A stretch of DNA of 64,000 nt from Calothrix sp. FI2-JRJ7 (GTDB lineage: Bacteria > Cyanobacteriota > Cyanobacteriia > Cyanobacteriales > Nostocaceae). The stretch is taken from contig JAHHGX010000085.1 of the NCBI GenBank assembly GCA_019359675.1, forward strand, positions 1 through 64,000, read 5' to 3'. The position numbers and the translations under genes were made by a program. This document shows positions 1-64,000 of the stretch, one piece after another (within the stretch, counting starts at the first letter, position 1; each line of letters starts with the position of its first letter). Under the pieces are notes generated by a model. That model was given only the letters and a program-made list of their open reading frames with translations, made no database searches and was not told the DNA's origin.

Positions 1-404
1 ATTTAAAATTAGAGCGTTTATAATCAGGTGCCCCTCGTAATGGTATTTCTGCCAAAACTGGATGCTCCTAGTTTTTCGCTCTGCTCAATAACTCCCTGGC
101 ATCCGAAGCTCCCCTGCCCCCTTTCGCGCGACTTGTGTGTACACCGTAGCTGCTCTGGAGGGGGGCTAAAAATCATCTCTTGTCCCTCTTAATAACAGTA
201 GCTAGGAATCATCTCTTGTCCCCCCTTATTAAGGGCTAGGGGTAGGGTGTTTACTTTGTGTATAAGCCCTAAAAAAAGTTCATGCAGAATTTGTGTCTCG
301 TGGCGCCAGCGTAAAAAGTTTGTATAATCAGGGTTTTGAGCTTTACGATTAAACACAATACTCTAATGAGCGATTGATACCTAAATTATAACAAAATCAA
401 CACC
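1..404. other. Intergenic start of window, no gene seen
   Basis: No gene can be supported on either strand. The segment at about 155-245 is C-run and G-run repeat material of the kind scattered through cyanobacterial genomes. It holds two copies of AATCATCTCTTGTCC, starting near 171 and 207, followed by a CCCCCCTTATTAAGGG half-palindrome. Confidence 0.5.
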
Positions 405-584
405 CTAGGCTAGGGGAATGGTTTCATATTCTTCTCCCTCAGTCACATCGGTAAATATTTCTTTATCCAAAAACTCGATTGAGGATGTGTCTGTATAAGC
501 TAGCACCTGCGGGAAAAACAGTTCTAAAAATTCGATAAAAAATGTCGAAATTAGTTCTTTGAAGAGCCTATCGTGGTCAATCAT
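405..584 (-). pseudogene. Truncated Rpn/DUF4351-type PD-(D/E)XK nuclease remnant
   Basis: The 59 residues from MIDHDRLFKEL onward match, from memory, the N-terminus of the cyanobacterial Rpn-like DUF4351 family (recombination-promoting nuclease or transposase-like proteins, normally around 250-330 aa). Recognisable pieces are HDRLFKELISTFF, ELFFP and SIEFLDKEIFTDVTEGE. The frame stops after EGEEYETIPLA, just before the catalytic PD-(D/E)XK core, so the product cannot be an active nuclease. An upstream in-frame ATG at 620 exists, but the family start is the one at 584. No continuation was found downstream, so this looks like a 3' deletion rather than a single frameshift. Confidence 0.7.
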
Positions 585-655
585 ACTGATTTTACTGCAC
601 CAATCAGATGATTTTACCAAAGTTGAGTGTCTTCTCTATCCTTGCTTATAATAAT

Positions 656-880
656 TTAGGAGTTAGGAGTCAAATCACGTTTTACAGCTTCGCAAATAAT
701 CCTTCGTAAATACTTAACTCGCTCTTCTGGCGCCAGTGCGTGCAGCGTATCATGAACACTCTGCGGCAATCTTAAACCTGTTACCTGCTTTGCTAAGGGT
801 TCGTTAATCCAGTCCTCAATATAGCCTTTTTTTTGTTGCTCAATAAATGCTTGCGTCTGCTTAGGTCTTGGGTTTGGCAT
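656..880 (-). CDS. Small conserved hypothetical protein, possibly DNA-binding
   Basis: This 74-aa basic protein starts at an ATG with AGGA just upstream (minus-strand reading). It opens with PRPKQTQAFIEQQ, contains VTGLRLPQSVHDTLHAL and ends EAVKRDLTPNS. The middle segment resembles a short strand plus two helices, as in ribbon-helix-helix antitoxins and plasmid repressors, with VTGLRLPQSV as the possible beta strand. No toxin partner is visible beside it, although the neighbouring Rpn fragment hints at a mobile origin. The function is an inference; only the reading frame and ribosome-binding site are seen directly. Confidence 0.55.
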   Translation of the reverse strand: MPNPRPKQTQAFIEQQKKGYIEDWINEPLAKQVTGLRLPQSVHDTLHALAPEERVKYLRRIICEAVKRDLTPNS

Positions 881-941
881 AATTTCCTGGTTAACTAGGT
901 TATATAGATATAATAATTTACAAAACCTTTCTAGTCAAATA

Positions 942-971
942 TTGACTTATCCTTGTTAACAGGGATATAAT
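942..971 (+). promoter_or_regulatory. Sigma-70-type promoter for the 64-aa gene
   Basis: TTGACT (942-947) and a perfect TATAAT (966-971) are separated by 18 bp. They sit 58 bp upstream of the ATG at 1029 and immediately before a long inverted repeat, so transcription would begin inside the repeat. Confidence 0.7.
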
Positions 972-1004
972 TCAGCATGGAAAGTTTATACTTTCCATAC
1001 TGAA
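971..1004. promoter_or_regulatory. 34-bp inverted repeat at the transcription start
   Basis: TTCAG-C-ATGGAAAG, loop TTTATA, CTTTCCAT-A-CTGAA: two 14-base arms with a single C/A mismatch and a 6-base loop. It begins at the last base of the -10 box. It could be an operator for a dimeric repressor or a 5' stem-loop protecting the mRNA. There is no T-run after it, so it is not a terminator. Confidence 0.6.
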
Positions 1005-1028
1005 CCTTGGAAACAAAAAGGAGGTTAA

Positions 1029-1223
1029 ATGACCGAAAACGGCAACGGAAACGGGCGCCTTAGATTGTTCGATCCAGTATTGGTTTTCATCAAACTTTTA
1101 ATAGGATGGAAGCGCGAAAATCGGGTTTCGGGGGAAGAAAACATTGTAGAAATTTACGATGTTTTAGATGACCTGGATGACCGACTGGATCAGCCGGACA
1201 ATCCAAGCGAAACCGAAAATTAA
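1029..1223 (+). CDS. Small acidic hypothetical protein
   Basis: This 64-aa protein has an excellent ribosome-binding site (AAAGGAGG, 5-6 bases before the ATG), a good promoter and a strong terminator directly downstream, so it is almost certainly an expressed single-gene unit. The N-terminus is Asn/Gly-rich (NGNGNGR), the middle is hydrophobic (LFDPVLVFIKLLIGW), and the C-terminal half is strongly acidic (EIYDVLDDLDDRLDQ). No family is recognised. The hydrophobic stretch is too short and interrupted to call a transmembrane helix with confidence. Confidence 0.75.
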   Translation: MTENGNGNGRLRLFDPVLVFIKLLIGWKRENRVSGEENIVEIYDVLDDLDDRLDQPDNPSETEN

Positions 1224-1236
1224 GTTAAACGTTCTG

Positions 1237-1263
1237 CCCCTAGCTGCAACTAGGGGTTTTCTT
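1237..1263 (+). terminator. Rho-independent terminator
   Basis: CCCCTAG, loop CTGCAA, CTAGGGG and then TTTTCTT: a 7-bp GC-rich stem followed by a T-run, 14 bases after the stop codon of the 64-aa gene. Confidence 0.85.
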
Positions 1264-1279
1264 GATTTAATTATAAGTT

Positions 1280-1597
1280 ATGGACACTATTGTTTATCCT
1301 GGTTACATCTGTTTAGTGATGCGGCTTAAAAACCGCTGGCGCTTTCTTGGCGGCGAAACTTTCTATAACCCTTACAACTTTCCAAGTTTTAAGCTCGAAG
1401 ACTTGTTTCTTTTTCTTGGGTTGACCATGAAAGAAGTCGCAAACGAACTCAGAAAAATTAACAATGCGGCGCCTGGTTATTACTTAGCTGATATTGTTGA
1501 GAGAAAGTACTACTATTGCGGCACTGAGTGGGATGATGTAAAACGCACTCTAAGAGAAGAATTAGGCATTGGGCGCCTTGACCCATCGGTGGGATGA
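1280..1597 (+). CDS. Hypothetical protein, 105 aa
   Basis: A 105-aa protein with no family I recognise. It is rich in aromatic residues (PGYICLVMRLKNRWRFLGG, YYLADIVERKYYYCGTEW), with a plausible amphipathic helix KEVANELRKINNAAPGYYL. Composition and codon use look like a real cyanobacterial gene. No Shine-Dalgarno is visible before the ATG, and it follows a terminator by 17 bases, so its promoter would have to lie in or very near that terminator. It could be an orphan accessory gene. Confidence 0.55.
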   Translation: MDTIVYPGYICLVMRLKNRWRFLGGETFYNPYNFPSFKLEDLFLFLGLTMKEVANELRKINNAAPGYYLADIVERKYYYCGTEWDDVKRTLREELGIGRLDPSVG

Positions 1598-1687
1598 GTT
1601 ATTGCCATTGATAAATTCGGGTTCCTTGTTTCCAGCAAGGAATCTGACTCCATATATGTATAGACTGAGTTTTTTATTTAAGGATGT

Positions 1688-1882
1688 GTGCAATACTCAG
1701 TTTTCGAGTGTCCTTTACACGAGAATATTTTGAATCACCTACTTGATAACCATTGGTTGCCAATTCTCAAGTTGAGCGAGGACAACCTCAGAGTTTATCC
1801 CCTAAATGAAAACACAAAGCAGCAGATACGGGTATATGGCAGTCCCCCACCATACGAACCACCTGATTGTTTAATTTTGTAA
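1688..1882 (+). CDS. Hypothetical protein, 64 aa (uncertain)
   Basis: A GTG-started frame encoding 64 aa (QYSVFECPLHENILNHLL...), with AAGGA seven bases before the GTG. The amino-acid makeup looks protein-like, with a Pro-rich tail GSPPPYEPPD. No homologue is recognised. A competing frame on the opposite strand (1788-2096) overlaps it and looks less protein-like, so this strand is preferred weakly. Confidence 0.35.
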   Translation: MQYSVFECPLHENILNHLLDNHWLPILKLSEDNLRVYPLNENTKQQIRVYGSPPPYEPPDCLIL

Positions 1883-2724
1883 ACACTACACCATCCTCCA
1901 AAAGTAGTATATGAACCCTGGAACAACCTGAATGGAATGGCGCCAGCGATTGTAACAGATTGTAAAGAACTACTCTAAATTGACGCAGCAAGCCAGTACA
2001 ACTATTCGCCCCATTAGGACTCGCTTTCGCTGTGACTTCGACATATCGTCTTAATCTGCCAGTGCCTATAACTCGCCGACTCATTCTAGATTCCATAATT
2101 TTTTACTTATAATTAGGGGACATATATTAGCTTGTCCCAATGTATAAAACTTTTTAAACGAGAATAAATGGTTTCTTTTGGCTTTGAAACTATTTTTTTG
2201 TCTTAGTTCAGCAGTGGCGCCAATTAGCAGGGTGTTTATCTTGACTAATTTAGGGTAACTCATAATTAGCTATAGAAGTCTCAACTATATTAAAAATCTA
2301 CACTTCAACTAATGTTTAGTGTAGATTTATATTGTGATGCGGGTTTATTGAATTGAAATTACTGATGGTAATTATTTTTATTGTATAAAAGTACTTCCAC
2401 AAAATCTTGATTCAAACCTAAGCTTTTTGGACGGTTATCTGAATAAAAGACGGATTTAAATATATTTAAGTAATGGTGATTTTGTTGTTGGTTCAATTAT
2501 AACTTAAAAGGGTTGGGAAGCTCGGCGCCTGTTTAATACGGTACAGCTTAGTATAGCTGATTACAATAAAACTTAACTTTACGCATAAATTTTACAAAAA
2601 TTTACGAATACTGTGTAAATTCAGTTGTTTCAAAAGTAAATAACTGTTCATCCTAAAGACAGAGAACTGTAACCGTAATAGTAAGTAAATTTGGATGTAA
2701 TAGAGTGATTGAAGAGTATTTGCA
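1883..2724. other. 842-bp gene-poor stretch with one perfect hairpin
   Basis: No convincing gene was found; two minus-strand frames (1788-2096, 2081-2263) have no recognisable content. One structure stands out: an 11-bp perfect inverted repeat, AAATCTACACT (2294-2304) and AGTGTAGATTT (2318-2328), with a 13-base loop and no T-run. The last few hundred bases are AT-rich and probably hold the promoter of the stress operon that starts at 2725, but no clear -35/-10 pair could be fixed. Confidence 0.5.
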
Positions 2725-3285
2725 ATGACAAGTAAAGATGTAATACATGCATTAGGAGTGTTTGACAACTCTCAAAAAGTCGAGCAAGCAGTGAATGCGC
2801 TTAAAGCTTCTGACTTTCCTATGGAGAAAGTTTCTATTATTGCTAAAGATGTAGAGAAAGGCGAAAGTATTAGCGAAACCCAATTAGGCGATACTATTGG
2901 TGAGCAAAATGTAAATGCCACGGGAGCAGTAGGAGATACGCTGGCAGCAACAACTTGGGGCAGTGTTTTAGTTGGGTTGAGTAGTCTGGCACTTCCCGGT
3001 TTAGGAGCTATTTTAGCAGCAGGATCTGTGGGTGTTGCATTAGTAGCTAGCGTGGGAGGTGTTGCTGTAGGAGCAGCAGCAACTCAGAATTTGGTGAAAG
3101 CACTAGCTGATTTAGGCGTACCCGAAGAACGCGCCATAGTTTATAGCGACCGTCTTCAGCAGAGCAATTATATGCTTATACTAGATGGTACAAAAGAAGA
3201 AATTGAGCGCGCGGAACCAATACTACGTGACCAAAATATTGAATACTGGGGTATTTATGATTCGCTCCAAACTCAAAATGCATAA
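2725..3285 (+). CDS. General stress protein, YflT-like, glycine-zipper
   Basis: This 186-aa protein begins with a domain like the heat-induced stress protein YflT/GS17M family (residues 1-45: GVFDNSQKVEQAVNALKASDF followed by KVSIIAKDV). A long Gly/Ala/Val-rich hydrophobic stretch follows (about 75-120), resembling a glycine zipper, then a second alpha/beta segment (125-186) with ALADLGVPEERAIVYSD. The family is induced by stress, but its biochemical role is unknown. It is the first gene of an apparent operon with hemerythrin, DoxX and DUF72 proteins. No strong Shine-Dalgarno precedes the ATG. Confidence 0.8.
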   Translation: MTSKDVIHALGVFDNSQKVEQAVNALKASDFPMEKVSIIAKDVEKGESISETQLGDTIGEQNVNATGAVGDTLAATTWGSVLVGLSSLALPGLGAILAAGSVGVALVASVGGVAVGAAATQNLVKALADLGVPEERAIVYSDRLQQSNYMLILDGTKEEIERAEPILRDQNIEYWGIYDSLQTQNA

Positions 3286-3318
3286 AGACTCAAACTAATC
3301 AAAACACGCAGTAAAAAA

Positions 3319-4362
3319 ATGGTTACAACCCTTGATGACAGCAAACGCATTTCAATTGCAGCAAAATTGGCAGATATGAAAGTAATACAAAATCTGCTGA
3401 TTAGCAATGAGCAGCAATTTATCGAAGATTGTACTGATGATGATATTTGCGGACGCCTACAGCATATGCTTAAAGACGATCACAAAAATCTAGGTGTTCT
3501 CGATACTGTAATTGTTCAGTACGGCGTCAAGGGTGAGCCTAATAAAACCACCCAAAAAATGGTTGAGCAAGTTCGGGAACTAATGGAAAGTTCCGATTTG
3601 AGTTTGTTTGAGAAAGTACAAGAGCATGAATTGCTCAAGCATAAGCAAACGATGACTGGACTGCTTATCCACAAAGCTGCTCAAGTTGTTGGCGCCGATA
3701 TCGAAGCTGCGATTACTCCTTTAAATACAGTTAACTTTGAAAACCGCGCGCATCAAGAGCAACTCAAAGGTATTCTAGAACTTCTGGGTGTTCGTGAACT
3801 GACGGGAAAAGAGGCAAAACAGGGACTATGGGCAAGGGTTCAAGATGCTGTTGCAGCCTTAACTGGCGTGGTAGGTAGTGTAGTAACACGCACTGATGAC
3901 GAAATGAGCATCCGTGAACTTCTGCTGATGGATCATACTAAGGTTGATATTCTATTTACAGAAATTCGCAGTACTGACGACCCTCAAAAAATTCAAGAGT
4001 ATTTTGGGCAATTGTACAAAGACATAAAAGTTCATGGTACAGCCGAAGAAGAAGTTCTTTACCCAGCAGTTCGTCCGTATTATGAACACACCCAGGAGAT
4101 ATATGATCAGACTGACGAAGTGATAGATATGTTAGATGAAATTAAACCTATTGACCCTTCTTCGTCTGAATTCAAAGCAAAACTTGAGCAGCTAAGAACT
4201 GCGGTACGAACTCATATTAATCAAGAAGAAAACGATATATTCCCCAAACTCCGCGACAATTTTAGCCATCAGCAGCTTCTTCAAATGGCGACTGAGTTTA
4301 AAACAGCTAAAAGCAAACTGCAAGAACAAATGGCTCGTGCTAATTCTGAAAGCGCGAGGTGA
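3319..4362 (+). CDS. Hemerythrin HHE domain protein
   Basis: This 347-aa protein has two helical halves. The C-terminal half (about 195-320) is a hemerythrin HHE domain with the di-iron ligand pattern visible: H206 in LMDHTKVD, H239xxxE243 in VHGTAEEE, and H299 with acidic residues in RTHINQEENDIFP. The N-terminal half (about 10-160) is a helical bundle of the kind found in cyanobacterial hemerythrin and DUF892-like proteins, with D54, H55 and several Glu/His residues. The likely role is binding of O2, NO or peroxide, or iron handling under oxidative stress. It lies 33 bp after the stress protein gene and overlaps the DoxX gene by 4 bp. Confidence 0.85.
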   Translation: MVTTLDDSKRISIAAKLADMKVIQNLLISNEQQFIEDCTDDDICGRLQHMLKDDHKNLGVLDTVIVQYGVKGEPNKTTQKMVEQVRELMESSDLSLFEKVQEHELLKHKQTMTGLLIHKAAQVVGADIEAAITPLNTVNFENRAHQEQLKGILELLGVRELTGKEAKQGLWARVQDAVAALTGVVGSVVTRTDDEMSIRELLLMDHTKVDILFTEIRSTDDPQKIQEYFGQLYKDIKVHGTAEEEVLYPAVRPYYEHTQEIYDQTDEVIDMLDEIKPIDPSSSEFKAKLEQLRTAVRTHINQEENDIFPKLRDNFSHQQLLQMATEFKTAKSKLQEQMARANSESAR

Positions 4363-4772
4363 AAATTTATAATATGAGAAGGTATAAAATAGTTTTCCAA
4401 ATTATGCTCGCAGTTGGAATGGTAGTAGTTGGTATTTTACATTTTACTCACACAGAGGGATTTGAGAAGATTATACCAGACTTTCTTCCCTACCATTTAC
4501 CATTGGTTTATGGTAGTGGGTTTTTAGAAGTTTTGGCTGGCATCGGGTTATTAATTCCTAGTGTCAGCCGTTTTGCTGCATGGCTTCTTGTTGTACTTTA
4601 TATTGTTGTTTTTCCAGCTAATCTTTATCAAGCAGTTAATAACATTGAGGTTGCAGGATTGCCACACGACCCACCACTGATTTGGTTGCGGCTTCCTTTT
4701 CAGGCTCTATTAGTCGCTTGGGCTTGGTGGTTTACAAGAGAAGATATAAATGAAGTATCACAAGATAACTAA
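4359..4772 (+). CDS. DoxX family membrane protein
   Basis: This 137-aa protein carries the DoxX-like four-helix arrangement: IMLAVGMVVVGILHF with the short acidic turn HTEGFEKIIPDFLPYHLP, then LPLVYGSGFLEVLAGIGLLIP, a third helix RFAAWLLVVLYIVVFPAN, and a fourth ending in VAWAWW before the cytoplasmic tail. DoxX proteins are inner-membrane and often linked to redox or sulfur stress. The GTG start overlaps the hemerythrin stop (GTGA); an in-frame ATG at 4374 is the alternative. Translational coupling with hemerythrin is likely. Confidence 0.85.
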   Translation: MKIYNMRRYKIVFQIMLAVGMVVVGILHFTHTEGFEKIIPDFLPYHLPLVYGSGFLEVLAGIGLLIPSVSRFAAWLLVVLYIVVFPANLYQAVNNIEVAGLPHDPPLIWLRLPFQALLVAWAWWFTREDINEVSQDN

Positions 4773-5501
4773 ATGAGTAAGCTGCAAATTGGTACTAGCG
4801 GTTGGGTTTATAAACATTGGATGGATATTTTCTATCCACCCCATTTGCATAGCGACCAGCAACTACCATTTTATGCTCAACACTTTTCTACTGTAGAAAT
4901 TAACTTTTCCTTTTATCGTTTGCCAGAGCGGTCTGTGTTTGAAACTTGGCGCCAACAAACACCTTCTAACTTTATTTTTGCCGTCAAAGGTAGTCGCTAT
5001 CTCACTCACATGAAAAAGTTGAAAGACCCAATAGAACCCCTAGAGCGTCTAATGCAACGCGCGTCTGGATTACAAGAAAAGCTTGGCCCTATTTTATTTC
5101 AGTTTCCTCACACTTGGCACATTAATATTGGGCGCCTTCAGCCGTTTTTAGAGTTACTGCAAACCTATCCACAACAACGGTTTACCTTTGAATTCCGTCA
5201 TCAGAGCTGGCTAATACCCCAAGTTTACAAACTATTGGAAAATGCGGGTGCAGCTCTTTGCCTACCTGTAAGCCCAACAGTTCCCCTTGATGTATCTTTA
5301 ACTACCTCATGGACTTATATTCGGATGCACAGCGGGCAATGGGGTGTAGGTTACAATGATGAAGAGCTATCTATATGGGCTGAACGTATCCGCTCATTTC
5401 TTACGCAAAATATTGATGTTTACCTGTACTTCAACAATGACCCCGATGGACATGCTATTCGTGATGCTCAGAGATTGTATATTTTGCTGGGGTATTGTTG
5501 A
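4773..5501 (+). CDS. DUF72 (YecE-like) TIM-barrel protein
   Basis: This 242-aa protein has the DUF72 signatures: the opening LQIGTSGWVYKHWMDIFYP, YAQHFSTVEINFSFYRLP, FIFAVKGSRYLTH, LGPILFQFPHTW and the closing YLYFNNDPDGHAIRDAQRL. The length is normal for the family. Members adopt a TIM-barrel fold; some have been linked to lesion or nucleic-acid processing, but the reaction is not settled. Its ATG starts on the base after the DoxX stop codon, making it the last gene of the operon. Its stop lies 9 bp from the converging glycosyltransferase gene. Confidence 0.9.
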   Translation: MSKLQIGTSGWVYKHWMDIFYPPHLHSDQQLPFYAQHFSTVEINFSFYRLPERSVFETWRQQTPSNFIFAVKGSRYLTHMKKLKDPIEPLERLMQRASGLQEKLGPILFQFPHTWHINIGRLQPFLELLQTYPQQRFTFEFRHQSWLIPQVYKLLENAGAALCLPVSPTVPLDVSLTTSWTYIRMHSGQWGVGYNDEELSIWAERIRSFLTQNIDVYLYFNNDPDGHAIRDAQRLYILLGYC

Positions 5502-5510
5502 AATACTTGC

Positions 5511-7376
5511 TTATATTTTTTGTTGAGAATGCTTATTAATTTCTAAATAGCTTTCCCAAAAAGCTTGATTAGTAAGCTCAGGTAAAGTCTCTTTATAAAG
5601 TTGTTTAATAGTTGGAAACTTGATTAATACTCTTATAGCAATTGCAATTGTCTTAAACAGAACTTGAAAAAATTCTTCCCTGGAAAATTTCACAACAAAC
5701 CCTTCTTGATTGACCAAGTTGTAATACAAACCTTTTTTGGCTCTAAATAAGTTCAACGGTCTATAACCATGTATTGGAGCGATTTTGTATCCTTTATCAG
5801 TTAATTTACTATCTTTGTGAAAAAGGAAAGGTGGCAAAATATGACCATTTAATGTAATTAATCGCATTAAACGATGAATGGTATTTTCTGTCTCGTCAAT
5901 ACTTTTTTCATACTTTGTGTATAGAAATGGTAAAGGAGCACCTTTTACTGCTTTTTCTCCCAGGCTCAAAAGTTCTACATTTTTTTCTTCTGGGTCAAGA
6001 CATCTTAAGTAGTCAGGACCACGCAAAAAATCTTCCGCAGCTTTGAGGATAATGTTCGCACTTTTATACTTGTAGCAAAATGCCTCTCTAATAGTATATT
6101 TAATAATATACTTGATTACATCGAGTTGATTAAAGTCTTTAGTATAAAGCGTGTTGATTATTAATTCATTCTTTCTGAGGTAATAGTTGATTAAAGGAGA
6201 GTACTTAGTTTCCAATGCCTCGTGCCATACGCAAATACCATTTAATGTAATAATTTTCAAATTTAATCTAATGGGAAGTTCCATATCATCCATTTTGATA
6301 AAAAATGGGTAGGGTAATTTTGAATCATCGATAACCTGTATAGGAAAGCAAAATAACCACCAGCCATTATAATTAATGTATTCTTCTAGCTCGTTTAACA
6401 AAACGTTTTTTAGGCTTCTTAAATCTAGGTCTGGTTTTAGCCTAGTTACTTCTCTATCCCAAACCGCTCCATTTTCATGTTGAATGTATTTGGCATCGAG
6501 TCTTAACATACTGCCACCAATACAAAGGTTTTGGTCGCGCGCTGCACTTTGAAAATTGTAAATTCTTTCAAACACTTCTGGAGCGACAACTACATCGTCA
6601 TCCATAAATATAATGTGGGAAAAATCTGACTTACGCTTTAAAACTTCTATAATGCCTCGAGTATAACCGCCACTCCCACCTGCATTTTTGTTGTGTAGTA
6701 GATGTATTTCCGGATTGCCGAAATTTTTTAATGTTCTACCGTTATCAATGATAAATATTTCAAACTTATTTTTTAAATCTGGATGATTAATTAATTTTTG
6801 TTTTAATAATTCGAGATTTTTATATATATAATTTTCTCTTTTATAAGTACAGATGACAATAGCAATTTTTTTGTCTGTTATTAAAGGAGTATTAAGCTTA
6901 GTATAAAAATATCCACCGAAGAACTGACAATTATTTCTTAAAGCCTCAATTTCTAGATACAATAAACCTTTGTAGGGTTGTAGATTTATTTCGTTAAATA
7001 TACTGACTTCATTTTCATCGCTAGAAATGACTTTTTGCTGAATTAATTGTGCAGAATCTGAAAAATTATCTACATTTATCAGCTTGACTAAAAATTTGCC
7101 TTGAAACCTTAGTTTTATACTAATTGTTTGAATATTAGTATATTCTTGCCATTTTTTAATAGAGAAAGAATTAAAGTAAGTATCAAAGCTGATAATGCCG
7201 CCTTGTTTCAGTTCAATCATGTTTTGCTCATAATTGAGCAAGCATTTTGAGTTACTTCTTAAAAAAAGTTCTTCTTCTGTACAAACATCTATATTTGGTA
7301 AGACTATATTTTGAAGCTTAACGACAGTTTGAGTGTTTCTCTGTTCGAGCGTTGGGCTGACAAGAATATGTGTCAT
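5511..7376 (-). CDS. GlfT2-like galactofuranosyltransferase (GT2 family)
   Basis: This protein of 621 aa resembles the polymerising galactofuranosyltransferase GlfT2. It has an N-terminal beta-sandwich domain (about 1-165), a GT-A core from VICTYKR (about 174), NAGGSGG (about 231), the metal-binding DDD triad (about 259-261), WWLFCFP, the acceptor-side MDDMELPIRL (about 362) and WHE (about 384), then a helical C-terminal domain. The spacing of DDD, MDD and WHE follows mycobacterial GlfT2, which adds alternating Galf residues from UDP-Galf at the membrane. The start is set at 7376 because AAGGAG lies 9 bases upstream; a TTG 27 bases further up is less likely. It is the last gene of the Wzm/Wzt operon. 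Galf specificity is inferred. Confidence 0.75.
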   Translation of the reverse strand: MTHILVSPTLEQRNTQTVVKLQNIVLPNIDVCTEEELFLRSNSKCLLNYEQNMIELKQGGIISFDTYFNSFSIKKWQEYTNIQTISIKLRFQGKFLVKLINVDNFSDSAQLIQQKVISSDENEVSIFNEINLQPYKGLLYLEIEALRNNCQFFGGYFYTKLNTPLITDKKIAIVICTYKRENYIYKNLELLKQKLINHPDLKNKFEIFIIDNGRTLKNFGNPEIHLLHNKNAGGSGGYTRGIIEVLKRKSDFSHIIFMDDDVVVAPEVFERIYNFQSAARDQNLCIGGSMLRLDAKYIQHENGAVWDREVTRLKPDLDLRSLKNVLLNELEEYINYNGWWLFCFPIQVIDDSKLPYPFFIKMDDMELPIRLNLKIITLNGICVWHEALETKYSPLINYYLRKNELIINTLYTKDFNQLDVIKYIIKYTIREAFCYKYKSANIILKAAEDFLRGPDYLRCLDPEEKNVELLSLGEKAVKGAPLPFLYTKYEKSIDETENTIHRLMRLITLNGHILPPFLFHKDSKLTDKGYKIAPIHGYRPLNLFRAKKGLYYNLVNQEGFVVKFSREEFFQVLFKTIAIAIRVLIKFPTIKQLYKETLPELTNQAFWESYLEINKHSQQKI

Positions 7377-7412
7377 TGGTATTTTCTCCTTGTTATATAG
7401 CAAGCAATATTA

Positions 7413-8141
7413 TTAGTTTCTCAAGTAAGCTTCAACGACTTTGGGCGCCTCTCCAACTAGCTTTACTTGTCCTTTCTCCAACCAAATTACTCGTTTGCAC
7501 GCGCGTTTTACAAACTCCAAATCATGCGAAACGACTAAAACCGTCGCTGACTCTTCCCAAAACTTATCAATCCGCTGCCTACACTTAGTTTTAAAATTCT
7601 CATCTCCAACCGATAGTACTTCATCTAAAATCAAAATATCTGGTTGCACGTCGGTTGCAATTGCAAACCCTAACCGTGCCGTCATCCCAGATGACAAAAC
7701 TTTGACTGGTGCGTTTGAATAGTCTTGAAGTGAGGCAAACTCTAAAATTGATGGCGCCCGTTCTATCATTTCCCTCCGGGTAAACCCTAACATGACTCCA
7801 TAAAGAATAATGTTATCTATCACTGAAATTTCTGCATCAAACCCTGCTCCTAACTCAATTAATGGAGCAATTTTTCCAAACACTCGCACAGTTCCATTTG
7901 TTGGTTGCAAAATTTTACATATTACCTTTAAAAGTGTCGATTTTCCTGCTCCGTTTGCCCCAATAATTCCAACCTTCTCACCTACATTTATCACTAAATC
8001 AACTTTGTTTAAGACTAATCTTTTTACAGGGTGGCGATACTTCCCTTCTAAAAACGACAAGATAGTTTTCTTCAAATCATAAGAAAACTCTTCTTGCGTC
8101 CGGCGCCATAGCGAAACTTGATTGAGACGAATAGCTTCCAT
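7413..8141 (-). CDS. wzt: Wzt-type polysaccharide ABC exporter ATPase
   Basis: This 242-aa ATP-binding subunit has Walker A GANGAGKSTLLK, a signature motif of LSSGMTARLGFAIA and Walker B DILILDEVLSVGD, then the H-loop VVSHDLEF. At 242 aa it ends after the nucleotide-binding domain and lacks the C-terminal carbohydrate-binding domain of the O9a/O8-type Wzt. It therefore resembles exporters that recognise an undecaprenyl-linked glycan without a terminal cap, such as mycobacterial galactan or Klebsiella O2a. The ATG follows the stop of the permease gene with no spacer, indicating coupled translation. It acts at the inner membrane with the permease upstream. Confidence 0.92.
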   Translation of the reverse strand: MEAIRLNQVSLWRRTQEEFSYDLKKTILSFLEGKYRHPVKRLVLNKVDLVINVGEKVGIIGANGAGKSTLLKVICKILQPTNGTVRVFGKIAPLIELGAGFDAEISVIDNIILYGVMLGFTRREMIERAPSILEFASLQDYSNAPVKVLSSGMTARLGFAIATDVQPDILILDEVLSVGDENFKTKCRQRIDKFWEESATVLVVSHDLEFVKRACKRVIWLEKGQVKLVGEAPKVVEAYLRN

Positions 8142-8951
8142 TTATAGCAAATCCATGAATGAATGCTGCAAGGAGCGGAAAAAAGTTAAACCCAACGTTA
8201 AAAAAATTACTCCACTTAATAATGATTGCCCAATGAACGATACATCTGGCATGGCGCCTGATAAAGAAATTTGGCGGATACTTTCAATTACTGGCATTAA
8301 AGGATTTAGTATCAACAAAGACCTGACTGATGCAGGTACAATTGCTGCTGGGTAAAATATAGGACTACTTAACCACAACATAAATACAATCAACTCGTAG
8401 AAGTAAGGTAAATCTCGAAAAAATACAAACAGCGCACTTACTAATAAGCTAATGCCAGTACATACTAAAATCAGCCCTATTAAGGGTAACACCAATGCAA
8501 TTACATTTACTAAGCTCCTAGAATTAACTAGCGTCATAATAGCCAGCAGTGGAAACACCCCAATTGAAAACTGGAAAATATTTGCTGTAACCATCGAGAC
8601 CGGAAAAATATTTACTGGCAAGCAAATTTTGTTCAACAAAGCTCCATTGTTCACCACACTCCATAATGCTTGTGTAGTAGAAGCTGAGAAAAAGTTAATC
8701 ACCACCAATCCAGTAAACACTGCCAGCACGTAATTCAAAATTGAATTGCCATAATAAGATGCAAACGCAGTTCCAAAAATTGCTGTGTAAACTCCTGTCA
8801 TTAGTAGTGGATTCAGCAATGACCAATAGACACCTAATAACGACCCTCGGTAACGCACCTTCAGATTTCGTGCTACCAAAACTCGTAGCAATTCCCAGTA
8901 ATGCTCTGCTTCTTTTTCCTTAAGCAGCGTTTTTAATTGCAACATCTCCAT
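8142..8951 (-). CDS. wzm: Wzm-type polysaccharide ABC exporter permease
   Basis: This 269-aa ABC-2 permease has six predicted membrane segments. The family opening (ELLRVLVARNLKVRYRGSLLG, then YWSLLNPLLMTGVYTAIFG) and the closing LNPLMPVIESIRQ are characteristic of TagG/KpsM/Wzm permeases that move lipid-linked glycans across the inner membrane. It partners the ATPase gene immediately downstream. Upstream, 58 bp away, lies the two-domain glycosyltransferase. Both flanking glycosyltransferases suggest that the cargo is a galactan-like surface polymer. Confidence 0.92.
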   Translation of the reverse strand: MEMLQLKTLLKEKEAEHYWELLRVLVARNLKVRYRGSLLGVYWSLLNPLLMTGVYTAIFGTAFASYYGNSILNYVLAVFTGLVVINFFSASTTQALWSVVNNGALLNKICLPVNIFPVSMVTANIFQFSIGVFPLLAIMTLVNSRSLVNVIALVLPLIGLILVCTGISLLVSALFVFFRDLPYFYELIVFMLWLSSPIFYPAAIVPASVRSLLILNPLMPVIESIRQISLSGAMPDVSFIGQSLLSGVIFLTLGLTFFRSLQHSFMDLL

Positions 8952-9009
8952 TTTCCCGCATCGATAGACTTTTTAATGGACTTTTTAATAAACTTTTTCA
9001 ACTCTGAAA

Positions 9010-11286
9010 TTATAAATTACCTTTATGCAAATTTAACCCAGCCCATAAACCAACGCGCATTCCGTCGAAAGCTTGTTGAATATATTTGATTAAAGTTGAA
9101 TTGGGAAGACGATGGGTGAATTTAAGACGAATAATTCTTAAAAGACAGCGATACGTTAAAAGTAAAGCCAAACGGGCAAAAAATATTGGAGATGATACTT
9201 TTTTAAGTCCATGTTTTAAAGCAAAGTAAGTTGTATTTTTTGCTAGTGAATACCAGCAAGTAAGATGTTTTTGGTCAACCCGATTGTGACTTGGTTGAGG
9301 AAAGTGACTTACAGTTACATCAGCATAATGAACTTCATACCCTGCCTGAATTAACCGCAAACAAACATCTGTTTCATCTAAAAAATAATCAAAAAACTCA
9401 TCGTAACCATTAATTTTCTCAAGTGAATCTTTTCTAAAAGATGAATTTGTCCCCATTAGACCGTTATACCAAAAGCCATTAGCACGATTATAATTAATAT
9501 AACTATTAGGACGGAGTGCAATCGTTTCACTAAGAACATTAGTAATACCACGGCAAAATTGTAAGGGAGAATTAGGACGAGTTAAGTCTCGAACTGCACC
9601 ACCAACAGCAGCGCATTTATCTCCATGCTGTGAATAGATGAGTACTAATTGTTCTAACCATTCAGAGGGCACAATCGCATCATCATCACAGAAAGCAACA
9701 ATCGTACCTAAAGCCATCTTAATTCCCATATTTCGAGAGTAACTAATGTTTTTAGGTTCAACTAGAGCATAATGAAGTTTGAAGCTATTCTTACTCGACC
9801 AAGTATTGATAATTTGAGTCGTCTCTGTATTTGATGAGGAATCAATCACAATTACTTCAAAGTTTTTGTAACTAAGTACTTCCAACGATTTAATAGCTTT
9901 TTCTAAGAAAGAAGGGCGATTAGTTGTACAAATTACAATTGAAACCAGAGGAAATATTTTAGTAGATATTGCCTGTTGTGTATGTGAGGAGTTTAACTTC
10001 CGAGTTTGCCAATATATGTGCCACATTTCGCTAATGGTTTGGCTTATAGCCGTCAGGAGAGTGAAAGGATTAATTGATACAGGTATGTAACCATTACCTG
10101 TATAGTAGTAAATTTGTCTTGCTAGATTTAAACACATAAGGTTAGGACGTTGGCAAGTCAGGATTGCAATATCGATTGGCTTCCAAAAGAAAGCGACTAG
10201 CCAAAGGCATAAACGACCATGCAATCTCTCAGGAGGATGCCAAAGAGTCAGTTTTTGCTCAACCTCCATCTTTGTTAAAATCTGACAAAGTAAATCATCT
10301 TGATAAATAGTAGATTGTACAAAAACCAATTTTGATGCGTTAGCGTTGATAATCTCTTCTAAAGGGTATTCATTATAATTCACTGCGCGCGGCATCTGAC
10401 CGCGAATCCCCTTTAGGAAATCTTGATAACCTGAAATTGCAGCAACAGCAAGAAAGTGTCTTCCTGTAGCGGCTTGAATTACAAGTCTTGGCAAACTCAC
10501 AACAATTCTTTTTACTAAAAGCTCAGGTCGGTGTTTTTGCCAACAGTAACAAAGATTGCGCTCATCGTAATAATTAATCCAAGGTCTGAATTTAAAATCG
10601 GGTGAATGGTGCCAAACTACTGAAGCGGGATTGACGGCAACCACCCAACCAGCTTGGGACGCGCGCAAACACCACTCCACATCATCGAAGTGTAAAAAAT
10701 AATCTTCAAACACTCCTATTTGCTGAACTACTTGACTCCGTACTAACAGTGATGCTGCTGCACAAACATCAACGCTAAGGTAAGGTCTACCTTTTAATAT
10801 TTCTTCATTGGAAATGTTACTAAGGAACGCAAAGTTTGTTTTTAAGTGTGCTTTAGTAGTATTGATAAAGGCGCCTACTTCTTGAATCTGATTAGGTTTT
10901 TGCAACTTACGAATTTGAGAACCTACTAAACCGACTTCATGATGGTTTTGCAAAGTTTGAATTAGCGCGCTTAATGCTCTATTAGAGAGACGAACGTCAT
11001 CATCAAGCAACCAGATGTAATCATACCCAAGCTGACTAGCAACTTGTAAACCTTTTGAAAAACCTCCAGAACCACCTAAATTTCTACCCGTTTGCAAAAC
11101 CTGAACTAGAGTAGAATAATGTTGCTCTAAGTAAGTTTGAGTACCATCGGTAGAACCATTATCGACTACATAAATATCAAGCTTTATATTCTCTAAGTTA
11201 AGTTTACTAATGTCTTCAAGCAGTAAGCAAAGATGACTTAGTTTATTCCAAGTTACAATAACAGTAGCTATTGTTACACTTCCCAT
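9010..11286 (-). CDS. Two-domain GT2 glycosyltransferase, GlfT1-like plus second GT-A
   Basis: This 758-aa protein contains two complete GT2 catalytic domains. The first (about 1-290) has VTWNKLSHL, VDNGSTDGT, NLGGSGGFSKGL and DDD at 95-97, and a WHHS motif before a membrane-proximal basic region, as in GlfT1/WbbL-type enzymes that start galactan or rhamnan chains. The second (from about 448) has VSIVICTTNRPSF, VIDSSSNTE, SYSRNMG and CDDDA. A linker of about 150 residues joins them. Two transferases in one chain would add two successive sugars. It is the first gene of the operon that continues through wzm, wzt and the GlfT2-like gene. Sugar donors are inferred. Confidence 0.8.
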   Translation of the reverse strand: MGSVTIATVIVTWNKLSHLCLLLEDISKLNLENIKLDIYVVDNGSTDGTQTYLEQHYSTLVQVLQTGRNLGGSGGFSKGLQVASQLGYDYIWLLDDDVRLSNRALSALIQTLQNHHEVGLVGSQIRKLQKPNQIQEVGAFINTTKAHLKTNFAFLSNISNEEILKGRPYLSVDVCAAASLLVRSQVVQQIGVFEDYFLHFDDVEWCLRASQAGWVVAVNPASVVWHHSPDFKFRPWINYYDERNLCYCWQKHRPELLVKRIVVSLPRLVIQAATGRHFLAVAAISGYQDFLKGIRGQMPRAVNYNEYPLEEIINANASKLVFVQSTIYQDDLLCQILTKMEVEQKLTLWHPPERLHGRLCLWLVAFFWKPIDIAILTCQRPNLMCLNLARQIYYYTGNGYIPVSINPFTLLTAISQTISEMWHIYWQTRKLNSSHTQQAISTKIFPLVSIVICTTNRPSFLEKAIKSLEVLSYKNFEVIVIDSSSNTETTQIINTWSSKNSFKLHYALVEPKNISYSRNMGIKMALGTIVAFCDDDAIVPSEWLEQLVLIYSQHGDKCAAVGGAVRDLTRPNSPLQFCRGITNVLSETIALRPNSYINYNRANGFWYNGLMGTNSSFRKDSLEKINGYDEFFDYFLDETDVCLRLIQAGYEVHYADVTVSHFPQPSHNRVDQKHLTCWYSLAKNTTYFALKHGLKKVSSPIFFARLALLLTYRCLLRIIRLKFTHRLPNSTLIKYIQQAFDGMRVGLWAGLNLHKGNL

Positions 11287-11818
11287 ACATTTAATTATGT
11301 TTATTGTATCAACTAAACTAACCGAAAATCCGGTTATGACTTGACGACAAAATTCATCATCAAGTTCATAACATAAGTATTAGAAGTGCAAAACTACTTT
11401 ATTGCTCTAGAATTTACCTGTTTTTATGTTTTAATTCTTCACTCATTGGGTAGAGGTTATTATGTTCGCTCTATCTAAAGATTTAGCCGATTGTTAAATT
11501 AATTTGTTACCTAATATACGATACAACTTTATACTAAAAACTGGCTCAACTAGATAATCAAGGTTTTGCAACCTATTGATAGTGTCTAGAGCAAGAGTGT
11601 GGTGATTACGTAAGTAAGTCGTAATGTTATTTTAAAATTTAACAATTTTTTAAAAAAGTTTATTTTTGTAATCTTGATAATATATAAAAACTATGGAGAG
11701 AATTATATTTTTTTATAATCCTTAAAATATATCCAAAATTAATAATTTTTCAAGGTATGTTTTGACTGAAGTCAAACATTTTCATGAATAGTTCGCCTAT
11801 GCTTGACAGTATGGATGA
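11287..11818. other. 532-bp AT-rich intergenic region
   Basis: This region lies between the start of the polysaccharide operon (leftward) and a small membrane-protein gene (rightward), so it should contain promoters for both. It is very AT-rich, especially 11630-11760, with several TATAAT-like stretches, but no unambiguous -35/-10 pair and no reading frame with protein-like content were found. Confidence 0.5.
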
Positions 11819-11965
11819 ATGAACCGAAATTACAAGCTTGAGGCAATGGCACCTTGGAGCGTGGCTTTGACGGTTGTCGTCGTCGGTTCTGTTGTAGCCG
11901 CCTGGGCAGGTATTCAGGGTTACTTGGGCGATAAGAGCTTCTGGGCTTGGACATCAGGGTTATGA
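11819..11965 (+). CDS. Predicted 48-aa single-span membrane protein
   Basis: An ATG at 11819 opens a 48-codon frame. The product has a short polar N-terminus (MNRNYKLEA), one clear hydrophobic helix (WSVALTVVVVGSVVAAWAGI), then a loop GYLGDKSFWAWTSGL. An internal ATG at 11846, with GAGG before it, would give 39 aa. The stretch is richer in GC than its flanks and uses codons like a real gene, while the antisense frame (11772-11954) is an Arg/Pro-rich shadow. The size resembles small photosystem or cytochrome b6f subunits, but I do not recognise it as any of them. It ends 98 bp before glbN and could be cotranscribed. Confidence 0.5.
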   Translation: MNRNYKLEAMAPWSVALTVVVVGSVVAAWAGIQGYLGDKSFWAWTSGL

Positions 11966-12062
11966 GTACGTGGAACTAAGGCGCCTTTGGCAACTGTTAC
12001 TACTCGGTGGCATGATGTTCTGGTTCAATTCAAATAACTTCCATTCAATAATTAGGAGAATT

Positions 12063-12434
12063 ATGACAACTTTATTTGAAAAACTCGGTGGCGTCGCTGT
12101 TGACTTAGCGGTTGACAAATTCTATGAAAGAGTTTTAAAGGACGACCGCATTAAGCACTTCTTTACTGATGTGAATATGGTGAAGCAACGGGCACATCAG
12201 AAAGCTTTTCTAACCTATGCCTTTGGTGGAACAGACGAATATGACGGTCGCTATATGCGGGAAGCACACAAAGAACTAGTAGAAAAGCAAGGTTTAAACA
12301 GCGAACATTTTGATGCAGTTGCACAAGATTTAATGGAAACCTTGAAAGAAATGGGGGTTTCTCAGGATTTACTCGCAGAAGTTGCTGCGGTTGCTACTGC
12401 ACCTCAACATCGGAAAGATGTTTTAAACCAGTAG
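12063..12434 (+). CDS. glbN: Group I truncated hemoglobin (cyanoglobin)
   Basis: This 123-aa protein is nearly colinear with Synechocystis GlbN as I remember it. The distal His is H45 (QRAHQKAF), the proximal His H69 (MREAHKEL), and H116 (TAPQHRKDV) matches the His117 that forms a covalent bond to the heme vinyl in GlbN. The N-terminus LFEKLGG-VAVDLAVDKFYERV lacks one residue of the usual GGTTAVDL. The start at 12063 is chosen because AGGAG lies 4 bases upstream and the family begins there; the open frame to 11970 is not coding. In this family the protein binds O2 and NO and helps against nitrosative stress. Confidence 0.93.
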   Translation: MTTLFEKLGGVAVDLAVDKFYERVLKDDRIKHFFTDVNMVKQRAHQKAFLTYAFGGTDEYDGRYMREAHKELVEKQGLNSEHFDAVAQDLMETLKEMGVSQDLLAEVAAVATAPQHRKDVLNQ

Positions 12435-12443
12435 AATTAATTG

Positions 12444-12484
12444 GAAAATGCTTCAGGTTATTAATTTACCTCTGGAGCATTTTC
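12444..12484. terminator. Bidirectional terminator between converging genes
   Basis: GAAAATGCT (12444-12452) pairs with AGCATTTTC (12476-12484), and the inner part can extend the stem. The A and T tracts at the ends serve both strands. It lies between the stops of glbN (+) and the 78-aa gene (-). Confidence 0.7.
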
Positions 12485-12492
12485 TAACCTGC

Positions 12493-12729
12493 TCAAACCA
12501 AAGCAGGTTGGGGCTTTAATTCACAAACTTGTACTTCTTGACGCGATACAATCCGCAATTCATGGGGATAACGTGGACGCGGATTATTCACTAACCAGAT
12601 TGGAGGCACCATCATAGCTTCATAGTAATCAATCCGATACAAAACTCCGGGTTCGTTTATGAGTTCTACAATAGTTCCCGGTAGATACTCAAACATTTCA
12701 TCCCAATCAATAGATAACTCAGTGTTCAT
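12493..12729 (-). CDS. Conserved hypothetical protein, 78 aa
   Basis: A 78-aa acidic protein of a type often seen in cyanobacteria, but of no named family I can give. It contains IDWDEMFEYLPGTIVEL, EPGVLYRIDYYEAMMVPPIWLV and NNPRPRYPHELRIVSRQEV, suggesting a small beta-rich (SH3-like or barrel) fold. The start is the only ATG with protein-like content; the Shine-Dalgarno is weak (GGTAGAG). It converges on glbN, with a shared terminator between them. Confidence 0.65.
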   Translation of the reverse strand: MNTELSIDWDEMFEYLPGTIVELINEPGVLYRIDYYEAMMVPPIWLVNNPRPRYPHELRIVSRQEVQVCELKPQPALV

Positions 12730-12820
12730 AGCACTCTACCATTTCAATACCAGTCAAAGAATAAATAATTTATATATTGATTTAACTTGTGATAGCATCC
12801 GCTATGAACGCACCCTTCAA

Positions 12821-13069
12821 TTAACAATAAAAATGGCTTTTATCGAGAATAACTTCACCATAGTCTGGCACCCAGGCAACCCAAGTGTCTGGGGATTCTT
12901 GACAGAGTAATTTAGCTTCATCAAATGCGTATTCACTAGGCGCCTGTAGTAGTTTAACCCAGGTATCGCGAGTGTAGGTGATGTGGCAGACCGGGTTCCA
13001 ACCTGAAACTATCGCTCTAACGAGGGCGGGTGTTGGTGAGCAAACTGAATGAGTTGTTTGAAGAGACAT
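12821..13069 (-). CDS. Hypothetical protein, 82 aa
   Basis: The start is placed at 13069 (MSLQTTHSV) because GGAGGAAGG precedes it on the minus strand; the open frame continues to 13114 without a better site. The product has TWVKLLQAPSEYAFDEAKLLCQES and DTWVAWVPDYGEVILDKSHF, a pattern common in small cyanobacterial proteins of unknown role. It lies upstream of the 78-aa gene on the same strand with a 91-bp gap and may share a transcript. Confidence 0.6.
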   Translation of the reverse strand: MSLQTTHSVCSPTPALVRAIVSGWNPVCHITYTRDTWVKLLQAPSEYAFDEAKLLCQESPDTWVAWVPDYGEVILDKSHFYC

Positions 13070-13443
13070 TACCTTCCTCCATTGAAACTTCTGAAAATAC
13101 TTCCTTTTAACCAAGTTGCGGGGAAGTAATTGAAATAATTTCTGTATTCATTTTTACAGAATGCTAGGGGAATAGCTTAATTTACCTCAATAAGTTAACA
13201 AATCTTGACATAATCTACTCTAATGCTATTCAAAATTCTCTCTAAGCAAATACAAATATTGTTTTCATGTATACATTGTTTCTTAAAGGGGAATCATCCT
13301 TACGATTACTAGCGGTTAAAACTATAGATAGGGCATTGTTATATCTAGAGAAATTACTATCGAAATATCAAATAAATGTTGGGATTTGTTTAGGAGTTGA
13401 TTCGCTAAACTTTTAACTACATACTTTGGTGTGAGAGTGCAAG
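13070..13443. other. Intergenic region, no gene seen
   Basis: AT-rich spacer between divergent genes. It should hold the promoters for both the 82-aa gene and the membrane protein at 13444. I see no convincing promoter pair, repeat or small gene. Confidence 0.45.
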
Positions 13444-13926
13444 ATGATAGGGCTTTTGCTCCTATCTCAACCGTTGAAGGTGCCAGTTACAATCAGCTAC
13501 TTTACTATAGATTGGAATATATATATGCAACAAATCCAAGACTTGTTTCTATTCAGATTCTCGCAACCGCCATACTTTCTACTTGTGATTGGTTTACTAA
13601 TTAGCTTGAGTTGTGCATTACCATTTGCTCTAATGCTGCGACAACTAATTGAATATTGGAATAAATACCATTCTCAAGAAGCTTTTACCAGATGGAGAAA
13701 GTTACAACTGTTAACTCCCTTCCTTGGAACGCTGGTTGGAGCTTGTATCGCTTCTGCTTCAACGTTAGAGATTTTCGGCTTTGCAACAAGTGCTTCTTAT
13801 CTAGTTGCTTTACTAGTGACATCTGTGATTGGCATATTAGTATGGTTGCTAATTGGTAGAATTTTAAGTAAAAATCTACTGCGTTCATATTTATCTGAGT
13901 CAAAAGAATTTTTCCCTCAGAAATAA
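13444..13926 (+). CDS. Hypothetical membrane protein, 160 aa
   Basis: No family is recognised. It has a leading hydrophobic stretch, a helix PPYFLLVIGLLISLSCALPF, a polar loop with YWNKYHSQEAFTRWRKLQLL, and two closely spaced helices LGTLVGACIASASTLEIFGF and SYLVALLVTSVIGILVWLL, followed by a basic tail. An in-frame ATG at 13525 would remove the first 27 residues and is a reasonable alternative start, because the leading part is poorly structured. It ends just before a pair of palindromic repeats. Confidence 0.55.
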   Translation: MIGLLLLSQPLKVPVTISYFTIDWNIYMQQIQDLFLFRFSQPPYFLLVIGLLISLSCALPFALMLRQLIEYWNKYHSQEAFTRWRKLQLLTPFLGTLVGACIASASTLEIFGFATSASYLVALLVTSVIGILVWLLIGRILSKNLLRSYLSESKEFFPQK

Positions 13927-14018
13927 AAGCGCTGAGTACAAATCAATCACCAGGAGGAAATGCTGCTGGTGACAACGATGTCATTGATGCCGATTTTAGT
14001 GAATAACAAACCAATTGT

Positions 14019-14080
14019 GTAGAGACGCGAAATTTCGCGTCTCAGAATTAGCCAGGAGACGCGAAATTTCGCGTCTCCAC
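14019..14080. repeat. Tandem pair of GAGACGCGAAATTTCGCGTCTC palindromes
   Basis: Two perfect palindromes lie 11 bp apart: a 22-bp one (14022-14043) and a 24-bp one (14055-14078). Both are built on GAGACGCGAAAT and its mirror. They belong to the GAGACG repeat family that recurs about ten times between 14 and 30 kb. Confidence 0.85.
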
Positions 14081-14130
14081 ATTTCGGTATTACACCATCG
14101 GTGGCGATATAAACAAAAAATTCTATAAAT

Positions 14131-14434
14131 ATGGCAGCTACAGATTTTAAAGACTATTACAAAATTCTAGGGGTCGAGAAAAGCGCCACAGCTGATGATA
14201 TCAAGCGTGCGTATCGTAAGCTCGCGCGTAAATATCACCCTGATGTCAACCCTGGCGATAAACAGGCAGAAGAACGCTTTAAAGAAATCGCGACAAAGTG
14301 ATATAACTCGCATTGCCCAAATTCAAAGATTACGTCAAGATTTGGGATTAAATTTAGTAGGTGCAGCAATGGTATTAGATATGGCGCAAAAAATTGCCCA
14401 ACTAAAAGCTCAACTTCAAGTGTATCAAGATTAA
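14131..14434 (+). pseudogene. dnaJ-cbpM deletion remnant
   Basis: From 14131 the frame reads a normal J-domain start, [19 protein letters not shown], with the HPD triad intact ([11 protein letters not shown]), then meets TGA at 14299 after FKEIATK. In another frame, the sequence directly after the stop ([22 protein letters not shown] to the TAA at 14434) reads as the C-terminal part of a CbpM/MerR-like chaperone modulator, which normally lies downstream of cbpA/dnaJ. Most of dnaJ and the start of cbpM are missing, so a deletion has joined the two genes out of frame. The J-domain peptide of 56 aa could still be made but lacks the substrate-binding regions. Confidence 0.8.
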
Positions 14435-14487
14435 CAATATCTTTGCCAAAAAATCGAGAGCGACGATTTTAGGGCGTTTCGGACGAT

Positions 14488-14516
14488 GTAGAGACGCCAT
14501 TTAATCACGTCTCTAC
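14488..14516. repeat. GAGACG-family imperfect palindrome
   Basis: GTAGAGACG-CCATTTAATCA-CGTCTCTAC: 9-bp perfect arms around an 11-base centre. It lies between the dnaJ remnant and the esterase gene and may serve as a terminator for either strand. Confidence 0.75.
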
Positions 14517-14552
14517 GACAATTGGCGAAGGTATTGGATTAGACAATGAATT

Positions 14553-15896
14553 CTAGAGAGCAGAAGGATAGGTCTCAGGTGGTTCTACATTGTCTTGATG
14601 CGGGATACGGTCAAGTGGTTGAACGCCCTTGGTATCATCGATGTGAATCACTGCGTCGAATTGGTCAGGAAGCCGCGCGTAAAAGTAATGACTTATCCGC
14701 TCAGTCTGTGGTTGGTAAATAACACCAATTGCCCGTTCTAATCTAGGTTTCTCTAACTCTCTCACTGCATCCGCATCTTGCTTTAAATTCAGGAAAAAGC
14801 TAGGTAATCCTGTATCATGAAATAAAGCTTCGTAACTTTCTGGCAAAGCCGGACGCACTGTTTTTAATTCGGATAACCCACCCCAATCCGATGCTGCGGT
14901 GACTGTTCCTGTATAAGTTGTAAACCCTACCAAGATGGTATCATCACTATATTTATCACGTACCATTTGCCCCAGGTTCAGTTCACCCGCTATTCCCATA
15001 TCTGTCGCGCGCACGTAACCTAAATGAGAGTTATGTGCCCATATTACAACTTTGGTAGGAGCGTGTTGACGATTAAGATGCTCAACGAGATAATCAAGAG
15101 TTTCTGCCATATGCTTATCCCGGACGTTCCATGACAGTATTTGCCCGATAAAAATTGTTCGGTAGTATTCCTCAGCATTCTTTACCAAGCGCGCGTTTTG
15201 TTCGGCATAAAATAACTCATCTTCTGCTACCTGCCCATCGCGCTCCGCATATTCTTGCATTCGCTGTTGCAATTCGCACAACTGATTAACAACTTCTTTC
15301 TCACAAGACTCACTCAAACCATAAGTAGCTGCATATCCATACGCTTGGTTATCCTCCTCAAAATGTGAGAAGCAATTATATCGAGAACGAGCGCGCTGTG
15401 CCGCTTCTGGGTCAACTTTGTCTAGAAATTTCAGCACTTCATCGATTGAAGCATACATGCTGTATAAATCAAGTCCATAAAAACCCGTTTTAATTGCCTG
15501 TGGGGGTAGCGCATCATTATATTGTCGTAACCAGCCAATAAAATTCACTACATCAGTATTGCGCCACATCCAACTGGGGAAGCGCTCAAAACCCTTTAAT
15601 GCTTGATTCGGTGTGGAGTCGTCATTTACTCCACGCACATAACGATTAACCCGATAAGCATCGGGCCAGTCTGCCTCAACACCTACTGCTGTAAAGCCTT
15701 TTTCTTGAATCAAACGTTTGGTAATTTCCGCGCGTTGTTCATAAAATTCGTGGGTACCGTGGGAAGCTTCACCAATTAGAACAAACCGGGCATCACCAAT
15801 TAAATCTAATAATTTATCGTAGTCTGATGCGGCGCCTTCCAGTAGGTGTGCTGCATCTCTGACCACCAAAGCTGCTTGCGTAGAAGTTGCTGTCAT
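14553..15896 (-). CDS. Erythromycin esterase-like hydrolase
   Basis: This 447-aa protein (counting from the second ATG, 6 bases after AAGGA) belongs to the erythromycin esterase/EreA-like family. The signatures are FVLIGEASHGTHEFYEQRAEI, GVEADWPDAYRVNRYVRG, VVNFIGWLRQYND, FYGLDLYS and KVVIWAHNSHLGYVRATDMG, the Glu/His motifs expected for the active site. Most cyanobacterial members sit outside resistance loci and their substrate is unknown, so macrolide hydrolysis should not be assumed. The length is normal. No operon partners are visible. Confidence 0.88.
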   Translation of the reverse strand: MTATSTQAALVVRDAAHLLEGAASDYDKLLDLIGDARFVLIGEASHGTHEFYEQRAEITKRLIQEKGFTAVGVEADWPDAYRVNRYVRGVNDDSTPNQALKGFERFPSWMWRNTDVVNFIGWLRQYNDALPPQAIKTGFYGLDLYSMYASIDEVLKFLDKVDPEAAQRARSRYNCFSHFEEDNQAYGYAATYGLSESCEKEVVNQLCELQQRMQEYAERDGQVAEDELFYAEQNARLVKNAEEYYRTIFIGQILSWNVRDKHMAETLDYLVEHLNRQHAPTKVVIWAHNSHLGYVRATDMGIAGELNLGQMVRDKYSDDTILVGFTTYTGTVTAASDWGGLSELKTVRPALPESYEALFHDTGLPSFFLNLKQDADAVRELEKPRLERAIGVIYQPQTERISHYFYARLPDQFDAVIHIDDTKGVQPLDRIPHQDNVEPPETYPSAL

Positions 15897-16332
15897 AACC
15901 ATTCCTTGTTTTTTATTACTTATATTAGTTAAATTGTATTAATCGTATCTATGTACGCTTATCCTAGAAAAAAGTAAATTTTATTGCCTCTAACTATGGG
16001 GATTCAAAACTCATTAAATACTATTCCCAAAAGCAGGTTTTATTGTTAAATATAATTGTCAAGGTTAATACAAATTATTCTTAATATTACCCAGATGCAC
16101 GCTAGCTATTTTTAACTGCTAGGAATCATTCTTTAGATAAAGGTAGGCAGTAATTTATTCCTATAGGGTTGAATTAAGAAAACAAACAAGACGGTTACGA
16201 ATAAATAGGGCTTACGCTCCATTTCTAGCATCTCGCACACCAATGCTAATAAAGCACTATTAAGCACTAATCAGCAGATGTGGAACGCACGAATAACGTA
16301 AGGGTCGCATGTAGCGAACAAGGAGAAAACTT
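15897..16332. other. Intergenic region between divergent genes
   Basis: This 436-bp AT-rich region contains no gene that I can support. It must carry the promoters for the esterase and the methyltransferase. The last 60 bases run straight into AAGGAG, the ribosome-binding site of the methyltransferase. Confidence 0.45.
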
Positions 16333-17163
16333 ATGGTAGATGACATAAAAGCAGCACGAGCAGTCCAAGATTATAGAAAAATTGGCACGGAAAGAAGAAA
16401 AATAAAAAGGAATGATTTAGAATATTACGATTTAAATGCTAATAAATGGTGGCAGTCAGGAGAAACTTTGCACCTTTCTAACCATCTTAATGAGTCAAGA
16501 TTTAAGTTTTTTTCTAGTTTTGTTCCTAATTGGGAAGGGGTCAGAGTTTTAGATATTGGTTGTGGAGGTGGACTAGCTTGTGAATTTTTAGCCAAGCAGG
16601 GGGCTAATGTGTCAGGTATAGATTTGTCTTTGAATTCGATTGAAGCTGCTCAAGAACATGCTCAACACAATAAATTAAAAATTGATTATCGCTGGGGAGT
16701 CGGCGAAAAAATTCCTTACGATTCAAATACATTTGATGTTGTATTGTGTTTTGATGTTTTAGAACATGTAACCGATTGGCAGAAAGTTCTAGCTGAAATT
16801 TATAGACTTTTAAACCCAAACGGTTTATTTTTATTTGATACAATCAATAGAACTTTCAAATCTAAATTAATAATGATTTGGCTTTTGGAGAATATTCTTA
16901 ATCAGATGCCGCGCGGGCTTCATGACTGGAATAAGTTTATTAAACCTCAAGAACTGATTGATACCAGCTATAATACTGGCTTTACAGACGTTCTGATTAA
17001 AGGATTTGATTTAACAGGAGGCATGAGTATTAAAACACTTAAAAATATCCTTTTTCAAGGCTTAAATAACACGAAAAAAGGCGCCGATTCCGAATTATTT
17101 GAAATTGAAATCAATGATGATATTTCTATTTGGTATATTGGTAAAGGTGTTAAATTATTATAG
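16333..17163 (+). CDS. UbiG-like SAM-dependent methyltransferase
   Basis: This 276-aa protein has an excellent ribosome-binding site (AAGGAG) and a class I methyltransferase core: motif I VLDIGCGGGLACEFLA (about 71-86), motif II VSGIDLSLNS, post-I/IV FDVVLCFDVLEHV and NPNGLFLFDTIN. The N-terminal YYDLNANKWWQSGETLHLSNHL and the late FIKPQELIDTSYNTGFTDVLIKGFD match UbiG-type O-methyltransferases. Cyanobacteria make plastoquinone and lack ubiquinone, so the substrate is probably another quinone-like or secondary-metabolite phenol. The 3' end abuts a GAGACG repeat immediately after the stop. Confidence 0.85.
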   Translation: MVDDIKAARAVQDYRKIGTERRKIKRNDLEYYDLNANKWWQSGETLHLSNHLNESRFKFFSSFVPNWEGVRVLDIGCGGGLACEFLAKQGANVSGIDLSLNSIEAAQEHAQHNKLKIDYRWGVGEKIPYDSNTFDVVLCFDVLEHVTDWQKVLAEIYRLLNPNGLFLFDTINRTFKSKLIMIWLLENILNQMPRGLHDWNKFIKPQELIDTSYNTGFTDVLIKGFDLTGGMSIKTLKNILFQGLNNTKKGADSELFEIEINDDISIWYIGKGVKLL

Positions 17164-17190
17164 AGACGCTATAAATCGCGTCTCTACATT
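17161..17190. repeat. GAGACG-family palindrome at gene end
   Basis: TAGAGACGC-TATAAATC-GCGTCTCTA: near-perfect 9-bp arms. It starts on the stop codon of the methyltransferase gene and is followed by CATTATG. It probably works as the transcription stop. Confidence 0.75.
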
Positions 17191-17212
17191 ATGTAATGTG
17201 TCCGATACAAAT

Positions 17213-17350
17213 TCATCGGTCAACGGAACCCATAATGATATCGATACTACCGAGAATAGCCACAACGTCAGCAACCTTCACCCCTTTAAGTAAGTAAGGT
17301 AAGATTTGCAGGTTAACAAAATCAGCAGCACGAATTTTCCAATGCCACGT
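17213..17350 (-). pseudogene. ndhH: ndhH C-terminal fragment
   Basis: On the minus strand this region encodes [20 protein letters not shown], then [20 protein letters not shown] and SVDR before a stop. That is clearly the extreme C-terminus of NdhH, the 49-kDa subunit of the photosynthetic NDH-1 complex (about 394 aa in full). Upstream of WHW the similarity fades into codons with stops, so only about 45 of 394 residues remain. It cannot function. The intact ndhH must be elsewhere; this is a partial duplicate or a recombination scar. Confidence 0.85.
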
Positions 17351-17820
17351 AATTACTATAGAAATTGCTTACCAGTAATTTATTTTTGGAAGCTAAACAC
17401 GAGTAAAAAACTTTTGTTTTGGTAACGCTACTATTATCAGAGTAATTACCTCACGTTTCGCCTAGCTTCTATCAAAAGGAAGACTACAAGTTAAGTCAAT
17501 TTGTAAGCATCAATACAATTCATGCATTAGATAGGCAAGATTTGCATTGTATACGTTGTAGAGACGTGGAAACCGGAGGTTTTCCCGCAGGGATTAATCA
17601 CGTCTCTACATTTGTGTTTTTCGTTACAAAATAACTTAATACATAGACATTCCTAAAGGAAGAAGCAAGAACGCAATTACTAGAACTATTCTTAAAAAAG
17701 CTTGTAATTATTACATGCTGCGGTATCTCTAGTTTGCTCTTGTAGGGGTAAGCACTACTCCCCTACCTTATTATCTATAGCTGGGCATAAGTTTATTTAA
17801 TAACTAAATAGGCATAAGTT
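17351..17820. other. Intergenic region with one GAGACG-type repeat
   Basis: No gene was found. At 17557-17609 a GTAGAGACGTG arm and a CACGTCTCTAC arm flank 31 bases that include TTTTCCCGCAGGGATTAAT, a larger member of the GAGACG family. The remainder is AT-rich spacer before the 134-aa membrane protein. Confidence 0.5.
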
Positions 17821-18225
17821 ATGAATAATCAAACTACATGGAAATACGTATTTCAGTTAAAAGCTGTGATTAATTGGGTCGAATCTGTGTTTTTACTATT
17901 ATCCGACCAATGGATTCGCAAGTTACTTAATGTAGATCCCTTAATCAATCCTGAATATTCACATCTATTTCTAGCATTGGTATTTGTTATTGGGATTGGC
18001 TATTGGTGGGTTGGTCAAGATATCCCTGAGAATTTCAGCATTGTAAAACTAGGAATTTACGCGCAATATTCGGTTTTTTCTGTCTTGGCTTATCATACTA
18101 TAGTAGGCAATATTCACCCATTTTATTTGCTCCCAGGTGTAATTGACCTAATTTTCGCCATTTTATTCACCATATTTGTATATTCCTCTGCTTCACCTAA
18201 ATCGGCTATATCAGAAGTCAAATAA
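17821..18225 (+). CDS. Hypothetical four-helix membrane protein
   Basis: This 134-aa protein has about four membrane helices: AVINWVESVFLLLSDQW, HLFLALVFVIGIGYWWVG, LGIYAQYSVFSVLAYHTIVG and LPGVIDLIFAILFTIFVYS. Conserved-looking polar features are ADP-like loops NPEYSH and GQDIPEN. The size and layout recall small DoxX-like or DUF4345-like membrane proteins, but I do not assign it. It stands alone, with a spacer on each side. Confidence 0.6.
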   Translation: MNNQTTWKYVFQLKAVINWVESVFLLLSDQWIRKLLNVDPLINPEYSHLFLALVFVIGIGYWWVGQDIPENFSIVKLGIYAQYSVFSVLAYHTIVGNIHPFYLLPGVIDLIFAILFTIFVYSSASPKSAISEVK

Positions 18226-18372
18226 CGAGGCTAATTTAAAATGCTAATACAACACTGTTCCTTTAGATATTGCTGTCCAAATGGTAATGAATAGTAAAAT
18301 TGCCCACGCTCCTAGTTGCTTGTTGATTTTAAAAGCAGCTAAACACTTACTAAAAATTTGATTTTTCAGCGT

Positions 18373-18783
18373 TCATTTTGCTACGCTATCCCCTGCCTTT
18401 GAAGGCCATCTAACAGTCAGAATAGTACAATCAGACTCAGCCTCCCAGGTATGCGAAACACCTGGGCGCCACAAAACATAATCGCCTTCACAAGATAGTA
18501 CAATTTTTCTATCTTCAAATTCCAGCCGAAATCGTCCATTGATTAATATAGACAACGTTGTGGCTTCATTATTTACTGCCCATTCGCTTCTATTATCCCC
18601 TTCAAAGTGAACAGCCCATTTAACTTCAACTTCTTCACTGTAGCGCGCGTCGTCAGGAGGGTTGATAAAGTGGCCAACAAACCAACCCCCCCGACTTGCA
18701 CCTTCTTGTTTAGCGTTACCAAAAATAACTTTATTATGACTCGATTGCATTACTGTAATCCAATATTTGAAATTCGATCCCAC
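18373..18783 (-). CDS. Cupin-fold protein
   Basis: This protein of 136 aa (GTG start; ATG at 18750 would give 125 aa, MQSSHNKVIFG) has a single cupin-like beta barrel. It shows GWFVGHF, VKWAVHFEGDNRSEWAVNN, TTLSILINGRFRLEFEDR and the second cupin motif GDYVLWRPGVSHTWEAESDC. The metal-binding His residues of the first motif (HxH) appear reduced to VHFEGD, so metal binding is doubtful, whereas H in GVSHTW is present. This fits the signal-peptide-less 2-cupin or ChrR-like sensor class. The function is unknown. Confidence 0.65.
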   Translation of the reverse strand: MGSNFKYWITVMQSSHNKVIFGNAKQEGASRGGWFVGHFINPPDDARYSEEVEVKWAVHFEGDNRSEWAVNNEATTLSILINGRFRLEFEDRKIVLSCEGDYVLWRPGVSHTWEAESDCTILTVRWPSKAGDSVAK

Positions 18784-18806
18784 TACAAAAGATAGTTTAT
18801 CAATTT

Positions 18807-18887
18807 TTAGCCAGTTTTTTGAGCAGGCTTTTCAGTTGCTTCAGTTTGAATTGGTTTATCTTGATTAGATGTTTTTTCTTCTGCCAT
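18807..18887 (-). CDS. Possible 26-aa peptide
   Basis: Minus-strand ATG at 18887 to TAA at 18807. The product begins MAEEKTSNQDKPIQTEATE and is hydrophilic, rich in Glu, Lys, Thr and Gln, with codons typical of the genome. It may be a genuine microprotein or the leftover start of a longer deleted gene; the neighbouring sequence is full of gene fragments. There is only a weak Shine-Dalgarno (AGGAAA further upstream). Confidence 0.25.
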   Translation of the reverse strand: MAEEKTSNQDKPIQTEATEKPAQKTG

Positions 18888-18961
18888 ATCTTTAAAATTT
18901 CCTACCACCAAATTTGATTTCCATTCTCGTCAATTCGCGCTTATCGAACGATATCAGAAAT

Positions 18962-19090
18962 TTACTCCGCATCTTTCACATGATGAAGTGCTTTTGTTTC
19001 ACCATTCGGGTAATCCACAATAAAGTAAGTAGCAACTTTAATCCAGTCACCCGTAATATCCGGTGAATCAACTGCTACTTGCACTCGTTG
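18962..19090 (-). pseudogene. C-terminal fragment of an unknown gene
   Basis: The minus strand reads QRVQVAVDSPDITGDWIKVA, then TYFIVDYPNGETKALHHVKD and AE before a stop. It is clearly protein-like, but no start codon precedes it: at its 5' side it runs directly into the AI-2E permease fragment on the other strand. The two fragments meet head to head within about 15 bp. I cannot name the parent family. Confidence 0.5.
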
Positions 19091-19371
19091 AGGCGCCTTG
19101 GAAAGCAGTCGTAGTAGTAGTATTGTACGTAGCGATTCAGCAAGTGGAAAGTCTGATTGTGGTTCCTATAATAATGGCACAAGAAGTATCTTTGCTGCCT
19201 GTGTTTACTATATTAGCAGTAGTTGTTTTCGCAAACTTTTTCGGGTTTTTAGGTTTATTCCTAGCTATTCCACTACTGATTGTCACTCAAATTTGGCTTA
19301 AAGAAGTGTTGGTTAAGGATGTACTTAATAAATGGCAAGCAAGTTCAAAAGATAATCAGCAGCAAGATTGA
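19063..19371 (+). pseudogene. AI-2E family transporter C-terminal fragment
   Basis: The 102 residues match the last quarter of AI-2E (YdiK/PerM-like) permeases, which are normally 340-370 aa. Recognisable parts are LLALVEAPWKAVVVVVLYVA, QQVESLIVVPIIMAQEVSLL, FANFFGFLGLFLAIPL and IWLKEVLVKDVL. Homology starts at about LLALVEAPW; the 5' three-quarters are absent and replaced by the antisense fragment above. It has lost the N-terminal helices and oligomerisation region, so it is a remnant even though a GTG could initiate it. Confidence 0.8.
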
Positions 19372-19769
19372 TTTATTTATTAAATATTTAAGTAAAAGCA
19401 ATAATCTATTGTATAAATTTCTACATAATTATCTAAATTAAGTAATATTAAGGGTTTCACTTGCTTACATATAAACCCTGTCTATGTTGGGTTGCGCTGC
19501 ACTACCCTGCGGGAAAGCTACACTTACACCCAACCTACGTATTTATTCTACGTATTAATTTTAGAATTGTCAACTTCTGATTAATGTGCTACTTTATAAC
19601 AGTGTGTGGCTCGATTATATACTATTTTGTAGTATTTAGTTCTATCTCCGGGTAGATTATAAACGAACATGCAAGATTTAAGAGGAGCGTTTATAGAATA
19701 ATCTGTTTACTCTGGGCGCCTTGGTTAAAGCGCTCAAACAAGCTGCTGTTAAATCTTGCAATATTGGCT
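19372..19769. other. Intergenic region with a GTTGGGT/ACCCAAC repeat
   Basis: At about 19483-19540 there is a common cyanobacterial dispersed repeat, ATGTTGGGTTGCGCTGCACT to TTACACCCAACCTACG. The rest is AT-rich and probably includes the promoter for the MFS gene. No gene was found. Confidence 0.5.
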
Positions 19770-21224
19770 ATGAACATGAATTTAAAAGTCAGAGAGGAAA
19801 TCTCGTATTTAGCGTGTCCTGTAACCTTTGAGCAAAGTCAACAAAGGATATTAGCAGAAAGCGTACTTGTTGCAGAGAAGCTTCAAAAAATTTCTAAACC
19901 AGAAATTAGGTCTAGCCTTCGAGCATCAACTATTGAAGGTGTTTTCGCGGCCCTGTTTTACAGCATTATTGGTGGCGTATTACTAAGTAATTTCTTGCTA
20001 GATTTGGGCGCCAGTCCGGTGTTTATTGGTTTGCTTGCTTCAATTCCTCAACTTCTAAACCTATTTCAACCACTGGGAGCTTATTTTGCAGATAGAAGTA
20101 CTAGCAGAAGAAGCTGGTCGATAAGCATTTTCTTATCGTCGCGGTTGCTATGGTTGATTGTAGCGCTCGCTATTTTTTGCGGAAACGAGTTCCATATCAT
20201 TGACCATCTTCAGTTGGTACAGTTGACATTGGCAATTATTTTACTGGCTAATGTCATTGAAGCTTTTGCTCGTGCTTCTTGTGTTAGTTGGATGGCTGCT
20301 TTAGTACCAGAGCGTTTGCGAGGACGATATTTTGGCTTTCGCAATAGTTCCATTAACTTAATGAATCTTTTGGCTGTACCTTTGTTGGGATTAGTGGTAT
20401 CAAAATATCCTGGTGGAAGAGTACAGGGCTTCGGTGTAGTCTTGATTATAGGAATTGTGTTTGGGCTAATCAGTCTGGGCTATCAATTTTTGATAACTGA
20501 TGTAAACCCGATAGAAGAATCTGTATCAAGCAAAAATACAGGCTCATTAGAGGGATGGGAGACAGTTCTTAGCTTCCTTAAAGATACTAATTTTTTGAAA
20601 TTTCTACTTTACTCTGGTTTATGGAGCTTTGCTGTTAATGTCAGCGCTCCCTTCTTTAACCTTTACCTACTGGACAAACTATCTATAGATGTTAGCGTCG
20701 TAACGATTTATAACAGCTTGGGAACAGGCGCCAATTTACTCATGTTAATTTTCTGGGGTAAGCTGGCCGACCGAGTTGGAAATCGACCGCTTTTGGTAAT
20801 GGTGGGAATTTTGGTAGCGCTGACACCTTTACTCTGGCTGTTTGGTCAAACTGATGCAATTTCGCTTTGGATTTGGTTTCCATTATTGCATTTACTGGGC
20901 GGCGCCACTTGGGCAGCAATTGACTTGTGCAGCGGAAATCTTTTAATGGGAGTAGCACCGACAGCGAACAGGTCTATTTACTTTGCGCTTGCAGCAGCAG
21001 TTCCTGGTGTGACTGGAGCAATGGGAATCATTGTTGGTGGTGTCAGTACAACTCTTGCTAGTACTGATGGTTGGGATGTGCTATTTTCCCTCTCTGCTGG
21101 TCTACGGCTTTTTGCACTACTACCATTGTTATTTATTTGGGAACAGCGTTCTATACCTCTAAGTCGCCTTTGGGAAGTGTTGTTTCCACACTCCAAAAAG
21201 CTTTCAAAAGCTGCTAATATTTGA
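19770..21224 (+). CDS. MFS transporter
   Basis: This protein of about 484 aa has a long N-terminal cytoplasmic segment (about 1-55) and 12 predicted membrane helices. MFS features include the loop 2-3 motif PLGAYFADRSTSRR, the PERLRGRYFGFRN loop and, in the second half, WGKLADRVGNRPLL. It looks like an efflux-type major facilitator of the cyanobacterial MFS family. The start is set at the ATG at 19770 (TTG at 19764 and ATG at 19776 are alternatives; no clear Shine-Dalgarno). It converges on a GT1 glycosyltransferase and SRPBCC gene pair, suggesting export of a modified small molecule, which is inference. Confidence 0.85.
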   Translation: MNMNLKVREEISYLACPVTFEQSQQRILAESVLVAEKLQKISKPEIRSSLRASTIEGVFAALFYSIIGGVLLSNFLLDLGASPVFIGLLASIPQLLNLFQPLGAYFADRSTSRRSWSISIFLSSRLLWLIVALAIFCGNEFHIIDHLQLVQLTLAIILLANVIEAFARASCVSWMAALVPERLRGRYFGFRNSSINLMNLLAVPLLGLVVSKYPGGRVQGFGVVLIIGIVFGLISLGYQFLITDVNPIEESVSSKNTGSLEGWETVLSFLKDTNFLKFLLYSGLWSFAVNVSAPFFNLYLLDKLSIDVSVVTIYNSLGTGANLLMLIFWGKLADRVGNRPLLVMVGILVALTPLLWLFGQTDAISLWIWFPLLHLLGGATWAAIDLCSGNLLMGVAPTANRSIYFALAAAVPGVTGAMGIIVGGVSTTLASTDGWDVLFSLSAGLRLFALLPLLFIWEQRSIPLSRLWEVLFPHSKKLSKAANI

Positions 21225-21245
21225 TGCTAGTTTGGTTCGCACTTA

Positions 21246-22523
21246 TTACACTGCCTCTGCAACGAAAGAATATTGAGGTTTGATGGCTTGCTCAATGATA
21301 TTTACTGCCTTTTTTACGCCAAGAGCGCCAGAAATTGACTGCTGAATTTGGAGTGCATTTTTTCTGTAGGAATTTTCCTCTAATACCCGCTTAATTGCTA
21401 ATCTTAAGCTTGATTGATTCAATTTTGATAGAGAAAGTACTTCTCCTACTCCTGTCGAGCGAATTCGGGCGCCAGTTCCTGGTTGCTCAAACGTGATCGG
21501 AATTGCGACCAGAGGTACACCATAGCTAAGGGAGTCTAATGTTGTATTCATTCCCGCATGAGTAATGGTGAGATTAGCGTATGCTAGCACGTCTGGTTGT
21601 GGAGCATACTCAACGACCAACGGAGAACCAGGTAGAGAACTCACAGCTTGTGCATTTAACCCACCCCCATGCGCGATTACTAATTGTACATCCAAGCCAA
21701 CGCAGGCAGCAGCAATGCAATGAAATATTGAGTACTTGGTATTTTGTACGCTACCTAAAGAGGCATAAATCATTGGCTGTTGAGTTAATTTCTCATATGG
21801 AAAGGAAACTAACTGTGGCGAAGCATTTCGCAACGGGCCTACGTAATGGAGATGTGATGGTAAGTCAGAAATCGGGAATTCAAACGCTATAGGCTGTTGA
21901 CTAATATGAGCAAGTCTTGAGTTGGAAGCGTAAATATGACGGTAGTCAGTCAACTTCCACTGTTTGCGGTAATGATTAATTGCTCGTAAAATCGGTTGAC
22001 AGCTACGGTCTAATAGAGAATACGCTATTTGATTGCGAATTTTTGCCCACTGTGTATTCTCGTAACTCCAAGAAGTGAAAAAAGGAGGAACATCGGCTCG
22101 ACGGTGAATCACCTGAGCGGAAGAAACACAGATAAAGGGGAGGTCGAGATATTCTGCCACTGTCTCACCAGCAGGTGCAAGTTGATCCACTAGCAAAGCT
22201 TCAATGCCTGTCGCTGCTATCGCTCTGGGTGCATCTTGGCAAATTATTTCAACCATTTGCGTTTCAAAGTCGAGGGAGTAGCGCAGCGCTTCTATTGCGC
22301 TTAATTTACCCAATTGAGCAAAGGTTTCAGCAATTGAGCCAGGTCTATAGATATTTTGCCCTATAGGATAAAAATTTACCCCCTCTAATTGCACTTTCAA
22401 TTCTAAATCTGGGATTTGTAAAAAGGTTACATAATGACCGCGCGATTGAAGTTCTCTAGCTAATGCAGCCAAGGGGTTTAAGTGTCCAGGATAGGGAGGA
22501 CATATAACACCAAAATGAGTCAT
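21246..22523 (-). CDS. GT1/MGT-type glycosyltransferase
   Basis: This 425-aa protein resembles UDP-glycosyltransferases of the macrolide/UGT type (GT1, GT-B fold). The N-terminal domain begins THFGVICPPYPGHLNPLAAL with a conserved His. The C-terminal donor-binding domain has MIYASLGSVQNTKY, VVEYAPQPDVLAYANLTITH, AGMNTTLDSLSYGVPLVAIP and EQPGTGARI, the PSPG-like box. It probably glycosylates a lipophilic acceptor such as a carotenoid, sterol or polyketide in the cytosol. An 18-bp gap from the SRPBCC gene upstream suggests an operon. Confidence 0.88.
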   Translation of the reverse strand: MTHFGVICPPYPGHLNPLAALARELQSRGHYVTFLQIPDLELKVQLEGVNFYPIGQNIYRPGSIAETFAQLGKLSAIEALRYSLDFETQMVEIICQDAPRAIAATGIEALLVDQLAPAGETVAEYLDLPFICVSSAQVIHRRADVPPFFTSWSYENTQWAKIRNQIAYSLLDRSCQPILRAINHYRKQWKLTDYRHIYASNSRLAHISQQPIAFEFPISDLPSHLHYVGPLRNASPQLVSFPYEKLTQQPMIYASLGSVQNTKYSIFHCIAAACVGLDVQLVIAHGGGLNAQAVSSLPGSPLVVEYAPQPDVLAYANLTITHAGMNTTLDSLSYGVPLVAIPITFEQPGTGARIRSTGVGEVLSLSKLNQSSLRLAIKRVLEENSYRKNALQIQQSISGALGVKKAVNIIEQAIKPQYSFVAEAV

Positions 22524-22541
22524 AAATTGGTTAAAATTGAT

Positions 22542-23093
22542 TTAATAATTATTTCTTGACATCTCCCCACCTTGAGATTTCTTCAAGTATTCACAAACTC
22601 CTTGACTCATTTGTTGAAAATTCGGTGTAATCTGTTTTGTTAATGAATTCTCAACGATGCGGGCAATCACTGCTGTTAACTGCTGTGGCGTACCTTTTAT
22701 TTGCTGCGGGTCAATGATTAGTTCGCCTCGGCTCTGAATTACCGTTCCTTTATCATCTTCAAGAAAGTGATTTTTGCCTCTACAGTACACTGCTTCAGTA
22801 AAAAAGTGGGTTCTAATGTGCCAAGTATTTGTATATTCCGAATTATTCCAAATAGATTCTTCTGTCCAATTGAGTAAATCTTCGCTTAAAAAAGCGCGCG
22901 CTACTGCTGGAACATTGGCGCCGCCATACCACTCATGTACTAGATGTAAAAGCCCGTCTTGCTCTTGCCGTGATTTAAACTGAATTTGCCTAACCTTTGA
23001 CATGTAGGGTACAAGGTCGGTTAGGTTATTTCGATAAGTGGCGTAAACCAAAGAACGAGGAAAGGGGATATGAGCATCGATGGAGATCAACAT
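22542..23093 (-). CDS. SRPBCC (START-like) ligand-binding protein
   Basis: This 183-aa protein has the SRPBCC pattern: an initial strand and helix ISIDAHIPFPRSLVYATYRN, YMSKVRQIQFKSRQEQDG, LVHEWYGG, and a long C-terminal helix ending PNFQQMSQGVCEYLKKS. Such proteins form a hydrophobic cavity and act as cyclases, lipid carriers or coenzyme Q-binding-like proteins. Its position just upstream of a glycosyltransferase is consistent with presenting a hydrophobic acceptor. No catalytic residues can be assigned. Confidence 0.75.
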   Translation of the reverse strand: MLISIDAHIPFPRSLVYATYRNNLTDLVPYMSKVRQIQFKSRQEQDGLLHLVHEWYGGANVPAVARAFLSEDLLNWTEESIWNNSEYTNTWHIRTHFFTEAVYCRGKNHFLEDDKGTVIQSRGELIIDPQQIKGTPQQLTAVIARIVENSLTKQITPNFQQMSQGVCEYLKKSQGGEMSRNNY

Positions 23094-23386
23094 AGGAAGT
23101 CACGCGGGGTTCCGAACCTTGGTAGAGACGTTACATAGGAAGTCTCTACTTTATTTAGTTTGTAATTAAGAAAGCTTTGAGTTGCTTCTACCAAAGTGCG
23201 TACTTACTGCTTGTTATTAATTCTGAAGGGTAAGAGGAATGAACCACATAATCCGGAGGATTTCCCGCTTTCTTAGACACAAATTACACAAAGTAGAGAC
23301 ACAATTAATCGTGTCTTTACAGAGAGATGGAGGAGCTGTGCCTATCCCACAAAATTAATAGCATCGAGTAATAGTTGCCTTGATGC
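23094..23386. other. Repeat-bearing spacer
   Basis: No gene was found. Two degenerate GAGACG-family elements are present: GTAGAGACGTTAC with GTCTCTAC at about 23121-23151, and GTAGAGACACAATTAATCGTGTCTTTAC at about 23293-23320. GGAGG and poly-purine stretches occur but do not precede a start codon. Confidence 0.55.
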
Positions 23387-23617
23387 TCACTTTGCCTCAG
23401 TAGCTATTGTTGAGCGTTCAGTATCTTCTGTATCTTGCCAATACTCCGTTGCTTCTTCTTCTTCTGATAATGGAGAAATAGTTAGAGGATTGCTTGCCGA
23501 ATCGCCTAATGTAACACTTGCATCTGGCTTTGGCATCGCTGGTGTATCTGGTACATCAACGTTTCCAGAAATTTTTAGGTCTGTTTCTTTAATGTCGCGC
23601 TCTGCTGGAGTTGCCAT
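23387..23617 (-). CDS. Acidic low-complexity hypothetical protein
   Basis: A 76-aa Glu/Asp/Thr/Pro-rich protein, probably disordered: DIKETDLKISGNVDVPDTP, SNPLTISPLSEEEEATEYW and TEDTERSTIATEAK. It resembles in style the next gene upstream (168 aa, DUF6335-like) and may be its companion. No fold or family is assignable. The frame and codon use are good. Confidence 0.6.
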   Translation of the reverse strand: MATPAERDIKETDLKISGNVDVPDTPAMPKPDASVTLGDSASNPLTISPLSEEEEATEYWQDTEDTERSTIATEAK

Positions 23618-23681
23618 AAATGTTTCTTAGTAGTATTAATTTAGATTGGTTAATTTTTGTGATAAATAAAATACTGTGGAG

Positions 23682-23729
23682 ACGTTGATATGTAGAGACG
23701 TTACATGTAACGTCTCTACATATCAACGT
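23682..23729. repeat. 48-bp perfect palindrome over a gene 3' end
   Basis: The sequence from 23682 to 23729 is perfectly self-complementary with no spacer: ACGTTGATATGTAGAGACGT and four more bases, then the mirror image. Its core is the GAGACG repeat (GTAGAGACGTTAC). It covers the last codon and stop of the DUF6335-like gene (stop at 23723-23725), so in RNA it would form a very stable hairpin and probably ends that transcript. Confidence 0.92.
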
Positions 23730-24229
23730 TCTTCATAATCTTCCGAAGACATAGGGTCTAATTCCCATCTACCAGAATCACGTTCATCCAAAATATCGAT
23801 TGTTTGAAGCGATACCCCGTCATCATAATCTAACCCAACAGCGGCGCCGAGTTCTTGAACAATATTTTGGTCGGGAGTCGCAACAGTTCCCCCTACAGCT
23901 TCGTCGCCAACCGCTTCAGCCTGGTCCCAACGAGCATCGACATCACCTCCCGTTAGTTCTGGACTAGTCGATGTGTACTGCTCCATGCGGTCGTGCATGG
24001 TTCGCCCGCCAATTTCAAGCCCAGGTTCTACGGCAACACCCGTTCCAAATGATTCAGTTATTGCTTGGGGTAAATCTGAAATAATTTCTTCGTCTGTATT
24101 TTCTACGGGTATATCCGAAACAAGGTCAATATCTTCGTCGATGGGTATATCTGAAATATTGCCCTCGACCCTTGTATTTAGTTCCTTGTCTGTTTTGCTA
24201 GTCGAGTCAGCCATAATGCTCCGAATCAT
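23723..24229 (-). CDS. DUF6335-like acidic protein
   Basis: A 168-aa acidic protein with the cyanobacterial DUF6335 pattern as I recall it: YTSTSPELTGGDVDARWDQA, VGDEAVGGTVATPDQNIVQE and LGAAVGLDYDDG. Before this (about 1-55) is a low-complexity stretch with repeats of the type ISDIPIDEDIDLVSDIPVEN. An ATG at residue 6 (MADSTSKTDKEL) is a likely alternative start. The role is unknown. Its 3' end is formed by a 48-bp palindrome. Confidence 0.75.
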   Translation of the reverse strand: MIRSIMADSTSKTDKELNTRVEGNISDIPIDEDIDLVSDIPVENTDEEIISDLPQAITESFGTGVAVEPGLEIGGRTMHDRMEQYTSTSPELTGGDVDARWDQAEAVGDEAVGGTVATPDQNIVQELGAAVGLDYDDGVSLQTIDILDERDSGRWELDPMSSEDYEER

Positions 24230-24318
24230 TCAATTGCCTATAAATGCAAAATATCTAAAAATGAAATCACTAAAATCCGCTTTGAGGATGAGAATTTATT
24301 AGTTGATATGGGTAAAGT

Positions 24319-25425
24319 TTAGGCGCCTACCAATATATTTCCGCTGTAACCAGCATGACTGTATTGTTCTAGGACTTTTTGAGCAATATTTTTCTCTTCT
24401 CCTGTTGCCACCAAAGCAACAGTCGCACCCCCAAATCCAGCGCCTGTTAACCTGGCACCAAACACTCCCGGAGTTTTCTGCAATATATCTACTAATGTAT
24501 CGAGTGCAGGTACAGAAACTTCGTAATCATCACGTAAGCTAGCGTGCGAAGCATTCATCAATTCCCCAAATTGTTCTAGAGACGCGACATTTTGTAATGC
24601 CTCTAAAACACGATTATTTTCTGTTACCACATGACGCGCGCGTCGCCGCAACGGTTCTGGTAACGTTTCTACCAAGTTGACATCAGTAATATCTCGTAGA
24701 GCTTTCACACCCAGTAATTGCGCTGCTTGTTCACACTCTGCACGTCGTTGGTTATATCCACTACCCGCAAGAGTACGAGGTACACCGCTATCTATTACTA
24801 CAATAGAGGCGCCTTCAGGCAAAGGTAAAACACGACGTTCCAAACTACGAGTGTCTAAAAACAGCATGTGTTTAGTATCAGCCAGACTCGAAGCCATCTG
24901 ATCCATAATCCCACATTGTACATGGGCATACTGAATTTCAGCTTGTTGTGCAAACTGGGCAATTTCTACATCATTGATAGGCAAATTAAAAAGTTGACGT
25001 ATTCCTCTAAGAGTTGCTACCTCTAATGCTGCACTACTAGACAACCCGGAACCTATCGGAACTGATGATTTTACGTACAAATTCAATGGTGATATTGTAT
25101 ACCCAACTTCTTTCAAAACTTGAATACAACCAAAAATATAGCTTGCAAATTCGTATTGTAGGGTAGGCATCTTGCCTGCCCCAGACATATTACCTGGTCT
25201 AAAATACTCCTCTCCAATATCCACCTGTTCATTTAAATTTTCTGAATAGAAGTGGTACATACCATCATCACTCAACCCAATTTGCACTACTGTTTTTTGG
25301 GGAATTGCTGTAGGCAGAACGAATCCATCATTGTAATCAGTATGTTCACCAAGTAGATTAACTCTTCCAGGCGCCAACGCTTCAACTTGAGGCAATTTTT
25401 GATTAAATATTGTTTGAAAATTCAT
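24319..25425 (-). CDS. galK: Galactokinase
   Basis: This 368-aa enzyme of the GHMP kinase family phosphorylates galactose with ATP in the Leloir pathway. Seen are the galactokinase signature APGRVNLLGEHTDYNDG, the GHMP ATP-binding loop PIGSGLSSSAALEVA, the catalytic-Asp segment QCGIMDQMASSLA, and the C-terminal ARLTGAGFGGATVAL. The length is normal, slightly short (about 380-390 in E. coli). It is the last gene of galT, M24-like, galK, with 39 bp between it and the M24-like gene. Confidence 0.95.
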   Translation of the reverse strand: MNFQTIFNQKLPQVEALAPGRVNLLGEHTDYNDGFVLPTAIPQKTVVQIGLSDDGMYHFYSENLNEQVDIGEEYFRPGNMSGAGKMPTLQYEFASYIFGCIQVLKEVGYTISPLNLYVKSSVPIGSGLSSSAALEVATLRGIRQLFNLPINDVEIAQFAQQAEIQYAHVQCGIMDQMASSLADTKHMLFLDTRSLERRVLPLPEGASIVVIDSGVPRTLAGSGYNQRRAECEQAAQLLGVKALRDITDVNLVETLPEPLRRRARHVVTENNRVLEALQNVASLEQFGELMNASHASLRDDYEVSVPALDTLVDILQKTPGVFGARLTGAGFGGATVALVATGEEKNIAQKVLEQYSHAGYSGNILVGA

Positions 25426-25464
25426 AGTTTCAATAGTAAATTTGTCAAAAAATTATACTAAATA

Positions 25465-26559
25465 TTAAACTTCTAAAACAAGTGGACGTAATCTCCCTTC
25501 TACTTCGACGCTAGGAAAGTTAGGGTCATAAGTCAAATTTTCCAACTTACCATCAGCACTAATTACAAAAGTATCTTCAATTTTTGCACCTACAAGACTT
25601 GGATTCCACGCAACAGCGATGTTTTCTTTCAAAGTATCACTTGTAGTGGGATTTGCGACAATTTCTCGCGCTAGGTATCCAGTCGTTCCTCCCTGATGAT
25701 GTTCGCGGATTGAATTGGGAAAACCGTGTTGTTCATAAGTCTCAGCTAAAGCTTGGTAAACCTCATTCATCGCAGTTCCTGGTTTACACATATTTAGCGC
25801 TACGCTTTCTACTTCACGGCAAACACGATGCAATTCGTTTTCTTTATCTAAAATAGTACCAAAAGAAACGAAACGGGTTAGATTTGCATACAAACCATAC
25901 CCCCGCGCGCAAAATACCATCATTGCTTTGACACCAATTGGTTCGTTTGTAGGTGTAGCATGACGATATAACGGTAAGCGTCTTTCTCCAGCAACAAGTG
26001 TTAATGCTGGGTGTAATCCTCTTGCCCATAGTGCTTCTGCACCTGCACCAGCTAATTCATATTCCGTCCAGGTCGGTTTTGCTGCTAGTAGTACTTGTGT
26101 CATTGCAGCGCTTGCTTTGCGTCCTACTTCGCGATAGCGCTCTAGTTCGCTCGACATCATTACTCTTTTATATTGCTGTAAAGATTCAGGTAATGGCTTT
26201 TCACTTTCAACTGGACGGTCGCTTAATATTTTTCCATCTCCTGTTGCATTACGTATAAATGACTTACGCGCGTTAGTATCTGCCCAAGGATAGATTTCTA
26301 ATTTAAAGTTCGTTGGCAATTCTTCGTCTTGCAAACGTTGCGCTTCAATTTCGTCTGTTAATACCCAAGCATCATCCGCAGTTACCAATACTGATGCTAT
26401 TCCGGTTTCAGCAGTAAGCAAAACAGTATTTGAGGCGCCAGCAGTTATCCAAGCAAACCAGTCTGTACCGCATAAGTGAACACCTTGGGCGCCGTTTTCT
26501 TTAAGAGTTTGGCGGATAAATTCGAGTTTGGTAGATACTTCATCAGTATACTGATTCAT
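25465..26559 (-). CDS. M24-like (Xaa-Pro peptidase fold) protein, metal site degraded
   Basis: This 364-aa protein has the aminopeptidase P/creatinase layout: an N-terminal domain to about 130, then the pita-bread domain. The five metal ligands (D, D, H, E, E) are mostly absent. Where active enzymes have the Asp pair, this has FCARGYGLYANLTRFV. The His region is HHQGGTTGY. The first Glu position reads AWNPSLVG; only the last, AKIEDTFV, is kept. It is therefore probably not a metallopeptidase, and perhaps a creatinase-like hydrolase or a pseudoenzyme. It sits 15 bp after galT and 39 bp before galK in one operon. Confidence 0.8.
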   Translation of the reverse strand: MNQYTDEVSTKLEFIRQTLKENGAQGVHLCGTDWFAWITAGASNTVLLTAETGIASVLVTADDAWVLTDEIEAQRLQDEELPTNFKLEIYPWADTNARKSFIRNATGDGKILSDRPVESEKPLPESLQQYKRVMMSSELERYREVGRKASAAMTQVLLAAKPTWTEYELAGAGAEALWARGLHPALTLVAGERRLPLYRHATPTNEPIGVKAMMVFCARGYGLYANLTRFVSFGTILDKENELHRVCREVESVALNMCKPGTAMNEVYQALAETYEQHGFPNSIREHHQGGTTGYLAREIVANPTTSDTLKENIAVAWNPSLVGAKIEDTFVISADGKLENLTYDPNFPSVEVEGRLRPLVLEV

Positions 26560-26574
26560 TTTTTAACACCCCTT

Positions 26575-27675
26575 TTATAAACGTGATGGTTCTTCAATAT
26601 TTACGATAACTGCTTGTAACTCTTTGGCTTTTTCCTCTGGAAGCGCATCGTTTGCGAACATTCCTGCAGCAAGTTCTGTACCTGCTAAATATTTGAGTCT
26701 TTCACTTGTTCGATATGGTGGATAAAACTCGGCGTGTAAATGCGCTTCGGGATGTGCTTTCCCATCTGTTGGTGCAGTAAACCAAGCCATTAAATAAGGA
26801 AACGGGCGCCCGAATAAGCCATCATATTTAAGTGTCACAGTTTTTAAAGCTTTAGCAAGTGACCACCTTTGTTCTGAGCTGAGATAATGAAACGTCGAAA
26901 CTGGCTGAATTGGTGCAAGCCATACTTCATACGGATAGCGCGCGCATACTGGCACAAAAGCGATAGCGTGTTCATCTTGATAAATAATGCGTTTGTTATC
27001 AGCTATCTCTTTTTGTATCAAATCGGCTAATAATCCCTGCTGATGTTCCTCATAAAATCGCTGCTGCATTTGTTGCATTCGAGCGGGAACGGGAGGGATA
27101 AATGGATAAGCGTATATTTGACCGTGGGGATGGTGGAGTGTCACCCCTACTTCTACACCTTTGTTTTCAAAAGGTAGAACATACTGAATTTCAGCATTTG
27201 CACCAAGGCAACGTACACGTTCACCCCAAACTTGTAATAGTAAATCTAAATGGTCTAGTTCTAATGAACTTAAAGACGCTTTCGGGTCTTGAGTAAAAAC
27301 TACTACTTCACAGGCGCCGTTAGCAGGTAAAGTATCAACAATAGATTTTGGTGGGTTATGTGCCGTTAAATTTAAAGAAGGAAAGCGGTTATCAAATACA
27401 GCAACATCATAATTTCCTTCAGGAAGCTCTGTAGGAATATTTTTGTCTTTAGTGGGCGCCAAAGGATTATACTCTGGAGGTGGCATAAAAGTACGTCCTT
27501 GACGGTGACTAGCATAAGCTACCCATTCACCTCGTAATGGATGCCAGCGTAAATGAGGATTTGCTAGTACTGGTTCATTGCTAGGACTAGGAGCAATTAT
27601 TCCCCCTGCAATTGGAAATCTACTATATAACGTTAGGTTACGGCCATCAGGCTTTATCAGTTTTTGAGTATACAT
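26575..27675 (-). CDS. galT: Galactose-1-phosphate uridylyltransferase
   Basis: This 366-aa Leloir enzyme exchanges UMP between UDP-glucose and galactose-1-phosphate. The active-site HPH triad is in TLHHPHGQIYAYPFIP, with the metal- and substrate-binding pieces RWHPLRGEWVAYASHRQGR, VFDNRFPSL and AHLHAEFYPPYR. It is the first gene of a three-gene operon with the M24-like gene and galK. A GH2 beta-galactosidase-like gene a few kb upstream on the same strand could supply its galactose. Confidence 0.95.
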   Translation of the reverse strand: MYTQKLIKPDGRNLTLYSRFPIAGGIIAPSPSNEPVLANPHLRWHPLRGEWVAYASHRQGRTFMPPPEYNPLAPTKDKNIPTELPEGNYDVAVFDNRFPSLNLTAHNPPKSIVDTLPANGACEVVVFTQDPKASLSSLELDHLDLLLQVWGERVRCLGANAEIQYVLPFENKGVEVGVTLHHPHGQIYAYPFIPPVPARMQQMQQRFYEEHQQGLLADLIQKEIADNKRIIYQDEHAIAFVPVCARYPYEVWLAPIQPVSTFHYLSSEQRWSLAKALKTVTLKYDGLFGRPFPYLMAWFTAPTDGKAHPEAHLHAEFYPPYRTSERLKYLAGTELAAGMFANDALPEEKAKELQAVIVNIEEPSRL

Positions 27676-27803
27676 TTTTTCTTATTTAGTTACCATCAAA
27701 GTTGTATCTGAATTAGAGCAATCAATATCTCTATCAAACGATGTAGAGACGCGATATATAATTCTGTTAGCCAGTTACTTAGTATCATATAATTCATTAA
27801 TCT

Positions 27804-28996
27804 TTATAAGTATAGTTCAATCCAACTACTATTAAAAATCGATTTATAAATACGGTTATGCACTTTTAAACAACCTTGGTGCTTAATCAAAAGTCCTGCC
27901 AAGAGCAATTCCCTTTTTTCTGGACTGTCAACTGCGGCAACTTCGACCTGTTGCAATACTTGTTTATAAATCTCTAGTAGTCGAGCAGGTTGGTATTCAC
28001 TTCTAAGGATGCGGTCGCGAATAGTTATTAGATGCTCTGGTTGGTCTTGGGATTCCCAATTATCTAAAATAGACTCCTGCACTAAGTTTTCAATCCATTC
28101 TGCTTCTTGATTTGTCAGAATAGGAGATGAAGAATTGCGAATCAGCTTACAAAGTTTTTGAGTTAGAAAAGGCTGACCGTTTGTCCAGCCTAAAACTTCT
28201 TTCAGCACCACTTGCGGATTACTAACTTTCTCTGTTAATCCTTGAAGCAAAGGTTGAGCTTCATGCTCTTTGAAACCCTCTAGCTGAATTGCTTGACCAA
28301 TATTAAAAGGTGTTCTTTTATAATCAACTATAAATTCTGTTGGTGTTGCTACTCCCAATAGAACAAAGGTTAAACGCCGATATTCTATATTAATGGTGCG
28401 TTGGTTGTAGCAGAAGCGGATGAACGCAAAAAAATCATTAACTGGAAGATTTGAACCTAAAATACTATCTATTTCATCTATAAAAATAAAAATTTTCTCA
28501 GCAGTAGTGAGGTTTTCCCCATTTCTCTAGGTGCCTTAATTGTCACCAAGGCGCCTGCTTTAATAATCTCTTGACAAATAATATTTTTTAGGGCAGAGTC
28601 TTCAATATAAAAAGGAGAGCCAAGAGGAACTGAGCCACTAGGGAAGCAAGGCAACATATCTTGGCTGACATTCTCTCTTAAGCTAGTAGGAAGTTGCTCT
28701 GATGGCATTTTGTTTGCATTCAAACTAGCCGCGTAGTCTAAGAGCAGCCCACGACAATTTTTTTTAGTCAGGCGCCTGTCAATAAGTGCAGAAAGTCTTT
28801 GCCACAAAGGAGGCGCCACGACATTAGAAAGATATCCAGGACTATAACTTCCCTCAGTAGCCATTTGGTTATAATTCCAATCGTGCCAAATTCCCCGCAA
28901 AACCAAACGTTCTGCCGAATTAAGAGGGTGGCTTTGGATAGCAATTAGCTTGCTGTTAATAAGTTCAAGCAGAGAATCGAGATTCATGGAAGCCAC
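27804..28996 (-). pseudogene. AAA-like ATPase gene, internally deleted
   Basis: The 5' half (28478-28996) encodes a vMAP/HTH-type N-terminal domain (LNSAERLVLRGIWHDWNYNQ, SYSPGYLSNV), then the family hallmark SPFYIE and Walker A IKAPREMGKTSLL. The 3' half, in another frame, begins near 28500 with Walker B IFIFIDEIDSILGSN and continues VLLGVATPTEF through FLTQKLCKLI to the C-lobe, ending NRIYKSIFNSSWIELYL. About 60-80 residues between Walker A and B are missing, and the join is out of frame. The C-terminal effector (often WD40 or CHASE2) is gone too. Such ATPases are common cyanobacterial signalling or conflict proteins. Confidence 0.85.
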
Positions 28997-29097
28997 AGGA
29001 GCGTATAAAGTTGTAAATTTTCAATTTTTCAAAATTTATTCATAATTAATAAAAATATAAATGTATCATATTACACATTTATATTCATCGTCAAATA

Positions 29098-29133
29098 AAA
29101 TTATATGAGATTTATATGAGATTTATATGAGGT
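29098..29133. repeat. Short tandem TTATATGAGAT repeat
   Basis: Two and a half units of TTATATGAGAT occur between 29101 and 29130, ending in a TATATGAGG variant. They lie 100 bp upstream of the 150-aa gene, in AT-rich DNA, and may be an expandable repeat or part of its promoter region. Confidence 0.6.
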
Positions 29134-29236
29134 TGATGTATTCGGCAATTGCTAAAATTAAAATAATTAAAAAATAATATAAGTTGATCTCGGGCGAGTA
29201 CTCCCAGTTCAATCCTAATAATTTTAAGGTAAAAAA

Positions 29237-29689
29237 ATGTCTTGTGATGCAATTAAAGTCATTTATAGTATACAACCAGATTTGCTGGTAGAGGCTGCTA
29301 ACATCGCGGCTTTAGTATTTCCGGAAACTGAGTTCAAGTTATTGTATCGACAAGCTAGCTGTTTTGATGCAGCTTTTATGTTCCCAAAAAATCAATATAG
29401 CTTGTTGGCTCAAAAAATTGGTAGTAATAATTTATCTATAACTTTCAAAAAAGAAAAACATATAGGCAAAAACGTTAATTTCAGCGTGTGCTTTTTTCCA
29501 AAAATTAATACTATGACCTTATCAGGGTACTACTCTGAAGGAATGGCTCATTTTATTTATACGCCAAATAATCATAATTGGTTAAATGGCAAAGGATATA
29601 AAATTAGTACCCCTGATTGTGTTGGAGAAAAATTTGAGTTTCTGGCGCCGAAGTTTTACGCATTTTTGCAAGAATTCTTTCTTGGATAA
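29237..29689 (+). CDS. Hypothetical protein, 150 aa
   Basis: No family is recognised. The protein is mixed alpha/beta with many aromatic residues: IQPDLLVEAANIAALVFPET, NNLSITFKKEKHIGKNVNFS and TLSGYYSEGMAHFIYTPNNH. It has AAGG before the ATG. The C-terminal helix FLAPKFYAFLQEFF is amphipathic. It lies in a region rich in repeats and remnants, so it may be an accessory gene. Confidence 0.5.
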   Translation: MSCDAIKVIYSIQPDLLVEAANIAALVFPETEFKLLYRQASCFDAAFMFPKNQYSLLAQKIGSNNLSITFKKEKHIGKNVNFSVCFFPKINTMTLSGYYSEGMAHFIYTPNNHNWLNGKGYKISTPDCVGEKFEFLAPKFYAFLQEFFLG

Positions 29690-29706
29690 AGCTAAACTTG
29701 AAACCT

Positions 29707-29787
29707 AGAAACCTGGTTTCTTCGTTGATAGCGTGTAATAAAAATGATGATTTGTCTGCGACAATGAATGCGTAGAAACCAGGTTTT
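29707..29787. repeat. AGAAACC/GGTTTCT element, copy A
   Basis: AGAAACCTGGTTTCT at one end and AGAAACCAGGTTT at the other flank about 52 bases containing GTGTAATAAAAATGATGATT. It is nearly identical, in reverse orientation, to the element at 45222-45303. It ends 6 bases before the ATG of the 87-aa gene, so it may supply that gene's leader. Confidence 0.85.
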
Positions 29788-29793
29788 TAAATT

Positions 29794-30057
29794 ATGAAGC
29801 TAGAAAATGCCTGTAGTATGAACCAACGTTGTATTTTGATGGTGCGTGCGGAGGCGGGAGCTATTGCACATCCTGATTTAGGTGAAGAAATATACACTGC
29901 TTGGGTAGAAACGATGGACTTAGCAAGTCCTAACCATGCTGATTTAAACAATTGGATTGATGTACTAACTGTTAAATATCAAGTAAGTCCAAGCAGTCTG
30001 CGCGTGCTGTTTGAGGCAATTAGATTGATTATCATTTGGTATGGTCAGATATTATAA
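29794..30057 (+). CDS. Hypothetical protein, 87 aa
   Basis: The 87 aa include GAIAHPDLGEEIYTAWVETM and DLNNWIDVLTVKYQVSPSSL, which looks like a small helical protein. The start is right behind a dispersed repeat, and an internal ATG at 29818 (MNQRCILMV) would shorten it. No homologous family can be named. A GAGACG repeat begins at the stop codon. Confidence 0.5.
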   Translation: MKLENACSMNQRCILMVRAEAGAIAHPDLGEEIYTAWVETMDLASPNHADLNNWIDVLTVKYQVSPSSLRVLFEAIRLIIIWYGQIL

Positions 30058-30087
30058 TGTAGAGACGCGATTAATCGCGTCTTTACA
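30058..30087. repeat. GAGACG-family palindrome
   Basis: TGTAGAGACGCGATTAATCG followed by CGTCTTTACA is palindromic except for one mismatch. It starts immediately after the stop of the 87-aa gene and lies between it and the converging GH2 gene, a natural bidirectional terminator. Confidence 0.8.
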
Positions 30088-30100
30088 TTATGTCGTGATT

Positions 30101-32014
30101 TTACCTACAACCATCGCTACCGCAATAAGCAGTTTCTTGCACTAATGTTGACTCTAACCATTCGGTTTTAGCTGCTGAGTGTTGCTGGTCATTACCAAGA
30201 GTTGCACTAGCGATTGCCTCAATTGGGATTTTGGGTGTACGGTCTATATATAACAACCCGTTTGCTTCTTGGAAAGTATCGGTAAGCTGGGTGTAGCAGA
30301 AACCACTAAACATTTCAACGCGGTTTACTACTGTTAACAACCCACTGTACCGCATTTGTAGCTCAGAAATATTTGAACTTCTGGCATATCCCCAAGTGCT
30401 ATTAGTTTCATGTTCCTGGGTGTAAGCAATGCCACCAAATTCTGTTAGCATTACTGGCTGCCCATTGTGAGCATAGTTATCAAGGGTGAGAACTCGTCCT
30501 CCGGGACGTTCGCGATTTAATAAGTCAGATAACTTGACTTCATCACCATAACGTTTTGCCAAGGTAGTTGGGTTATTGTCATAGTCATGAATAGCAAGAA
30601 TATCAGTATCAGTACTCTCCCAACCATCGTTACCAATTACTGGACGAGTTGGGTCAAGGGTCTTGGTTAAGTGATACATTGACAAGACATAATTTCGATG
30701 AGCAGCCGTTTGTGTTAAATTGGGAACTCCCCAAGATTCATTGAACGGAACCCACGCCACAATACAAGGGTGACTGATATCTCGCTTGATAACTTCAGTC
30801 CATTCCCGCGTCATGCGTTCTACAGCTTTTGGTGTAAAGCGGTAAGCACTTGGCATTTCTTCCCAAACTAATAAACCTAGTACATCCGCCCAATATAAGA
30901 AACGGGGGTCTTCAACTTTCTGGTGCTTACGTACTCCATTGAAACCCATTGCTTTGACTAGTTCCACATCACGACGCAACGCTTCATCAGAAGGCGCCGT
31001 CATCAGTGACTCTTCCCAATATCCTTGGTCAAGAACTAAACGTAGATAGTAAGGGTGCCCATTGAGCATAAAGCGGTCACGCTGAATTCCTACCGCGCGC
31101 ATTGCTGTGTAGGATTTGACTTCATCCAAAAGTTCGTCTTGATGCCAGAGTTGAATGGAAGCATCAATCAAAGTTGGTTTCTCTGGACTCCACAGCAGCT
31201 CGTTCCGGTAATCATCAATACCAGGGTCAGAAAGCGCAATACGACGGTGAATTTCTCCCTTAAATACTGTATATGTATCGTTTACTAAAACAGTCTCACC
31301 AACGCTGAGTTTTATTTTGATTTGTAAATCGTTTTGGCGCTCACCTTGAATAAACGCTTCAAAACCAATTTCCCAGCGCTCCATGTGGGGTGTCCACTGG
31401 ATGCTATCTATATAAGTGGCGCCTACACGTTCGAGCCAAACTGTTTGCCAAATACCACTCGTGCGAGGATACCAAATACTGTGTGCGTCCAGTTGCCAGT
31501 CTTGTTTACCACGAGGTTTTGCTAAGTCGTGGGGGTCATCATGTGCCCAGACTGTTACTTTTGTGATGCCAGTATCTGAGAGCATATCGGTGATATCGAA
31601 CGAGAAGGATGTATGTCCACCTTCATGCTCTCCCACAAATTGGTTGTTTACCCAAACGCGCGCACGATAGTCTACAGCACCAAAGTGCAATATTAGTCTT
31701 CCCTCTCCGGGAGGAGTTTCAAATTCCCTCTCATACCAGCAATTTGGATGAAAACCCGTATCACCAATCCCACTTTTGATAGATTCCGGAGCAAAGGGAA
31801 CTTCGATATTATTAATCCACTGCCTGATATTATCCGGCTTCGTGCATTTGCCTTCGTCGTCAAATGCGAATTTCCATTGACCATTTAGGCTTTGCCAATG
31901 CTGTCGCTGTAATTGCGGACGTGGATAAGCAGTTTGTCTTGGGTTGAAACTTATATTTTTATCGTTACTCGAAGTGAGCTTCACTTCTTCTGTCAATTTT
32001 AACAAGTTCATCAC
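30101..32014 (-). CDS. GH2 beta-galactosidase-like glycosidase
   Basis: This 637-aa GH2 enzyme has a jelly-roll sugar-binding domain (about 20-190: RPQLQRQHWQSLNGQWKFAF, RVWVNNQFVGEHEGGHTSFS), an immunoglobulin-like domain, and a TIM barrel from about 310. The barrel has the acid/base Glu in VPFNESWGVP and the nucleophile Glu in MLTEFGGIAY. The length is that of short GH2 beta-galactosidases or glucuronidases, without LacZ C-terminal domains. AGGAG precedes a GTG/ATG start. No signal peptide, so cytoplasmic. The gal genes on the same strand suggest release of galactose, though mannosidase or glucuronidase activity is not excluded. Confidence 0.88.
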   Translation of the reverse strand: MMNLLKLTEEVKLTSSNDKNISFNPRQTAYPRPQLQRQHWQSLNGQWKFAFDDEGKCTKPDNIRQWINNIEVPFAPESIKSGIGDTGFHPNCWYEREFETPPGEGRLILHFGAVDYRARVWVNNQFVGEHEGGHTSFSFDITDMLSDTGITKVTVWAHDDPHDLAKPRGKQDWQLDAHSIWYPRTSGIWQTVWLERVGATYIDSIQWTPHMERWEIGFEAFIQGERQNDLQIKIKLSVGETVLVNDTYTVFKGEIHRRIALSDPGIDDYRNELLWSPEKPTLIDASIQLWHQDELLDEVKSYTAMRAVGIQRDRFMLNGHPYYLRLVLDQGYWEESLMTAPSDEALRRDVELVKAMGFNGVRKHQKVEDPRFLYWADVLGLLVWEEMPSAYRFTPKAVERMTREWTEVIKRDISHPCIVAWVPFNESWGVPNLTQTAAHRNYVLSMYHLTKTLDPTRPVIGNDGWESTDTDILAIHDYDNNPTTLAKRYGDEVKLSDLLNRERPGGRVLTLDNYAHNGQPVMLTEFGGIAYTQEHETNSTWGYARSSNISELQMRYSGLLTVVNRVEMFSGFCYTQLTDTFQEANGLLYIDRTPKIPIEAIASATLGNDQQHSAAKTEWLESTLVQETAYCGSDGCR

Positions 32015-32491
32015 TATTTACTCCTAGTGGTGATAGAACAAATGTCTTAAATCTAGATAAGCGTGATTTCTTGGACAAAATCACGTTTTTCTGTTTTTAG
32101 TCGCTTAAGTAGTCTGCCATGTCCATTTTGGTTTTGATTAACAACCGCAAAGGACGCTACATGACGCAAAGGAAGTCAAAAACTCGTTGATTGTTGGCTT
32201 TGAATGCTTTGTACGGCGGAGTACTAAGTGATGGTATTGAATACTACATTTATACAGCGGCGCCAAAAAATAAATTATCGAGTACGTGTGTGCTTAGAAG
32301 CGCTCGTGGCGCCAAGCCAAAAGTAGGCTTTTGTATTTTAACCCTTTTGAAGGGTTAATAGTTCCAAACCTGTAAGCCTCACTTACCCTGTATAGTAATT
32401 TATTTAATTGCTTAACTCGTGACATTATTACACATAAATACACGAATAGTTGTCAAAAATCTGAGAAACTAATATTAAAATTTTGCGGCAC
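32015..32491. other. Intergenic region with a 9-bp hairpin
   Basis: No gene was found. At 32338-32358 there is a perfect hairpin, TTAACCCTT-TTG-AAGGGTTAA, without a T-run. GGCGCC occurs twice close together (about 32260 and 32309). The right part holds the end of the TetR fusion gene and the left part should hold the GH2 promoter. Confidence 0.5.
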
Positions 32492-33409
32492 TCATTTTTC
32501 CTTTGCCCAATTAATAATTGTATTGTGGGAAACACCCGTCTGCCGCTCTATTTCCCGAAACGCCATACCTTTATTGTGCAACTCTAAACACTGTTGTTTG
32601 ATATCATCGCTATAACCTTTGGGTGAATAACTTTGTATAAATTGCTTACCACAATCTTTACAAATATATCTTTGCTTTTGATGCCTTAGTCCATTCTTGG
32701 AAAGGCGCCGGGAATTACAGTGTGGACATATCATTACTTTCATTACTTGATTGTGCATTTCATCCCTAACATCCCCAGCATAGGGACGTAGATAAGCAAT
32801 CATTAACTCTTCAATTTGCTGAAAAATCTCTTCACGGCGTGGTTCTGGGTTGCGAAGGGCGACTACAAGTAAAGCATTTGCAGCTTGAACACATATTTCG
32901 GCAATCAATTGACACTTTTCATCGCTCAATTTTGGGTTGCGTGCGTGTAGTAGCTTTGCCTGGAAATCTATTCCTTGTTGCGTCAGACTATCATCGATAG
33001 TTTGGAACATCGCGTTAGAAGTGAAATACTGAATGAACAGTAACCGCGATGTTGGCTCATCAAAGATTTCTTTGAATATCTTTAACATCGTTTGAATAAA
33101 CGTCTCGAATGGCAGTTCGGCAATATTAAGACTGTCGAGTTTTGCCCAGGCAGCATGAACTCGTTCAAGATGACGCAGTTCTAAAGCTTGAAAAATAGCT
33201 AGTTTATCAGGAAAAAACTGATACACGGAACCGATAGCAGTTTGCGCGCGCAAAGCGATATTATTCATCGTCGCAGCATCAAACCCAACTTCATCAAATA
33301 CTTCTACTGCTGCATCCAAAATTCGCTCAACACGCTCCTGACCACGCTTTTGCTTAGGTTGGCGCCTCATTTTTACGTTTTCTTGGGGGTCTTGAGAGTT
33401 GGGGTTCAT
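32492..33409 (-). CDS. TetR regulator fused to InsA-like zinc-ribbon/HTH
   Basis: The start at 33409 gives 305 aa. Residues about 15-215 are a TetR regulator: RVERILDAAVEVFDEVGFDA, HTH TMNNIALRAQTAIGSVYQFF, and a helical ligand domain ending at EELMIAYLRPYA. Residues 226-305 are like the first protein (InsA) of IS1-family transposases: a zinc ribbon with CPHC and CKDC cysteine pairs, then an HTH, KGMAFREIERQTGVSHNTII. No catalytic transposase frame follows. It is either a real two-headed DNA-binding protein or a read-through into an IS remnant. It lies 262 bp from the divergent Rieske gene, the probable target. Confidence 0.75.
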   Translation of the reverse strand: MNPNSQDPQENVKMRRQPKQKRGQERVERILDAAVEVFDEVGFDAATMNNIALRAQTAIGSVYQFFPDKLAIFQALELRHLERVHAAWAKLDSLNIAELPFETFIQTMLKIFKEIFDEPTSRLLFIQYFTSNAMFQTIDDSLTQQGIDFQAKLLHARNPKLSDEKCQLIAEICVQAANALLVVALRNPEPRREEIFQQIEELMIAYLRPYAGDVRDEMHNQVMKVMICPHCNSRRLSKNGLRHQKQRYICKDCGKQFIQSYSPKGYSDDIKQQCLELHNKGMAFREIERQTGVSHNTIINWAKEK

Positions 33410-33487
33410 ACCATTAAATTTGATGAGTTGGTTTGCAACGGATATAACGGATGTAACGGATAGGCTAATCTTTACAAACAAAAGCAC

Positions 33488-33546
33488 GGTGCGTGAAGGC
33501 TACAAAATTTTAAAACGAAGCGCAGTACTGGTAGCCTTCACGCACC
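33488..33546. repeat. 16-bp perfect inverted repeat
   Basis: GGTGCGTGAAGGCTAC (33488-33503) and GTAGCCTTCACGCACC (33531-33546) with 27 bases between them. GGTGCGTGA/TCACGCACC is a common cyanobacterial dispersed repeat. Here it lies between the TetR and Rieske genes, so it may also affect their expression. Confidence 0.9.
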
Positions 33547-33671
33547 CTACTCATTTTTTGTGTAAGGTATTGACAAATGTGAGTTAATACTCATATTTTT
33601 AAATTATAAGCACCGTAGCGTCAGATTTTAAATCTTTTTTATTGCTCGTATTAAACACGTGGTAAATCTTT

Positions 33672-34664
33672 ATGCCGATGTTAGAAGGCGCCCCTTGGTT
33701 ATTAGCGCACAAATCAATGTTACAAGTTAATAAACCATTCAAAGTATCGCTGTATGGTAATGACTATGTACTATGGAAAGATGCGCTAGGTAATGTAAAT
33801 GCTTTACCAAATGCTTGTCCACATATGGGCGCCATGCTTAGTGAGGGATGGTGTGAAGTACAGCAAGATAAAACCAGTGTAGTAGTTTGCCCGTTTCATG
33901 CACTGCAATTTGACAGTGAAGGTTGTACTGTTTTACCAGGTTCAAATAAAAAGACCTTACCGCAGTTGGCGCCTTTAGAGTTAATTATCCAAGGTGATTT
34001 TATTTGGTCATACGGAAATACTGAACCAAAACAACTTATACCTAATATTTTGAATGAAATTGCCGCAGAGTATGAATTAATAGGATGTACAGCAGATACC
34101 AGCATTGAAGCTAACTTAATGTCGCTGTTGCTAAACATGCACGACTACAATCACCAAAACGGTACGCATCGTTCATTATTCAAGATTCAAGAAGTCAATT
34201 TTGAAAAGTTTATAGACAATGGGCATCATTCACACGCTTATTTTAGTATGCCTGTTGCGCTTACCGATTTGAAGGAGAAACTGAGCAACCCTGGTTTATT
34301 CATGTTTCCCAAAGTACTTAATGCTCACCTTGAAAACTATTTTCCCTCACTTGCAGTACTTCATGGTGAAACAGGCGCCGGGAAATTCAAACAAATTCAT
34401 GCATTTATTCCAGAGTCACCAACAAAGTCACGTACTTATGCAATAATGTTTGGTTTAGCAAAAAACCCAATATTCAAATTGCTTAAATTCAAATTCCTAG
34501 ATTTAGTCAAAGTCGTAATTGAACAAGACTCAGATATTTTAAGAAAAATTTATCCCAACACACCACAAAAAATCAAACTCAATAACGAAGTTGGCATGGA
34601 CTGGGTACGACGTAACTATGATAACTATCCTCAGATAGTCGAACCAAACTTGTCTAAAAAATAA
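33672..34664 (+). CDS. Rieske non-heme iron oxygenase
   Basis: This 330-aa protein has a Rieske [2Fe-2S] domain (about 6-115) with ligands C49 and H51 (ACPHMG) and C73 and H76 (VVCPFHAL). The mononuclear iron motif follows: D158xxH161xxxxH166 in MHDYNHQNGTH. This layout matches aromatic-ring hydroxylase or PaO-like oxygenases that act on terpenoid, chlorophyll or aromatic substrates with a separate reductase; none is visible nearby. The divergent TetR gene is the natural candidate regulator. The start could be the first ATG or the one two codons later. Confidence 0.88.
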   Translation: MPMLEGAPWLLAHKSMLQVNKPFKVSLYGNDYVLWKDALGNVNALPNACPHMGAMLSEGWCEVQQDKTSVVVCPFHALQFDSEGCTVLPGSNKKTLPQLAPLELIIQGDFIWSYGNTEPKQLIPNILNEIAAEYELIGCTADTSIEANLMSLLLNMHDYNHQNGTHRSLFKIQEVNFEKFIDNGHHSHAYFSMPVALTDLKEKLSNPGLFMFPKVLNAHLENYFPSLAVLHGETGAGKFKQIHAFIPESPTKSRTYAIMFGLAKNPIFKLLKFKFLDLVKVVIEQDSDILRKIYPNTPQKIKLNNEVGMDWVRRNYDNYPQIVEPNLSKK

Positions 34665-34689
34665 AAGTCAAATAACTCAAACTCATAGT

Positions 34690-34785
34690 GTAACACTCTT
34701 GTGGAATGACTCTTGTGGAACGGGCATCCCTGCCCGTCCTTTCCATCAAGGGACAGGCAAGGATGCCTATCCCACAAGAGAAATG
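34690..34785. repeat. Dispersed inverted repeat with TCTTGTGGAA ends
   Basis: CTCTTGTGGAATGACTCTTG and GGATGCCTATCCCACAAGAG form imperfect ends around GGGCATCCCTGCCCGTCC. This is a common low-value cyanobacterial repeat, with no gene in it. Confidence 0.6.
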
Positions 34786-34921
34786 TAGCAAACATAATTA
34801 GCAAATCTATCCGTTAAATCCGTTACATAATCCGTTGCCAGTCTTCTTACAACCCTTCTGTGACATTTTTATACAAAAATTTTACGAAGTAAGACTAATT
34901 ACAAGCATGAAGTAAATAACA

Positions 34922-35359
34922 ATGGTCTATGTTTCCCGCGAAGATTTAATTAGAAGATATTTAGCAGGTGAACGGGATTTATCTGGTACAGAAATATATT
35001 TAGAGTCAGATTTATCAAATCTTAATTTAAGTAGCATTAATATGATTGGAACTGCTCTACATGAATTATATCTTGAAGGTACAAATTTAACTGGGGCGAA
35101 TTTAAGCAATGCTGGTATGTCAATGGTTAATTTAGAGAATGCTAATTTAACCAGCGCAAACCTAAGTGGTGCAAATTTATTTTTAGGTTATTTAAATAAC
35201 ACAAATTTTACTAGTGCTAATCTTACTGGCGCCAATTTATCGAGTGCAGAACTAAAGAATGCGAATTTTAGTAATGCTAATCTGAGTGGCGCCGATTTAA
35301 GTGGAACTATATTTGGTAATACAATAATGCCTGATGGGAGCATACAAAGTAGTCATTAA
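34922..35359 (+). CDS. Pentapeptide repeat protein
   Basis: This 145-aa protein opens with a polar lead DLIRRYLAGERDLSGTEI and then runs as A(D/N)LxX pentapeptides: TNLTGANLSNAGMSMVNLEN, ANLTSANLSGANL, ANLTGANLSSAEL, ANLSGADLSGT. About 20 repeats would form a right-handed quadrilateral beta-helix of five turns. The family is abundant in cyanobacteria and mostly of unknown role; there is no sign of the DNA-gyrase mimic type. It stands alone between the Rieske gene and the end of hypD. Confidence 0.9.
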   Translation: MVYVSREDLIRRYLAGERDLSGTEIYLESDLSNLNLSSINMIGTALHELYLEGTNLTGANLSNAGMSMVNLENANLTSANLSGANLFLGYLNNTNFTSANLTGANLSSAELKNANFSNANLSGADLSGTIFGNTIMPDGSIQSSH

Positions 35360-35396
35360 TTAAATGCTAATATATTCCCAGTATTATAATTCCTAT

Positions 35397-36506
35397 TTAT
35401 TTACTGATAGATAATCGACCATATTTATAATAAGCAGCACAGGCGCCTTCATTAGAAACCATACAAGTACCGATTGGGTTTTCTGGTGTACAAGCGGTGC
35501 CAAAAACTTTACATTGCCAAGGTTTGAGAACTCCTTTGAGTATTTCTCCACACTGACAAGCTTTATGGTCGGCAACTTGATTGTTAGGAATAGCGAATTT
35601 TGCTTCGGTGTCAAAGCGTGCGTATTTAGGACGGATTTTTAAACCCGAAGCAGGAATATAACCTAAACCTCGCCATTCAAATTCAGAGCGGATGTCAAAT
35701 ACTTCATTCATTGCTGTAATTGCTTGAATGTTTCCTTGTGTCTGTACAACACGACTGTATTGATTTTCTACTTCGCAGCGATTTTGTAGTAATTGCTGTA
35801 GTAACATCCAAATTGATTGGAGAATGTCTACTGGCTCAAAGCCGGATATTACAATAGGTATATTATAGTCTTTAGCAATAAAATTATACGGGTTACAGCC
35901 AATTACCATGCTGACATGACCGGGCCCAACGAACCCATCTAGTTGTAAATCTGGGTTATCGAGTAAAGCTTGTAATGCCGGAATTACTAGTACGTGATTA
36001 GAAAATAAACTAAAATTATGAAGATTTTCTGAGAAAGCTTGCTTAATTGTATAGGCAGTGCTTGGAGCAGTTGTTTCAAAACCAATACCAAAAAAAACAA
36101 TTTCTTTATCTGGATTATCTCTGGCTATCTGTAAACTATCTAATGGTGAGTAGACCATGCGAATATCGGCGCCTTCTGAAGAAGCTTGTAATAAACTAGT
36201 CTTAGAGCCGGGAACCCGCATTGTATCACCAAATGTTGTAAATATGACATTTGGGTGTTTAGCTATAGCTATAGCATCATCAAGTTTTCCTTTTGGCATT
36301 ACGCATACAGGACAACCTGGTCCATGAATTAATTCGATTGTTTCTGGTAAAGCATCTTCTATACCGTATTTAAAAATGGAATGCGTATGTCCACCACATA
36401 CTTCCATAATTTTTATACGTCTGTTTAATTTTTTTGATAATGTCTCGATTTCACGGAGTAATATTTCTCCCTTTTGGGGTTCTCGGTATTCATCAACGTA
36501 TTTCAT
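35397..36506 (-). CDS. hypD: Hydrogenase maturation protein HypD
   Basis: This 369-aa iron-sulfur scaffold works with HypC to assemble Fe(CN)2CO for NiFe-hydrogenase. HypD hallmarks: the EVCGGHTHSIFKYG cysteine, HGPGCPVCVMPKG, and a GFETTAPSTAY loop. The C-terminal cysteine cluster CQCGEILKG, CKVFGTACTPENPIGTCMVS ligates the 4Fe-4S. The length is normal (about 370-380). It is the last gene of the cluster here; hypE, hypA and hypB do not follow, since the next gene is a pentapeptide protein on the other strand. Confidence 0.96.
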   Translation of the reverse strand: MKYVDEYREPQKGEILLREIETLSKKLNRRIKIMEVCGGHTHSIFKYGIEDALPETIELIHGPGCPVCVMPKGKLDDAIAIAKHPNVIFTTFGDTMRVPGSKTSLLQASSEGADIRMVYSPLDSLQIARDNPDKEIVFFGIGFETTAPSTAYTIKQAFSENLHNFSLFSNHVLVIPALQALLDNPDLQLDGFVGPGHVSMVIGCNPYNFIAKDYNIPIVISGFEPVDILQSIWMLLQQLLQNRCEVENQYSRVVQTQGNIQAITAMNEVFDIRSEFEWRGLGYIPASGLKIRPKYARFDTEAKFAIPNNQVADHKACQCGEILKGVLKPWQCKVFGTACTPENPIGTCMVSNEGACAAYYKYGRLSISK

Positions 36507-36577
36507 CTGATTTTGAGATTTTATATTAATTTAATAGTCTAAGTTGTTTGAACTTCGATATGATTAGCCTTAGCCAA

Positions 36578-36838
36578 TTAATTGCTAAGTGCTGCTTGCG
36601 CGGCTGCTAGTTCTTGCAAGATTTGCAAGGTTTCAGCCGCTTCTTTCTCATTAATTCGATTCATTGCAAAGCCTACATGTACTAATACCCAATCTCCAAC
36701 GCAGTCAGCAGGAGAGTGATTTTCGTCAACTATACAGGCAATATTTACTTGGCGCCTGACTCCACCAACATTAACAACAGCTAGTTTATTATTAGTATCA
36801 GTAATTTCAACTATTTGACCAGGAATTCCTAAACACAT
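36578..36838 (-). CDS. hypC: Hydrogenase maturation chaperone HypC
   Basis: This 86-aa protein begins MCLGIPGQI, with the essential Cys2 that binds the hydrogenase large subunit and HypD. It continues with VGDWVLVHVGFAMNRINEKE, typical of HypC. The ATG at 36838 is chosen because the family starts at MCLGIPG; the frame extends four codons upstream. It lies 71 bp before hypD and 57 bp after hypF. An AGAAACC repeat element fills most of the hypF-hypC gap. Confidence 0.95.
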   Translation of the reverse strand: MCLGIPGQIVEITDTNNKLAVVNVGGVRRQVNIACIVDENHSPADCVGDWVLVHVGFAMNRINEKEAAETLQILQELAAAQAALSN

Positions 36839-36860
36839 AAATACCACCAATAAATAATAA

Positions 36861-36927
36861 AGAAACCGGGTTTCTAACTAAAATAGTTATTTTGATTACA
36901 AGTTATCGACTAAGAAACCCGGTTTCT
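36861..36927. repeat. AGAAACC/GGTTTCT element, copy F, entering hypF
   Basis: AGAAACCGGGTTTCT (36861-36875) and AGAAACCCGGTTTCT (36913-36927) bound a 67-bp element. Its right arm lies inside hypF and encodes the KPGF of the HypF C-terminus, QKPGFLVDNL. Confidence 0.88.
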
Positions 36928-39247
36928 GTAATCGTGCAGCGGCAATTACTGCTTGTCCCAACGATATGCCACCATCGTTACAAGGTACTAAACTATGAGT
37001 AATGACTTTTGTATCAAATTTTGCTAATTTGTCTTGAAGCTGCTCTAACAAAATAGCATTTTGAAAAACTCCACCTGTTAAAGCTATTTGATTAAATTTA
37101 TACTCTTGTCGCAGATGGTTTACCATTTGAACGATAACATTAATCAAACCTTGGTGGAATTTAGCGGCAATAACTTGCTTTGGTATATTTTGCTGCAAAT
37201 CATCTAAAAGTTGAATCCACATGTAGCTTGAATCAATATAACTAATATTATTTGATTTTTCGATATCAAAACTATAACTTAGCGATTCTTTATTATTACC
37301 AGCGTTAACTAGTGCTTCCATTTCAATTGCAGCTTGTCCTTCGTAACTACATGTGTCGCGACAAATACCAATAGCAGCAGCAACAGCATCGAATAGGCGC
37401 CCAACAGAAGAAGTTAGAGGTGAATTAATTTGTTTACTTATTAATTGATTAAGTAGTGATATCGGTTTCGTTTGTAAAAACTCGAATAATTCTAAGCTTC
37501 CATACTTAGACTCTAACTCTTGCCATTTAGTTACTAAGTGTGAATAAGTGTTACGCCAAGGTTGATGAATGCTTAAGGCGCCTCCTATCATTGGAACAGG
37601 TTTGAATGTTGCGACTCGCGTAAATTCACGATAGTCAGCTAAAAGAAATTCTCCCCCCCAAAGTGTCCCATCTTCACCATAGCCTAAACCATCGAAAGCA
37701 ATACCCAAAACAGGCGCCGTATTTATATCTATATTATTCTCTGCCATACAAGCAGCAACATGAGCATGATGATGCTGTACTTCAATTAACTGGTTACTAG
37801 CTGCTAATTGTTTGCCAAGCTTTGTAGATAAATATTCTGGGTGCAAGTCTGTGGCAATTGCTTCCGGTTTATGCTCAAACAAGTCTAAATATAAATCAAG
37901 CGCTTCTTGGTAACTATTAAACGTTGCGACATTTTCTAAATCTCCTAAATGTTGTGAAATAATAGCTTTGCCGTGACGTAATAAACAGAAGGTACTTTTT
38001 AACTCACCCCCCATCGCTAAAACTTGAGGTGAAGTAGCGAAACCAGAGGGTAAGTTAATAGAAGCAGGTGCATATCCTCGTGCGCGTCGAATAATTCGAG
38101 TTTTATCACCAACGACTCTAACCACCGAATCATCCACACGATTAACTATATCTCGGTTATGGAGAAGGAAATAATCGGCGATATGTCCTAGCTTCTCGCG
38201 CGCTTCCTCATTATCAATACACTGCGGTTCATCAGATATATTACCACTAGTAAATACAATCGGACGATTCATCCGTTTGAGAATAAGATGATGTAAAGGA
38301 GTATATGGCAACATGAAACCAATAGTACTTGAGGAAGGCGCCACTAATGGAGAAAGAAAATCACCTTCTTTTTTCTTAATTAAAACAATAGGCGCCTGGT
38401 GAGATAAAAGTAATTCACGTTCTTTGGCATTAGGAGTACAATATTTTTCAATGACAGTAATATCACGCGCCATCAAGGCGAAGGGTTTGTGGTATCGTTG
38501 TTTTCGTTCGCGGAGTTTTTTAACTGCGGTTTCGCTCTTAGCATCGCACGCCAAATTAATTCCACCGAGACCTTTGATGGCAACAATTTCCCCTTTTTGT
38601 AACAAAGTGCAAACGGCATCAACTTCATCTAGCATTGAGAACATAGAAGCTGCAAAAGGTTTGCCATCAGCACGTTCTAACCATGCTTTCGGACCACAAA
38701 CATGACAAGCTGTTGGTTGAGCATGAAAGCGACGATTTGTAATATCGTTGTATGACTCCATGCATTCCGGACACATCGCAAAGCTTGCCATGCTAGTGTT
38801 ATTGCGGTCATAAGGTATAGAACGAATAATGCTTAGGCGTGGTCCACAATGGGTACAATTGGTAAAAGGATAACGAAACCAGCGACTATGAGGGTCGAAG
38901 ATTTCGCTTTGACATTGTACACAGGTCGCAGTATCAGGTGTAATTTCGGTATTAATTACATTATTAATACTTTTAGAAATTACAAAATCATCAAAGTTAA
39001 ATTCACCCTCAGATATATGTTGTGTGCGTGTTATTTCATTTATTTTTGCCAAGGTCGGGCATTCTTGCTGTAATTGGCGAACAAATTTTTCTAAAGATTC
39101 TTCACTTCCTAATGCGCGAATTACAACTCCTTCACCGTCGTTATAAACTTCACCGCGCAACCCATTCGCTACGGCAATACGATAAACTGTAGGACGAAAT
39201 CCTACTCCTTGAACTGTACCCCGTACTCGTATTTCTTCATACATCAT
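36896..39247 (-). CDS. hypF: Carbamoyltransferase HypF
   Basis: This 783-aa enzyme makes the cyanide ligand precursor from carbamoyl phosphate. The domains are an N-terminal acylphosphatase (VRGTVQGVGFRPTVYRIA), zinc fingers (CVQCQSEIF, CTHCGPRL, CPECMESY, CHVCGPK), a YrdC/Sua5-like region (GLGGINLACDA, LMLPYTPLHHL-type FMLPYTPLHHLIL), and a Kae1-like C-terminal domain (VQHHHAHVAACMAENN, IAFDGLGYGEDG, ALTGGVFQNAILLEQL). The last residues, KPGFLVDNL, come from an inserted repeat, so the native terminus has been replaced. It is followed by hypC. Confidence 0.96.
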   Translation of the reverse strand: MMYEEIRVRGTVQGVGFRPTVYRIAVANGLRGEVYNDGEGVVIRALGSEESLEKFVRQLQQECPTLAKINEITRTQHISEGEFNFDDFVISKSINNVINTEITPDTATCVQCQSEIFDPHSRWFRYPFTNCTHCGPRLSIIRSIPYDRNNTSMASFAMCPECMESYNDITNRRFHAQPTACHVCGPKAWLERADGKPFAASMFSMLDEVDAVCTLLQKGEIVAIKGLGGINLACDAKSETAVKKLRERKQRYHKPFALMARDITVIEKYCTPNAKERELLLSHQAPIVLIKKKEGDFLSPLVAPSSSTIGFMLPYTPLHHLILKRMNRPIVFTSGNISDEPQCIDNEEAREKLGHIADYFLLHNRDIVNRVDDSVVRVVGDKTRIIRRARGYAPASINLPSGFATSPQVLAMGGELKSTFCLLRHGKAIISQHLGDLENVATFNSYQEALDLYLDLFEHKPEAIATDLHPEYLSTKLGKQLAASNQLIEVQHHHAHVAACMAENNIDINTAPVLGIAFDGLGYGEDGTLWGGEFLLADYREFTRVATFKPVPMIGGALSIHQPWRNTYSHLVTKWQELESKYGSLELFEFLQTKPISLLNQLISKQINSPLTSSVGRLFDAVAAAIGICRDTCSYEGQAAIEMEALVNAGNNKESLSYSFDIEKSNNISYIDSSYMWIQLLDDLQQNIPKQVIAAKFHQGLINVIVQMVNHLRQEYKFNQIALTGGVFQNAILLEQLQDKLAKFDTKVITHSLVPCNDGGISLGQAVIAAARLQKPGFLVDNL

Positions 39248-39313
39248 TTATAAGATATTCCTTCTCTTCTTTCTTTCCTTTGCGCTATGAAGCGTCCTTT
39301 GCGGTTCGTTACA

Positions 39314-39393
39314 AATCCCCCCTAACCCCCCTTGATAAGGGGGGAACAATAAGCACCTCTTAGCCCCCCTTATTAAGGGGGGTTGGGGGGATT
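39314..39393. repeat. CCCCCCTAACC...GGTTGGGGGG dispersed repeat
   Basis: AATCCCCCCTAACCCCCC and GGTTGGGGGGATT bound an 80-bp element with inner CTTGATAAGGGGGG and CCCCCCTTATTAAGGGGGG segments. The same termini recur at 55992-56071. It lies between the NHL gene and hypF, upstream of hypF. Confidence 0.85.
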
Positions 39394-40525
39394 AATTAAG
39401 GCGCCATAATAAAATTCTATTATTACCAGAATCAGAAATCACAGCAGTATCACCACATATATTAATGCCATAACACCAATTAACACTGTCTCGCTTTGGT
39501 AATCCATAGTCACCATTTTCTGATTTACTTTTAAAATCCTTTTGTCCAACTAACACACCAGCATCTACCCCACATGATGTAGAATTTTTCCATCCCAACA
39601 ATCGCGAATTTGCTGTATCAGCAACTATTAACCAATCACCAACAGCATCAACACCATATGGCATACTGAGACTACTAGCATTAGGGAAATAAACACCTTG
39701 ATTTAACTCAACAAAATCAAAGCTTTTTTGTCCCAATACAACAGTACAGGGAGTATTATTTTCTGTTGGCATTCCTTCCCAAATCATGACGCGGTTATTA
39801 CCAGCATCAGTCACAACTAAATTTTCTTGCCAAAATGTAATATCATGGCACCAACGCATACTCGAAGCGGATGCAGTTCCACCACCATTTTCATTCCGGG
39901 AAAACATATCTGGTTGTCCCAAGACTAAATCAGCAGGTTGACCATTCTCGCTTGGCAACTTATTCCAAACTAATACGCGACGATTACCAGTATCAGCAAC
40001 AAACAGCTTTCCCTGATAATAAAAAGCACCGTAACACCAATTAAGAGTATTTGCGTAAGCTTCTTGCTCACCTCTATTTGGTCGATTATCAGTAAAATTA
40101 TTTTGCCCTAGTACAATATCTGCCGGCACATTGCTATCTTGTGGAATTTGTTTCCAAATTAAAACGCGATGGTTCCAAGCATCCGCTACAGCTAAACCAC
40201 CACCACAAACACAAATACCTGTTGGTACACTAAGCGTTGTGTTTCCTGGTGTACCTTTAGCATTTTGTCCTTCGTGAAAAAAATCAGGTTGTCCAATTAC
40301 CCAGTCAGCAGGTTGACCATCTTGAGTTGGTAAGTTTCGCCATCCCAATAACCGATGATGTCCTGTATCCGCAACCCATAGAGGGCCACTTTGTGATGTT
40401 AAACAGGCGCCGCGTGGAGCGAACATAGATACTGCACTAGGTGCCAGAGGTACTGCAAATTCTTCACGTGTACCTAATATGATATCGGCGCCTAAATTTG
40501 AAAAGGGCAATTTTGGAATGAACAT
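39392..40525 (-). CDS. NHL-repeat protein of the hyp cluster
   Basis: This 377-aa protein is built of NHL beta-propeller repeats, each with a form of VADTGNHRVLVW: WVADTGHHRLLGWRNLP, GLAVADAWNHRVLIWKQ, LFVADTGNRRVLVWNKL, LVVTDAGNNRVMIWEGM, LIVADTANSRLLGWKN and AVISDSGNNRILLWRLN. There is no signal peptide. From memory, Nostoc sp. PCC 7120 has an NHL protein (alr0693) in the same place before hypF; it has been proposed to assist hydrogenase maturation. It ends 144 bp before hypF, with a repeat element in the gap. Confidence 0.85.
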   Translation of the reverse strand: MFIPKLPFSNLGADIILGTREEFAVPLAPSAVSMFAPRGACLTSQSGPLWVADTGHHRLLGWRNLPTQDGQPADWVIGQPDFFHEGQNAKGTPGNTTLSVPTGICVCGGGLAVADAWNHRVLIWKQIPQDSNVPADIVLGQNNFTDNRPNRGEQEAYANTLNWCYGAFYYQGKLFVADTGNRRVLVWNKLPSENGQPADLVLGQPDMFSRNENGGGTASASSMRWCHDITFWQENLVVTDAGNNRVMIWEGMPTENNTPCTVVLGQKSFDFVELNQGVYFPNASSLSMPYGVDAVGDWLIVADTANSRLLGWKNSTSCGVDAGVLVGQKDFKSKSENGDYGLPKRDSVNWCYGINICGDTAVISDSGNNRILLWRLN

Positions 40526-40528
40526 TAC

Positions 40529-41002
40529 CTATACTGCAACAACTTTAGTAATTTCAGGACAGTATGCTTGAATAGTCTGTTCAATGCGTTGAGACAAAGT
40601 AAAATTAGAAGAGGGACAATTTTTACATGTGCCAATTAATCTAACTTTTACTGTACTTGGTGGTTTAATTGCTACCAATTCAACATCACCATTATGACTT
40701 TTTAAACTAGGACGGACTTCTTCGATAGCTGTTTGTAAACGCTGTTCGAGAGAAGGTTTTGGTGGCTTAACTAATTCGTGGTAAGCTAGGACACCATATA
40801 CTACTTCATCTTGAACTGCATTACGCAAAGCCGACATTGATTCTTGCTTGACGCTTTTAATTAAACGCGCGAAAGCTTCCTTGTGTAAGGCTTCAATAGC
40901 CCTTTTGAAGCCGACAGCCACACCTCGCTCTCGTTCATCCCAATCAGCTATAATTGCCTCAAAGCGACTAATTTCCGTAACCAACTCTTCCAAATCATTC
41001 AT
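40529..41002 (-). CDS. NifU-like Fe-S scaffold protein
   Basis: This 157-aa protein carries a C-terminal NifU/Nfu domain (about 85-157: RLQTAIEEVRPSLKSHNGDV, LVAIKPPSTVKVRLIGTCKN) with the conserved CKNCPS cysteines that hold a transient 4Fe-4S cluster. The N-terminal half is helical, with FEAIIADWDERERGVAVG and IKSVKQESMSALRNAVQDE. It is the first gene of the cluster NifU-like, NHL, hypF, hypC, hypD, which matches the extended hyp operon of Nostoc (alr0692 as I recall). Only 3 bp separate it from the NHL gene. Confidence 0.88.
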   Translation of the reverse strand: MNDLEELVTEISRFEAIIADWDERERGVAVGFKRAIEALHKEAFARLIKSVKQESMSALRNAVQDEVVYGVLAYHELVKPPKPSLEQRLQTAIEEVRPSLKSHNGDVELVAIKPPSTVKVRLIGTCKNCPSSNFTLSQRIEQTIQAYCPEITKVVAV

Positions 41003-41474
41003 AAATTAAAATTTAATAGCGTAGGTTGGGTGGAGCGATAGCGGAACCCAACATAAACAAAATATTTTTACCACAGAGACACAGACTAGACAGAGAGTGA
41101 ATAATTTCCAAACAACCTAAAATTAAGTTTTTGAGTTTAAGTAAGTGACATGAAAATGTAAGTATGTAGAATTACTTTGATATATCATTTTATTACATAA
41201 ATTAATAGCTTTTACGCATCGACTCAGAATTGTGGCAATATCGTAAGTTATGCTTGTTTTCAGTGTAGCTATTTAATTATTAAATAAAGTATATATTCTT
41301 ACTTTTAATTAAATTTTTAAAAGAAATTTGGGTTACAAATAAGAATTACAATTTTTTGCTTGGTGGACAATCTTTATAATTCCACTGTGGAAATGGCGCC
41401 TCTATAAAAATAATCGTAAATATAACGATGTCAATTAAAATTTAAGTAATTATAACTATATAAACAAGCAAATA
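41003..41474. other. Upstream region of the hyp cluster
   Basis: No gene was found. Near the start is a GTAGGTTGGGTGGAG...GGAACCCAACA dispersed repeat (about 41022-41053). The region beyond is very AT-rich and should contain the promoter of the NifU-like operon. Confidence 0.45.
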
Positions 41475-41621
41475 TCACAAAACCAATACAATATAAAAAA
41501 TTACGCTTAGATGATGCAGAAGTTCGGGGTCAGTACTTATATTTTCTGCTGCTATTCTTGCTTGTTCTAGATTGTTAACAAGACTAGTATCTATAGATTT
41601 AGGTAGAGTTTTTTCATCCAT
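41475..41621 (-). CDS. Possible 48-aa protein
   Basis: The minus-strand frame reads MDEKTLPKSIDTSLVNNLEQ, then ARIAAENISTDPELLHHLSV, ending in a hydrophobic IFYIVLVL. The first 40 residues look protein-like (helical, charged), while the last eight look like a frame run into AT-rich DNA. It may be a truncated gene start, or a small gene, upstream of the hyp cluster. There is no Shine-Dalgarno. Confidence 0.35.
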   Translation of the reverse strand: MDEKTLPKSIDTSLVNNLEQARIAAENISTDPELLHHLSVIFYIVLVL

Positions 41622-41793
41622 TGTTGGAATTAGATTGCGAGGTGGATGCTAGCCTGTTGAGTGTTTGTAGCAGTTTCAGCACATGGCAATATTTACCATT
41701 TACTTTTTGACGCACACGCAAGCTCTAATTATCTATACTATTGCTCCTTTTGTATAATAGTCATCTTGGTAAATACGTAAATACGGTAGTGAT

Positions 41794-42219
41794 ATGAGCC
41801 AAACATGCGCCATTGTTTTTGAAGAAAATCCTGATAGTGCATTTACAGAAGCTATTCAAGAAGGAATCAATCAGTTTAACCAAGAGCAAGCTGGAAATTA
41901 TAATTATAAAAAGCTGTGTCTTTCACTTCGAGATGCGGAACAAAAAATAGTTGGTGGGTTGGTTGGAGAGACGTATTGGGATTGCTTTTATATTGAGTTG
42001 TTTTGGATTAGCGAACCATATCGGAAAGGTGGGTATGGAAGTACTATTTTAAAGATGGCTGAGGATGAAGCTCGTGGTAGGGGTGTTAAACAAGTTTTTC
42101 TCAATACTTTTAGTTTTCAGGCGCCTGATTTTTACGAGAAACATGGTTATCGGGTGTTTGGTGAGTTATCTGGTTTTCCGCCAGGTCATAGGTGTTTTTT
42201 TCTTAGGAAGAATCTTTGA
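41794..42219 (+). CDS. GNAT family N-acetyltransferase
   Basis: This 141-aa GNAT protein has the acetyl-CoA binding loop as YRKGGYGSTILKMAEDEARG (Q/RxxGxG/A type) after the beta-4 strand CFYIELFWISEPY, then VKQVFLNTFSFQAPDFYEKH with the catalytic-region Tyr, and the closing strand FGELSGFPPGHRCFFLRK. The length is normal for short GNATs. The substrate cannot be predicted. It stands alone. Confidence 0.88.
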   Translation: MSQTCAIVFEENPDSAFTEAIQEGINQFNQEQAGNYNYKKLCLSLRDAEQKIVGGLVGETYWDCFYIELFWISEPYRKGGYGSTILKMAEDEARGRGVKQVFLNTFSFQAPDFYEKHGYRVFGELSGFPPGHRCFFLRKNL

Positions 42220-42781
42220 ATGGAAAGCACTGAAGTGCTTACAACGAGGGTCACTACAATTTATACGTGAAACTTGCCATTACCTATGAGGGGTGTCATA
42301 ATGTAGGGGTGAAGCCCTCGAAGACAGGCGAAATAAGTAATTGGCGATGCATAGCGCCTTAATTTATAAATGATACCGTGATTTACACTGAACTTCAACG
42401 GTGGTTAAGTAAGAATTTCAGTGTTATCACGTATTCACTTTAGTCTTATTACTGTTCATAATATCAACCATAGCAATTCGGTGAAAACCGAGGCTAGAAT
42501 TCCTCCCTGACAAGTCGAAAAGCCTATCTGAATATGGGTAAAAGTTAAGTTAGAGAGAAAAACCCGGTGGGTAAAGCTCAGGAAATTAAAGGTAAAAAAA
42601 TTAGTAAATTTCCTTACCTGTATTTTTTTGGCTATCTCGCATAAAATTTTTCTTGACCTTATCTTTTGCCCTTTATTTAAAGTCGTCAGTACTTACATTA
42701 CCCTCCAAAAAGTAAGGTTTAAGCAATCTTGTGTGCGGTGGTCGCACTGAAACCAAATTAATTTATAAAAGGATTGACAAT
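42220..42781. other. Intergenic region with possible group II intron remnant
   Basis: About 42470-42600 contains structured, G/A-rich sequence: AATTCGGTGAAAACCGAGGC (a hairpin CGGT-GAAA-ACCG), GACAAGTCGAAAAGCC and GAAAAACCCGGTGGGTAAAG. This resembles, from memory only, domain I of cyanobacterial group II introns. Near 42731 GTGCGGTGGTCGCAC forms another hairpin. No intron-encoded reverse transcriptase is present. A cobalamin riboswitch was considered, but the B12 box is missing. Confidence 0.3.
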
Positions 42782-45076
42782 ATGCAAAATAATGACTTTA
42801 ACGCTTCGGGCAATGGAAGCGTCAATGGTAATGGCAATGGTAACGGTAATGGTAAGTCTAAACAGGCGCCTCCATCATCCAACTCTAGTAATATGCCGTC
42901 TTTAGGTATGGGTGAGTCGCGCGGAACTGGGGTGATGAGTAGCACGCAGATGAATGCTGACTCTTACAGTGCTATGCAAAAGGTTCTTGTAGAGTTACGA
43001 GTATCTAGAACACAAGGTATAGTCGGTGCATCAGAAAATGTTGGCGCCAGTATTGACAGTTTTCGACTCGATACCGCATATGAGCCAGTTCCAGTTGCTC
43101 CCGGAAGCAACATTGTTGCAAGTATTATGGCTGCTAACGAAGAGACTTATATCATTCGTGGTGAAGTCGAAGAACGTAGAATTGCTGAACTCGAAGCTCA
43201 ACCAAGTGTTGTTAAAGTCTACAAAGATACACCTATTGCTCCATTCAATCAATCGGTTTTGGAAAAGACTACCTACGATTTAGTCAAACCGATGGATGGT
43301 AAAGGTAACTGTCCTGTTGGCACTTGTGACTGTTCACCGACTACAGCAAAAGGCACAATTGCAGATGTAGCAAAATATTTTGGTGTTGACCAAATTTGGG
43401 CTGCTGGATTTAGAGGTCAAGGTATTGTAGTTGGTGTCGTTGATGGTGGTATTACTGCGGAAGGGCGTCCTGTTGACCCATTTGAAGGTATTCGTCGCAT
43501 TCCAAATGTAATTGGCGGTCCTGCACAAGATTGGGGAACGAAAGCGCGTTCTTGGGGTGAACACGGTAACATGTGTGCTACAGATATTCTCGGTATGGCA
43601 CCTGAAGCAAAGTTATATGATTGTCGCATTGCTGGTGGTGATTCTATATCTAACGCACTATCTGTATTTCAATGGGCAATTAACCAACATCGTATTGATG
43701 GTACACCACATATTCTTTCCAATAGCTGGGGTGTGTATCAGAAAAGCTGGGATGAATTTTACGCGACCAACGCAGACCATCCGTTCACTCGTAAGGTTGT
43801 AGAAGCAATCAACGAAGGCATTATTATGCTGTTTGCAGCAGGGAACTGTGGTGGCACTTGTCCAGCAGACCGTTGCGGTAGTGATATTGGTTCTGGTAAA
43901 AGTATTTGGGGCGCCAATGGACATCCTTTAGTAATGACAGTTGGTGCTGTTAATAAAGACGAACAATTTGTAGGTTACAGTAGCCAAGGGCCAGCAACAC
44001 TCGACCCCAACAAACCAGATTTCTGTTCAGTTACACATTTCCGAGGTTATTTTGGCAGCGATAACGGTACTTCAGCGGCTTGTCCAATTGCTGCTGGTGT
44101 GGCAGCATTATTCACACAAGCAAAACCAGGAATCACCCAAGAGGAAATGAAAGACCTCTTTAAGCAGACCGCAAAGAATATTGGTGAACCTGGTTTCGAC
44201 CAAAATACTGGTGCAGGTATTCTTCAACCCAAAGTTGCTTTTGATAAATTAAATCCCCAATTACCTCGTTGGAGTGAGTGGGAAAGTTTGGGTGGAAATG
44301 CCTTCTCTGCACCTGCTGCTGTATCTTTAGGTGAAAAACGTCTTAATATTTTTGCTATCGGTGGTGATAGTGCCGTCTACGAAAAAACATGGGATGGTAC
44401 GACTTGGAGTGAGTGGGAAAGTCTAAGTGGGTTTAGCTTGTCGGCGCCTGCTTCAATATCACCAGCACCTAACCGCATCGATACATTTACTATCGGTAAA
44501 GAACGCCAAATACAGCGTTTATCTTGTAGTGATACAAGTTGGGGCGCCTGCGAATGGGAAAATTTAGGTGGTTTCTGTAAGCAAGGTGTCGCTGTCTCAG
44601 GTTGGGGTACACGTCAAGATGTATTTACTGTAGGTGCAGATAACGCTGTTTACCAAATGACTTGGGATGGTAGCACTTGGAGTAACTGGACTAGTTTGGG
44701 CGGACTTGCACTATCGGCGCCTACAGCAGTATCTTGGGGTGAAAATAGAATTGACTTATTTGTACGCAGTGGCGACCATGCTATTTACCATAAATATTGG
44801 AATGGTCAAGTATGGAGTGATTGGGTATCTTTAGGTGGTTTATGGTTATATGCTCCAGCCGTCACTTCATGGGGCGCCAACCGTTTAGATATATTCGCAG
44901 TTGGTACAGATAATGCAGTCTACCGTAAATACTCAGATGGCGTAACTTGGAGTTCCTGGGAAAATATCGGTGGTACAGCTATCTCGGCACCTGCTGCAAC
45001 TTCACAAGGCAGCAATAAACTTGATGTGTTTATTGTTGGTGGCAATAACGCTGTTTACAAAAAATCACTCTCCTAA
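42782..45076 (+). CDS. S8 subtilase with PLL-like lectin propeller
   Basis: This 764-aa protein starts at the ATG after AAAGGATTG. It has a Gly/Asn-rich leader (NGNGNGNGNGK), a propeptide-like segment (about 60-160), then a subtilisin domain (about 190-490) with Asp221 (GVVDGGI), His261 (GEHGNMCA), oxyanion Asn355 (AAGNCGG) and Ser431 (DNGTSAACP). Six repeats of about 45 residues follow, each like W-S-x-W-x-x-L-G-G then APAA-S-G-N-R-DIF-GxDxAVYxKxWDG. These are DUF346/PLL-type lectin blades of the fucose-binding propeller. No clear signal peptide. It probably cuts proteins at a glycan-bearing surface. Confidence 0.85.
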   Translation: MQNNDFNASGNGSVNGNGNGNGNGKSKQAPPSSNSSNMPSLGMGESRGTGVMSSTQMNADSYSAMQKVLVELRVSRTQGIVGASENVGASIDSFRLDTAYEPVPVAPGSNIVASIMAANEETYIIRGEVEERRIAELEAQPSVVKVYKDTPIAPFNQSVLEKTTYDLVKPMDGKGNCPVGTCDCSPTTAKGTIADVAKYFGVDQIWAAGFRGQGIVVGVVDGGITAEGRPVDPFEGIRRIPNVIGGPAQDWGTKARSWGEHGNMCATDILGMAPEAKLYDCRIAGGDSISNALSVFQWAINQHRIDGTPHILSNSWGVYQKSWDEFYATNADHPFTRKVVEAINEGIIMLFAAGNCGGTCPADRCGSDIGSGKSIWGANGHPLVMTVGAVNKDEQFVGYSSQGPATLDPNKPDFCSVTHFRGYFGSDNGTSAACPIAAGVAALFTQAKPGITQEEMKDLFKQTAKNIGEPGFDQNTGAGILQPKVAFDKLNPQLPRWSEWESLGGNAFSAPAAVSLGEKRLNIFAIGGDSAVYEKTWDGTTWSEWESLSGFSLSAPASISPAPNRIDTFTIGKERQIQRLSCSDTSWGACEWENLGGFCKQGVAVSGWGTRQDVFTVGADNAVYQMTWDGSTWSNWTSLGGLALSAPTAVSWGENRIDLFVRSGDHAIYHKYWNGQVWSDWVSLGGLWLYAPAVTSWGANRLDIFAVGTDNAVYRKYSDGVTWSSWENIGGTAISAPAATSQGSNKLDVFIVGGNNAVYKKSLS

Positions 45077-45143
45077 AGAAACCGGCTTTCTATGCAAAAT
45101 CATCGTTTTTATTACAATATCTCAGCTAAGAAACCCGGTTTCT
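45077..45143. repeat. AGAAACC/GGTTTCT element, copy C
   Basis: AGAAACCGGCTTTCT (45077-45091) to AGAAACCCGGTTTCT (45129-45143), enclosing ATCGTTTTTATTACAATATC. It begins at the stop codon of the protease gene and may act as its terminator. Confidence 0.82.
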
Positions 45144-45210
45144 AGGATAAGTTTATACGCGATGGATTACGCGACATATTAAAAATGTCGCGCTTTTTTA
45201 TTGCTTTTAG

Positions 45211-45322
45211 GACTTACGCAAAGAAACCAGGTTTCTACGCATTCATTGTCGCAGACAAATCGTCATTTTTATTACATGCTATCAACGAAGAAACCTGGTT
45301 TCTAGGTTTTCGTGCGTAAGTC
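45211..45322. repeat. AGAAACC/GGTTTCT element, copy B, with outer arms
   Basis: GGACTTACGC (45211-45220) and GCGTAAGTCC (45313-45322) flank AGAAACCAGGTTTCT and AGAAACCTGGTTTCT, giving nested inverted repeats of 112 bp. The right end lies inside the glycosyltransferase gene (stop at 45282) and encodes its last residues. The core matches copy A at 29707 in the opposite orientation. Confidence 0.85.
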
Positions 45323-46400
45323 CTGGCTTTAAAAAGTTAATGACGTTTTGAGCAATCACTTCATTACCATCTTTAGCTATTACTTCAGATTGACTCGGTT
45401 GCTGAAATTCTTGGTTAAGAAAATTCCAGTCTCCTTCAAAAAATTCTTGTGGTGAAAGAATTTTGTGCTGGCTGTAGTTTGTAATACCTTCGAGTAAGTA
45501 CGCAGCTTCAGCAAAGTTATCGCGCGTAATTGTTATTATGGGGATGTTAAGTTTGCTTGCTTCGGCAAATGTTCCGTAACCAGGTTTAGAAATAACTTGA
45601 CCGCAAACTGGCATAATATCTACTGGACGATATTTACGGTCTGTAATTTTGATTATATTTGGTAATTCTGGCGCCGGAGCATCGAAGGTGATAAATTGCC
45701 AGTCGGGAAATTTATTGAGGTTATGGTAAGGAATTTCTTGTAAACCTAAACCACCAAATGTAAGTAACGCAGTTTTTTCTTTGGGAGCATTAATGTTCCA
45801 TTTTTGACTAATTTCTTCAGCTTTGTAATGGGGAGAACCACCAGTTAAACCTACATCGGTAATGTTAGAAAACATTGACATTGGTTCGTGGAAAGGAAGA
45901 CGAAAAGTGCGCTGGCATTTGCTATAACATTCACCTATCCAGTCAGCAATGGCAATAAATTCTCCACCCCAGTCACGATATATAAAATCCCAACCAAAGT
46001 TTGTCATCATCCAACAAGGTATATTGGCTGCACTTGCAATTGGCGCCGCAAGAAAGGGAACATCTGCCAAAATTAAATTAACGCGGTTTTGGCGAATAAA
46101 GTTGACTTCAGAGGCAATTATTGAATTTTGCTTTTTCTTAATTTCTAGTAACTTAGACAATGTTGCATCCTTGTCCATTGTTAAACTATCAGCTTGCACC
46201 ACACCTAAATCGTATGCACGCGGACGATGTATAAATTCTCCCTGTATATAACATTCTAATAACCATCGCGGCGCCGTAGTCACCAAAATCAGCAAAACAT
46301 CAGGAAACATTTTTTGAATAGTAGCAGCAACAGCAGCAGTACGTGTTGCATGACCAAAACCATGATTAGTGATAGCAATATATATAGTAGGACGTTCCAT
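45282..46400 (-). CDS. Glycosyltransferase, GT-B (MurG-like) type
   Basis: This 372-aa protein resembles glycosyltransferases with a GT-B fold: TIYIAITNHGFGHATRTAAV at the N-terminus (the GHGxxxR acceptor loop), FGGLGLQEIPY in the middle, and the donor-side QVISKPGYGTFAEASKLNIP. Cyanobacterial relatives are annotated as glycosyltransferases without known substrate. The last ~13 residues (about GLTHENLETRFLR) are encoded by an inserted dispersed repeat, so the native C-terminus was probably slightly different. It is followed on the same strand by no partner gene. Confidence 0.7.
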   Translation of the reverse strand: MERPTIYIAITNHGFGHATRTAAVAATIQKMFPDVLLILVTTAPRWLLECYIQGEFIHRPRAYDLGVVQADSLTMDKDATLSKLLEIKKKQNSIIASEVNFIRQNRVNLILADVPFLAAPIASAANIPCWMMTNFGWDFIYRDWGGEFIAIADWIGECYSKCQRTFRLPFHEPMSMFSNITDVGLTGGSPHYKAEEISQKWNINAPKEKTALLTFGGLGLQEIPYHNLNKFPDWQFITFDAPAPELPNIIKITDRKYRPVDIMPVCGQVISKPGYGTFAEASKLNIPIITITRDNFAEAAYLLEGITNYSQHKILSPQEFFEGDWNFLNQEFQQPSQSEVIAKDGNEVIAQNVINFLKPGLTHENLETRFLR

Positions 46401-46501
46401 AATAATACCGTGTGAAATACCGTAAAATACCGTAGGGGCAGATTAACCAAGACTTATAACCTATCACAACAACCTCGTAAACCTGCCCCGACCCACGCAA
46501 A

Positions 46502-47656
46502 TCACACACAAAATTCCTGAACCACCGCAACCAAATCATCAATTTCCGATTCCAGAGTAAAATAATGTACACAAGCACGCACACAATCAGGATTTGCAAT
46601 AGTCCGAGTTAAAATATTGTGTTCTGCCTCCAAATAATTAACCAACTTCTGGTGTCGCGCATCATTTAATTGAAACGAAACCAACCCACTTTGCGGTGGA
46701 ACACTTAACAAACACTTCACCCCAGAAACACTCTGTAACTTACACCACAAATACTCGCTATTTTTCAATATTTGCTCATAACGTTCCTGAATACTTCCCC
46801 ACTGCTCATGAATTACCATTGCCTCCCTCAACCCTGCAAGTAGCGGTATATCAGAAGTTGCCACCTCATAACTTCGTCCATCTGGTTGCCAGTCTTGCGG
46901 TTGTCCCTGTGTATCTGTTATTACACTACGCCATCCCACAAATGTTGGTAACAAATTTTCTCTAACTTCTTTCCGCACGTACAATCCACCTAACCCAGCG
47001 GCGCCACACATCCATTTATGTCCAGTAAAAGCATAAAAATCTACGGGCAACTGATTCAAATCTAGAGGCATTGAACCAAACGACTGCGCTGCATCCACTA
47101 ACAACAACGTTTTATTAGCTCGGCATAATTGAGATATTTTATCAACAGCCAAAACCTCACCCGTATTCCACAATATATGACTAATCGCTAGCAAACGAGT
47201 ATTCGGGCGAAGGTGTTGGGCAATTATATCTATAGGATTATCTGCTGCGAGAATTGGACAAGTTGTAATTTCTACTTGAAAACGGTGCCTAATAGCTTGG
47301 GCAATTGCAATCACAGCATGATGCTCACAATCTGTAAGTAACAAATGATCCCCTGGTTGCCAATTTATACCCCACATCGCAATATTACAACCTACGGTAA
47401 CATTTTCTGTAAGGGTGATTGTTTCAGATGTAACATGTAAATGCGATGCGATGCTATCGCGTGCTGTCACTATTTGTTGATTCATCCAGGAATACACCGC
47501 ATTACTAAATGGGCCTAGCTGCTGCGTTTGAACTTGTGCTGCAACAACTGCGTCAATAGCAACTTGTGGCATTGGGCCTTGTCCGCCATAGTTAAAGTAA
47601 GTCTTATTTGCCAATGCTGGAAACAAAGCGCGATGCTGATGTAGTTTATCTGTCAT
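46502..47656 (-). CDS. Class V PLP-dependent aminotransferase family protein
   Basis: This 384-aa enzyme belongs to the cysteine desulfurase/isopenicillin N epimerase-like group. The fold-type I motifs are TLTENVTVGCNIAMWGINW, the aspartate-bearing LLVDAAQSFGSMPLDL, and the PLP lysine K214 in FYAFTGHKWMCGAAGLGG. Unlike IscS/SufS, the active-site Cys loop near residue 330 is not obvious. It could be a selenocysteine-lyase-like or amino-acid epimerase/desulfurase enzyme of special metabolism. It is divergent from the RecB-like nuclease gene, 51 bp apart. Confidence 0.82.
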   Translation of the reverse strand: MTDKLHQHRALFPALANKTYFNYGGQGPMPQVAIDAVVAAQVQTQQLGPFSNAVYSWMNQQIVTARDSIASHLHVTSETITLTENVTVGCNIAMWGINWQPGDHLLLTDCEHHAVIAIAQAIRHRFQVEITTCPILAADNPIDIIAQHLRPNTRLLAISHILWNTGEVLAVDKISQLCRANKTLLLVDAAQSFGSMPLDLNQLPVDFYAFTGHKWMCGAAGLGGLYVRKEVRENLLPTFVGWRSVITDTQGQPQDWQPDGRSYEVATSDIPLLAGLREAMVIHEQWGSIQERYEQILKNSEYLWCKLQSVSGVKCLLSVPPQSGLVSFQLNDARHQKLVNYLEAEHNILTRTIANPDCVRACVHYFTLESEIDDLVAVVQEFCV

Positions 47657-47707
47657 ATTACGTATGTTTTACTCCTATTCGTACCAAATTATTGTTAGCC
47701 TAGAGGA

Positions 47708-49417
47708 ATGTTAATTAACGCTGAACTTCTGCTGCAATTCCAACGCTGTAGGCGCCGACCGTTTTTAGACATCTACGGCGACTATACATTGCGCTCTGAA
47801 CCGACCGATTTACTGGTTAAACTTCAACAAGATAAAATTAACCACCAAAAAAGTATTTTACGACGCACTGAGTACACTCGACCGAACTATCGACCGCGTG
47901 ATTGGCGTGCGGGTGCGGTGGAAACTTTGGAATTGATGCAGCAAGGTGTTGATTGTATCTACCAAGGGGTTTTATTGGCAGATTATGCTGATATTGAATG
48001 GCGTACCCAAGTCTCTAATAGCTTAGAACAAAATATTTTGAGTACTGAGTTAGCTGCTGTCGGCGCCGTTGCTGAAGACGACGAAAGTGATGATAATGTT
48101 TCTACGCTTCCTTTCTCGCTTGAAGATTCTTTTACTAATTACACGGCGCCGCCATTATTTTCTCCTTATGTTCCAAGTCGTGAGTATACACTAGTAAGTT
48201 GCCCTGATTTATTAATTAAACAACCAGGAAAATCACGGTTTGGGGATTTTCAGTACATTCCAACCACTATTGAACTTGGTAAGCGTCCTAAACAAGAGTA
48301 TCAAGTTATTGCTGCTTACCATGCCGAAATACTTAGAATAACGCAACTCGTCGAACCTACAACTGCTGGGTTGATACTGCGCTCCAAAGAAACGAGTTAC
48401 CACGTTGATTTAAAAAGATGGTCTGTGCAAATGCAGCGAATTTTGTCGCAATGCATAGAGTCACTCGAAGCAGAAATCGCACCCGATATATTTATCTCAC
48501 GGCAAAAATGCACTTTTTGTCATTGGCATACTGATTGTTATAATGTTGCGCGTGCTTCACGTCATCTTTCGCTAATGCCTGGAGTTACTCCAGTTCGTTA
48601 TGCTCAACTTCAAGCTCTGAATATTAATACTCCCGAAGCTCTGGCTAATACAAATCCCCTTGATTTAGAAAATTTACCTGGATTTGATAGTTATATTGCC
48701 CCAAAGCTGGTAGTACAAGCTAAATCGATTACCGAGAATCGCGCTTTGCTACTTCAATCGTCAACACGCAAAGTGGAAGAAAATATCGGTTTAACCCAAG
48801 CGTATACATATACAAGTATTTCTTCGTTGCGTCAAAGTCAAATAGCCGTTAAAGATATTCGTCTAGAGTATCCTGTAGAACTTTACTTTGATATAGAAGC
48901 ACAACCAGATTTGAATCTTAATTACTTACTGGGAGTGTTGGTTGTTGATAAAATAGCAAAGACTGAACGGTTTTATTCGTTTTTGGCAGAGAAACCTGAA
49001 GACGAAGAGTTAGTATGGCAGCAGTTTGTGGATTTAGTAAATCAGTACCCAGAGGCGCCGATTTACCATTTTTGCGTGTATGAGTTTGATACCGTCAAAC
49101 GACTCGCAAAACTATATCACACTCCCAACGATGTTGTGTTGCCAATACTCAGTCGTTTTGTTGATGTGTATGAAGAACTTATTAAAAATGTGGCTCTACC
49201 CATAGAAAGCTACGCACTCAAAGTTATTGCTAAGTGGTTAAAATTTGAATGGCGTGATAGTGATGCTAGTGGGGCTAAGTGTATTTACTGGTATGACCAA
49301 TGGTTAAAAACAGGAAATCATGCGATGCTTTCAATCATTCAGCGTTATAACGAAGATGATTGCCATGCTACACGCTGTGTAAAAGACTGGTTATTTAAAT
49401 TCTTTGCCGAAGCTTAA
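47708..49417 (+). CDS. TM0106-family RecB-like nuclease with RNase H-like domain
   Basis: This 569-aa protein joins a PD-(D/E)XK nuclease to a DEDDy exonuclease-like domain. The first has VSCPDLLI, TTIELGKRPKQEYQ and VIAAYHAEI, then a cysteine cluster FISRQKCTFCHWHTDC that may bind an Fe-S cluster, and a helix-hairpin-helix region (NINTPEALANTNPLDLENLP). The second has ELYFDIEAQPDLN and YNEDDCHATRC, giving the D-x-E and Y/D-D positions. This architecture is typical of TM0106-type proteins of bacteria and archaea, probably working in DNA repair or processing. Confidence 0.9.
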   Translation: MLINAELLLQFQRCRRRPFLDIYGDYTLRSEPTDLLVKLQQDKINHQKSILRRTEYTRPNYRPRDWRAGAVETLELMQQGVDCIYQGVLLADYADIEWRTQVSNSLEQNILSTELAAVGAVAEDDESDDNVSTLPFSLEDSFTNYTAPPLFSPYVPSREYTLVSCPDLLIKQPGKSRFGDFQYIPTTIELGKRPKQEYQVIAAYHAEILRITQLVEPTTAGLILRSKETSYHVDLKRWSVQMQRILSQCIESLEAEIAPDIFISRQKCTFCHWHTDCYNVARASRHLSLMPGVTPVRYAQLQALNINTPEALANTNPLDLENLPGFDSYIAPKLVVQAKSITENRALLLQSSTRKVEENIGLTQAYTYTSISSLRQSQIAVKDIRLEYPVELYFDIEAQPDLNLNYLLGVLVVDKIAKTERFYSFLAEKPEDEELVWQQFVDLVNQYPEAPIYHFCVYEFDTVKRLAKLYHTPNDVVLPILSRFVDVYEELIKNVALPIESYALKVIAKWLKFEWRDSDASGAKCIYWYDQWLKTGNHAMLSIIQRYNEDDCHATRCVKDWLFKFFAEA

Positions 49418-49466
49418 ATTTATCAACTCGAATTAATTATGATATTGTGTTGGTGATTTTGACGAG

Positions 49467-50660
49467 ATGGCTAGAATTATGCAGCTAATCAGAAAAAACA
49501 AAGCCTTACAACTAACTGTTTTCTTTTGTATACCTATTCTAATTATTAGTTTATTTTTTTTAAATCTACCTTCATCTGCGGTTGAAATTACTGGTATCGA
49601 GTTTATTGGGCAAGCTGTTATCCCGACAGGTACGATTTTTCAAAATACACCTATTGGAGGACTGTCTGGCATTACTTACGACGATACCAAGCAGCTTTAT
49701 TATGCAATTTCAGACGACCGCAGCGAAAAAGCTCCTGCACGGTTTTATACTTTTAGAATCGATTTGAGTCAGGGTCTACTCAAAGATGGAAAGGTGGCGC
49801 CTGTTGGAGTTACTTTATTAGTAGATAAAAATAATCAGAATTTTGCCAGCAGCACTATCGACTCTGAGGGAATCGCTTTAACTAATCGAGGTACTGTATT
49901 TATATCTTCCGAAGGTGATGCGGCAAAGTTCATCAACCCGTTTATCAAAGAGTTTTTGCTTGCTTCGGGTAAAGAAGTTAGTAGTTTACCTATCCCAGAT
50001 AAGTTTTTACCTTCACGTGATGGTAAAAAAGGTATTCGCAATAACTTAGTGTTTGAAAGCCTGACGATTACACCCGATAATAAGTATTTATTCTCTGCTA
50101 CGGAAAATGCACTTATTCAAGATGGTTCCGAAGCTAAACCAGGTCTTAGCACATCTAGCCGCATTTTGCAATATAATCTTTCTACTAACCAGTTAGAAAA
50201 AGAGTATTTATATAGAACCGAAGCGGTAAAGCCATTGATTAATATAACTGGTAAATACGCTCAAGGTTTACCAGACTTACACGCGATTGATAATCAAGGA
50301 CATTTTATCAGTATCGAGCGGGCTTTCACTGGTTTAGGGTTTGCAATTTCACTATTTCAAGTTTCCCTTGAAGGCGCCACTGATATCCACAACGTTGACA
50401 GTCTTTTACAGGTAGACACAAAAGCTATCATACCTGTTCAGAAAAAACTACTGTTAGATTTACGTAAACTTGACGTTTCCCTCGACAATATAGAAGGTTT
50501 AACGCTCGGTCGTGTTCTACCTAATGGACAACCTACCCTAATTGTTGTAAGTGATAACAATTTTCAGAAAATCCAGCGTACACAATGGATCGCTTTCAAG
50601 CTCAAAACCGAATCTTCATCACGATTACAACGACTACTACGTCGCTTGTTTCCGTACTGA
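49467..50660 (+). CDS. Esterase-like activity of phytase family protein
   Basis: This 397-aa exported protein has an N-terminal membrane or signal segment (ALQLTVFFCIPILIISLFFL), then a beta-propeller of the phytase-like esterase family. Recognisable are PIGGLSGITYDDTKQLYYAI, SDDRSEKAPARFYTFRIDL, SSTIDSEGIAL, VFISSEGD, SLTITPDNKYLFSATEN and NIEGLTLGRVLP. Its actual substrate is unknown; related cyanobacterial proteins are common. The product is likely periplasmic or secreted. A terminator lies 40 bp downstream. Confidence 0.88.
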   Translation: MARIMQLIRKNKALQLTVFFCIPILIISLFFLNLPSSAVEITGIEFIGQAVIPTGTIFQNTPIGGLSGITYDDTKQLYYAISDDRSEKAPARFYTFRIDLSQGLLKDGKVAPVGVTLLVDKNNQNFASSTIDSEGIALTNRGTVFISSEGDAAKFINPFIKEFLLASGKEVSSLPIPDKFLPSRDGKKGIRNNLVFESLTITPDNKYLFSATENALIQDGSEAKPGLSTSSRILQYNLSTNQLEKEYLYRTEAVKPLINITGKYAQGLPDLHAIDNQGHFISIERAFTGLGFAISLFQVSLEGATDIHNVDSLLQVDTKAIIPVQKKLLLDLRKLDVSLDNIEGLTLGRVLPNGQPTLIVVSDNNFQKIQRTQWIAFKLKTESSSRLQRLLRRLFPY

Positions 50661-50699
50661 CAGTAAAAACTACATAAGTATATGTACTGAACTAATCAT

Positions 50700-50722
50700 A
50701 ACCGCTTATTGAGCGGTTTTTA
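50700..50722 (+). terminator. Rho-independent terminator
   Basis: AACCGCT (50700-50706), loop TATTG, AGCGGTT (50712-50718), then TTTATG. The stem has 7 bp with a following T-run. It lies 40 bp after the phytase-like esterase gene. Confidence 0.82.
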
Positions 50723-50950
50723 TGTTTCAGTGGATTTTCTCATATGGATAGCTTGAAGTATGTGTTAAACCTTAGTGTAGATAGTTTTACACAGGCTATT
50801 TATTGACTTTATATATATTTTCTTTTTACTTGAACTAATTTTTATGGACTCTATTCAATTCTTTTATAATAGTGATTTTTATCATCGCTATACTTAAAAA
50901 GTAAGTAACTGTAAGGGCAATTAAAATTATGGGATGAAAGCTTAATATTT

Positions 50951-52600
50951 ATGAAAACTTCTATGTTGTCGAATATTCAAAATGAAGTAATGCATAAGGC
51001 TGAGTTAGACGGATACATAGGAAAATTTTTAAATAATCGTTATTTAATTAGAGATTTAATTGGCAAAGGTGGAATGGGCAGGGTTTACCTCGCTGAAGAT
51101 GCTGCTAAGGGTGGAATGCCTGTAGCTGTCAAAATTCTATCTTTAAGTATTGATAACCAGCAAATGTCACAACGCTTTGGTAGAGAAATTTTTATCGGCG
51201 CCCAATTAGGACGTAAGAGTAAACAAATTGCTCGCGTTTTAAGCTATGGTGTCACCGATGATAAAATTCCGTTTTATGTGATGGAATACCTACAAGGTAG
51301 AAATCTCAAAGCTGTTATTAAATCCAATTCACTAAACCTAACTATATCATTAGAAATTATCTATCAAATTTGCTTAGGTTTACAATGCGCGCATCAAGGA
51401 ATTAGCCTCAAAGGTGAAATATATCCTGTTTTACACCGCGATATTAAACCTGAAAATATCTTTATTGCCGAAGACCCAAAACAAGGGGATGTAGTAAAAA
51501 TACTAGATTTTGGCATTGCTAAGTTTTTGACAGAGCGTGCTGGAATGACCCTTACAGAATCTTTTATTGGTAGTTTGCCTTATTGCTCTCCAGAACATAT
51601 GGAAGGACGCAAATTGATAGATGTGCGTTCTGATATATATAGCTTGGGAGTACTAATGTACGAAATGCTTGCAGGACAACACCCTTTTGCGCTCAAAACC
51701 AATTCATTTGGAGATTGGTATCAAGCACATAAGTTTCAAGCACCACCAACATTTAAAGAAATTAATCCTGACTTGAGAATTCCCAGAGAGCTACAAGAGC
51801 TAGTAATGACTTGTTTAGCAAAAGAAGTCAAAAATCGTCCTCAAGATATGGGAAAAGTTTTAAGTAGTTTGGAGCGTATCCAACAGTTGGAGAATGGCGA
51901 AGTTCTTAACTCAACAAACCAATCTTACAATCCCACAAATGTACAATTAGTACCCGTTACCTCAATATCCGAAAAAATTTGTTTGCAGAAAACATGGCCT
52001 GTGAACAAACCAAAGGCACTTATTTGCTTTCCGCATCTACTACAATCAACCCAAGGTAGCATCCCTACCCTATGGGCAATGTTACCTAAAAAAGAAATAG
52101 ATGTACTAGTTAAGCAAATCAGTAATACTGAATTTATCTTTCAGAAAAATTTGTACCCCTTATTAGTTTGGGTAACAACTTTATGTGATAAAAAGTTTTA
52201 TTTAACACGTTGGTTGTCGTATTTTCTCGACATGAAAGACAGCAAGAGCCAAAAAATTGCACAAGCTCTTGTGAATACAGGTTATTACCATTTACTGTTT
52301 TTCTCGCTTGAGAATCCAGGGAAGTGTGAAAAAGTAATGACTCTGACCCTGTCTGCACGTCAACGTCAACAAATTATTGATTGTTTAGAGTCGATTGAAA
52401 ATACAAAGTCAATTATCGAATTGAATGAGAGCAAAAATATGTTGCGGTTACATCTGGAAAAAAAGAAGCCAGAAATTATCAGTCAATTAGCCGAAAACCA
52501 GCGAAATCAAAAATTCAGCGTTCGAGAATGGCTTAACTATGCTGTCTCTAAAGTATCGCGCGTTGTCTTACGCCCAGTATTCCGAGGCAAAAGTGTATAA
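50951..52600 (+). CDS. Ser/Thr protein kinase
   Basis: This 549-aa protein has an N-terminal Hanks-type kinase domain (about 28-310): GKGGMGRVYLAEDA, the ATP-anchoring Lys in VAVKIL, the catalytic loop LHRDIKPENIF, DFGIAK, and the APE region as YCSPEHMEG followed by DIYSLGVLMYEML. The C-terminal region (about 350-549) has no recognisable domain and no membrane helix, so it is cytosolic. All catalytic residues are present. It is a single gene with a 290-bp upstream spacer; tRNA-Asp and a second kinase lie next to it. Confidence 0.93.
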   Translation: MKTSMLSNIQNEVMHKAELDGYIGKFLNNRYLIRDLIGKGGMGRVYLAEDAAKGGMPVAVKILSLSIDNQQMSQRFGREIFIGAQLGRKSKQIARVLSYGVTDDKIPFYVMEYLQGRNLKAVIKSNSLNLTISLEIIYQICLGLQCAHQGISLKGEIYPVLHRDIKPENIFIAEDPKQGDVVKILDFGIAKFLTERAGMTLTESFIGSLPYCSPEHMEGRKLIDVRSDIYSLGVLMYEMLAGQHPFALKTNSFGDWYQAHKFQAPPTFKEINPDLRIPRELQELVMTCLAKEVKNRPQDMGKVLSSLERIQQLENGEVLNSTNQSYNPTNVQLVPVTSISEKICLQKTWPVNKPKALICFPHLLQSTQGSIPTLWAMLPKKEIDVLVKQISNTEFIFQKNLYPLLVWVTTLCDKKFYLTRWLSYFLDMKDSKSQKIAQALVNTGYYHLLFFSLENPGKCEKVMTLTLSARQRQQIIDCLESIENTKSIIELNESKNMLRLHLEKKKPEIISQLAENQRNQKFSVREWLNYAVSKVSRVVLRPVFRGKSV

Positions 52601-52668
52601 TGTAATACAAAAAAAATCTAAATAGGCGCCAGTTGATAAAATTTAGTTGATAAAATTCAAAAAAGCAC

Positions 52669-52697
52669 TTGACAAATTTATTTTATCTGAGCATAAT
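52669..52697 (+). promoter_or_regulatory. Promoter for tRNA-Asp
   Basis: TTGACA (52669-52674), 17-bp spacer and CATAAT (52692-52697). It lies 50 bp before the tRNA gene and is a near-consensus sigma-70 promoter. Confidence 0.85.
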
Positions 52698-52746
52698 GAG
52701 TAAGTTGCCGAAAAGAGCAGACGCTCTTTAAAAGAAACTACTACTT

Positions 52747-52820
52747 GGGGTCGTAGTTCAATCGGTTAGAGCACCGCCCTGTCACGGCGGAAGTTGCGAG
52801 TTCGAGCCTCGTCGACCCCG
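52747..52820 (+). tRNA. tRNA-Asp (GTC)
   Basis: A 74-nt cloverleaf: acceptor GGGGTCG pairing with CGACCCC and discriminator G; D arm GTTC-AATCGGTTA-GAGC; anticodon arm CCGCC-CTGTCAC-GGCGG with anticodon GTC at 52781-52783; T arm GCGAG-TTCGAGC-CTCGT-type. CCA is not encoded. Confidence 0.96.
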
Positions 52821-52838
52821 TCTCAAAAGATTAATAGT

Positions 52839-55262
52839 CTACTGAACGCTGACGCTGACTGAATAATGTGATTCATTAATAGTGGCGACTTCCAGTATAA
52901 AATCTCCGCGTGTAGATACTAAACCTTGCCATTGGGTTTTTTGGCTCATAGCTTTAGTTATAGCGGTAGCAATAGTAATACCATCTGGGTCGATTACTTT
53001 TATATTTATGTCACCTTCTAATAAATCTAGTGTTAGCTGTTGTCCTTGTTCGCAAGTGATTGTATAACGAGTAATTTGATTTGCTCTCGATTCTCCTTCG
53101 AGTACGGTATTCCCAGAACCTTGTAAAATGCTAATTGGTGGAACTGTTATTAGCTGTGAGTGGCCAACTTGTTTTTGTATTCTAGATATAGAAGTGCGAG
53201 GAGTACGGATTTTCAATTGATGTTTATTCAAATAAACCCGTAAACCTGCTACCATCCATCCTGTTATTATTAAAGCCAGAGCTGGAGCAATTAGAGGTAC
53301 CCAGCCGGACTGCATAAAAATATAGAATGTAGTTACTAACAGTACGAGCAATATAGCAACTTTGCTAGGGAATAAAACCCAAAAGCGACGTAGTGGCCAT
53401 GAGAGAATACCTCCAGCGAGTGCCCAAAAACTAATCCATGCTATTTGCTCATATTCTGACCAAATTTTTAATAAAGGACGATTATCAGTTACAGCGTTCA
53501 AAATTTGACTAACTGCTTGTGCTTGAAGTTGTACACCGCTAATTTGGCGCCGTTGACTATAGGGAGTGTAAAAACCTGGGTTAGATTTTGATATACTCGT
53601 CCCAACTATAATAATACGGTCTTTCACCTTAGCAGGGTCGATTCGGTTTGCCAGCACATTATCTAGACTAACTTTCTCTGCTATTTCACCGACTGAATGA
53701 TAATCAAGCATAATTTCATAACCCCGCGCATCAGGTGTTCTGCGATACCCACCAGAATTGGAATTGAGGGGTTGTATTGAGACTTGACCTATTTTCCACT
53801 CTCCTTTTGGAGTAAAGTTAGCTTGTAAACCCTTCTGTTGGAGAAATTGAGTTGCAAGTAAAGCTGCAAAGGAATATTGGGTTGTGCATTTTTTGCTTGT
53901 ATGAGGATTGGCAAATAGTAAACTGCGTCGCACAATATTATCGTCGTCTACCAACACATCGTTAAAACCGATGTTTTCTATTGGAAGTGAAGGTGGTGAA
54001 ATGGCTGGTTGTGATGAGCTACCAAGACCACAAACACCAATAATATTATTATTTTGATTATTCTTTTGCGTACTAAAAGCAGCTAATTTTTGTTGAGGTT
54101 TATATAAATTTAAGCCAATTATACTTGGTTTGTAAGATTGAAGCTTAATTAATAACTTATTTATACTATCGTTAGATATGTTTTCATCACCAACAGTAAC
54201 TACTAATAAGTTTCGGTCGGTATTTTGGTTTGCTTGTTCTTCGTAACTTAAACTTTGGTAAAACTCAGTTGTAAACCGCAACCGCATCATTCGGTCGTAA
54301 GCTGCAAGTTCCAATGGTTGAAATAATTTTAGTTCACGAACTCCCAAAACCAATGCTATAGTTATTAACCAACTGGCGCCAATAATACTCAAACCACTAC
54401 GATAAAATTGTTTCCAAGTGTAACGTTTATTTGCTAAATCCGGATTTGTTATTTCTTGTAAAGCTTGTAGTACTTCAGTTGCAGATTGATAGCGAGTACG
54501 ATAATCGTAGCGCACCATCTTATCGATAATATCCGCTAGCTTGTTACTGACTCTTGCTTGATGGCGCCAAACTATTTCACCAGTGTTAGGGTCTTCGGGT
54601 AACTTTGAAGCACGTAAGCCAGTTATCGCTTGAATTGCTACTATACCTAATGCGTAAATATCACTATTTAGTCTCGGTTTACCAGCAGATTGCTCATTTG
54701 GCATGTATCCTTGAGTGCCAATTGCAACACTCATTTCCGATTGCCCCGAATTATTTGGTAGTTGACGAATTTGTTTAACCGCACCAAAATCAATCAAAAC
54801 CAACTTGCTATCGCTAGCACGTCGAATTAAATTACTCGGTTTAATATCCCGATGAATACAGTTGTGCGAGTGGACAAATACTAAAATACTAAGAATATCT
54901 TGCAAAAGCAAAATTACCTGAGCTTCATCAAACTTAGCATTACTAACTAACTCATCAGAGAGTGAAATACCATCAATAAATTCCTGAACTAAGTAAAATT
55001 CCTCGTTTTCCTCAAAATATGCGAGTAATTGGGGTATTTGCTCGTGCCGACCAAGCTGCTCAAGAATTTCTGCCTCTGTATTAAATAGGCGCCGTGCAAG
55101 TTCCAAAAAATTTAATTCCCTACTGGCAGGCTGGAGATGCTTGACAACACATCTAGGATTACCAGGGCGCCGAGTATCCTCAGCAACATAAATACGCCCA
55201 AATCCTCCGCCTCCAATAGCTGCGATAATTCGATAACGTCCGTCTTGTAGACTCTTTAGCAT
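52839..55262 (-). CDS. CHASE2-domain Ser/Thr kinase with C-terminal PPC-like domain
   Basis: This 807-aa protein begins with a kinase domain (about 8-270: [46 protein letters not shown]). Then come a membrane helix (about 290-312), a CHASE2 sensor domain (about 318-620, with [20 protein letters not shown] and [14 protein letters not shown]), two or three more helices (about 630-690), and a C-terminal pre-peptidase-like beta domain ([20 protein letters not shown] through [17 protein letters not shown]). It should sense an extracellular cue and phosphorylate cytoplasmic targets. CHASE2-kinases are common in filamentous cyanobacteria, but the PPC-like tail is unusual. Confidence 0.93.
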
Positions 55263-55290
55263 CGCGCGCTCGTTTAACTTAATAGGATAT

Positions 55291-55356
55291 AGAAACCGGG
55301 TTTCTTTTTTATATTTTGTAATAAAAATAAAGATATTGCATAGAAACCCGGTTTCT
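55291..55356. repeat. AGAAACC/GGTTTCT element, copy D
   Basis: AGAAACCGGGTTTCT (55291-55305) and AGAAACCCGGTTTCT (55342-55356) with interior TTTTGTAATAAAAATAA. It lies 28 bp upstream of the CHASE2 kinase start, so it is in that gene's leader or promoter region. Confidence 0.85.
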
Positions 55357-55379
55357 TAAATCTTGATAACATTTAACAT

Positions 55380-55440
55380 GCGTAACCCAACTTCCGGTTC
55401 TTGTAAAATTGTTGGGTTCCGTTCCTCCACCCAACCTACG
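55380..55440. repeat. GTAACCCAAC/GTTGGGT dispersed repeat
   Basis: GCGTAACCCAACTTCCGG and GTTGGGTTCC...CCACCCAACCTACG: a repeat of the GGTTGGGTGG type seen at 19483 and 41022. No gene. Confidence 0.6.
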
Positions 55441-55450
55441 ATTAAACACG

Positions 55451-55980
55451 ACTTCACTTTTAGCGCTCATCCTATCTGTTTTGATGTTTTGTTCTTGGTT
55501 AACTGATGCAGTTGGCATATATGCAGTATTTGGTGCATTTATTTTAGGAACAGCAATGCCGCGTGGGGAATTTGCTCATAAATTAACATCCTCCGTCGAA
55601 TCATTAACGACAGGGTTTTTATTGCCAATATTCTTTGTCTACTCAGGTTTAAATACACAAATTGGCTTAGTCAATACGTAAGGATTGTGGGGAGTAACGG
55701 CAATAATTATTTTACTTGCAGTTGTGGTAAAGGAATTGCTTGTATGTTGGCGGCAAAAATCGCTGGTGAAAATTAGAGAGAAGCAGCTACAATAGGCGCC
55801 TTAATGAACGCGCGCGGTTGAATGGAACTAATTATTCTGAATATTGGATTAGAACAAGGAATTATAACTCCAACATTATTTACAATCATGGTAATTATGG
55901 CAATAATGACAACCTTAATGACATCTCCACTAGTTGCCATATTATTGCAAGGAACCAGCCATGAAAAATCGTTAGCTTGA
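55451..55980 (+). pseudogene. CPA2 cation:proton antiporter pseudogene
   Basis: The frame from about 55451 reads LALILSVLMFCSWLTDAVGI, then AVFGAFILGTAMPRG and FFVYSGLNTQIGLVNT, then TAA. It continues GLWGVTAIIILLAVVVKE. After a frameshift near 55740 it reads MLAAKIAGEN*REAATIGAL and MNARG*MELIILNIGLEQGI, TFTIMVIMAIMTTLMTSPL-like, to TGA at 55978. Three internal stops (TAA, TAG, TGA) and a frameshift destroy it. It is the C-terminal part of a transporter related to the intact gene at 56408, but by sequence is not a recent duplicate. Confidence 0.88.
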
Positions 55981-55991
55981 TTAATTAAATT

Positions 55992-56071
55992 GATCCCCCC
56001 TAACCCCCCGCGTGGAAGGGGGAACAAGAGGGCATTTTAAGTCCCCCTTAATAAGGGGGGTTGGGGGGATT
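55992..56071. repeat. CCCCCCTAACC...GGTTGGGGGG dispersed repeat
   Basis: The same termini as at 39314-39393 (ATCCCCCCTAACCCCCC and GGTTGGGGGGAT), with CCCCCTTAATAAGGGGGG inside. It directly follows the antiporter pseudogene and could have inserted after its decay. Confidence 0.85.
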
Positions 56072-56407
56072 AAAAACATTTGTAACATAATCTACATAAA
56101 ACTTCACAATTAATCTTTAATAAAATATATCTATCTAAAAATTACTATACAGCAATGTATACAGAGGTGTGTTGACATAAATTCCTAAATGAGTCTAATT
56201 AAAATTTGAAATAGTTTTTACATAAATGATAAGAATTAACTCGACATTACAAATTATTTGTGTTAGCAAGATTATAAATCATGAAAAAAGAATAAAAAGT
56301 TTAGAAAACAATTAAATGACCGATAAAAGCAACTAAAAAGAGTTGACTTTCGTGACTGATTCCATTAATTATCTTAAAGACACTGGACATTAGCTAGTGA
56401 GGGAAAG
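56072..56407. other. Promoter region of the antiporter gene
   Basis: A 336-bp AT-rich region without a gene. It should carry the promoter for the antiporter at 56408; no clear -35/-10 pair was fixed. GAGGG precedes the ATG. Confidence 0.45.
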
Positions 56408-58597
56408 ATGCATATAGTCGTTATAGTTTTACTTGAAATCTTAGTAGTAATAGGGTTATCAAGGCTTGTAGGGGTGGCATTTAGATGGATTAATCAACCA
56501 TTAGTAATCGGTGAAATTGTTGCTGGCATTATGCTGGGACCTTCGCTGCTTGGTATGATTGCTCCTGGGGTAGCAGCTAGTTTATTTCCTCCTGAAGCAA
56601 TTCCTTTTTTAAATGTGCTGTCGCAGGTAGGGTTAATATTTTTCATGTTCTTGATTGGATTAGAATTAGACCCAAAATATTTGAGCGGAAATCTGGAAGT
56701 TGCAATTTTGACGTCAAATGTCAGTATTATTGTCCCGTTTTCACTAGCTACAATTTTGTCTCTGTTCATATATCCCTTGGTGTCAAGTTCTGATGTTCCA
56801 TTTACAGCATTTGCATTATTTCTCGGCGCCGCAATGTCAATCACAGCATTTCCCGTGTTAGCGCGCATTATCACAGAAAATAACTTACACCGAACACGTT
56901 TAGGAACGCTAGCTCTAACTTGTGCAGCAGTAGATGATGTGACGGCATGGTGTATTTTGGCAGTTGCGATAGCTGTGGCACGGAATGGCAGCATCGACCA
57001 ACAAGCAATTTTGACAATTGTAGAAAGCTTAGTTTACATAGGTTTCATGTTTACTGTCGGACGTTGGTTTCTAAAACGTCTTTCTCATCATTACCAACGT
57101 GCTAGACGATTAAGCCAGTTAATGATGGCTCTAATTTATGGTGGTGTTGTTGCGTCAGCTTTAATTACAGAATATATCGGTATTCACCTAATTTTTGGAG
57201 CATTTTTACTTGGGGCTGTTATACCCAAAAACGAGGGTTTAGTACGCGAACTCGCCGTCAAAACTGAAGATTTTGTATTGATTTTTTTACTACCAGTATT
57301 CTTTGCTTATAGCGGGTTACGAACACAAATAGGTTTGCTCAACCGACCAGAGTTATGGGGATTGTGCTTGCTTATACTTGCTGTTGCAATTGTAGGCAAG
57401 TATTTCGGAACTTATGTTGCCGCGCGATTTAGTAGCATACCACACCGTGAAGCATCTGCCCTCGGTTGGTTAATGAATACTCGTGGTCTAACCGAGTTGA
57501 TTGTTCTTAATATTGGTTTGGAGTTAAAAGTGATATCACCACTATTATTTACAATGCTAGTAATTATGGCGTTAGTAACAACATTCATGACTTCGCCATT
57601 ACTAGAATTAGCATATCCCAAACATTTAATTCGTAAAGATGTTGTTGACAGTCACAGCGATAGTGATAGTGAAGAAATTAATCCCACGGTGGTTAACGTC
57701 GAATCATCTAACCCTCCCTACCGAATTTTGGTACCAGTCGCTAATCCTACTACTCAAAAAGGATTGTTACAACTCGCAACCGCTATTGCTTTTAATTGGC
57801 GCCAAAATGCAATAGTAAACCCCTTGAGTTTAATCGAACTTCCTGAAGATTATGCTTTTGAAAGCACACCTGCGGAAGCAGAGAAAATGATTAGCCAACG
57901 TCATCAGGAGTTAGAAGAATTAATTTATCGTTTTCGACCGGAAGTACGTTTACAAATTCAGTCAATTGTTAGAATTACCAATAACGTTGCGCGCGAAACT
58001 ACCCAAATTGCCCAGATTGAGCAAGCGAACCTAATATTACTTGGTTGGCACCGTCCAGCTTTCAGCAAAAATCGTCTAGGTGGCAGAGTCGGTCAAATTC
58101 TTTCCACTGCTGATGTTGATGTCGCAGTATATATAGATAGAGGTCAACAAAAAATAGAAAGTATCCTAGTACCTTTTTCTGCCAATATTCATGATGATTT
58201 AGCCATCATTTTGGCACTGAGACTACTACTAAATAAAGATACTTGTACAGTCAAAATACTTCAAGTCGTCACAGATAAACACATCAAAAAAGAATTGAGT
58301 TACGAAGTGCAAACACTCATGCAACAGCTACCATCTAGTGTACGCGAACGTATCCATGTAGAAACCGTTGAAGCAGTCGAACCAATTCAAGCAGTAGTTG
58401 CAGCATCTCAAGGAATTGATTTAACCATTGCCGGAACTAGTCGTGCTTGGGGTATTGAACGGCAAACCCTTGGTAGATATACTGACCAACTGGCAATTTA
58501 CTGTCGTTCCTCGCTTCTAATTACCCGTCGCTACAGTCCAGTTACCGCACATCTAACATCTGTACTTGCAGATATGCACTCACCAATTGCTAGTTAG
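56408..58597 (+). CDS. CPA2 cation:proton antiporter with USP-type C-terminus
   Basis: This 729-aa protein has a 12-13 helix antiporter domain (about 1-385) of the NapA/KefB group: MLGPSLLGMIAPG, FLIGLELDPKYL, the ITAFPVLARIITE motif, CAAVDDVTAWCILAV with the ion-binding Asp pair, and MNTRGLTELIVLNIGLEL. From about 430 are two universal stress protein-like domains (YRILVPVANPTTQKGLLQLA, then SILVPFSANIHDDLAIIL). It probably exchanges Na+ or K+ for H+ at the plasma or thylakoid membrane, regulated through the USP domains. GAGGG precedes the ATG. It is followed after 26 bp by the exported 162-aa protein. Confidence 0.92.
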   Translation: MHIVVIVLLEILVVIGLSRLVGVAFRWINQPLVIGEIVAGIMLGPSLLGMIAPGVAASLFPPEAIPFLNVLSQVGLIFFMFLIGLELDPKYLSGNLEVAILTSNVSIIVPFSLATILSLFIYPLVSSSDVPFTAFALFLGAAMSITAFPVLARIITENNLHRTRLGTLALTCAAVDDVTAWCILAVAIAVARNGSIDQQAILTIVESLVYIGFMFTVGRWFLKRLSHHYQRARRLSQLMMALIYGGVVASALITEYIGIHLIFGAFLLGAVIPKNEGLVRELAVKTEDFVLIFLLPVFFAYSGLRTQIGLLNRPELWGLCLLILAVAIVGKYFGTYVAARFSSIPHREASALGWLMNTRGLTELIVLNIGLELKVISPLLFTMLVIMALVTTFMTSPLLELAYPKHLIRKDVVDSHSDSDSEEINPTVVNVESSNPPYRILVPVANPTTQKGLLQLATAIAFNWRQNAIVNPLSLIELPEDYAFESTPAEAEKMISQRHQELEELIYRFRPEVRLQIQSIVRITNNVARETTQIAQIEQANLILLGWHRPAFSKNRLGGRVGQILSTADVDVAVYIDRGQQKIESILVPFSANIHDDLAIILALRLLLNKDTCTVKILQVVTDKHIKKELSYEVQTLMQQLPSSVRERIHVETVEAVEPIQAVVAASQGIDLTIAGTSRAWGIERQTLGRYTDQLAIYCRSSLLITRRYSPVTAHLTSVLADMHSPIAS

Positions 58598-58623
58598 AGA
58601 TTGAATAAAAAAAGGGAATTTTT

Positions 58624-59112
58624 ATGCACCAATTTAACGTCAAATCTCTAACCTTCTACACTATTGCCATAACTTCAGTCTTGCTGGTGTTTAAAGTCGT
58701 TACAGCATATGGAGAAAGTCAACTCAAAGCTCCGAAATCAATTAGCGGCAAATACTATATTACACTTGCCGAAAATTTATCTAACTGCAAACAAAATACT
58801 TTGGTGTTAGATATTCAACAATCTGGAATTTTTCTGAATGCGTCTTTATCGACTCCAAGCAACCAAGAAATATCTACTTACAGAGAAAAAAATCTTTCGC
58901 TAAATGGCAAATCTAATAATAATTCTTTCAGCTTATCTGGAAGGGTTGATAACACTAGATTGTGTAATGCCATACCTGAGACGTTACAAGCTAGCTTAGT
59001 ACCAGAAGGAGGACTTTCTGGACAAATCACTTTCAAAGATGTGCCAAAATCGATTAAATTTAATGCTATTCTCCAGAAACCTCAAGAGCAATCAACACAG
59101 TCATTCAAATAA
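58624..59112 (+). CDS. Exported hypothetical protein
   Basis: This 162-aa protein has an N-terminal hydrophobic segment (LTFYTIAITSVLLVFKVVTA) like a signal peptide or anchor, then a beta-rich region: SGKYYITLAENLSNCKQNT, LVLDIQQSGIFLNASLS, and SLSGRVDNTRLCNAIPETLQ. Two Cys could form a disulfide. No family is assigned. It lies 26 bp after the antiporter and 34 bp before the AMIN gene, so the three may be one operon with a periplasmic theme. Confidence 0.68.
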   Translation: MHQFNVKSLTFYTIAITSVLLVFKVVTAYGESQLKAPKSISGKYYITLAENLSNCKQNTLVLDIQQSGIFLNASLSTPSNQEISTYREKNLSLNGKSNNNSFSLSGRVDNTRLCNAIPETLQASLVPEGGLSGQITFKDVPKSIKFNAILQKPQEQSTQSFK

Positions 59113-59146
59113 ATCTTGAATGTTTTAAATAGCAAAGGATGATAAT

Positions 59147-60145
59147 ATGCTGAAACGAAGTAGAAGTACGAGTAAACGATTTTTTAGTTTACTGTTGTGG
59201 CGCCGTCTTAACGCTAATAGTTGGTGTAAGCGATTATTATCAACTAGTATAGTAAGTCTGTGTGGAGTGTTAACACTTTCTAGCATAACTATCGCCGTCG
59301 CACCAAATGCTCAACTTCAGGATTGGCGGTTTTCTCCGGAATTTGGACAACTTGAATTTACTCTATCTGCTGTTTCTCAACCAAAAGTTTTTTTTCTTTC
59401 TCAACCAGAGCGCTTGGTTATAGACTTACCTGGAACAAAATTAGGCTTTGTACCAACTCAACAAAATTATTCTGGCGCCATTCAACGTATTCGTCTATCT
59501 CAACTTAATGCGAGCGTTACACGTATTGTCTTAGATTTAGCGCCAGGAACACCAATAAATCCAAGCCAAGTACTCGTACAACCAACCTCTCCTACTAGTT
59601 GGGTATTACGACCATTTGCTAAGTTTGCAAACAACATCCCACAAGGAATTTACGCACCACAACCACCGAACAATAATATCCCACAACCCATTTACGCACC
59701 ACAACCACCGAACAATAATATCCCACAACCCATTTACGCACCACAACCACCGAACAATAACATCCAACAACCCATTTACGCACCACAACCACCAAACAAT
59801 ACGGCGCCCATTTATACACCAGAACAACCAGGAATAATTACACCACCTGGCACCAGTCTGCCCTCAACAAACACCAATATTCAGCAGCAACAACCATTTG
59901 TGAGCGTACCTCCACTAACTATTAATAACACTTCACCAATACCTGGCTCAATACTTCCACCCGCAAATTTTCCAAACCCATCTGGAGGAATTATTAACAC
60001 TCCACCATTAATTACGCCTAACAATAACTTTCCTACTACTATAGTCCCAACCACTACAGTCCCAACATCCCCAAATACTCCAATAACCAATACTAATCCT
60101 AATGACGTCGTTCCTTGGGGGCAAAACTTACCAACTCAAAGATAG
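59147..60145 (+). CDS. AMIN-domain cell-envelope protein with Pro-rich repeats
   Basis: This 332-aa protein has an N-terminal basic signal-anchor (about 25-52: LLSTSIVSLCGVLTLSSITI), then an AMIN domain (about 55-150: QLQDWRFSPEFGQLEFTLSA, PERLVIDLPGTKLGF, YSGAIQRIRLSQLN). AMIN domains bind peptidoglycan and occur in envelope and pilus or secretin proteins. The rest is low-complexity Pro/Asn/Gln/Thr, with four tandem copies of a 14-residue unit (PQPIYAPQPPNNNI), then more Pro/Asn/Thr. It lacks the amidase domain, so it is probably structural. A hairpin terminator follows. Confidence 0.88.
   Translation: MLKRSRSTSKRFFSLLLWRRLNANSWCKRLLSTSIVSLCGVLTLSSITIAVAPNAQLQDWRFSPEFGQLEFTLSAVSQPKVFFLSQPERLVIDLPGTKLGFVPTQQNYSGAIQRIRLSQLNASVTRIVLDLAPGTPINPSQVLVQPTSPTSWVLRPFAKFANNIPQGIYAPQPPNNNIPQPIYAPQPPNNNIPQPIYAPQPPNNNIQQPIYAPQPPNNTAPIYTPEQPGIITPPGTSLPSTNTNIQQQQPFVSVPPLTINNTSPIPGSILPPANFPNPSGGIINTPPLITPNNNFPTTIVPTTTVPTSPNTPITNTNPNDVVPWGQNLPTQR
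59638..59805 (+). repeat. 42-bp minisatellite inside the AMIN gene
   Basis: Four tandem 42-bp units begin at 59638, 59680, 59722 and 59764. Unit length is a multiple of three, so copy-number change keeps the frame. Units 2 and 3 look identical; units 1 and 4 carry a few substitutions. Confidence 0.9.
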
Positions 60146-60149
60146 ATAG

Positions 60150-60172
60150 TATGGTGGGCAGTACCCACCATA
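60150..60172. terminator. Bidirectional hairpin terminator
   Basis: TATGGTGGG (60150-60158), loop CAGTA, CCCACCATA (60164-60172): a 9-bp perfect stem between the converging AMIN and DUF3172 genes. T-runs are weak, so it may rely on the stem. Confidence 0.7.
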
Positions 60173-60179
60173 CGTTTGA

Positions 60180-60719
60180 CTAAAATCTATCTGTTTCTTG
60201 GGGTGTGCCAACCGCCCCAGGTTGACTAAGGAACAAGTTTTGGGCTGCTTCGTTTTGATAAATACAGCGAATATCAGGTTTATCACTACCTAAATCGCCC
60301 GTAAAACCAAAAGTGTTCAAACGGTTTTTACACTCATTAACCTGTTGAGCAGTTACAAGCTTTCTTGATTCTAAAATTGCCCAGTTGTTCTGCCGAATAA
60401 CACATCCAGGACGCATACTCGGTTGAGCAACGTAAACGTTAAACGGGTTGAGCGTCACGAACAAGCGCGCGTCCATAACCATTGCGCTAGCTCCATACTG
60501 AACACAAATTTCAGGGTTTGGCGCCTTGGTATCAATAAATTCACGTGATGCCACATTCGAGGGAGTTAATGTAGTAGTCGAACTAAAAGCTATACCAATC
60601 CCAATACCCAATACAAACACCCCTCCCAAAATCGCTATAGTCGTGAAGTTGAAAAGTGGGGATTGTAAAGCAGATGGTTTAGAAGTAGTAGCTTGTCTAC
60701 CGGGAGGTCTGCGTCTCAT
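60180..60719 (-). CDS. DUF3172 domain protein
   Basis: This 179-aa protein of a cyanobacteria-plus-plastid family begins with basic RRRPPGRQATTSKPS, has one membrane helix (FTTIAILGGVFVLGIGIGIA), then the DUF3172 domain with FIDTKAPNPEICVQYGASAM, VMDARLFVTLNPFNVYVAQP and SMRPGCVIRQNNWAILE, then VNECKNRLNTFGFTGDL. Cys residues are spaced as in the family. It is predicted to be a thylakoid or plasma membrane anchored lumenal or periplasmic protein; function unknown. Confidence 0.93.
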   Translation of the reverse strand: MRRRPPGRQATTSKPSALQSPLFNFTTIAILGGVFVLGIGIGIAFSSTTTLTPSNVASREFIDTKAPNPEICVQYGASAMVMDARLFVTLNPFNVYVAQPSMRPGCVIRQNNWAILESRKLVTAQQVNECKNRLNTFGFTGDLGSDKPDIRCIYQNEAAQNLFLSQPGAVGTPQETDRF

Positions 60720-60829
60720 TTTTAAATTATGAGTTAGTTTAATTGAAGTATCAGGAGCAAGTAGTCTAAATCTAAACTGCTTTCCCCTTTATATAAGTAT
60801 GACTAATATTCTGAATAATTGTGTCACCC

Positions 60830-60885
60830 GTAGCACAGGCATCCTGCCTGTGCCATAGTCAAGCAGAATGCCTGTGCCACATAAT
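60830..60885. repeat. CAGGCAT/ATGCCTG dispersed repeat
   Basis: GCACAGGCATCCTGCCTGTGCC followed by AGAATGCCTGTGCC is a typical cyanobacterial dispersed repeat. It lies just after the end of ndhN and may terminate it. No gene. Confidence 0.6.
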
Positions 60886-60891
60886 ATGTTA

Positions 60892-61371
60892 TTAGCTAGC
60901 AACAGCCAAAGTTTTCTCTAAAGGTGTCCAACGGAAACTGCGGTCACCTCCCCGTTCGATAATTACCTTAACTTTCGGTTCCATACTAGGTAATGCGGCT
61001 AAATATTCTATCTCTTGGTCAGAGAGAATATGTCCCTCAATAATCCACAATACAAGTCCCTTTGACTTTGGTGGTAACTGTTCGATTTGATACGACAAAA
61101 TTGGTGGTACATAATATACAGCACCAACAGCCGCACCACTACCATTACTCTTTTTACCAAGGTGTGGAGGTCTTACACCGTGAATGCGAGTTAAATAAGC
61201 AGCCACGTCACCCAAACCGCGCGCAGTAATATTGAGAGTTGCGTATCCGTTTGCACGTAGACGGCGCCGATACCGACCCTCAAAACCGCCTTCGAGTGGT
61301 ACGTAAACGCCAAGGGCGCCGTATTTCTCCAAATCGCGGATTAATCCTTTACCAGTGGTTATTAGTGCCAT
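60892..61371 (-). CDS. ndhN: NDH-1 subunit N
   Basis: This 159-aa oxygenic-photosynthesis-specific NDH-1 subunit sits on the membrane complex that cycles electrons around photosystem I. The conserved pieces are the opening LITTGKGLIRDLEKYGALGV, YVPLEGGFEGRYRRRLRANG, LTARGLGD-type NITARGLGDVAAYLTRIHG, and VRPPHLGKK. The length is normal (about 158-161). It is divergent from rplC, a gene order that I recall from other cyanobacteria. The 700-bp spacer serves both. Confidence 0.95.
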   Translation of the reverse strand: MALITTGKGLIRDLEKYGALGVYVPLEGGFEGRYRRRLRANGYATLNITARGLGDVAAYLTRIHGVRPPHLGKKSNGSGAAVGAVYYVPPILSYQIEQLPPKSKGLVLWIIEGHILSDQEIEYLAALPSMEPKVKVIIERGGDRSFRWTPLEKTLAVAS

Positions 61372-62072
61372 AGATTTTTAGTCATTATCCGACTTTAATA
61401 TATCTATTATCAACTCCGAACTGCTAATTTAAGTTACGCGATAAACTTATAGTCAGCATAGAAACCGGGTTTCTTACGATAACCTACATGCTTAACTATA
61501 ATCTTTCATCAGAAACCCGGTTTCTTTAAATTACCTCTAGACAAATCTTTATAAACGGTTTATATTGTTAGATTGTGACCAAAGTAAAATTTGGTTGCCT
61601 CGTCGCATTGTCTGAAAGTCACAGCTAGATGTGCCGCCATTTGAATTTAGATATATTATAATGTCTAGGTTATGAATCGCGATAAACCGCTAGTTGAAAC
61701 TGGCGCCAGTGGCTGATAGACTTAGAGAGCTTGGGAAAAGTTTGTAGATTCGTTTGTAAATGCATTCTCAGACCCAATTGACTGGTATATTAGTTTTATT
61801 GACTAGTCCCGACAAGTAAGTTGAACCTTGAATATTATATTTAAGGTTGATGTTAAGGCGAAGAACAAAAGGATACTGGAAGCGAATAGCTGTCTAAGTC
61901 CATTTAAAGGCGCCACAATGTCAGAGCAGAAGCAAAGTAAATTAATTCCTTGCTTTCGGCATTGATAAAGGTTTTGCTTTGATAAAAAGTGAATCCCTAA
62001 ATTTATATTGGGCGCGAATAAAGAAAAAGATAAGTACATAGGTACGTATTAAAAAAAGGAGAACCAGTAACT
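61372..62072. other. ndhN-rplC divergent spacer, 701 bp
   Basis: Besides the repeat at 61460-61525 there is AACCTT (61820-61825) and AAGGTT (61841-61846), a small stem in a long AT-rich leader. A TATAAT at about 61657 and TTGACT near 61780 are possible promoter parts for the ribosomal operon, but I could not fix the start. The last 100 bases show no gene; AAAAAAAGGAG precedes the rplC GTG. Confidence 0.5.
61460..61525. repeat. AGAAACC/GGTTTCT element, copy E
   Basis: AGAAACCGGGTTTCT (61460-61474) and AGAAACCCGGTTTCT (61511-61525) with 36 bases between. It lies 89 bp upstream of the ndhN start, in its promoter region. Confidence 0.85.
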
Positions 62073-62711
62073 GTGTCTGTAGGTATTCTCGGCACCAAAC
62101 TGGGCATGACTCAAATTTTTGACGAAGCAGGAGCTGCAATTCCTGTTACGGTCATTCAAGCGGGGCCATGCACTGTTACACAAGTAAAGACAAAACAGAC
62201 CGACGGTTACTCTGCCATTCAGGTTGGCTATCGTGAAGTGAGACCCAAATCTTTGAATAAGCCAAAGTTGGGACATTTAGCAAAGTCGGAAGCGACTTCT
62301 TTGCGTCACTTACGGGAATATCGCATTGAAAATTCTAGCGAGTATTCTTTAGGTCAACAGATTCTGGCAGATATTTTTAGCGCAGGTCAAATAGTTGACG
62401 TATGCGGTACTAGTATTGGTCGAGGTTTTGCGGGTAACCAAAAACGCAATAACTTCGGTCGAGGACCCATGTCACACGGTTCTAAAAACCACCGTGAACC
62501 AGGTTCGATTGGTGCGGGTACAACCCCTGGTCGTGTTTTTCCTGGTATGCGGATGGCTGGTCGTCTCGGTGGTAAGCAGGTAACTATTAAAAAGTTAACT
62601 GTCATTAGAGTTGATACTGAACGTAATTTGTTGCTAATCAAGGGAGCTATTCCTGGCAAACCTGGAGCTTTAGTAAACGTCGTCCCTGCCAATTTAGTCG
62701 GTAGACAATAG
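62073..62711 (+). CDS. rplC: 50S ribosomal protein L3
   Basis: This 212-aa protein is typical L3: [20 protein letters not shown] at the start, then [40 protein letters not shown] and the closing [17 protein letters not shown], with the loop that reaches the peptidyl-transferase centre. It starts with GTG at 62073, after AAAGGAG. It is the first gene of a rplC-rplD-rplW-rplB operon; the S10 gene common in other bacteria is not upstream, which is normal in cyanobacteria. Length normal. Confidence 0.97.
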
Positions 62712-62736
62712 TAGCTTTCTTACGAAGGAAACAGAA

Positions 62737-63369
62737 ATGTTTGAGTATACAGTCAAAAACTGGCAAGGTGAGCAAGTCGAGCAAAAGACGTTCGAGATGA
62801 AGGTTGCTAAGGAATCATCAGCTTCTCACATCGTGCATCGCGCTTTGATTCGACAATTGCACAATTCGCGTAGCGGAACGGCAAATACTAAAACCCGTTC
62901 GGAAGTACGAGGTGGTGGTCGCAAACCTTGGCGCCAAAAAGGAACTGGTCGCGCACGTGCTGGTTCGATACGTTCACCGTTGTGGCGTGGTGGTGGTGTC
63001 ATTTTCGGACCCAAACCGCGTGATTTTAACTTAGATATGAACCGCAAAGAGCGGAAGTTAGCACTGCGTACAGCATTTGCTAGTCGAATTGACGATTTAA
63101 TCGTTGTAGAAGAATTTGGCACCCAAATGTCTCGTCCTAAAACCAAAGAATTGGTGCAGGCAATAACTCGCTGGGGTTCAGAACCTGAGAACAAAACTTT
63201 ATTAATAACTTCGGAACGTGACGATAACGTTTATTACTCAGCTCGTAACGTTGAAAATTTAAAGTTGTTACCAGCAAATCAACTCAACGTTTACGACTTG
63301 TTAAACGCTGACAAAATTATTGTTACCGCCAATGCTTTAGAACAAATTCAGGAGGTCTACAGTGCCTAG
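62737..63369 (+). CDS. rplD: 50S ribosomal protein L4
   Basis: This 210-aa protein shows the L4 core: the basic [20 protein letters not shown] and [20 protein letters not shown] loop that lines the exit tunnel, then [13 protein letters not shown] and the alpha/beta body. It starts 26 bp after rplC with GAAGGAAACAG upstream. It overlaps rplW by 8 bp. In other bacteria L4 represses its own operon, and the long rplC leader would allow such control, but no structural match to the E. coli leader was seen. Confidence 0.97.
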
Positions 63370-63676
63370 AATTGAGACCCGTGACTTACCTGATTTAGTA
63401 CGTCGCCCGATTGTGACTGAAAAAGCGACTATTAATATGGAGCAAAATAAATATACTTTTGAAGTTGCTCCAAAAGCTGACAAATTGCAAATTAGAGAAG
63501 CAATTGAAAGCTTATTTGATGTCAAAGTTGTAAAAGTCAACACTGCAAACCCACCACGTAAAAAACGTCGTGTAGGTAAGTTTGTTGGCTACAAGCCCCA
63601 TTACAAGCGTGCGATAGTCACTGTCGCTCCTGGGGATGAAGAGAAAATTAGAAAAGTCCTATTCCCAGAAGTGTAA
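63362..63676 (+). CDS. rplW: 50S ribosomal protein L23
   Basis: This 104-aa protein has the L23 features: [60 protein letters not shown] and [20 protein letters not shown]. It sits at the tunnel exit and is the docking site for trigger factor and SRP. The start is GTG at 63362, 8 bp inside rplD, with AGGAGG before it; translation is coupled. Length normal for bacteria. Confidence 0.97.
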
Positions 63677-63685
63677 AAAAGCAAA

Positions 63686-64000
63686 ATGGGTACTCGTTCT
63701 TTCCGTCCCTATACTCCCAGTACGCGACAAGTCACAATTTCGGACTTCGCAGAAATTACTAAAAAAGACCCAGAAAAGTCTTTAACCGTCTACAAACACC
63801 GCGCTAAAGGTCGTAACAACCAAGGACGCATTACATGTCGTCATCGCGGTGGTGGACACAAAAGACTTTATCGGATTATCGATTTTAAACGCGACAAGCG
63901 CAATATTCCGGCAAACGTCATCGCTATTGAGTACGACCCAAACCGTAACGCTCGCATTGCGCTTGTGCAATACGAAGACGGCGAAAAGCGTTATATCATT
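63686..64000 (+). CDS. rplB: 50S ribosomal protein L2, N-terminal part (cut by window end)
   Basis: The first 105 codons are open to the last base of the window. The N-terminus [20 protein letters not shown], then [20 protein letters not shown] and [20 protein letters not shown], is typical of cyanobacterial L2. The full protein should be about 287 aa; the missing 180 or so lie beyond the window. It starts 9 bp after the rplW stop. The ATG lacks a strong Shine-Dalgarno, as expected for a translationally coupled gene. Confidence 0.96.

What the first reader, a model, noticed from the sequence alone, without database searches (positions are those of the whole stretch)
1..64000. GGCGCC is repeated about 100 times and HIP1 is not seen
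Reading the window I count about 100 GGCGCC sites, one per roughly 640 bp, in genes and spacers alike. A genome of about 39% GC would be expected to give three or four. GCGATCGC, the normal highly iterated palindrome of cyanobacteria, was not seen once, and GATC is sparse. GCGCGC/CGCGCG also looks over-represented (about 30). GGCGCC may replace HIP1 as this lineage's iterated motif, possibly linked to a DNA methyltransferase that recognises it. In HIP1 genomes the palindrome is kept by selection and mutation bias.
Basis: partly seen in the sequence, partly recalled or inferred. Interest (0 to 1): 0.72.

Follow-up and report, generated by a model that had tools for sequence, protein, structure and literature searches.

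The report
GGCGCC replaces HIP1 in one genus
In one genus of filamentous cyanobacteria the short DNA word GGCGCC occurs well over a thousand times per million bases, in place of the usual repeated word of cyanobacteria; this was reported for one strain in 2015, and here it proves to be genus-wide, tied to a stand-alone DNA methyltransferase, and still being kept at the level of the six letters themselves.

Summary
The window has 102 GGCGCC (3.45 expected from base composition), no GCGATCGC and 16 GATC; the 8.66-Mb genome has 14,889 GGCGCC and 31 HIP1.

New here: (1) A clade property: 7 of 7 genus genomes are GGCGCC-rich and HIP1-poor, 0 of 210 other family genomes are GGCGCC-rich. (2) All 7 carry a HindV-type m5C methyltransferase (inferred target GRCGYC) and none has a HindVP endonuclease match; none of 55 relatives with that methyltransferase is enriched. 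All 7 lack a methyltransferase, probably the CGATCG one, found in 204 of 210 relatives. (3) In four aligned genomes, CpG transitions aside, GGCGCC is the best-protected of 1,146 hexamers (28 changes, 126.7 expected), protection ends at the motif edge, and new sites form about 8-fold too often. The inner C still goes to T at full rate, so overall loss is average and exceeds gain. I favour weak motif-level selection on methylated sites; site-directed repair is the rival. Methylation is untested.

The parts
1..64000 (.). 102 GGCGCC sites (palindrome, 6 bp each). First bases: 302, 729, 1054, 1468, 1572, 1939, 2216, 2524, 3691, 4948, 5131, 7444, 7753, 8102, 8253, 10870, 11980, 12939, 15831, 17080, 18465, 19092, 19715, 20007, 20727, 20901, 21468, 22917, 23843, 24322, 24808, 25370, 26434, 26488, 26805, 27313, 27455, 28550, 28771, 28812, 29644, 30993, 31418, 32259, 32308, 32704, 33361, 33687, 33828, 33968, 34374, 35228, 35288, 35442, 36168, 36751, 37396, 37577, 37713, 38337, 38391, 39400, 40406, 40487, 41395, 42120, 42865, 43043, 43910, 44443, 44543, 44716, 44873, 45670, 46042, 46270, 47000, 47751, 48062, 48145, 49054, 49796, 50373, 51197, 52625, 53546, 54375, 54563, 55088, 55166, 55795, 56825, 57798, 59199, 59474, 59803, 60520, 61263, 61315, 61702, 61909, 62930
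   Evidence: direct count
1..64000 (.). absence of GCGATCGC (0) and near-absence of GATC (16: 1071, 1188, 3023, 3478, 3931, 4105, 17935, 18776, 21495, 22184, 23085, 24900, 29186, 47347, 50588, 55992)
1..64000 (.). secondary over-represented words CGCGCG (37) and GCGCGC (28), overlapping each other
   Evidence: excess over relatives

Best explanation
GGCGCC is the highly iterated palindrome (an 'alternate HIP') of the cyanobacterial genus that holds Dulcicalothrix desertica PCC 7102 and Calothrix PCC 7103. Proposed history: an ancestor lost HIP1, lost its usual HIP1-associated m5C methyltransferase (probably the CGATCG enzyme), and kept a HindV-type m5C methyltransferase (inferred target GRCGYC) without its HindVP endonuclease, so GGCGCC was no longer cut against. 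A process acting on the DNA word itself then favoured GGCGCC. It still acts: mutations that break a site are kept out 4-5 fold, new sites form about 8-fold too often, in every reading frame and in spacers, and the effect stops at the six-base edge. The exception is C-to-T at the inner C, as expected if that C is 5-methylated and deaminates; through this leak losses now exceed gains. I commit to weak selection (scaled strength about 2-3, my own arithmetic) for methylated GGCGCC marks as the likeliest force. Shown: counts, clade pattern, gene distributions, substitution pattern. Inferred: enzyme specificity, methylation of the inner C, selection rather than repair, order of historical events.
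For: Genome-wide excess and HIP1 absence. Clade-exact pattern, 7/7 against 0/210. HindV-type enzyme in 7/7, one clade with 100/99 support in a midpoint-rooted tree of 29 rows. In 312 kb around the enzyme in 16 relatives GRCGYC words are scarce: GGCGCC 1 against about 24 expected, GACGTC 1 against about 24, GACGCC plus GGCGTC 17 against 48, those 17 all in five loci (L071, L072, L073, L079, L080) where no HindVP-type gene was found beside the enzyme. A gene family of HindVP type lies directly 5' of the enzyme in 25 of 33 non-genus loci and 0 of 6 genus loci (39 of 80 loci examined; 3 members tested, all PF09519). PF09519 matches in 0 of 7 genus genomes and 39 of 55 enzyme-bearing relatives, some as fragments. 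A widespread methyltransferase, E up to 1e-60, in 0 of 7 and 204 of 210. Protection: 28 observed against 126.7 expected, rank 1 of 1,146 hexamers, in all frames and spacers; flanks 0.93-1.38; gains 7 against 0.85 expected. C3-to-T 83 against 65.5 expected, and CpG transitions 4 against 0.4 in the frame where they change the amino acid.
Against: Methylation was not measured, and the recognition sequence rests on homology plus site scarcity. Taken whole, GGCGCC is not better conserved than average: loss 0.0972 against a mean of 0.0932, rank 533 of 732; pairwise it ranks 6 of 1,769, 4 of 1,744 and only 400 of 1,830 in conservation. Protection appears only when CpG transitions are set aside. The C-to-T rate itself is not exceptional: 88 CpG transitions against 83.5 expected, rank 58 of 225 hexamers. 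The enzyme is not sufficient: none of 55 relatives carrying it is enriched, including 16 without a PF09519 match and one of those, G079, that also lacks the HIP1-type enzyme. Protection in the window itself is weaker (7 against 12.7) than in the other two regions (7 against 46.1; 14 against 67.9). Spacer numbers are small (2 against 7.3). Four related lineages were used, site-lineages are not independent, and gains are few (7). Losses exceed gains, so a present-day force of this strength would not by itself hold the present density.
Confidence: 0.55

Rival explanations
1. Methylation-directed mismatch repair ratchet (Elhai 2015): a hypothetical MutH-like nickase reads G-methyl-C and makes repair keep mutations that create GGCGCC. 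The abundance is a by-product of repair, without selection for function.
For: Predicts conversion of GRCGYC near-misses: 2 of 8 GACGCC lineages became GGCGCC against 0.06 expected; other GRCGYC words are scarce. Needs methylation of the inner C, which the C-to-T leak fits.
Against: The model says bias stops at saturation (about 1 site per 1,000 nt), yet sites here are one per 582 bp and a strong bias is still seen. As I read it, repair guided by sites should act over about 1 kb; substitution rate is not lower near sites (O/E 1.14 within 10 bp, 0.84 at 800-1,600 bp) and protection is confined to 6 bp. Elhai stressed two GRCGYC enzymes; two of seven genomes show only one above threshold. GACGCC is scarce in relatives too (O/E 0.36).
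Confidence: 0.2
2. A site-specific short-patch or conversion process (like very-short-patch repair, or biased conversion between the many chromosome copies of a cyanobacterial cell) turns near-misses into GGCGCC and restores broken sites.
For: Protection limited to the motif, in all frames and in spacers; gains about 8-fold too frequent. Formally hard to tell from weak selection in between-species data.
Against: A T:G patch system should mend the C-to-T change best, and that is the one change not suppressed. No Vsr above cut-off in the window's genome (PF03852, best E 1.35).
Confidence: 0.2
3. Pure relic: GGCGCC accumulated under a force in the ancestor that has stopped, and sites are now decaying.
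For: 134 losses against 9 gains, the highest ratio of 732 hexamers (median 1.00), or 134 against 32 by pattern counts; overall loss rate is average.
Against: A pure relic would lose all six positions at background rate; non-CpG changes are at 0.22 of expectation and gains are raised.
Confidence: 0.05
4. Chance, composition or codon usage.
For: Frame 0 (Gly-Ala codons) is the commonest: 40 of the window's 102 sites.
Against: O/E 20.4 against a dinucleotide model in 734 kb, against 0.04 in 312 kb of relatives; reversed word CCGCGG 8 in the genome; protection in all frames and in spacers.
Confidence: 0.01

Closest known systems
Alternate HIP GGCGCC of Calothrix PCC 7103 (Elhai 2015, PMC4390886)
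   Different: Here it is shown in 7 genomes of one genus, against the paper's remark that exceptional HIPs occur sporadically and not in clades. Two genomes show only one GRCGYC enzyme above threshold. HindVP endonuclease not found in any of the 7. Gain, loss and protection rates measured.
HIP1, GCGATCGC
   Same: GC-rich palindrome at about one per kilobase, linked to methyltransferases; reported as kept by selection (Xu et al. 2018, seen only as cited in PMC6604393).
   Different: Different word with no GATC core; the inferred HIP1-type methyltransferase is missing and HIP1 is nearly gone.
E. coli Dcm and Vsr very-short-patch repair (recalled, no call)
   Same: Methyltransferase plus biased correction can enrich a methylation site.
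   Different: No Vsr found; the C-to-T change is the one that escapes.

Membership tests
HIP class (alternate HIP sensu Elhai 2015) | strongly over-represented GC-rich palindrome | tested here: met
   O/E 20.4 in 734 kb, top of all palindromic 6-mers
HIP class (alternate HIP sensu Elhai 2015) | density about 1,000-2,000 per Mb | tested here: met
   1,719/Mb; genus range about 1,150-1,719
HIP class (alternate HIP sensu Elhai 2015) | HIP1 low or absent in the same genome | tested here: met
   31 in 8.66 Mb
HIP class (alternate HIP sensu Elhai 2015) | genome encodes a methyltransferase predicted to recognise the site | tested here: met
   HindV-type enzyme by homology; specificity not assayed
HIP class (alternate HIP sensu Elhai 2015) | site is methylated in the cell | not testable with these tools
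   no methylation data; the C-to-T leak is indirect
HIP1 (GCGATCGC) | iterated GCGATCGC | tested here: not met
   0 in window, 31 in genome
HindV-type m5C methyltransferase (GRCGYC) | C5-cytosine methylase domain and close similarity to HindV methylases | tested here: met
   PF00145; 54.6% identity over 95% to a plasmid gene annotated hindVM, nearer hits bearing general names; homologues in relatives sit beside RE_HindVP-type genes
HindV-type m5C methyltransferase (GRCGYC) | recognition of GRCGYC | tested here: inconclusive
   GRCGYC words scarce around the enzyme in relatives; HindV specificity recalled; no assay
complete HindV restriction-modification system | cognate HindVP endonuclease | tested here: not met
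   PF09519 in 0 of 7 genus genomes, all candidates scored
Dcm/Vsr very-short-patch repair | Vsr endonuclease | tested here: not met
   best E 1.35 in the window's genome, below cut-off

The most novel reading that the evidence does not exclude
A living genus-wide process that reads exactly six bases, probably through an orphan m5C mark, and pulls the whole genome toward that word by favouring creation and blocking loss in all contexts. The word can be swapped (HIP1 to GGCGCC) when a lineage changes its methyltransferase, so iterated palindromes would be written by whichever orphan methyltransferase a cyanobacterium depends on.
Probability: 0.3. Interest if true: 0.85.

Novelty: new member of a known kind. 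Interest (0 to 1): 0.5.

Why it matters
Why cyanobacterial genomes are peppered with one palindrome is a long-open question. Here one genus has swapped the palindrome, and four close genomes show the new word being kept, made and lost at measurable rates. That gives a natural experiment: the word, the candidate enzyme, the missing endonuclease and the leak position are all named, so the selection and repair models now make different testable predictions.

Tried and rejected
Vsr-type repair: looked for in the window's genome, not found. 'Two GRCGYC enzymes needed': not supported; G060 shows one above threshold and is among the richest (1,701/Mb), though G064, also with one, is the poorest (1,150/Mb) (only the ten best first-look candidates per genome were scored). 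'Enzyme presence suffices': rejected, 55 relatives with it are not enriched. 'Loss of endonuclease suffices': rejected, 16 relatives with the enzyme and no PF09519 match have a median of 8.5 GGCGCC/Mb (0.71 for 39 with both). The truncated methylase L015 was first taken for the HIP1-type enzyme; it is a patchy accessory methylase, full length in some genus members, so I turned to the widespread one. Its identity as the CGATCG enzyme (DmtC) is inferred from distribution and Elhai's text; the 15 phage records listed of 1,076 gave no specific name. HIP1 changes at the GATC core were not used as evidence of targeted removal, because in the frame GCG-ATC-GC the changed bases are third codon positions. 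Protection of sequence near sites: tested and not found. Paper searches: the search for GGCGCC and Calothrix together returned one paper, Elhai 2015; subscription papers are mostly not in that library. Rows dropped: L098 from the tree (internal stop); I gave 39 of 80 loci; substitution counts use only aligned stretches of at least 300 bp and 80% identity, without gaps or insertions, and places where three of four genomes agree.
Full report
1. Observation. The window has 102 GGCGCC sites against 3.45 expected from base composition and 5.6 from a dinucleotide model; it is the top 6-mer under both Markov models ranked. GCGATCGC is absent, GATC is 16 against 226 expected, GGCC 17 against 91. The window is contig C85 of an unnamed 8.66-Mb, 91-contig genome. 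The whole genome has 14,889 GGCGCC (1,719/Mb; reversed word CCGCGG 8) and 31 HIP1.

2. Where it occurs. The 217 genomes that the family search returned were counted. The 7 of the window's genus have 7,475-20,380 GGCGCC (about 1,150-1,719/Mb) and 31-163 HIP1 (3.6-22.6/Mb). Of the other 210, the highest GGCGCC count is 1,053 in 9.5 Mb (with 1,270 of the control word), and 209 have at least 535 HIP1; the exception, G182 (3.2 Mb), has 30 HIP1 and 15 GGCGCC. In 388 genomes of an even draw from the order (two of them from the genus) one outside genome stands out: G273, with 9,489 GGCGCC in 3.8 Mb against 304-343 in four congeners; a 10-kb sample has 27 against 6.2 expected at 55% G+C. G327 (2,365 in 2.2 Mb) has a high control count and may be compositional. 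G377 (3,403 in 6.4 Mb) and G224 (2,493 in 6.2 Mb) are moderately rich, though a 4-kb sample of G377 showed 1 against 1.1 expected.

3. Prior knowledge. Elhai 2015 (PMC4390886; I read the abstract, section 2.5, section 3.5, part 1 of section 3.4, and passages) reported GGCGCC as the alternate HIP of Calothrix PCC 7103 and in 19 kb of Calothrix D253, with GATC at 16% of expectation, two GRCGYC-type enzymes, and a broken CGATCG methyltransferase gene. It proposed a G-methyl-C mismatch-repair ratchet and stated that exceptional HIPs occur sporadically, not in clades. The present genome is a further member of that genus.

4. The methyltransferase. The genome has nine PF00145 hits in eight genes or fragments. 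Two are HindV-type: A (L011 9475-10428, minus, 317 aa) and B (L010 8017-8934, minus, 305 aa). A matches a plasmid gene annotated hindVM at 54.6% identity; nearer hits bear general names. At E up to 1e-60 A has a homologue in 62 of 217 genomes, all 7 of the genus among them (best hits 81-100%); B-like second hits occur in G000, G061, G062 (partial), G063 and G065, and not in G060 or G064 (ten best candidates scored per genome). A of the genus is one clade (100/99, midpoint root, 29 rows), and five named loci share the same neighbour genes. In 39 of 80 fetched loci examined, a family of genes lies directly 5' of the enzyme in 25 of 33 non-genus loci and in 0 of 6 genus loci; three members were tested and all are RE_HindVP, PF09519. 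PF09519 matches 43 of 217 genomes, some only in fragments, and 0 of 7 of the genus; 39 of the 55 other enzyme-bearing genomes have a match, 16 do not. In 312 kb from 16 relatives' loci GRCGYC is scarce: GGCGCC 1 against about 24, GACGTC 1 against about 24, GACGCC plus GGCGTC 17 against 48; the 17 all lie in five loci without a HindVP-type neighbour. In the genus GGCGCC is 20-fold over and the other three words are still scarce (GACGCC 19, GGCGTC 11, GACGTC 5 in 597 kb, against 51, 51 and 80 expected from composition).

5. The missing HIP1-type enzyme. A methylase of about 440 aa is present (E up to 1e-60) in 204 of 210 non-genus genomes and in 0 of 7 of the genus (seven best candidates scored per genome). 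I infer it to be the m5C CGATCG enzyme; no call names it. Six non-genus genomes also lack it at that threshold and keep 2,878-6,883 HIP1, so its loss alone does not remove HIP1 quickly.

6. Rates. Syntenic stretches of G000, G060, G061 and G065 (pairwise identity 93-95%; 226,317 four-way columns) were compared by three-against-one parsimony. GGCGCC: 311 places in all four, 134 in three, 48 in two, 32 in one. Among 1,378 site-lineages there were 134 losses and 9 gains, the most lopsided of 732 hexamers (median 1.00). Taken whole, its loss rate is average (0.0972 against a mean of 0.0932, rank 533 of 732), and pairwise conservation ranks 6 of 1,769 against G060, 4 of 1,744 against G065 and 400 of 1,830 against G061, in an earlier and smaller data set. 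The reason is one change: 83 of the losses are C3-to-T, and 17 changed more than one base. Against a background matched for neighbouring bases and codon position, C3-to-T is 83 against 65.5 (1.27), while all other single changes are 34 against 146.4. A second tally excluding every CpG transition gives 28 against 126.7, rank 1 of 1,146 hexamers (median 0.82); CpG transitions are 88 against 83.5, rank 58 of 225, so not exceptional in themselves. By class the 28 divide as frame 0, 16 against 59.7; frame 1, 6 against 29.2; frame 2, 4 against 30.5; spacers, 2 against 7.3; in frame 1, where a CpG transition changes the amino acid, there are 4 against 0.4. Other all-GC hexamers pooled give 0.69; third codon positions 16 against 97.7, all others 12 against 29.0; by region 7/12.7 in the window, 7/46.1 in C79 and 14/67.9 in C20. 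The twelve flanking bases show O/E 0.93-1.38. Gains from one-off words: 7 of 316 against 0.85 expected (Poisson P 3e-5), 2 of them from 8 GACGCC lineages. One-off words are about 1.2 to 2.2 times scarcer than in relatives, except GGGGCC (0.21 against 0.15), and GGTGCC, the deamination product, which is commoner (O/E 1.13 against 0.43). Loss differs among lineages: G000 42/353, G061 57/368, G060 17/328, G065 18/329 (chi-square P 1e-6).

7. Reading. The word itself is recognised: protection ignores frame and ends at the motif edge. The inner C behaves as a methylated cytosine would: it alone escapes the protection. An active bias, by selection or by site-directed repair, opposes change but does not balance this leak, so sites are slowly declining, fastest in PCC 7103 and the window's genome. 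A regional repair effect is not seen: substitution rate falls slightly with distance from sites rather than rising. That, and bias persisting at one site per 582 bp, argue against the ratchet as written.

8. Not in place. In 165 site-by-relative pairs no relative had GGCGCC; 86 were two changes away. In 83 HIP1-by-relative pairs G000 kept no HIP1 and had GGCGCC at or next to the spot 0 times (pairs share sites and are not independent). HIP1 loss and GGCGCC gain look like separate genome-wide events.

9. Limits. No methylation data, no assay, no population data. ORF-based gene calls stand in for annotation. The expectation for gains is small. The scaled selection figure (about 2.5) is my arithmetic from the 0.22 ratio, not a fitted model.

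Noticed in passing
window 1-64000; G000 sample of 734 kb: CGCGCG (O/E 5.2) and GCGCGC (2.8) are over-represented, against 0.29 and 0.10 in 312 kb of relatives; CGCGCG gains and losses are near balance (23 and 19). Possibly a second iterated word of this genus.
   Followed up: partly
G000 sample of 734 kb: Many palindromes are nearly absent: GTGCAC, CCGCGG, CCATGG, GCATGC and CCCGGG 0, TGCGCA 1, GATC O/E 0.13, GGCC O/E 0.12, as expected where restriction enzymes act or acted. Several are also scarce in the relatives.
   Followed up: partly
L014 9248-11131: A cytosine methylase followed by a gene matching type II restriction enzyme profiles; possibly a CCGCGG system (specificity recalled, not tested), which would fit the scarcity of CCGCGG.
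   Followed up: no
genome G273 (L292), same order, another family: 9,489 GGCGCC in 3.8 Mb while four congeners have 304-343; 27 against 6.2 expected in a 10-kb sample. A possible independent gain.
   Followed up: partly
G061 and G000 against G060 and G065: GGCGCC sites are lost two to three times faster in PCC 7103 and the window's genome than in D. desertica PCC 7102 and PCC 7716; cause unknown.
   Followed up: partly
L015 9815-10234, L016 9915-10319, L017 9758-9943: Three short remnants of other cytosine methylases in this genome; homologues of the first have long open frames in G060, G062 and one of two G063 copies.
   Followed up: partly
window 35397-39247 and 52746-52822: Hydrogenase maturation genes (HypD and HypF families) and a tRNA-Asp gene: ordinary chromosomal content.
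   Followed up: no
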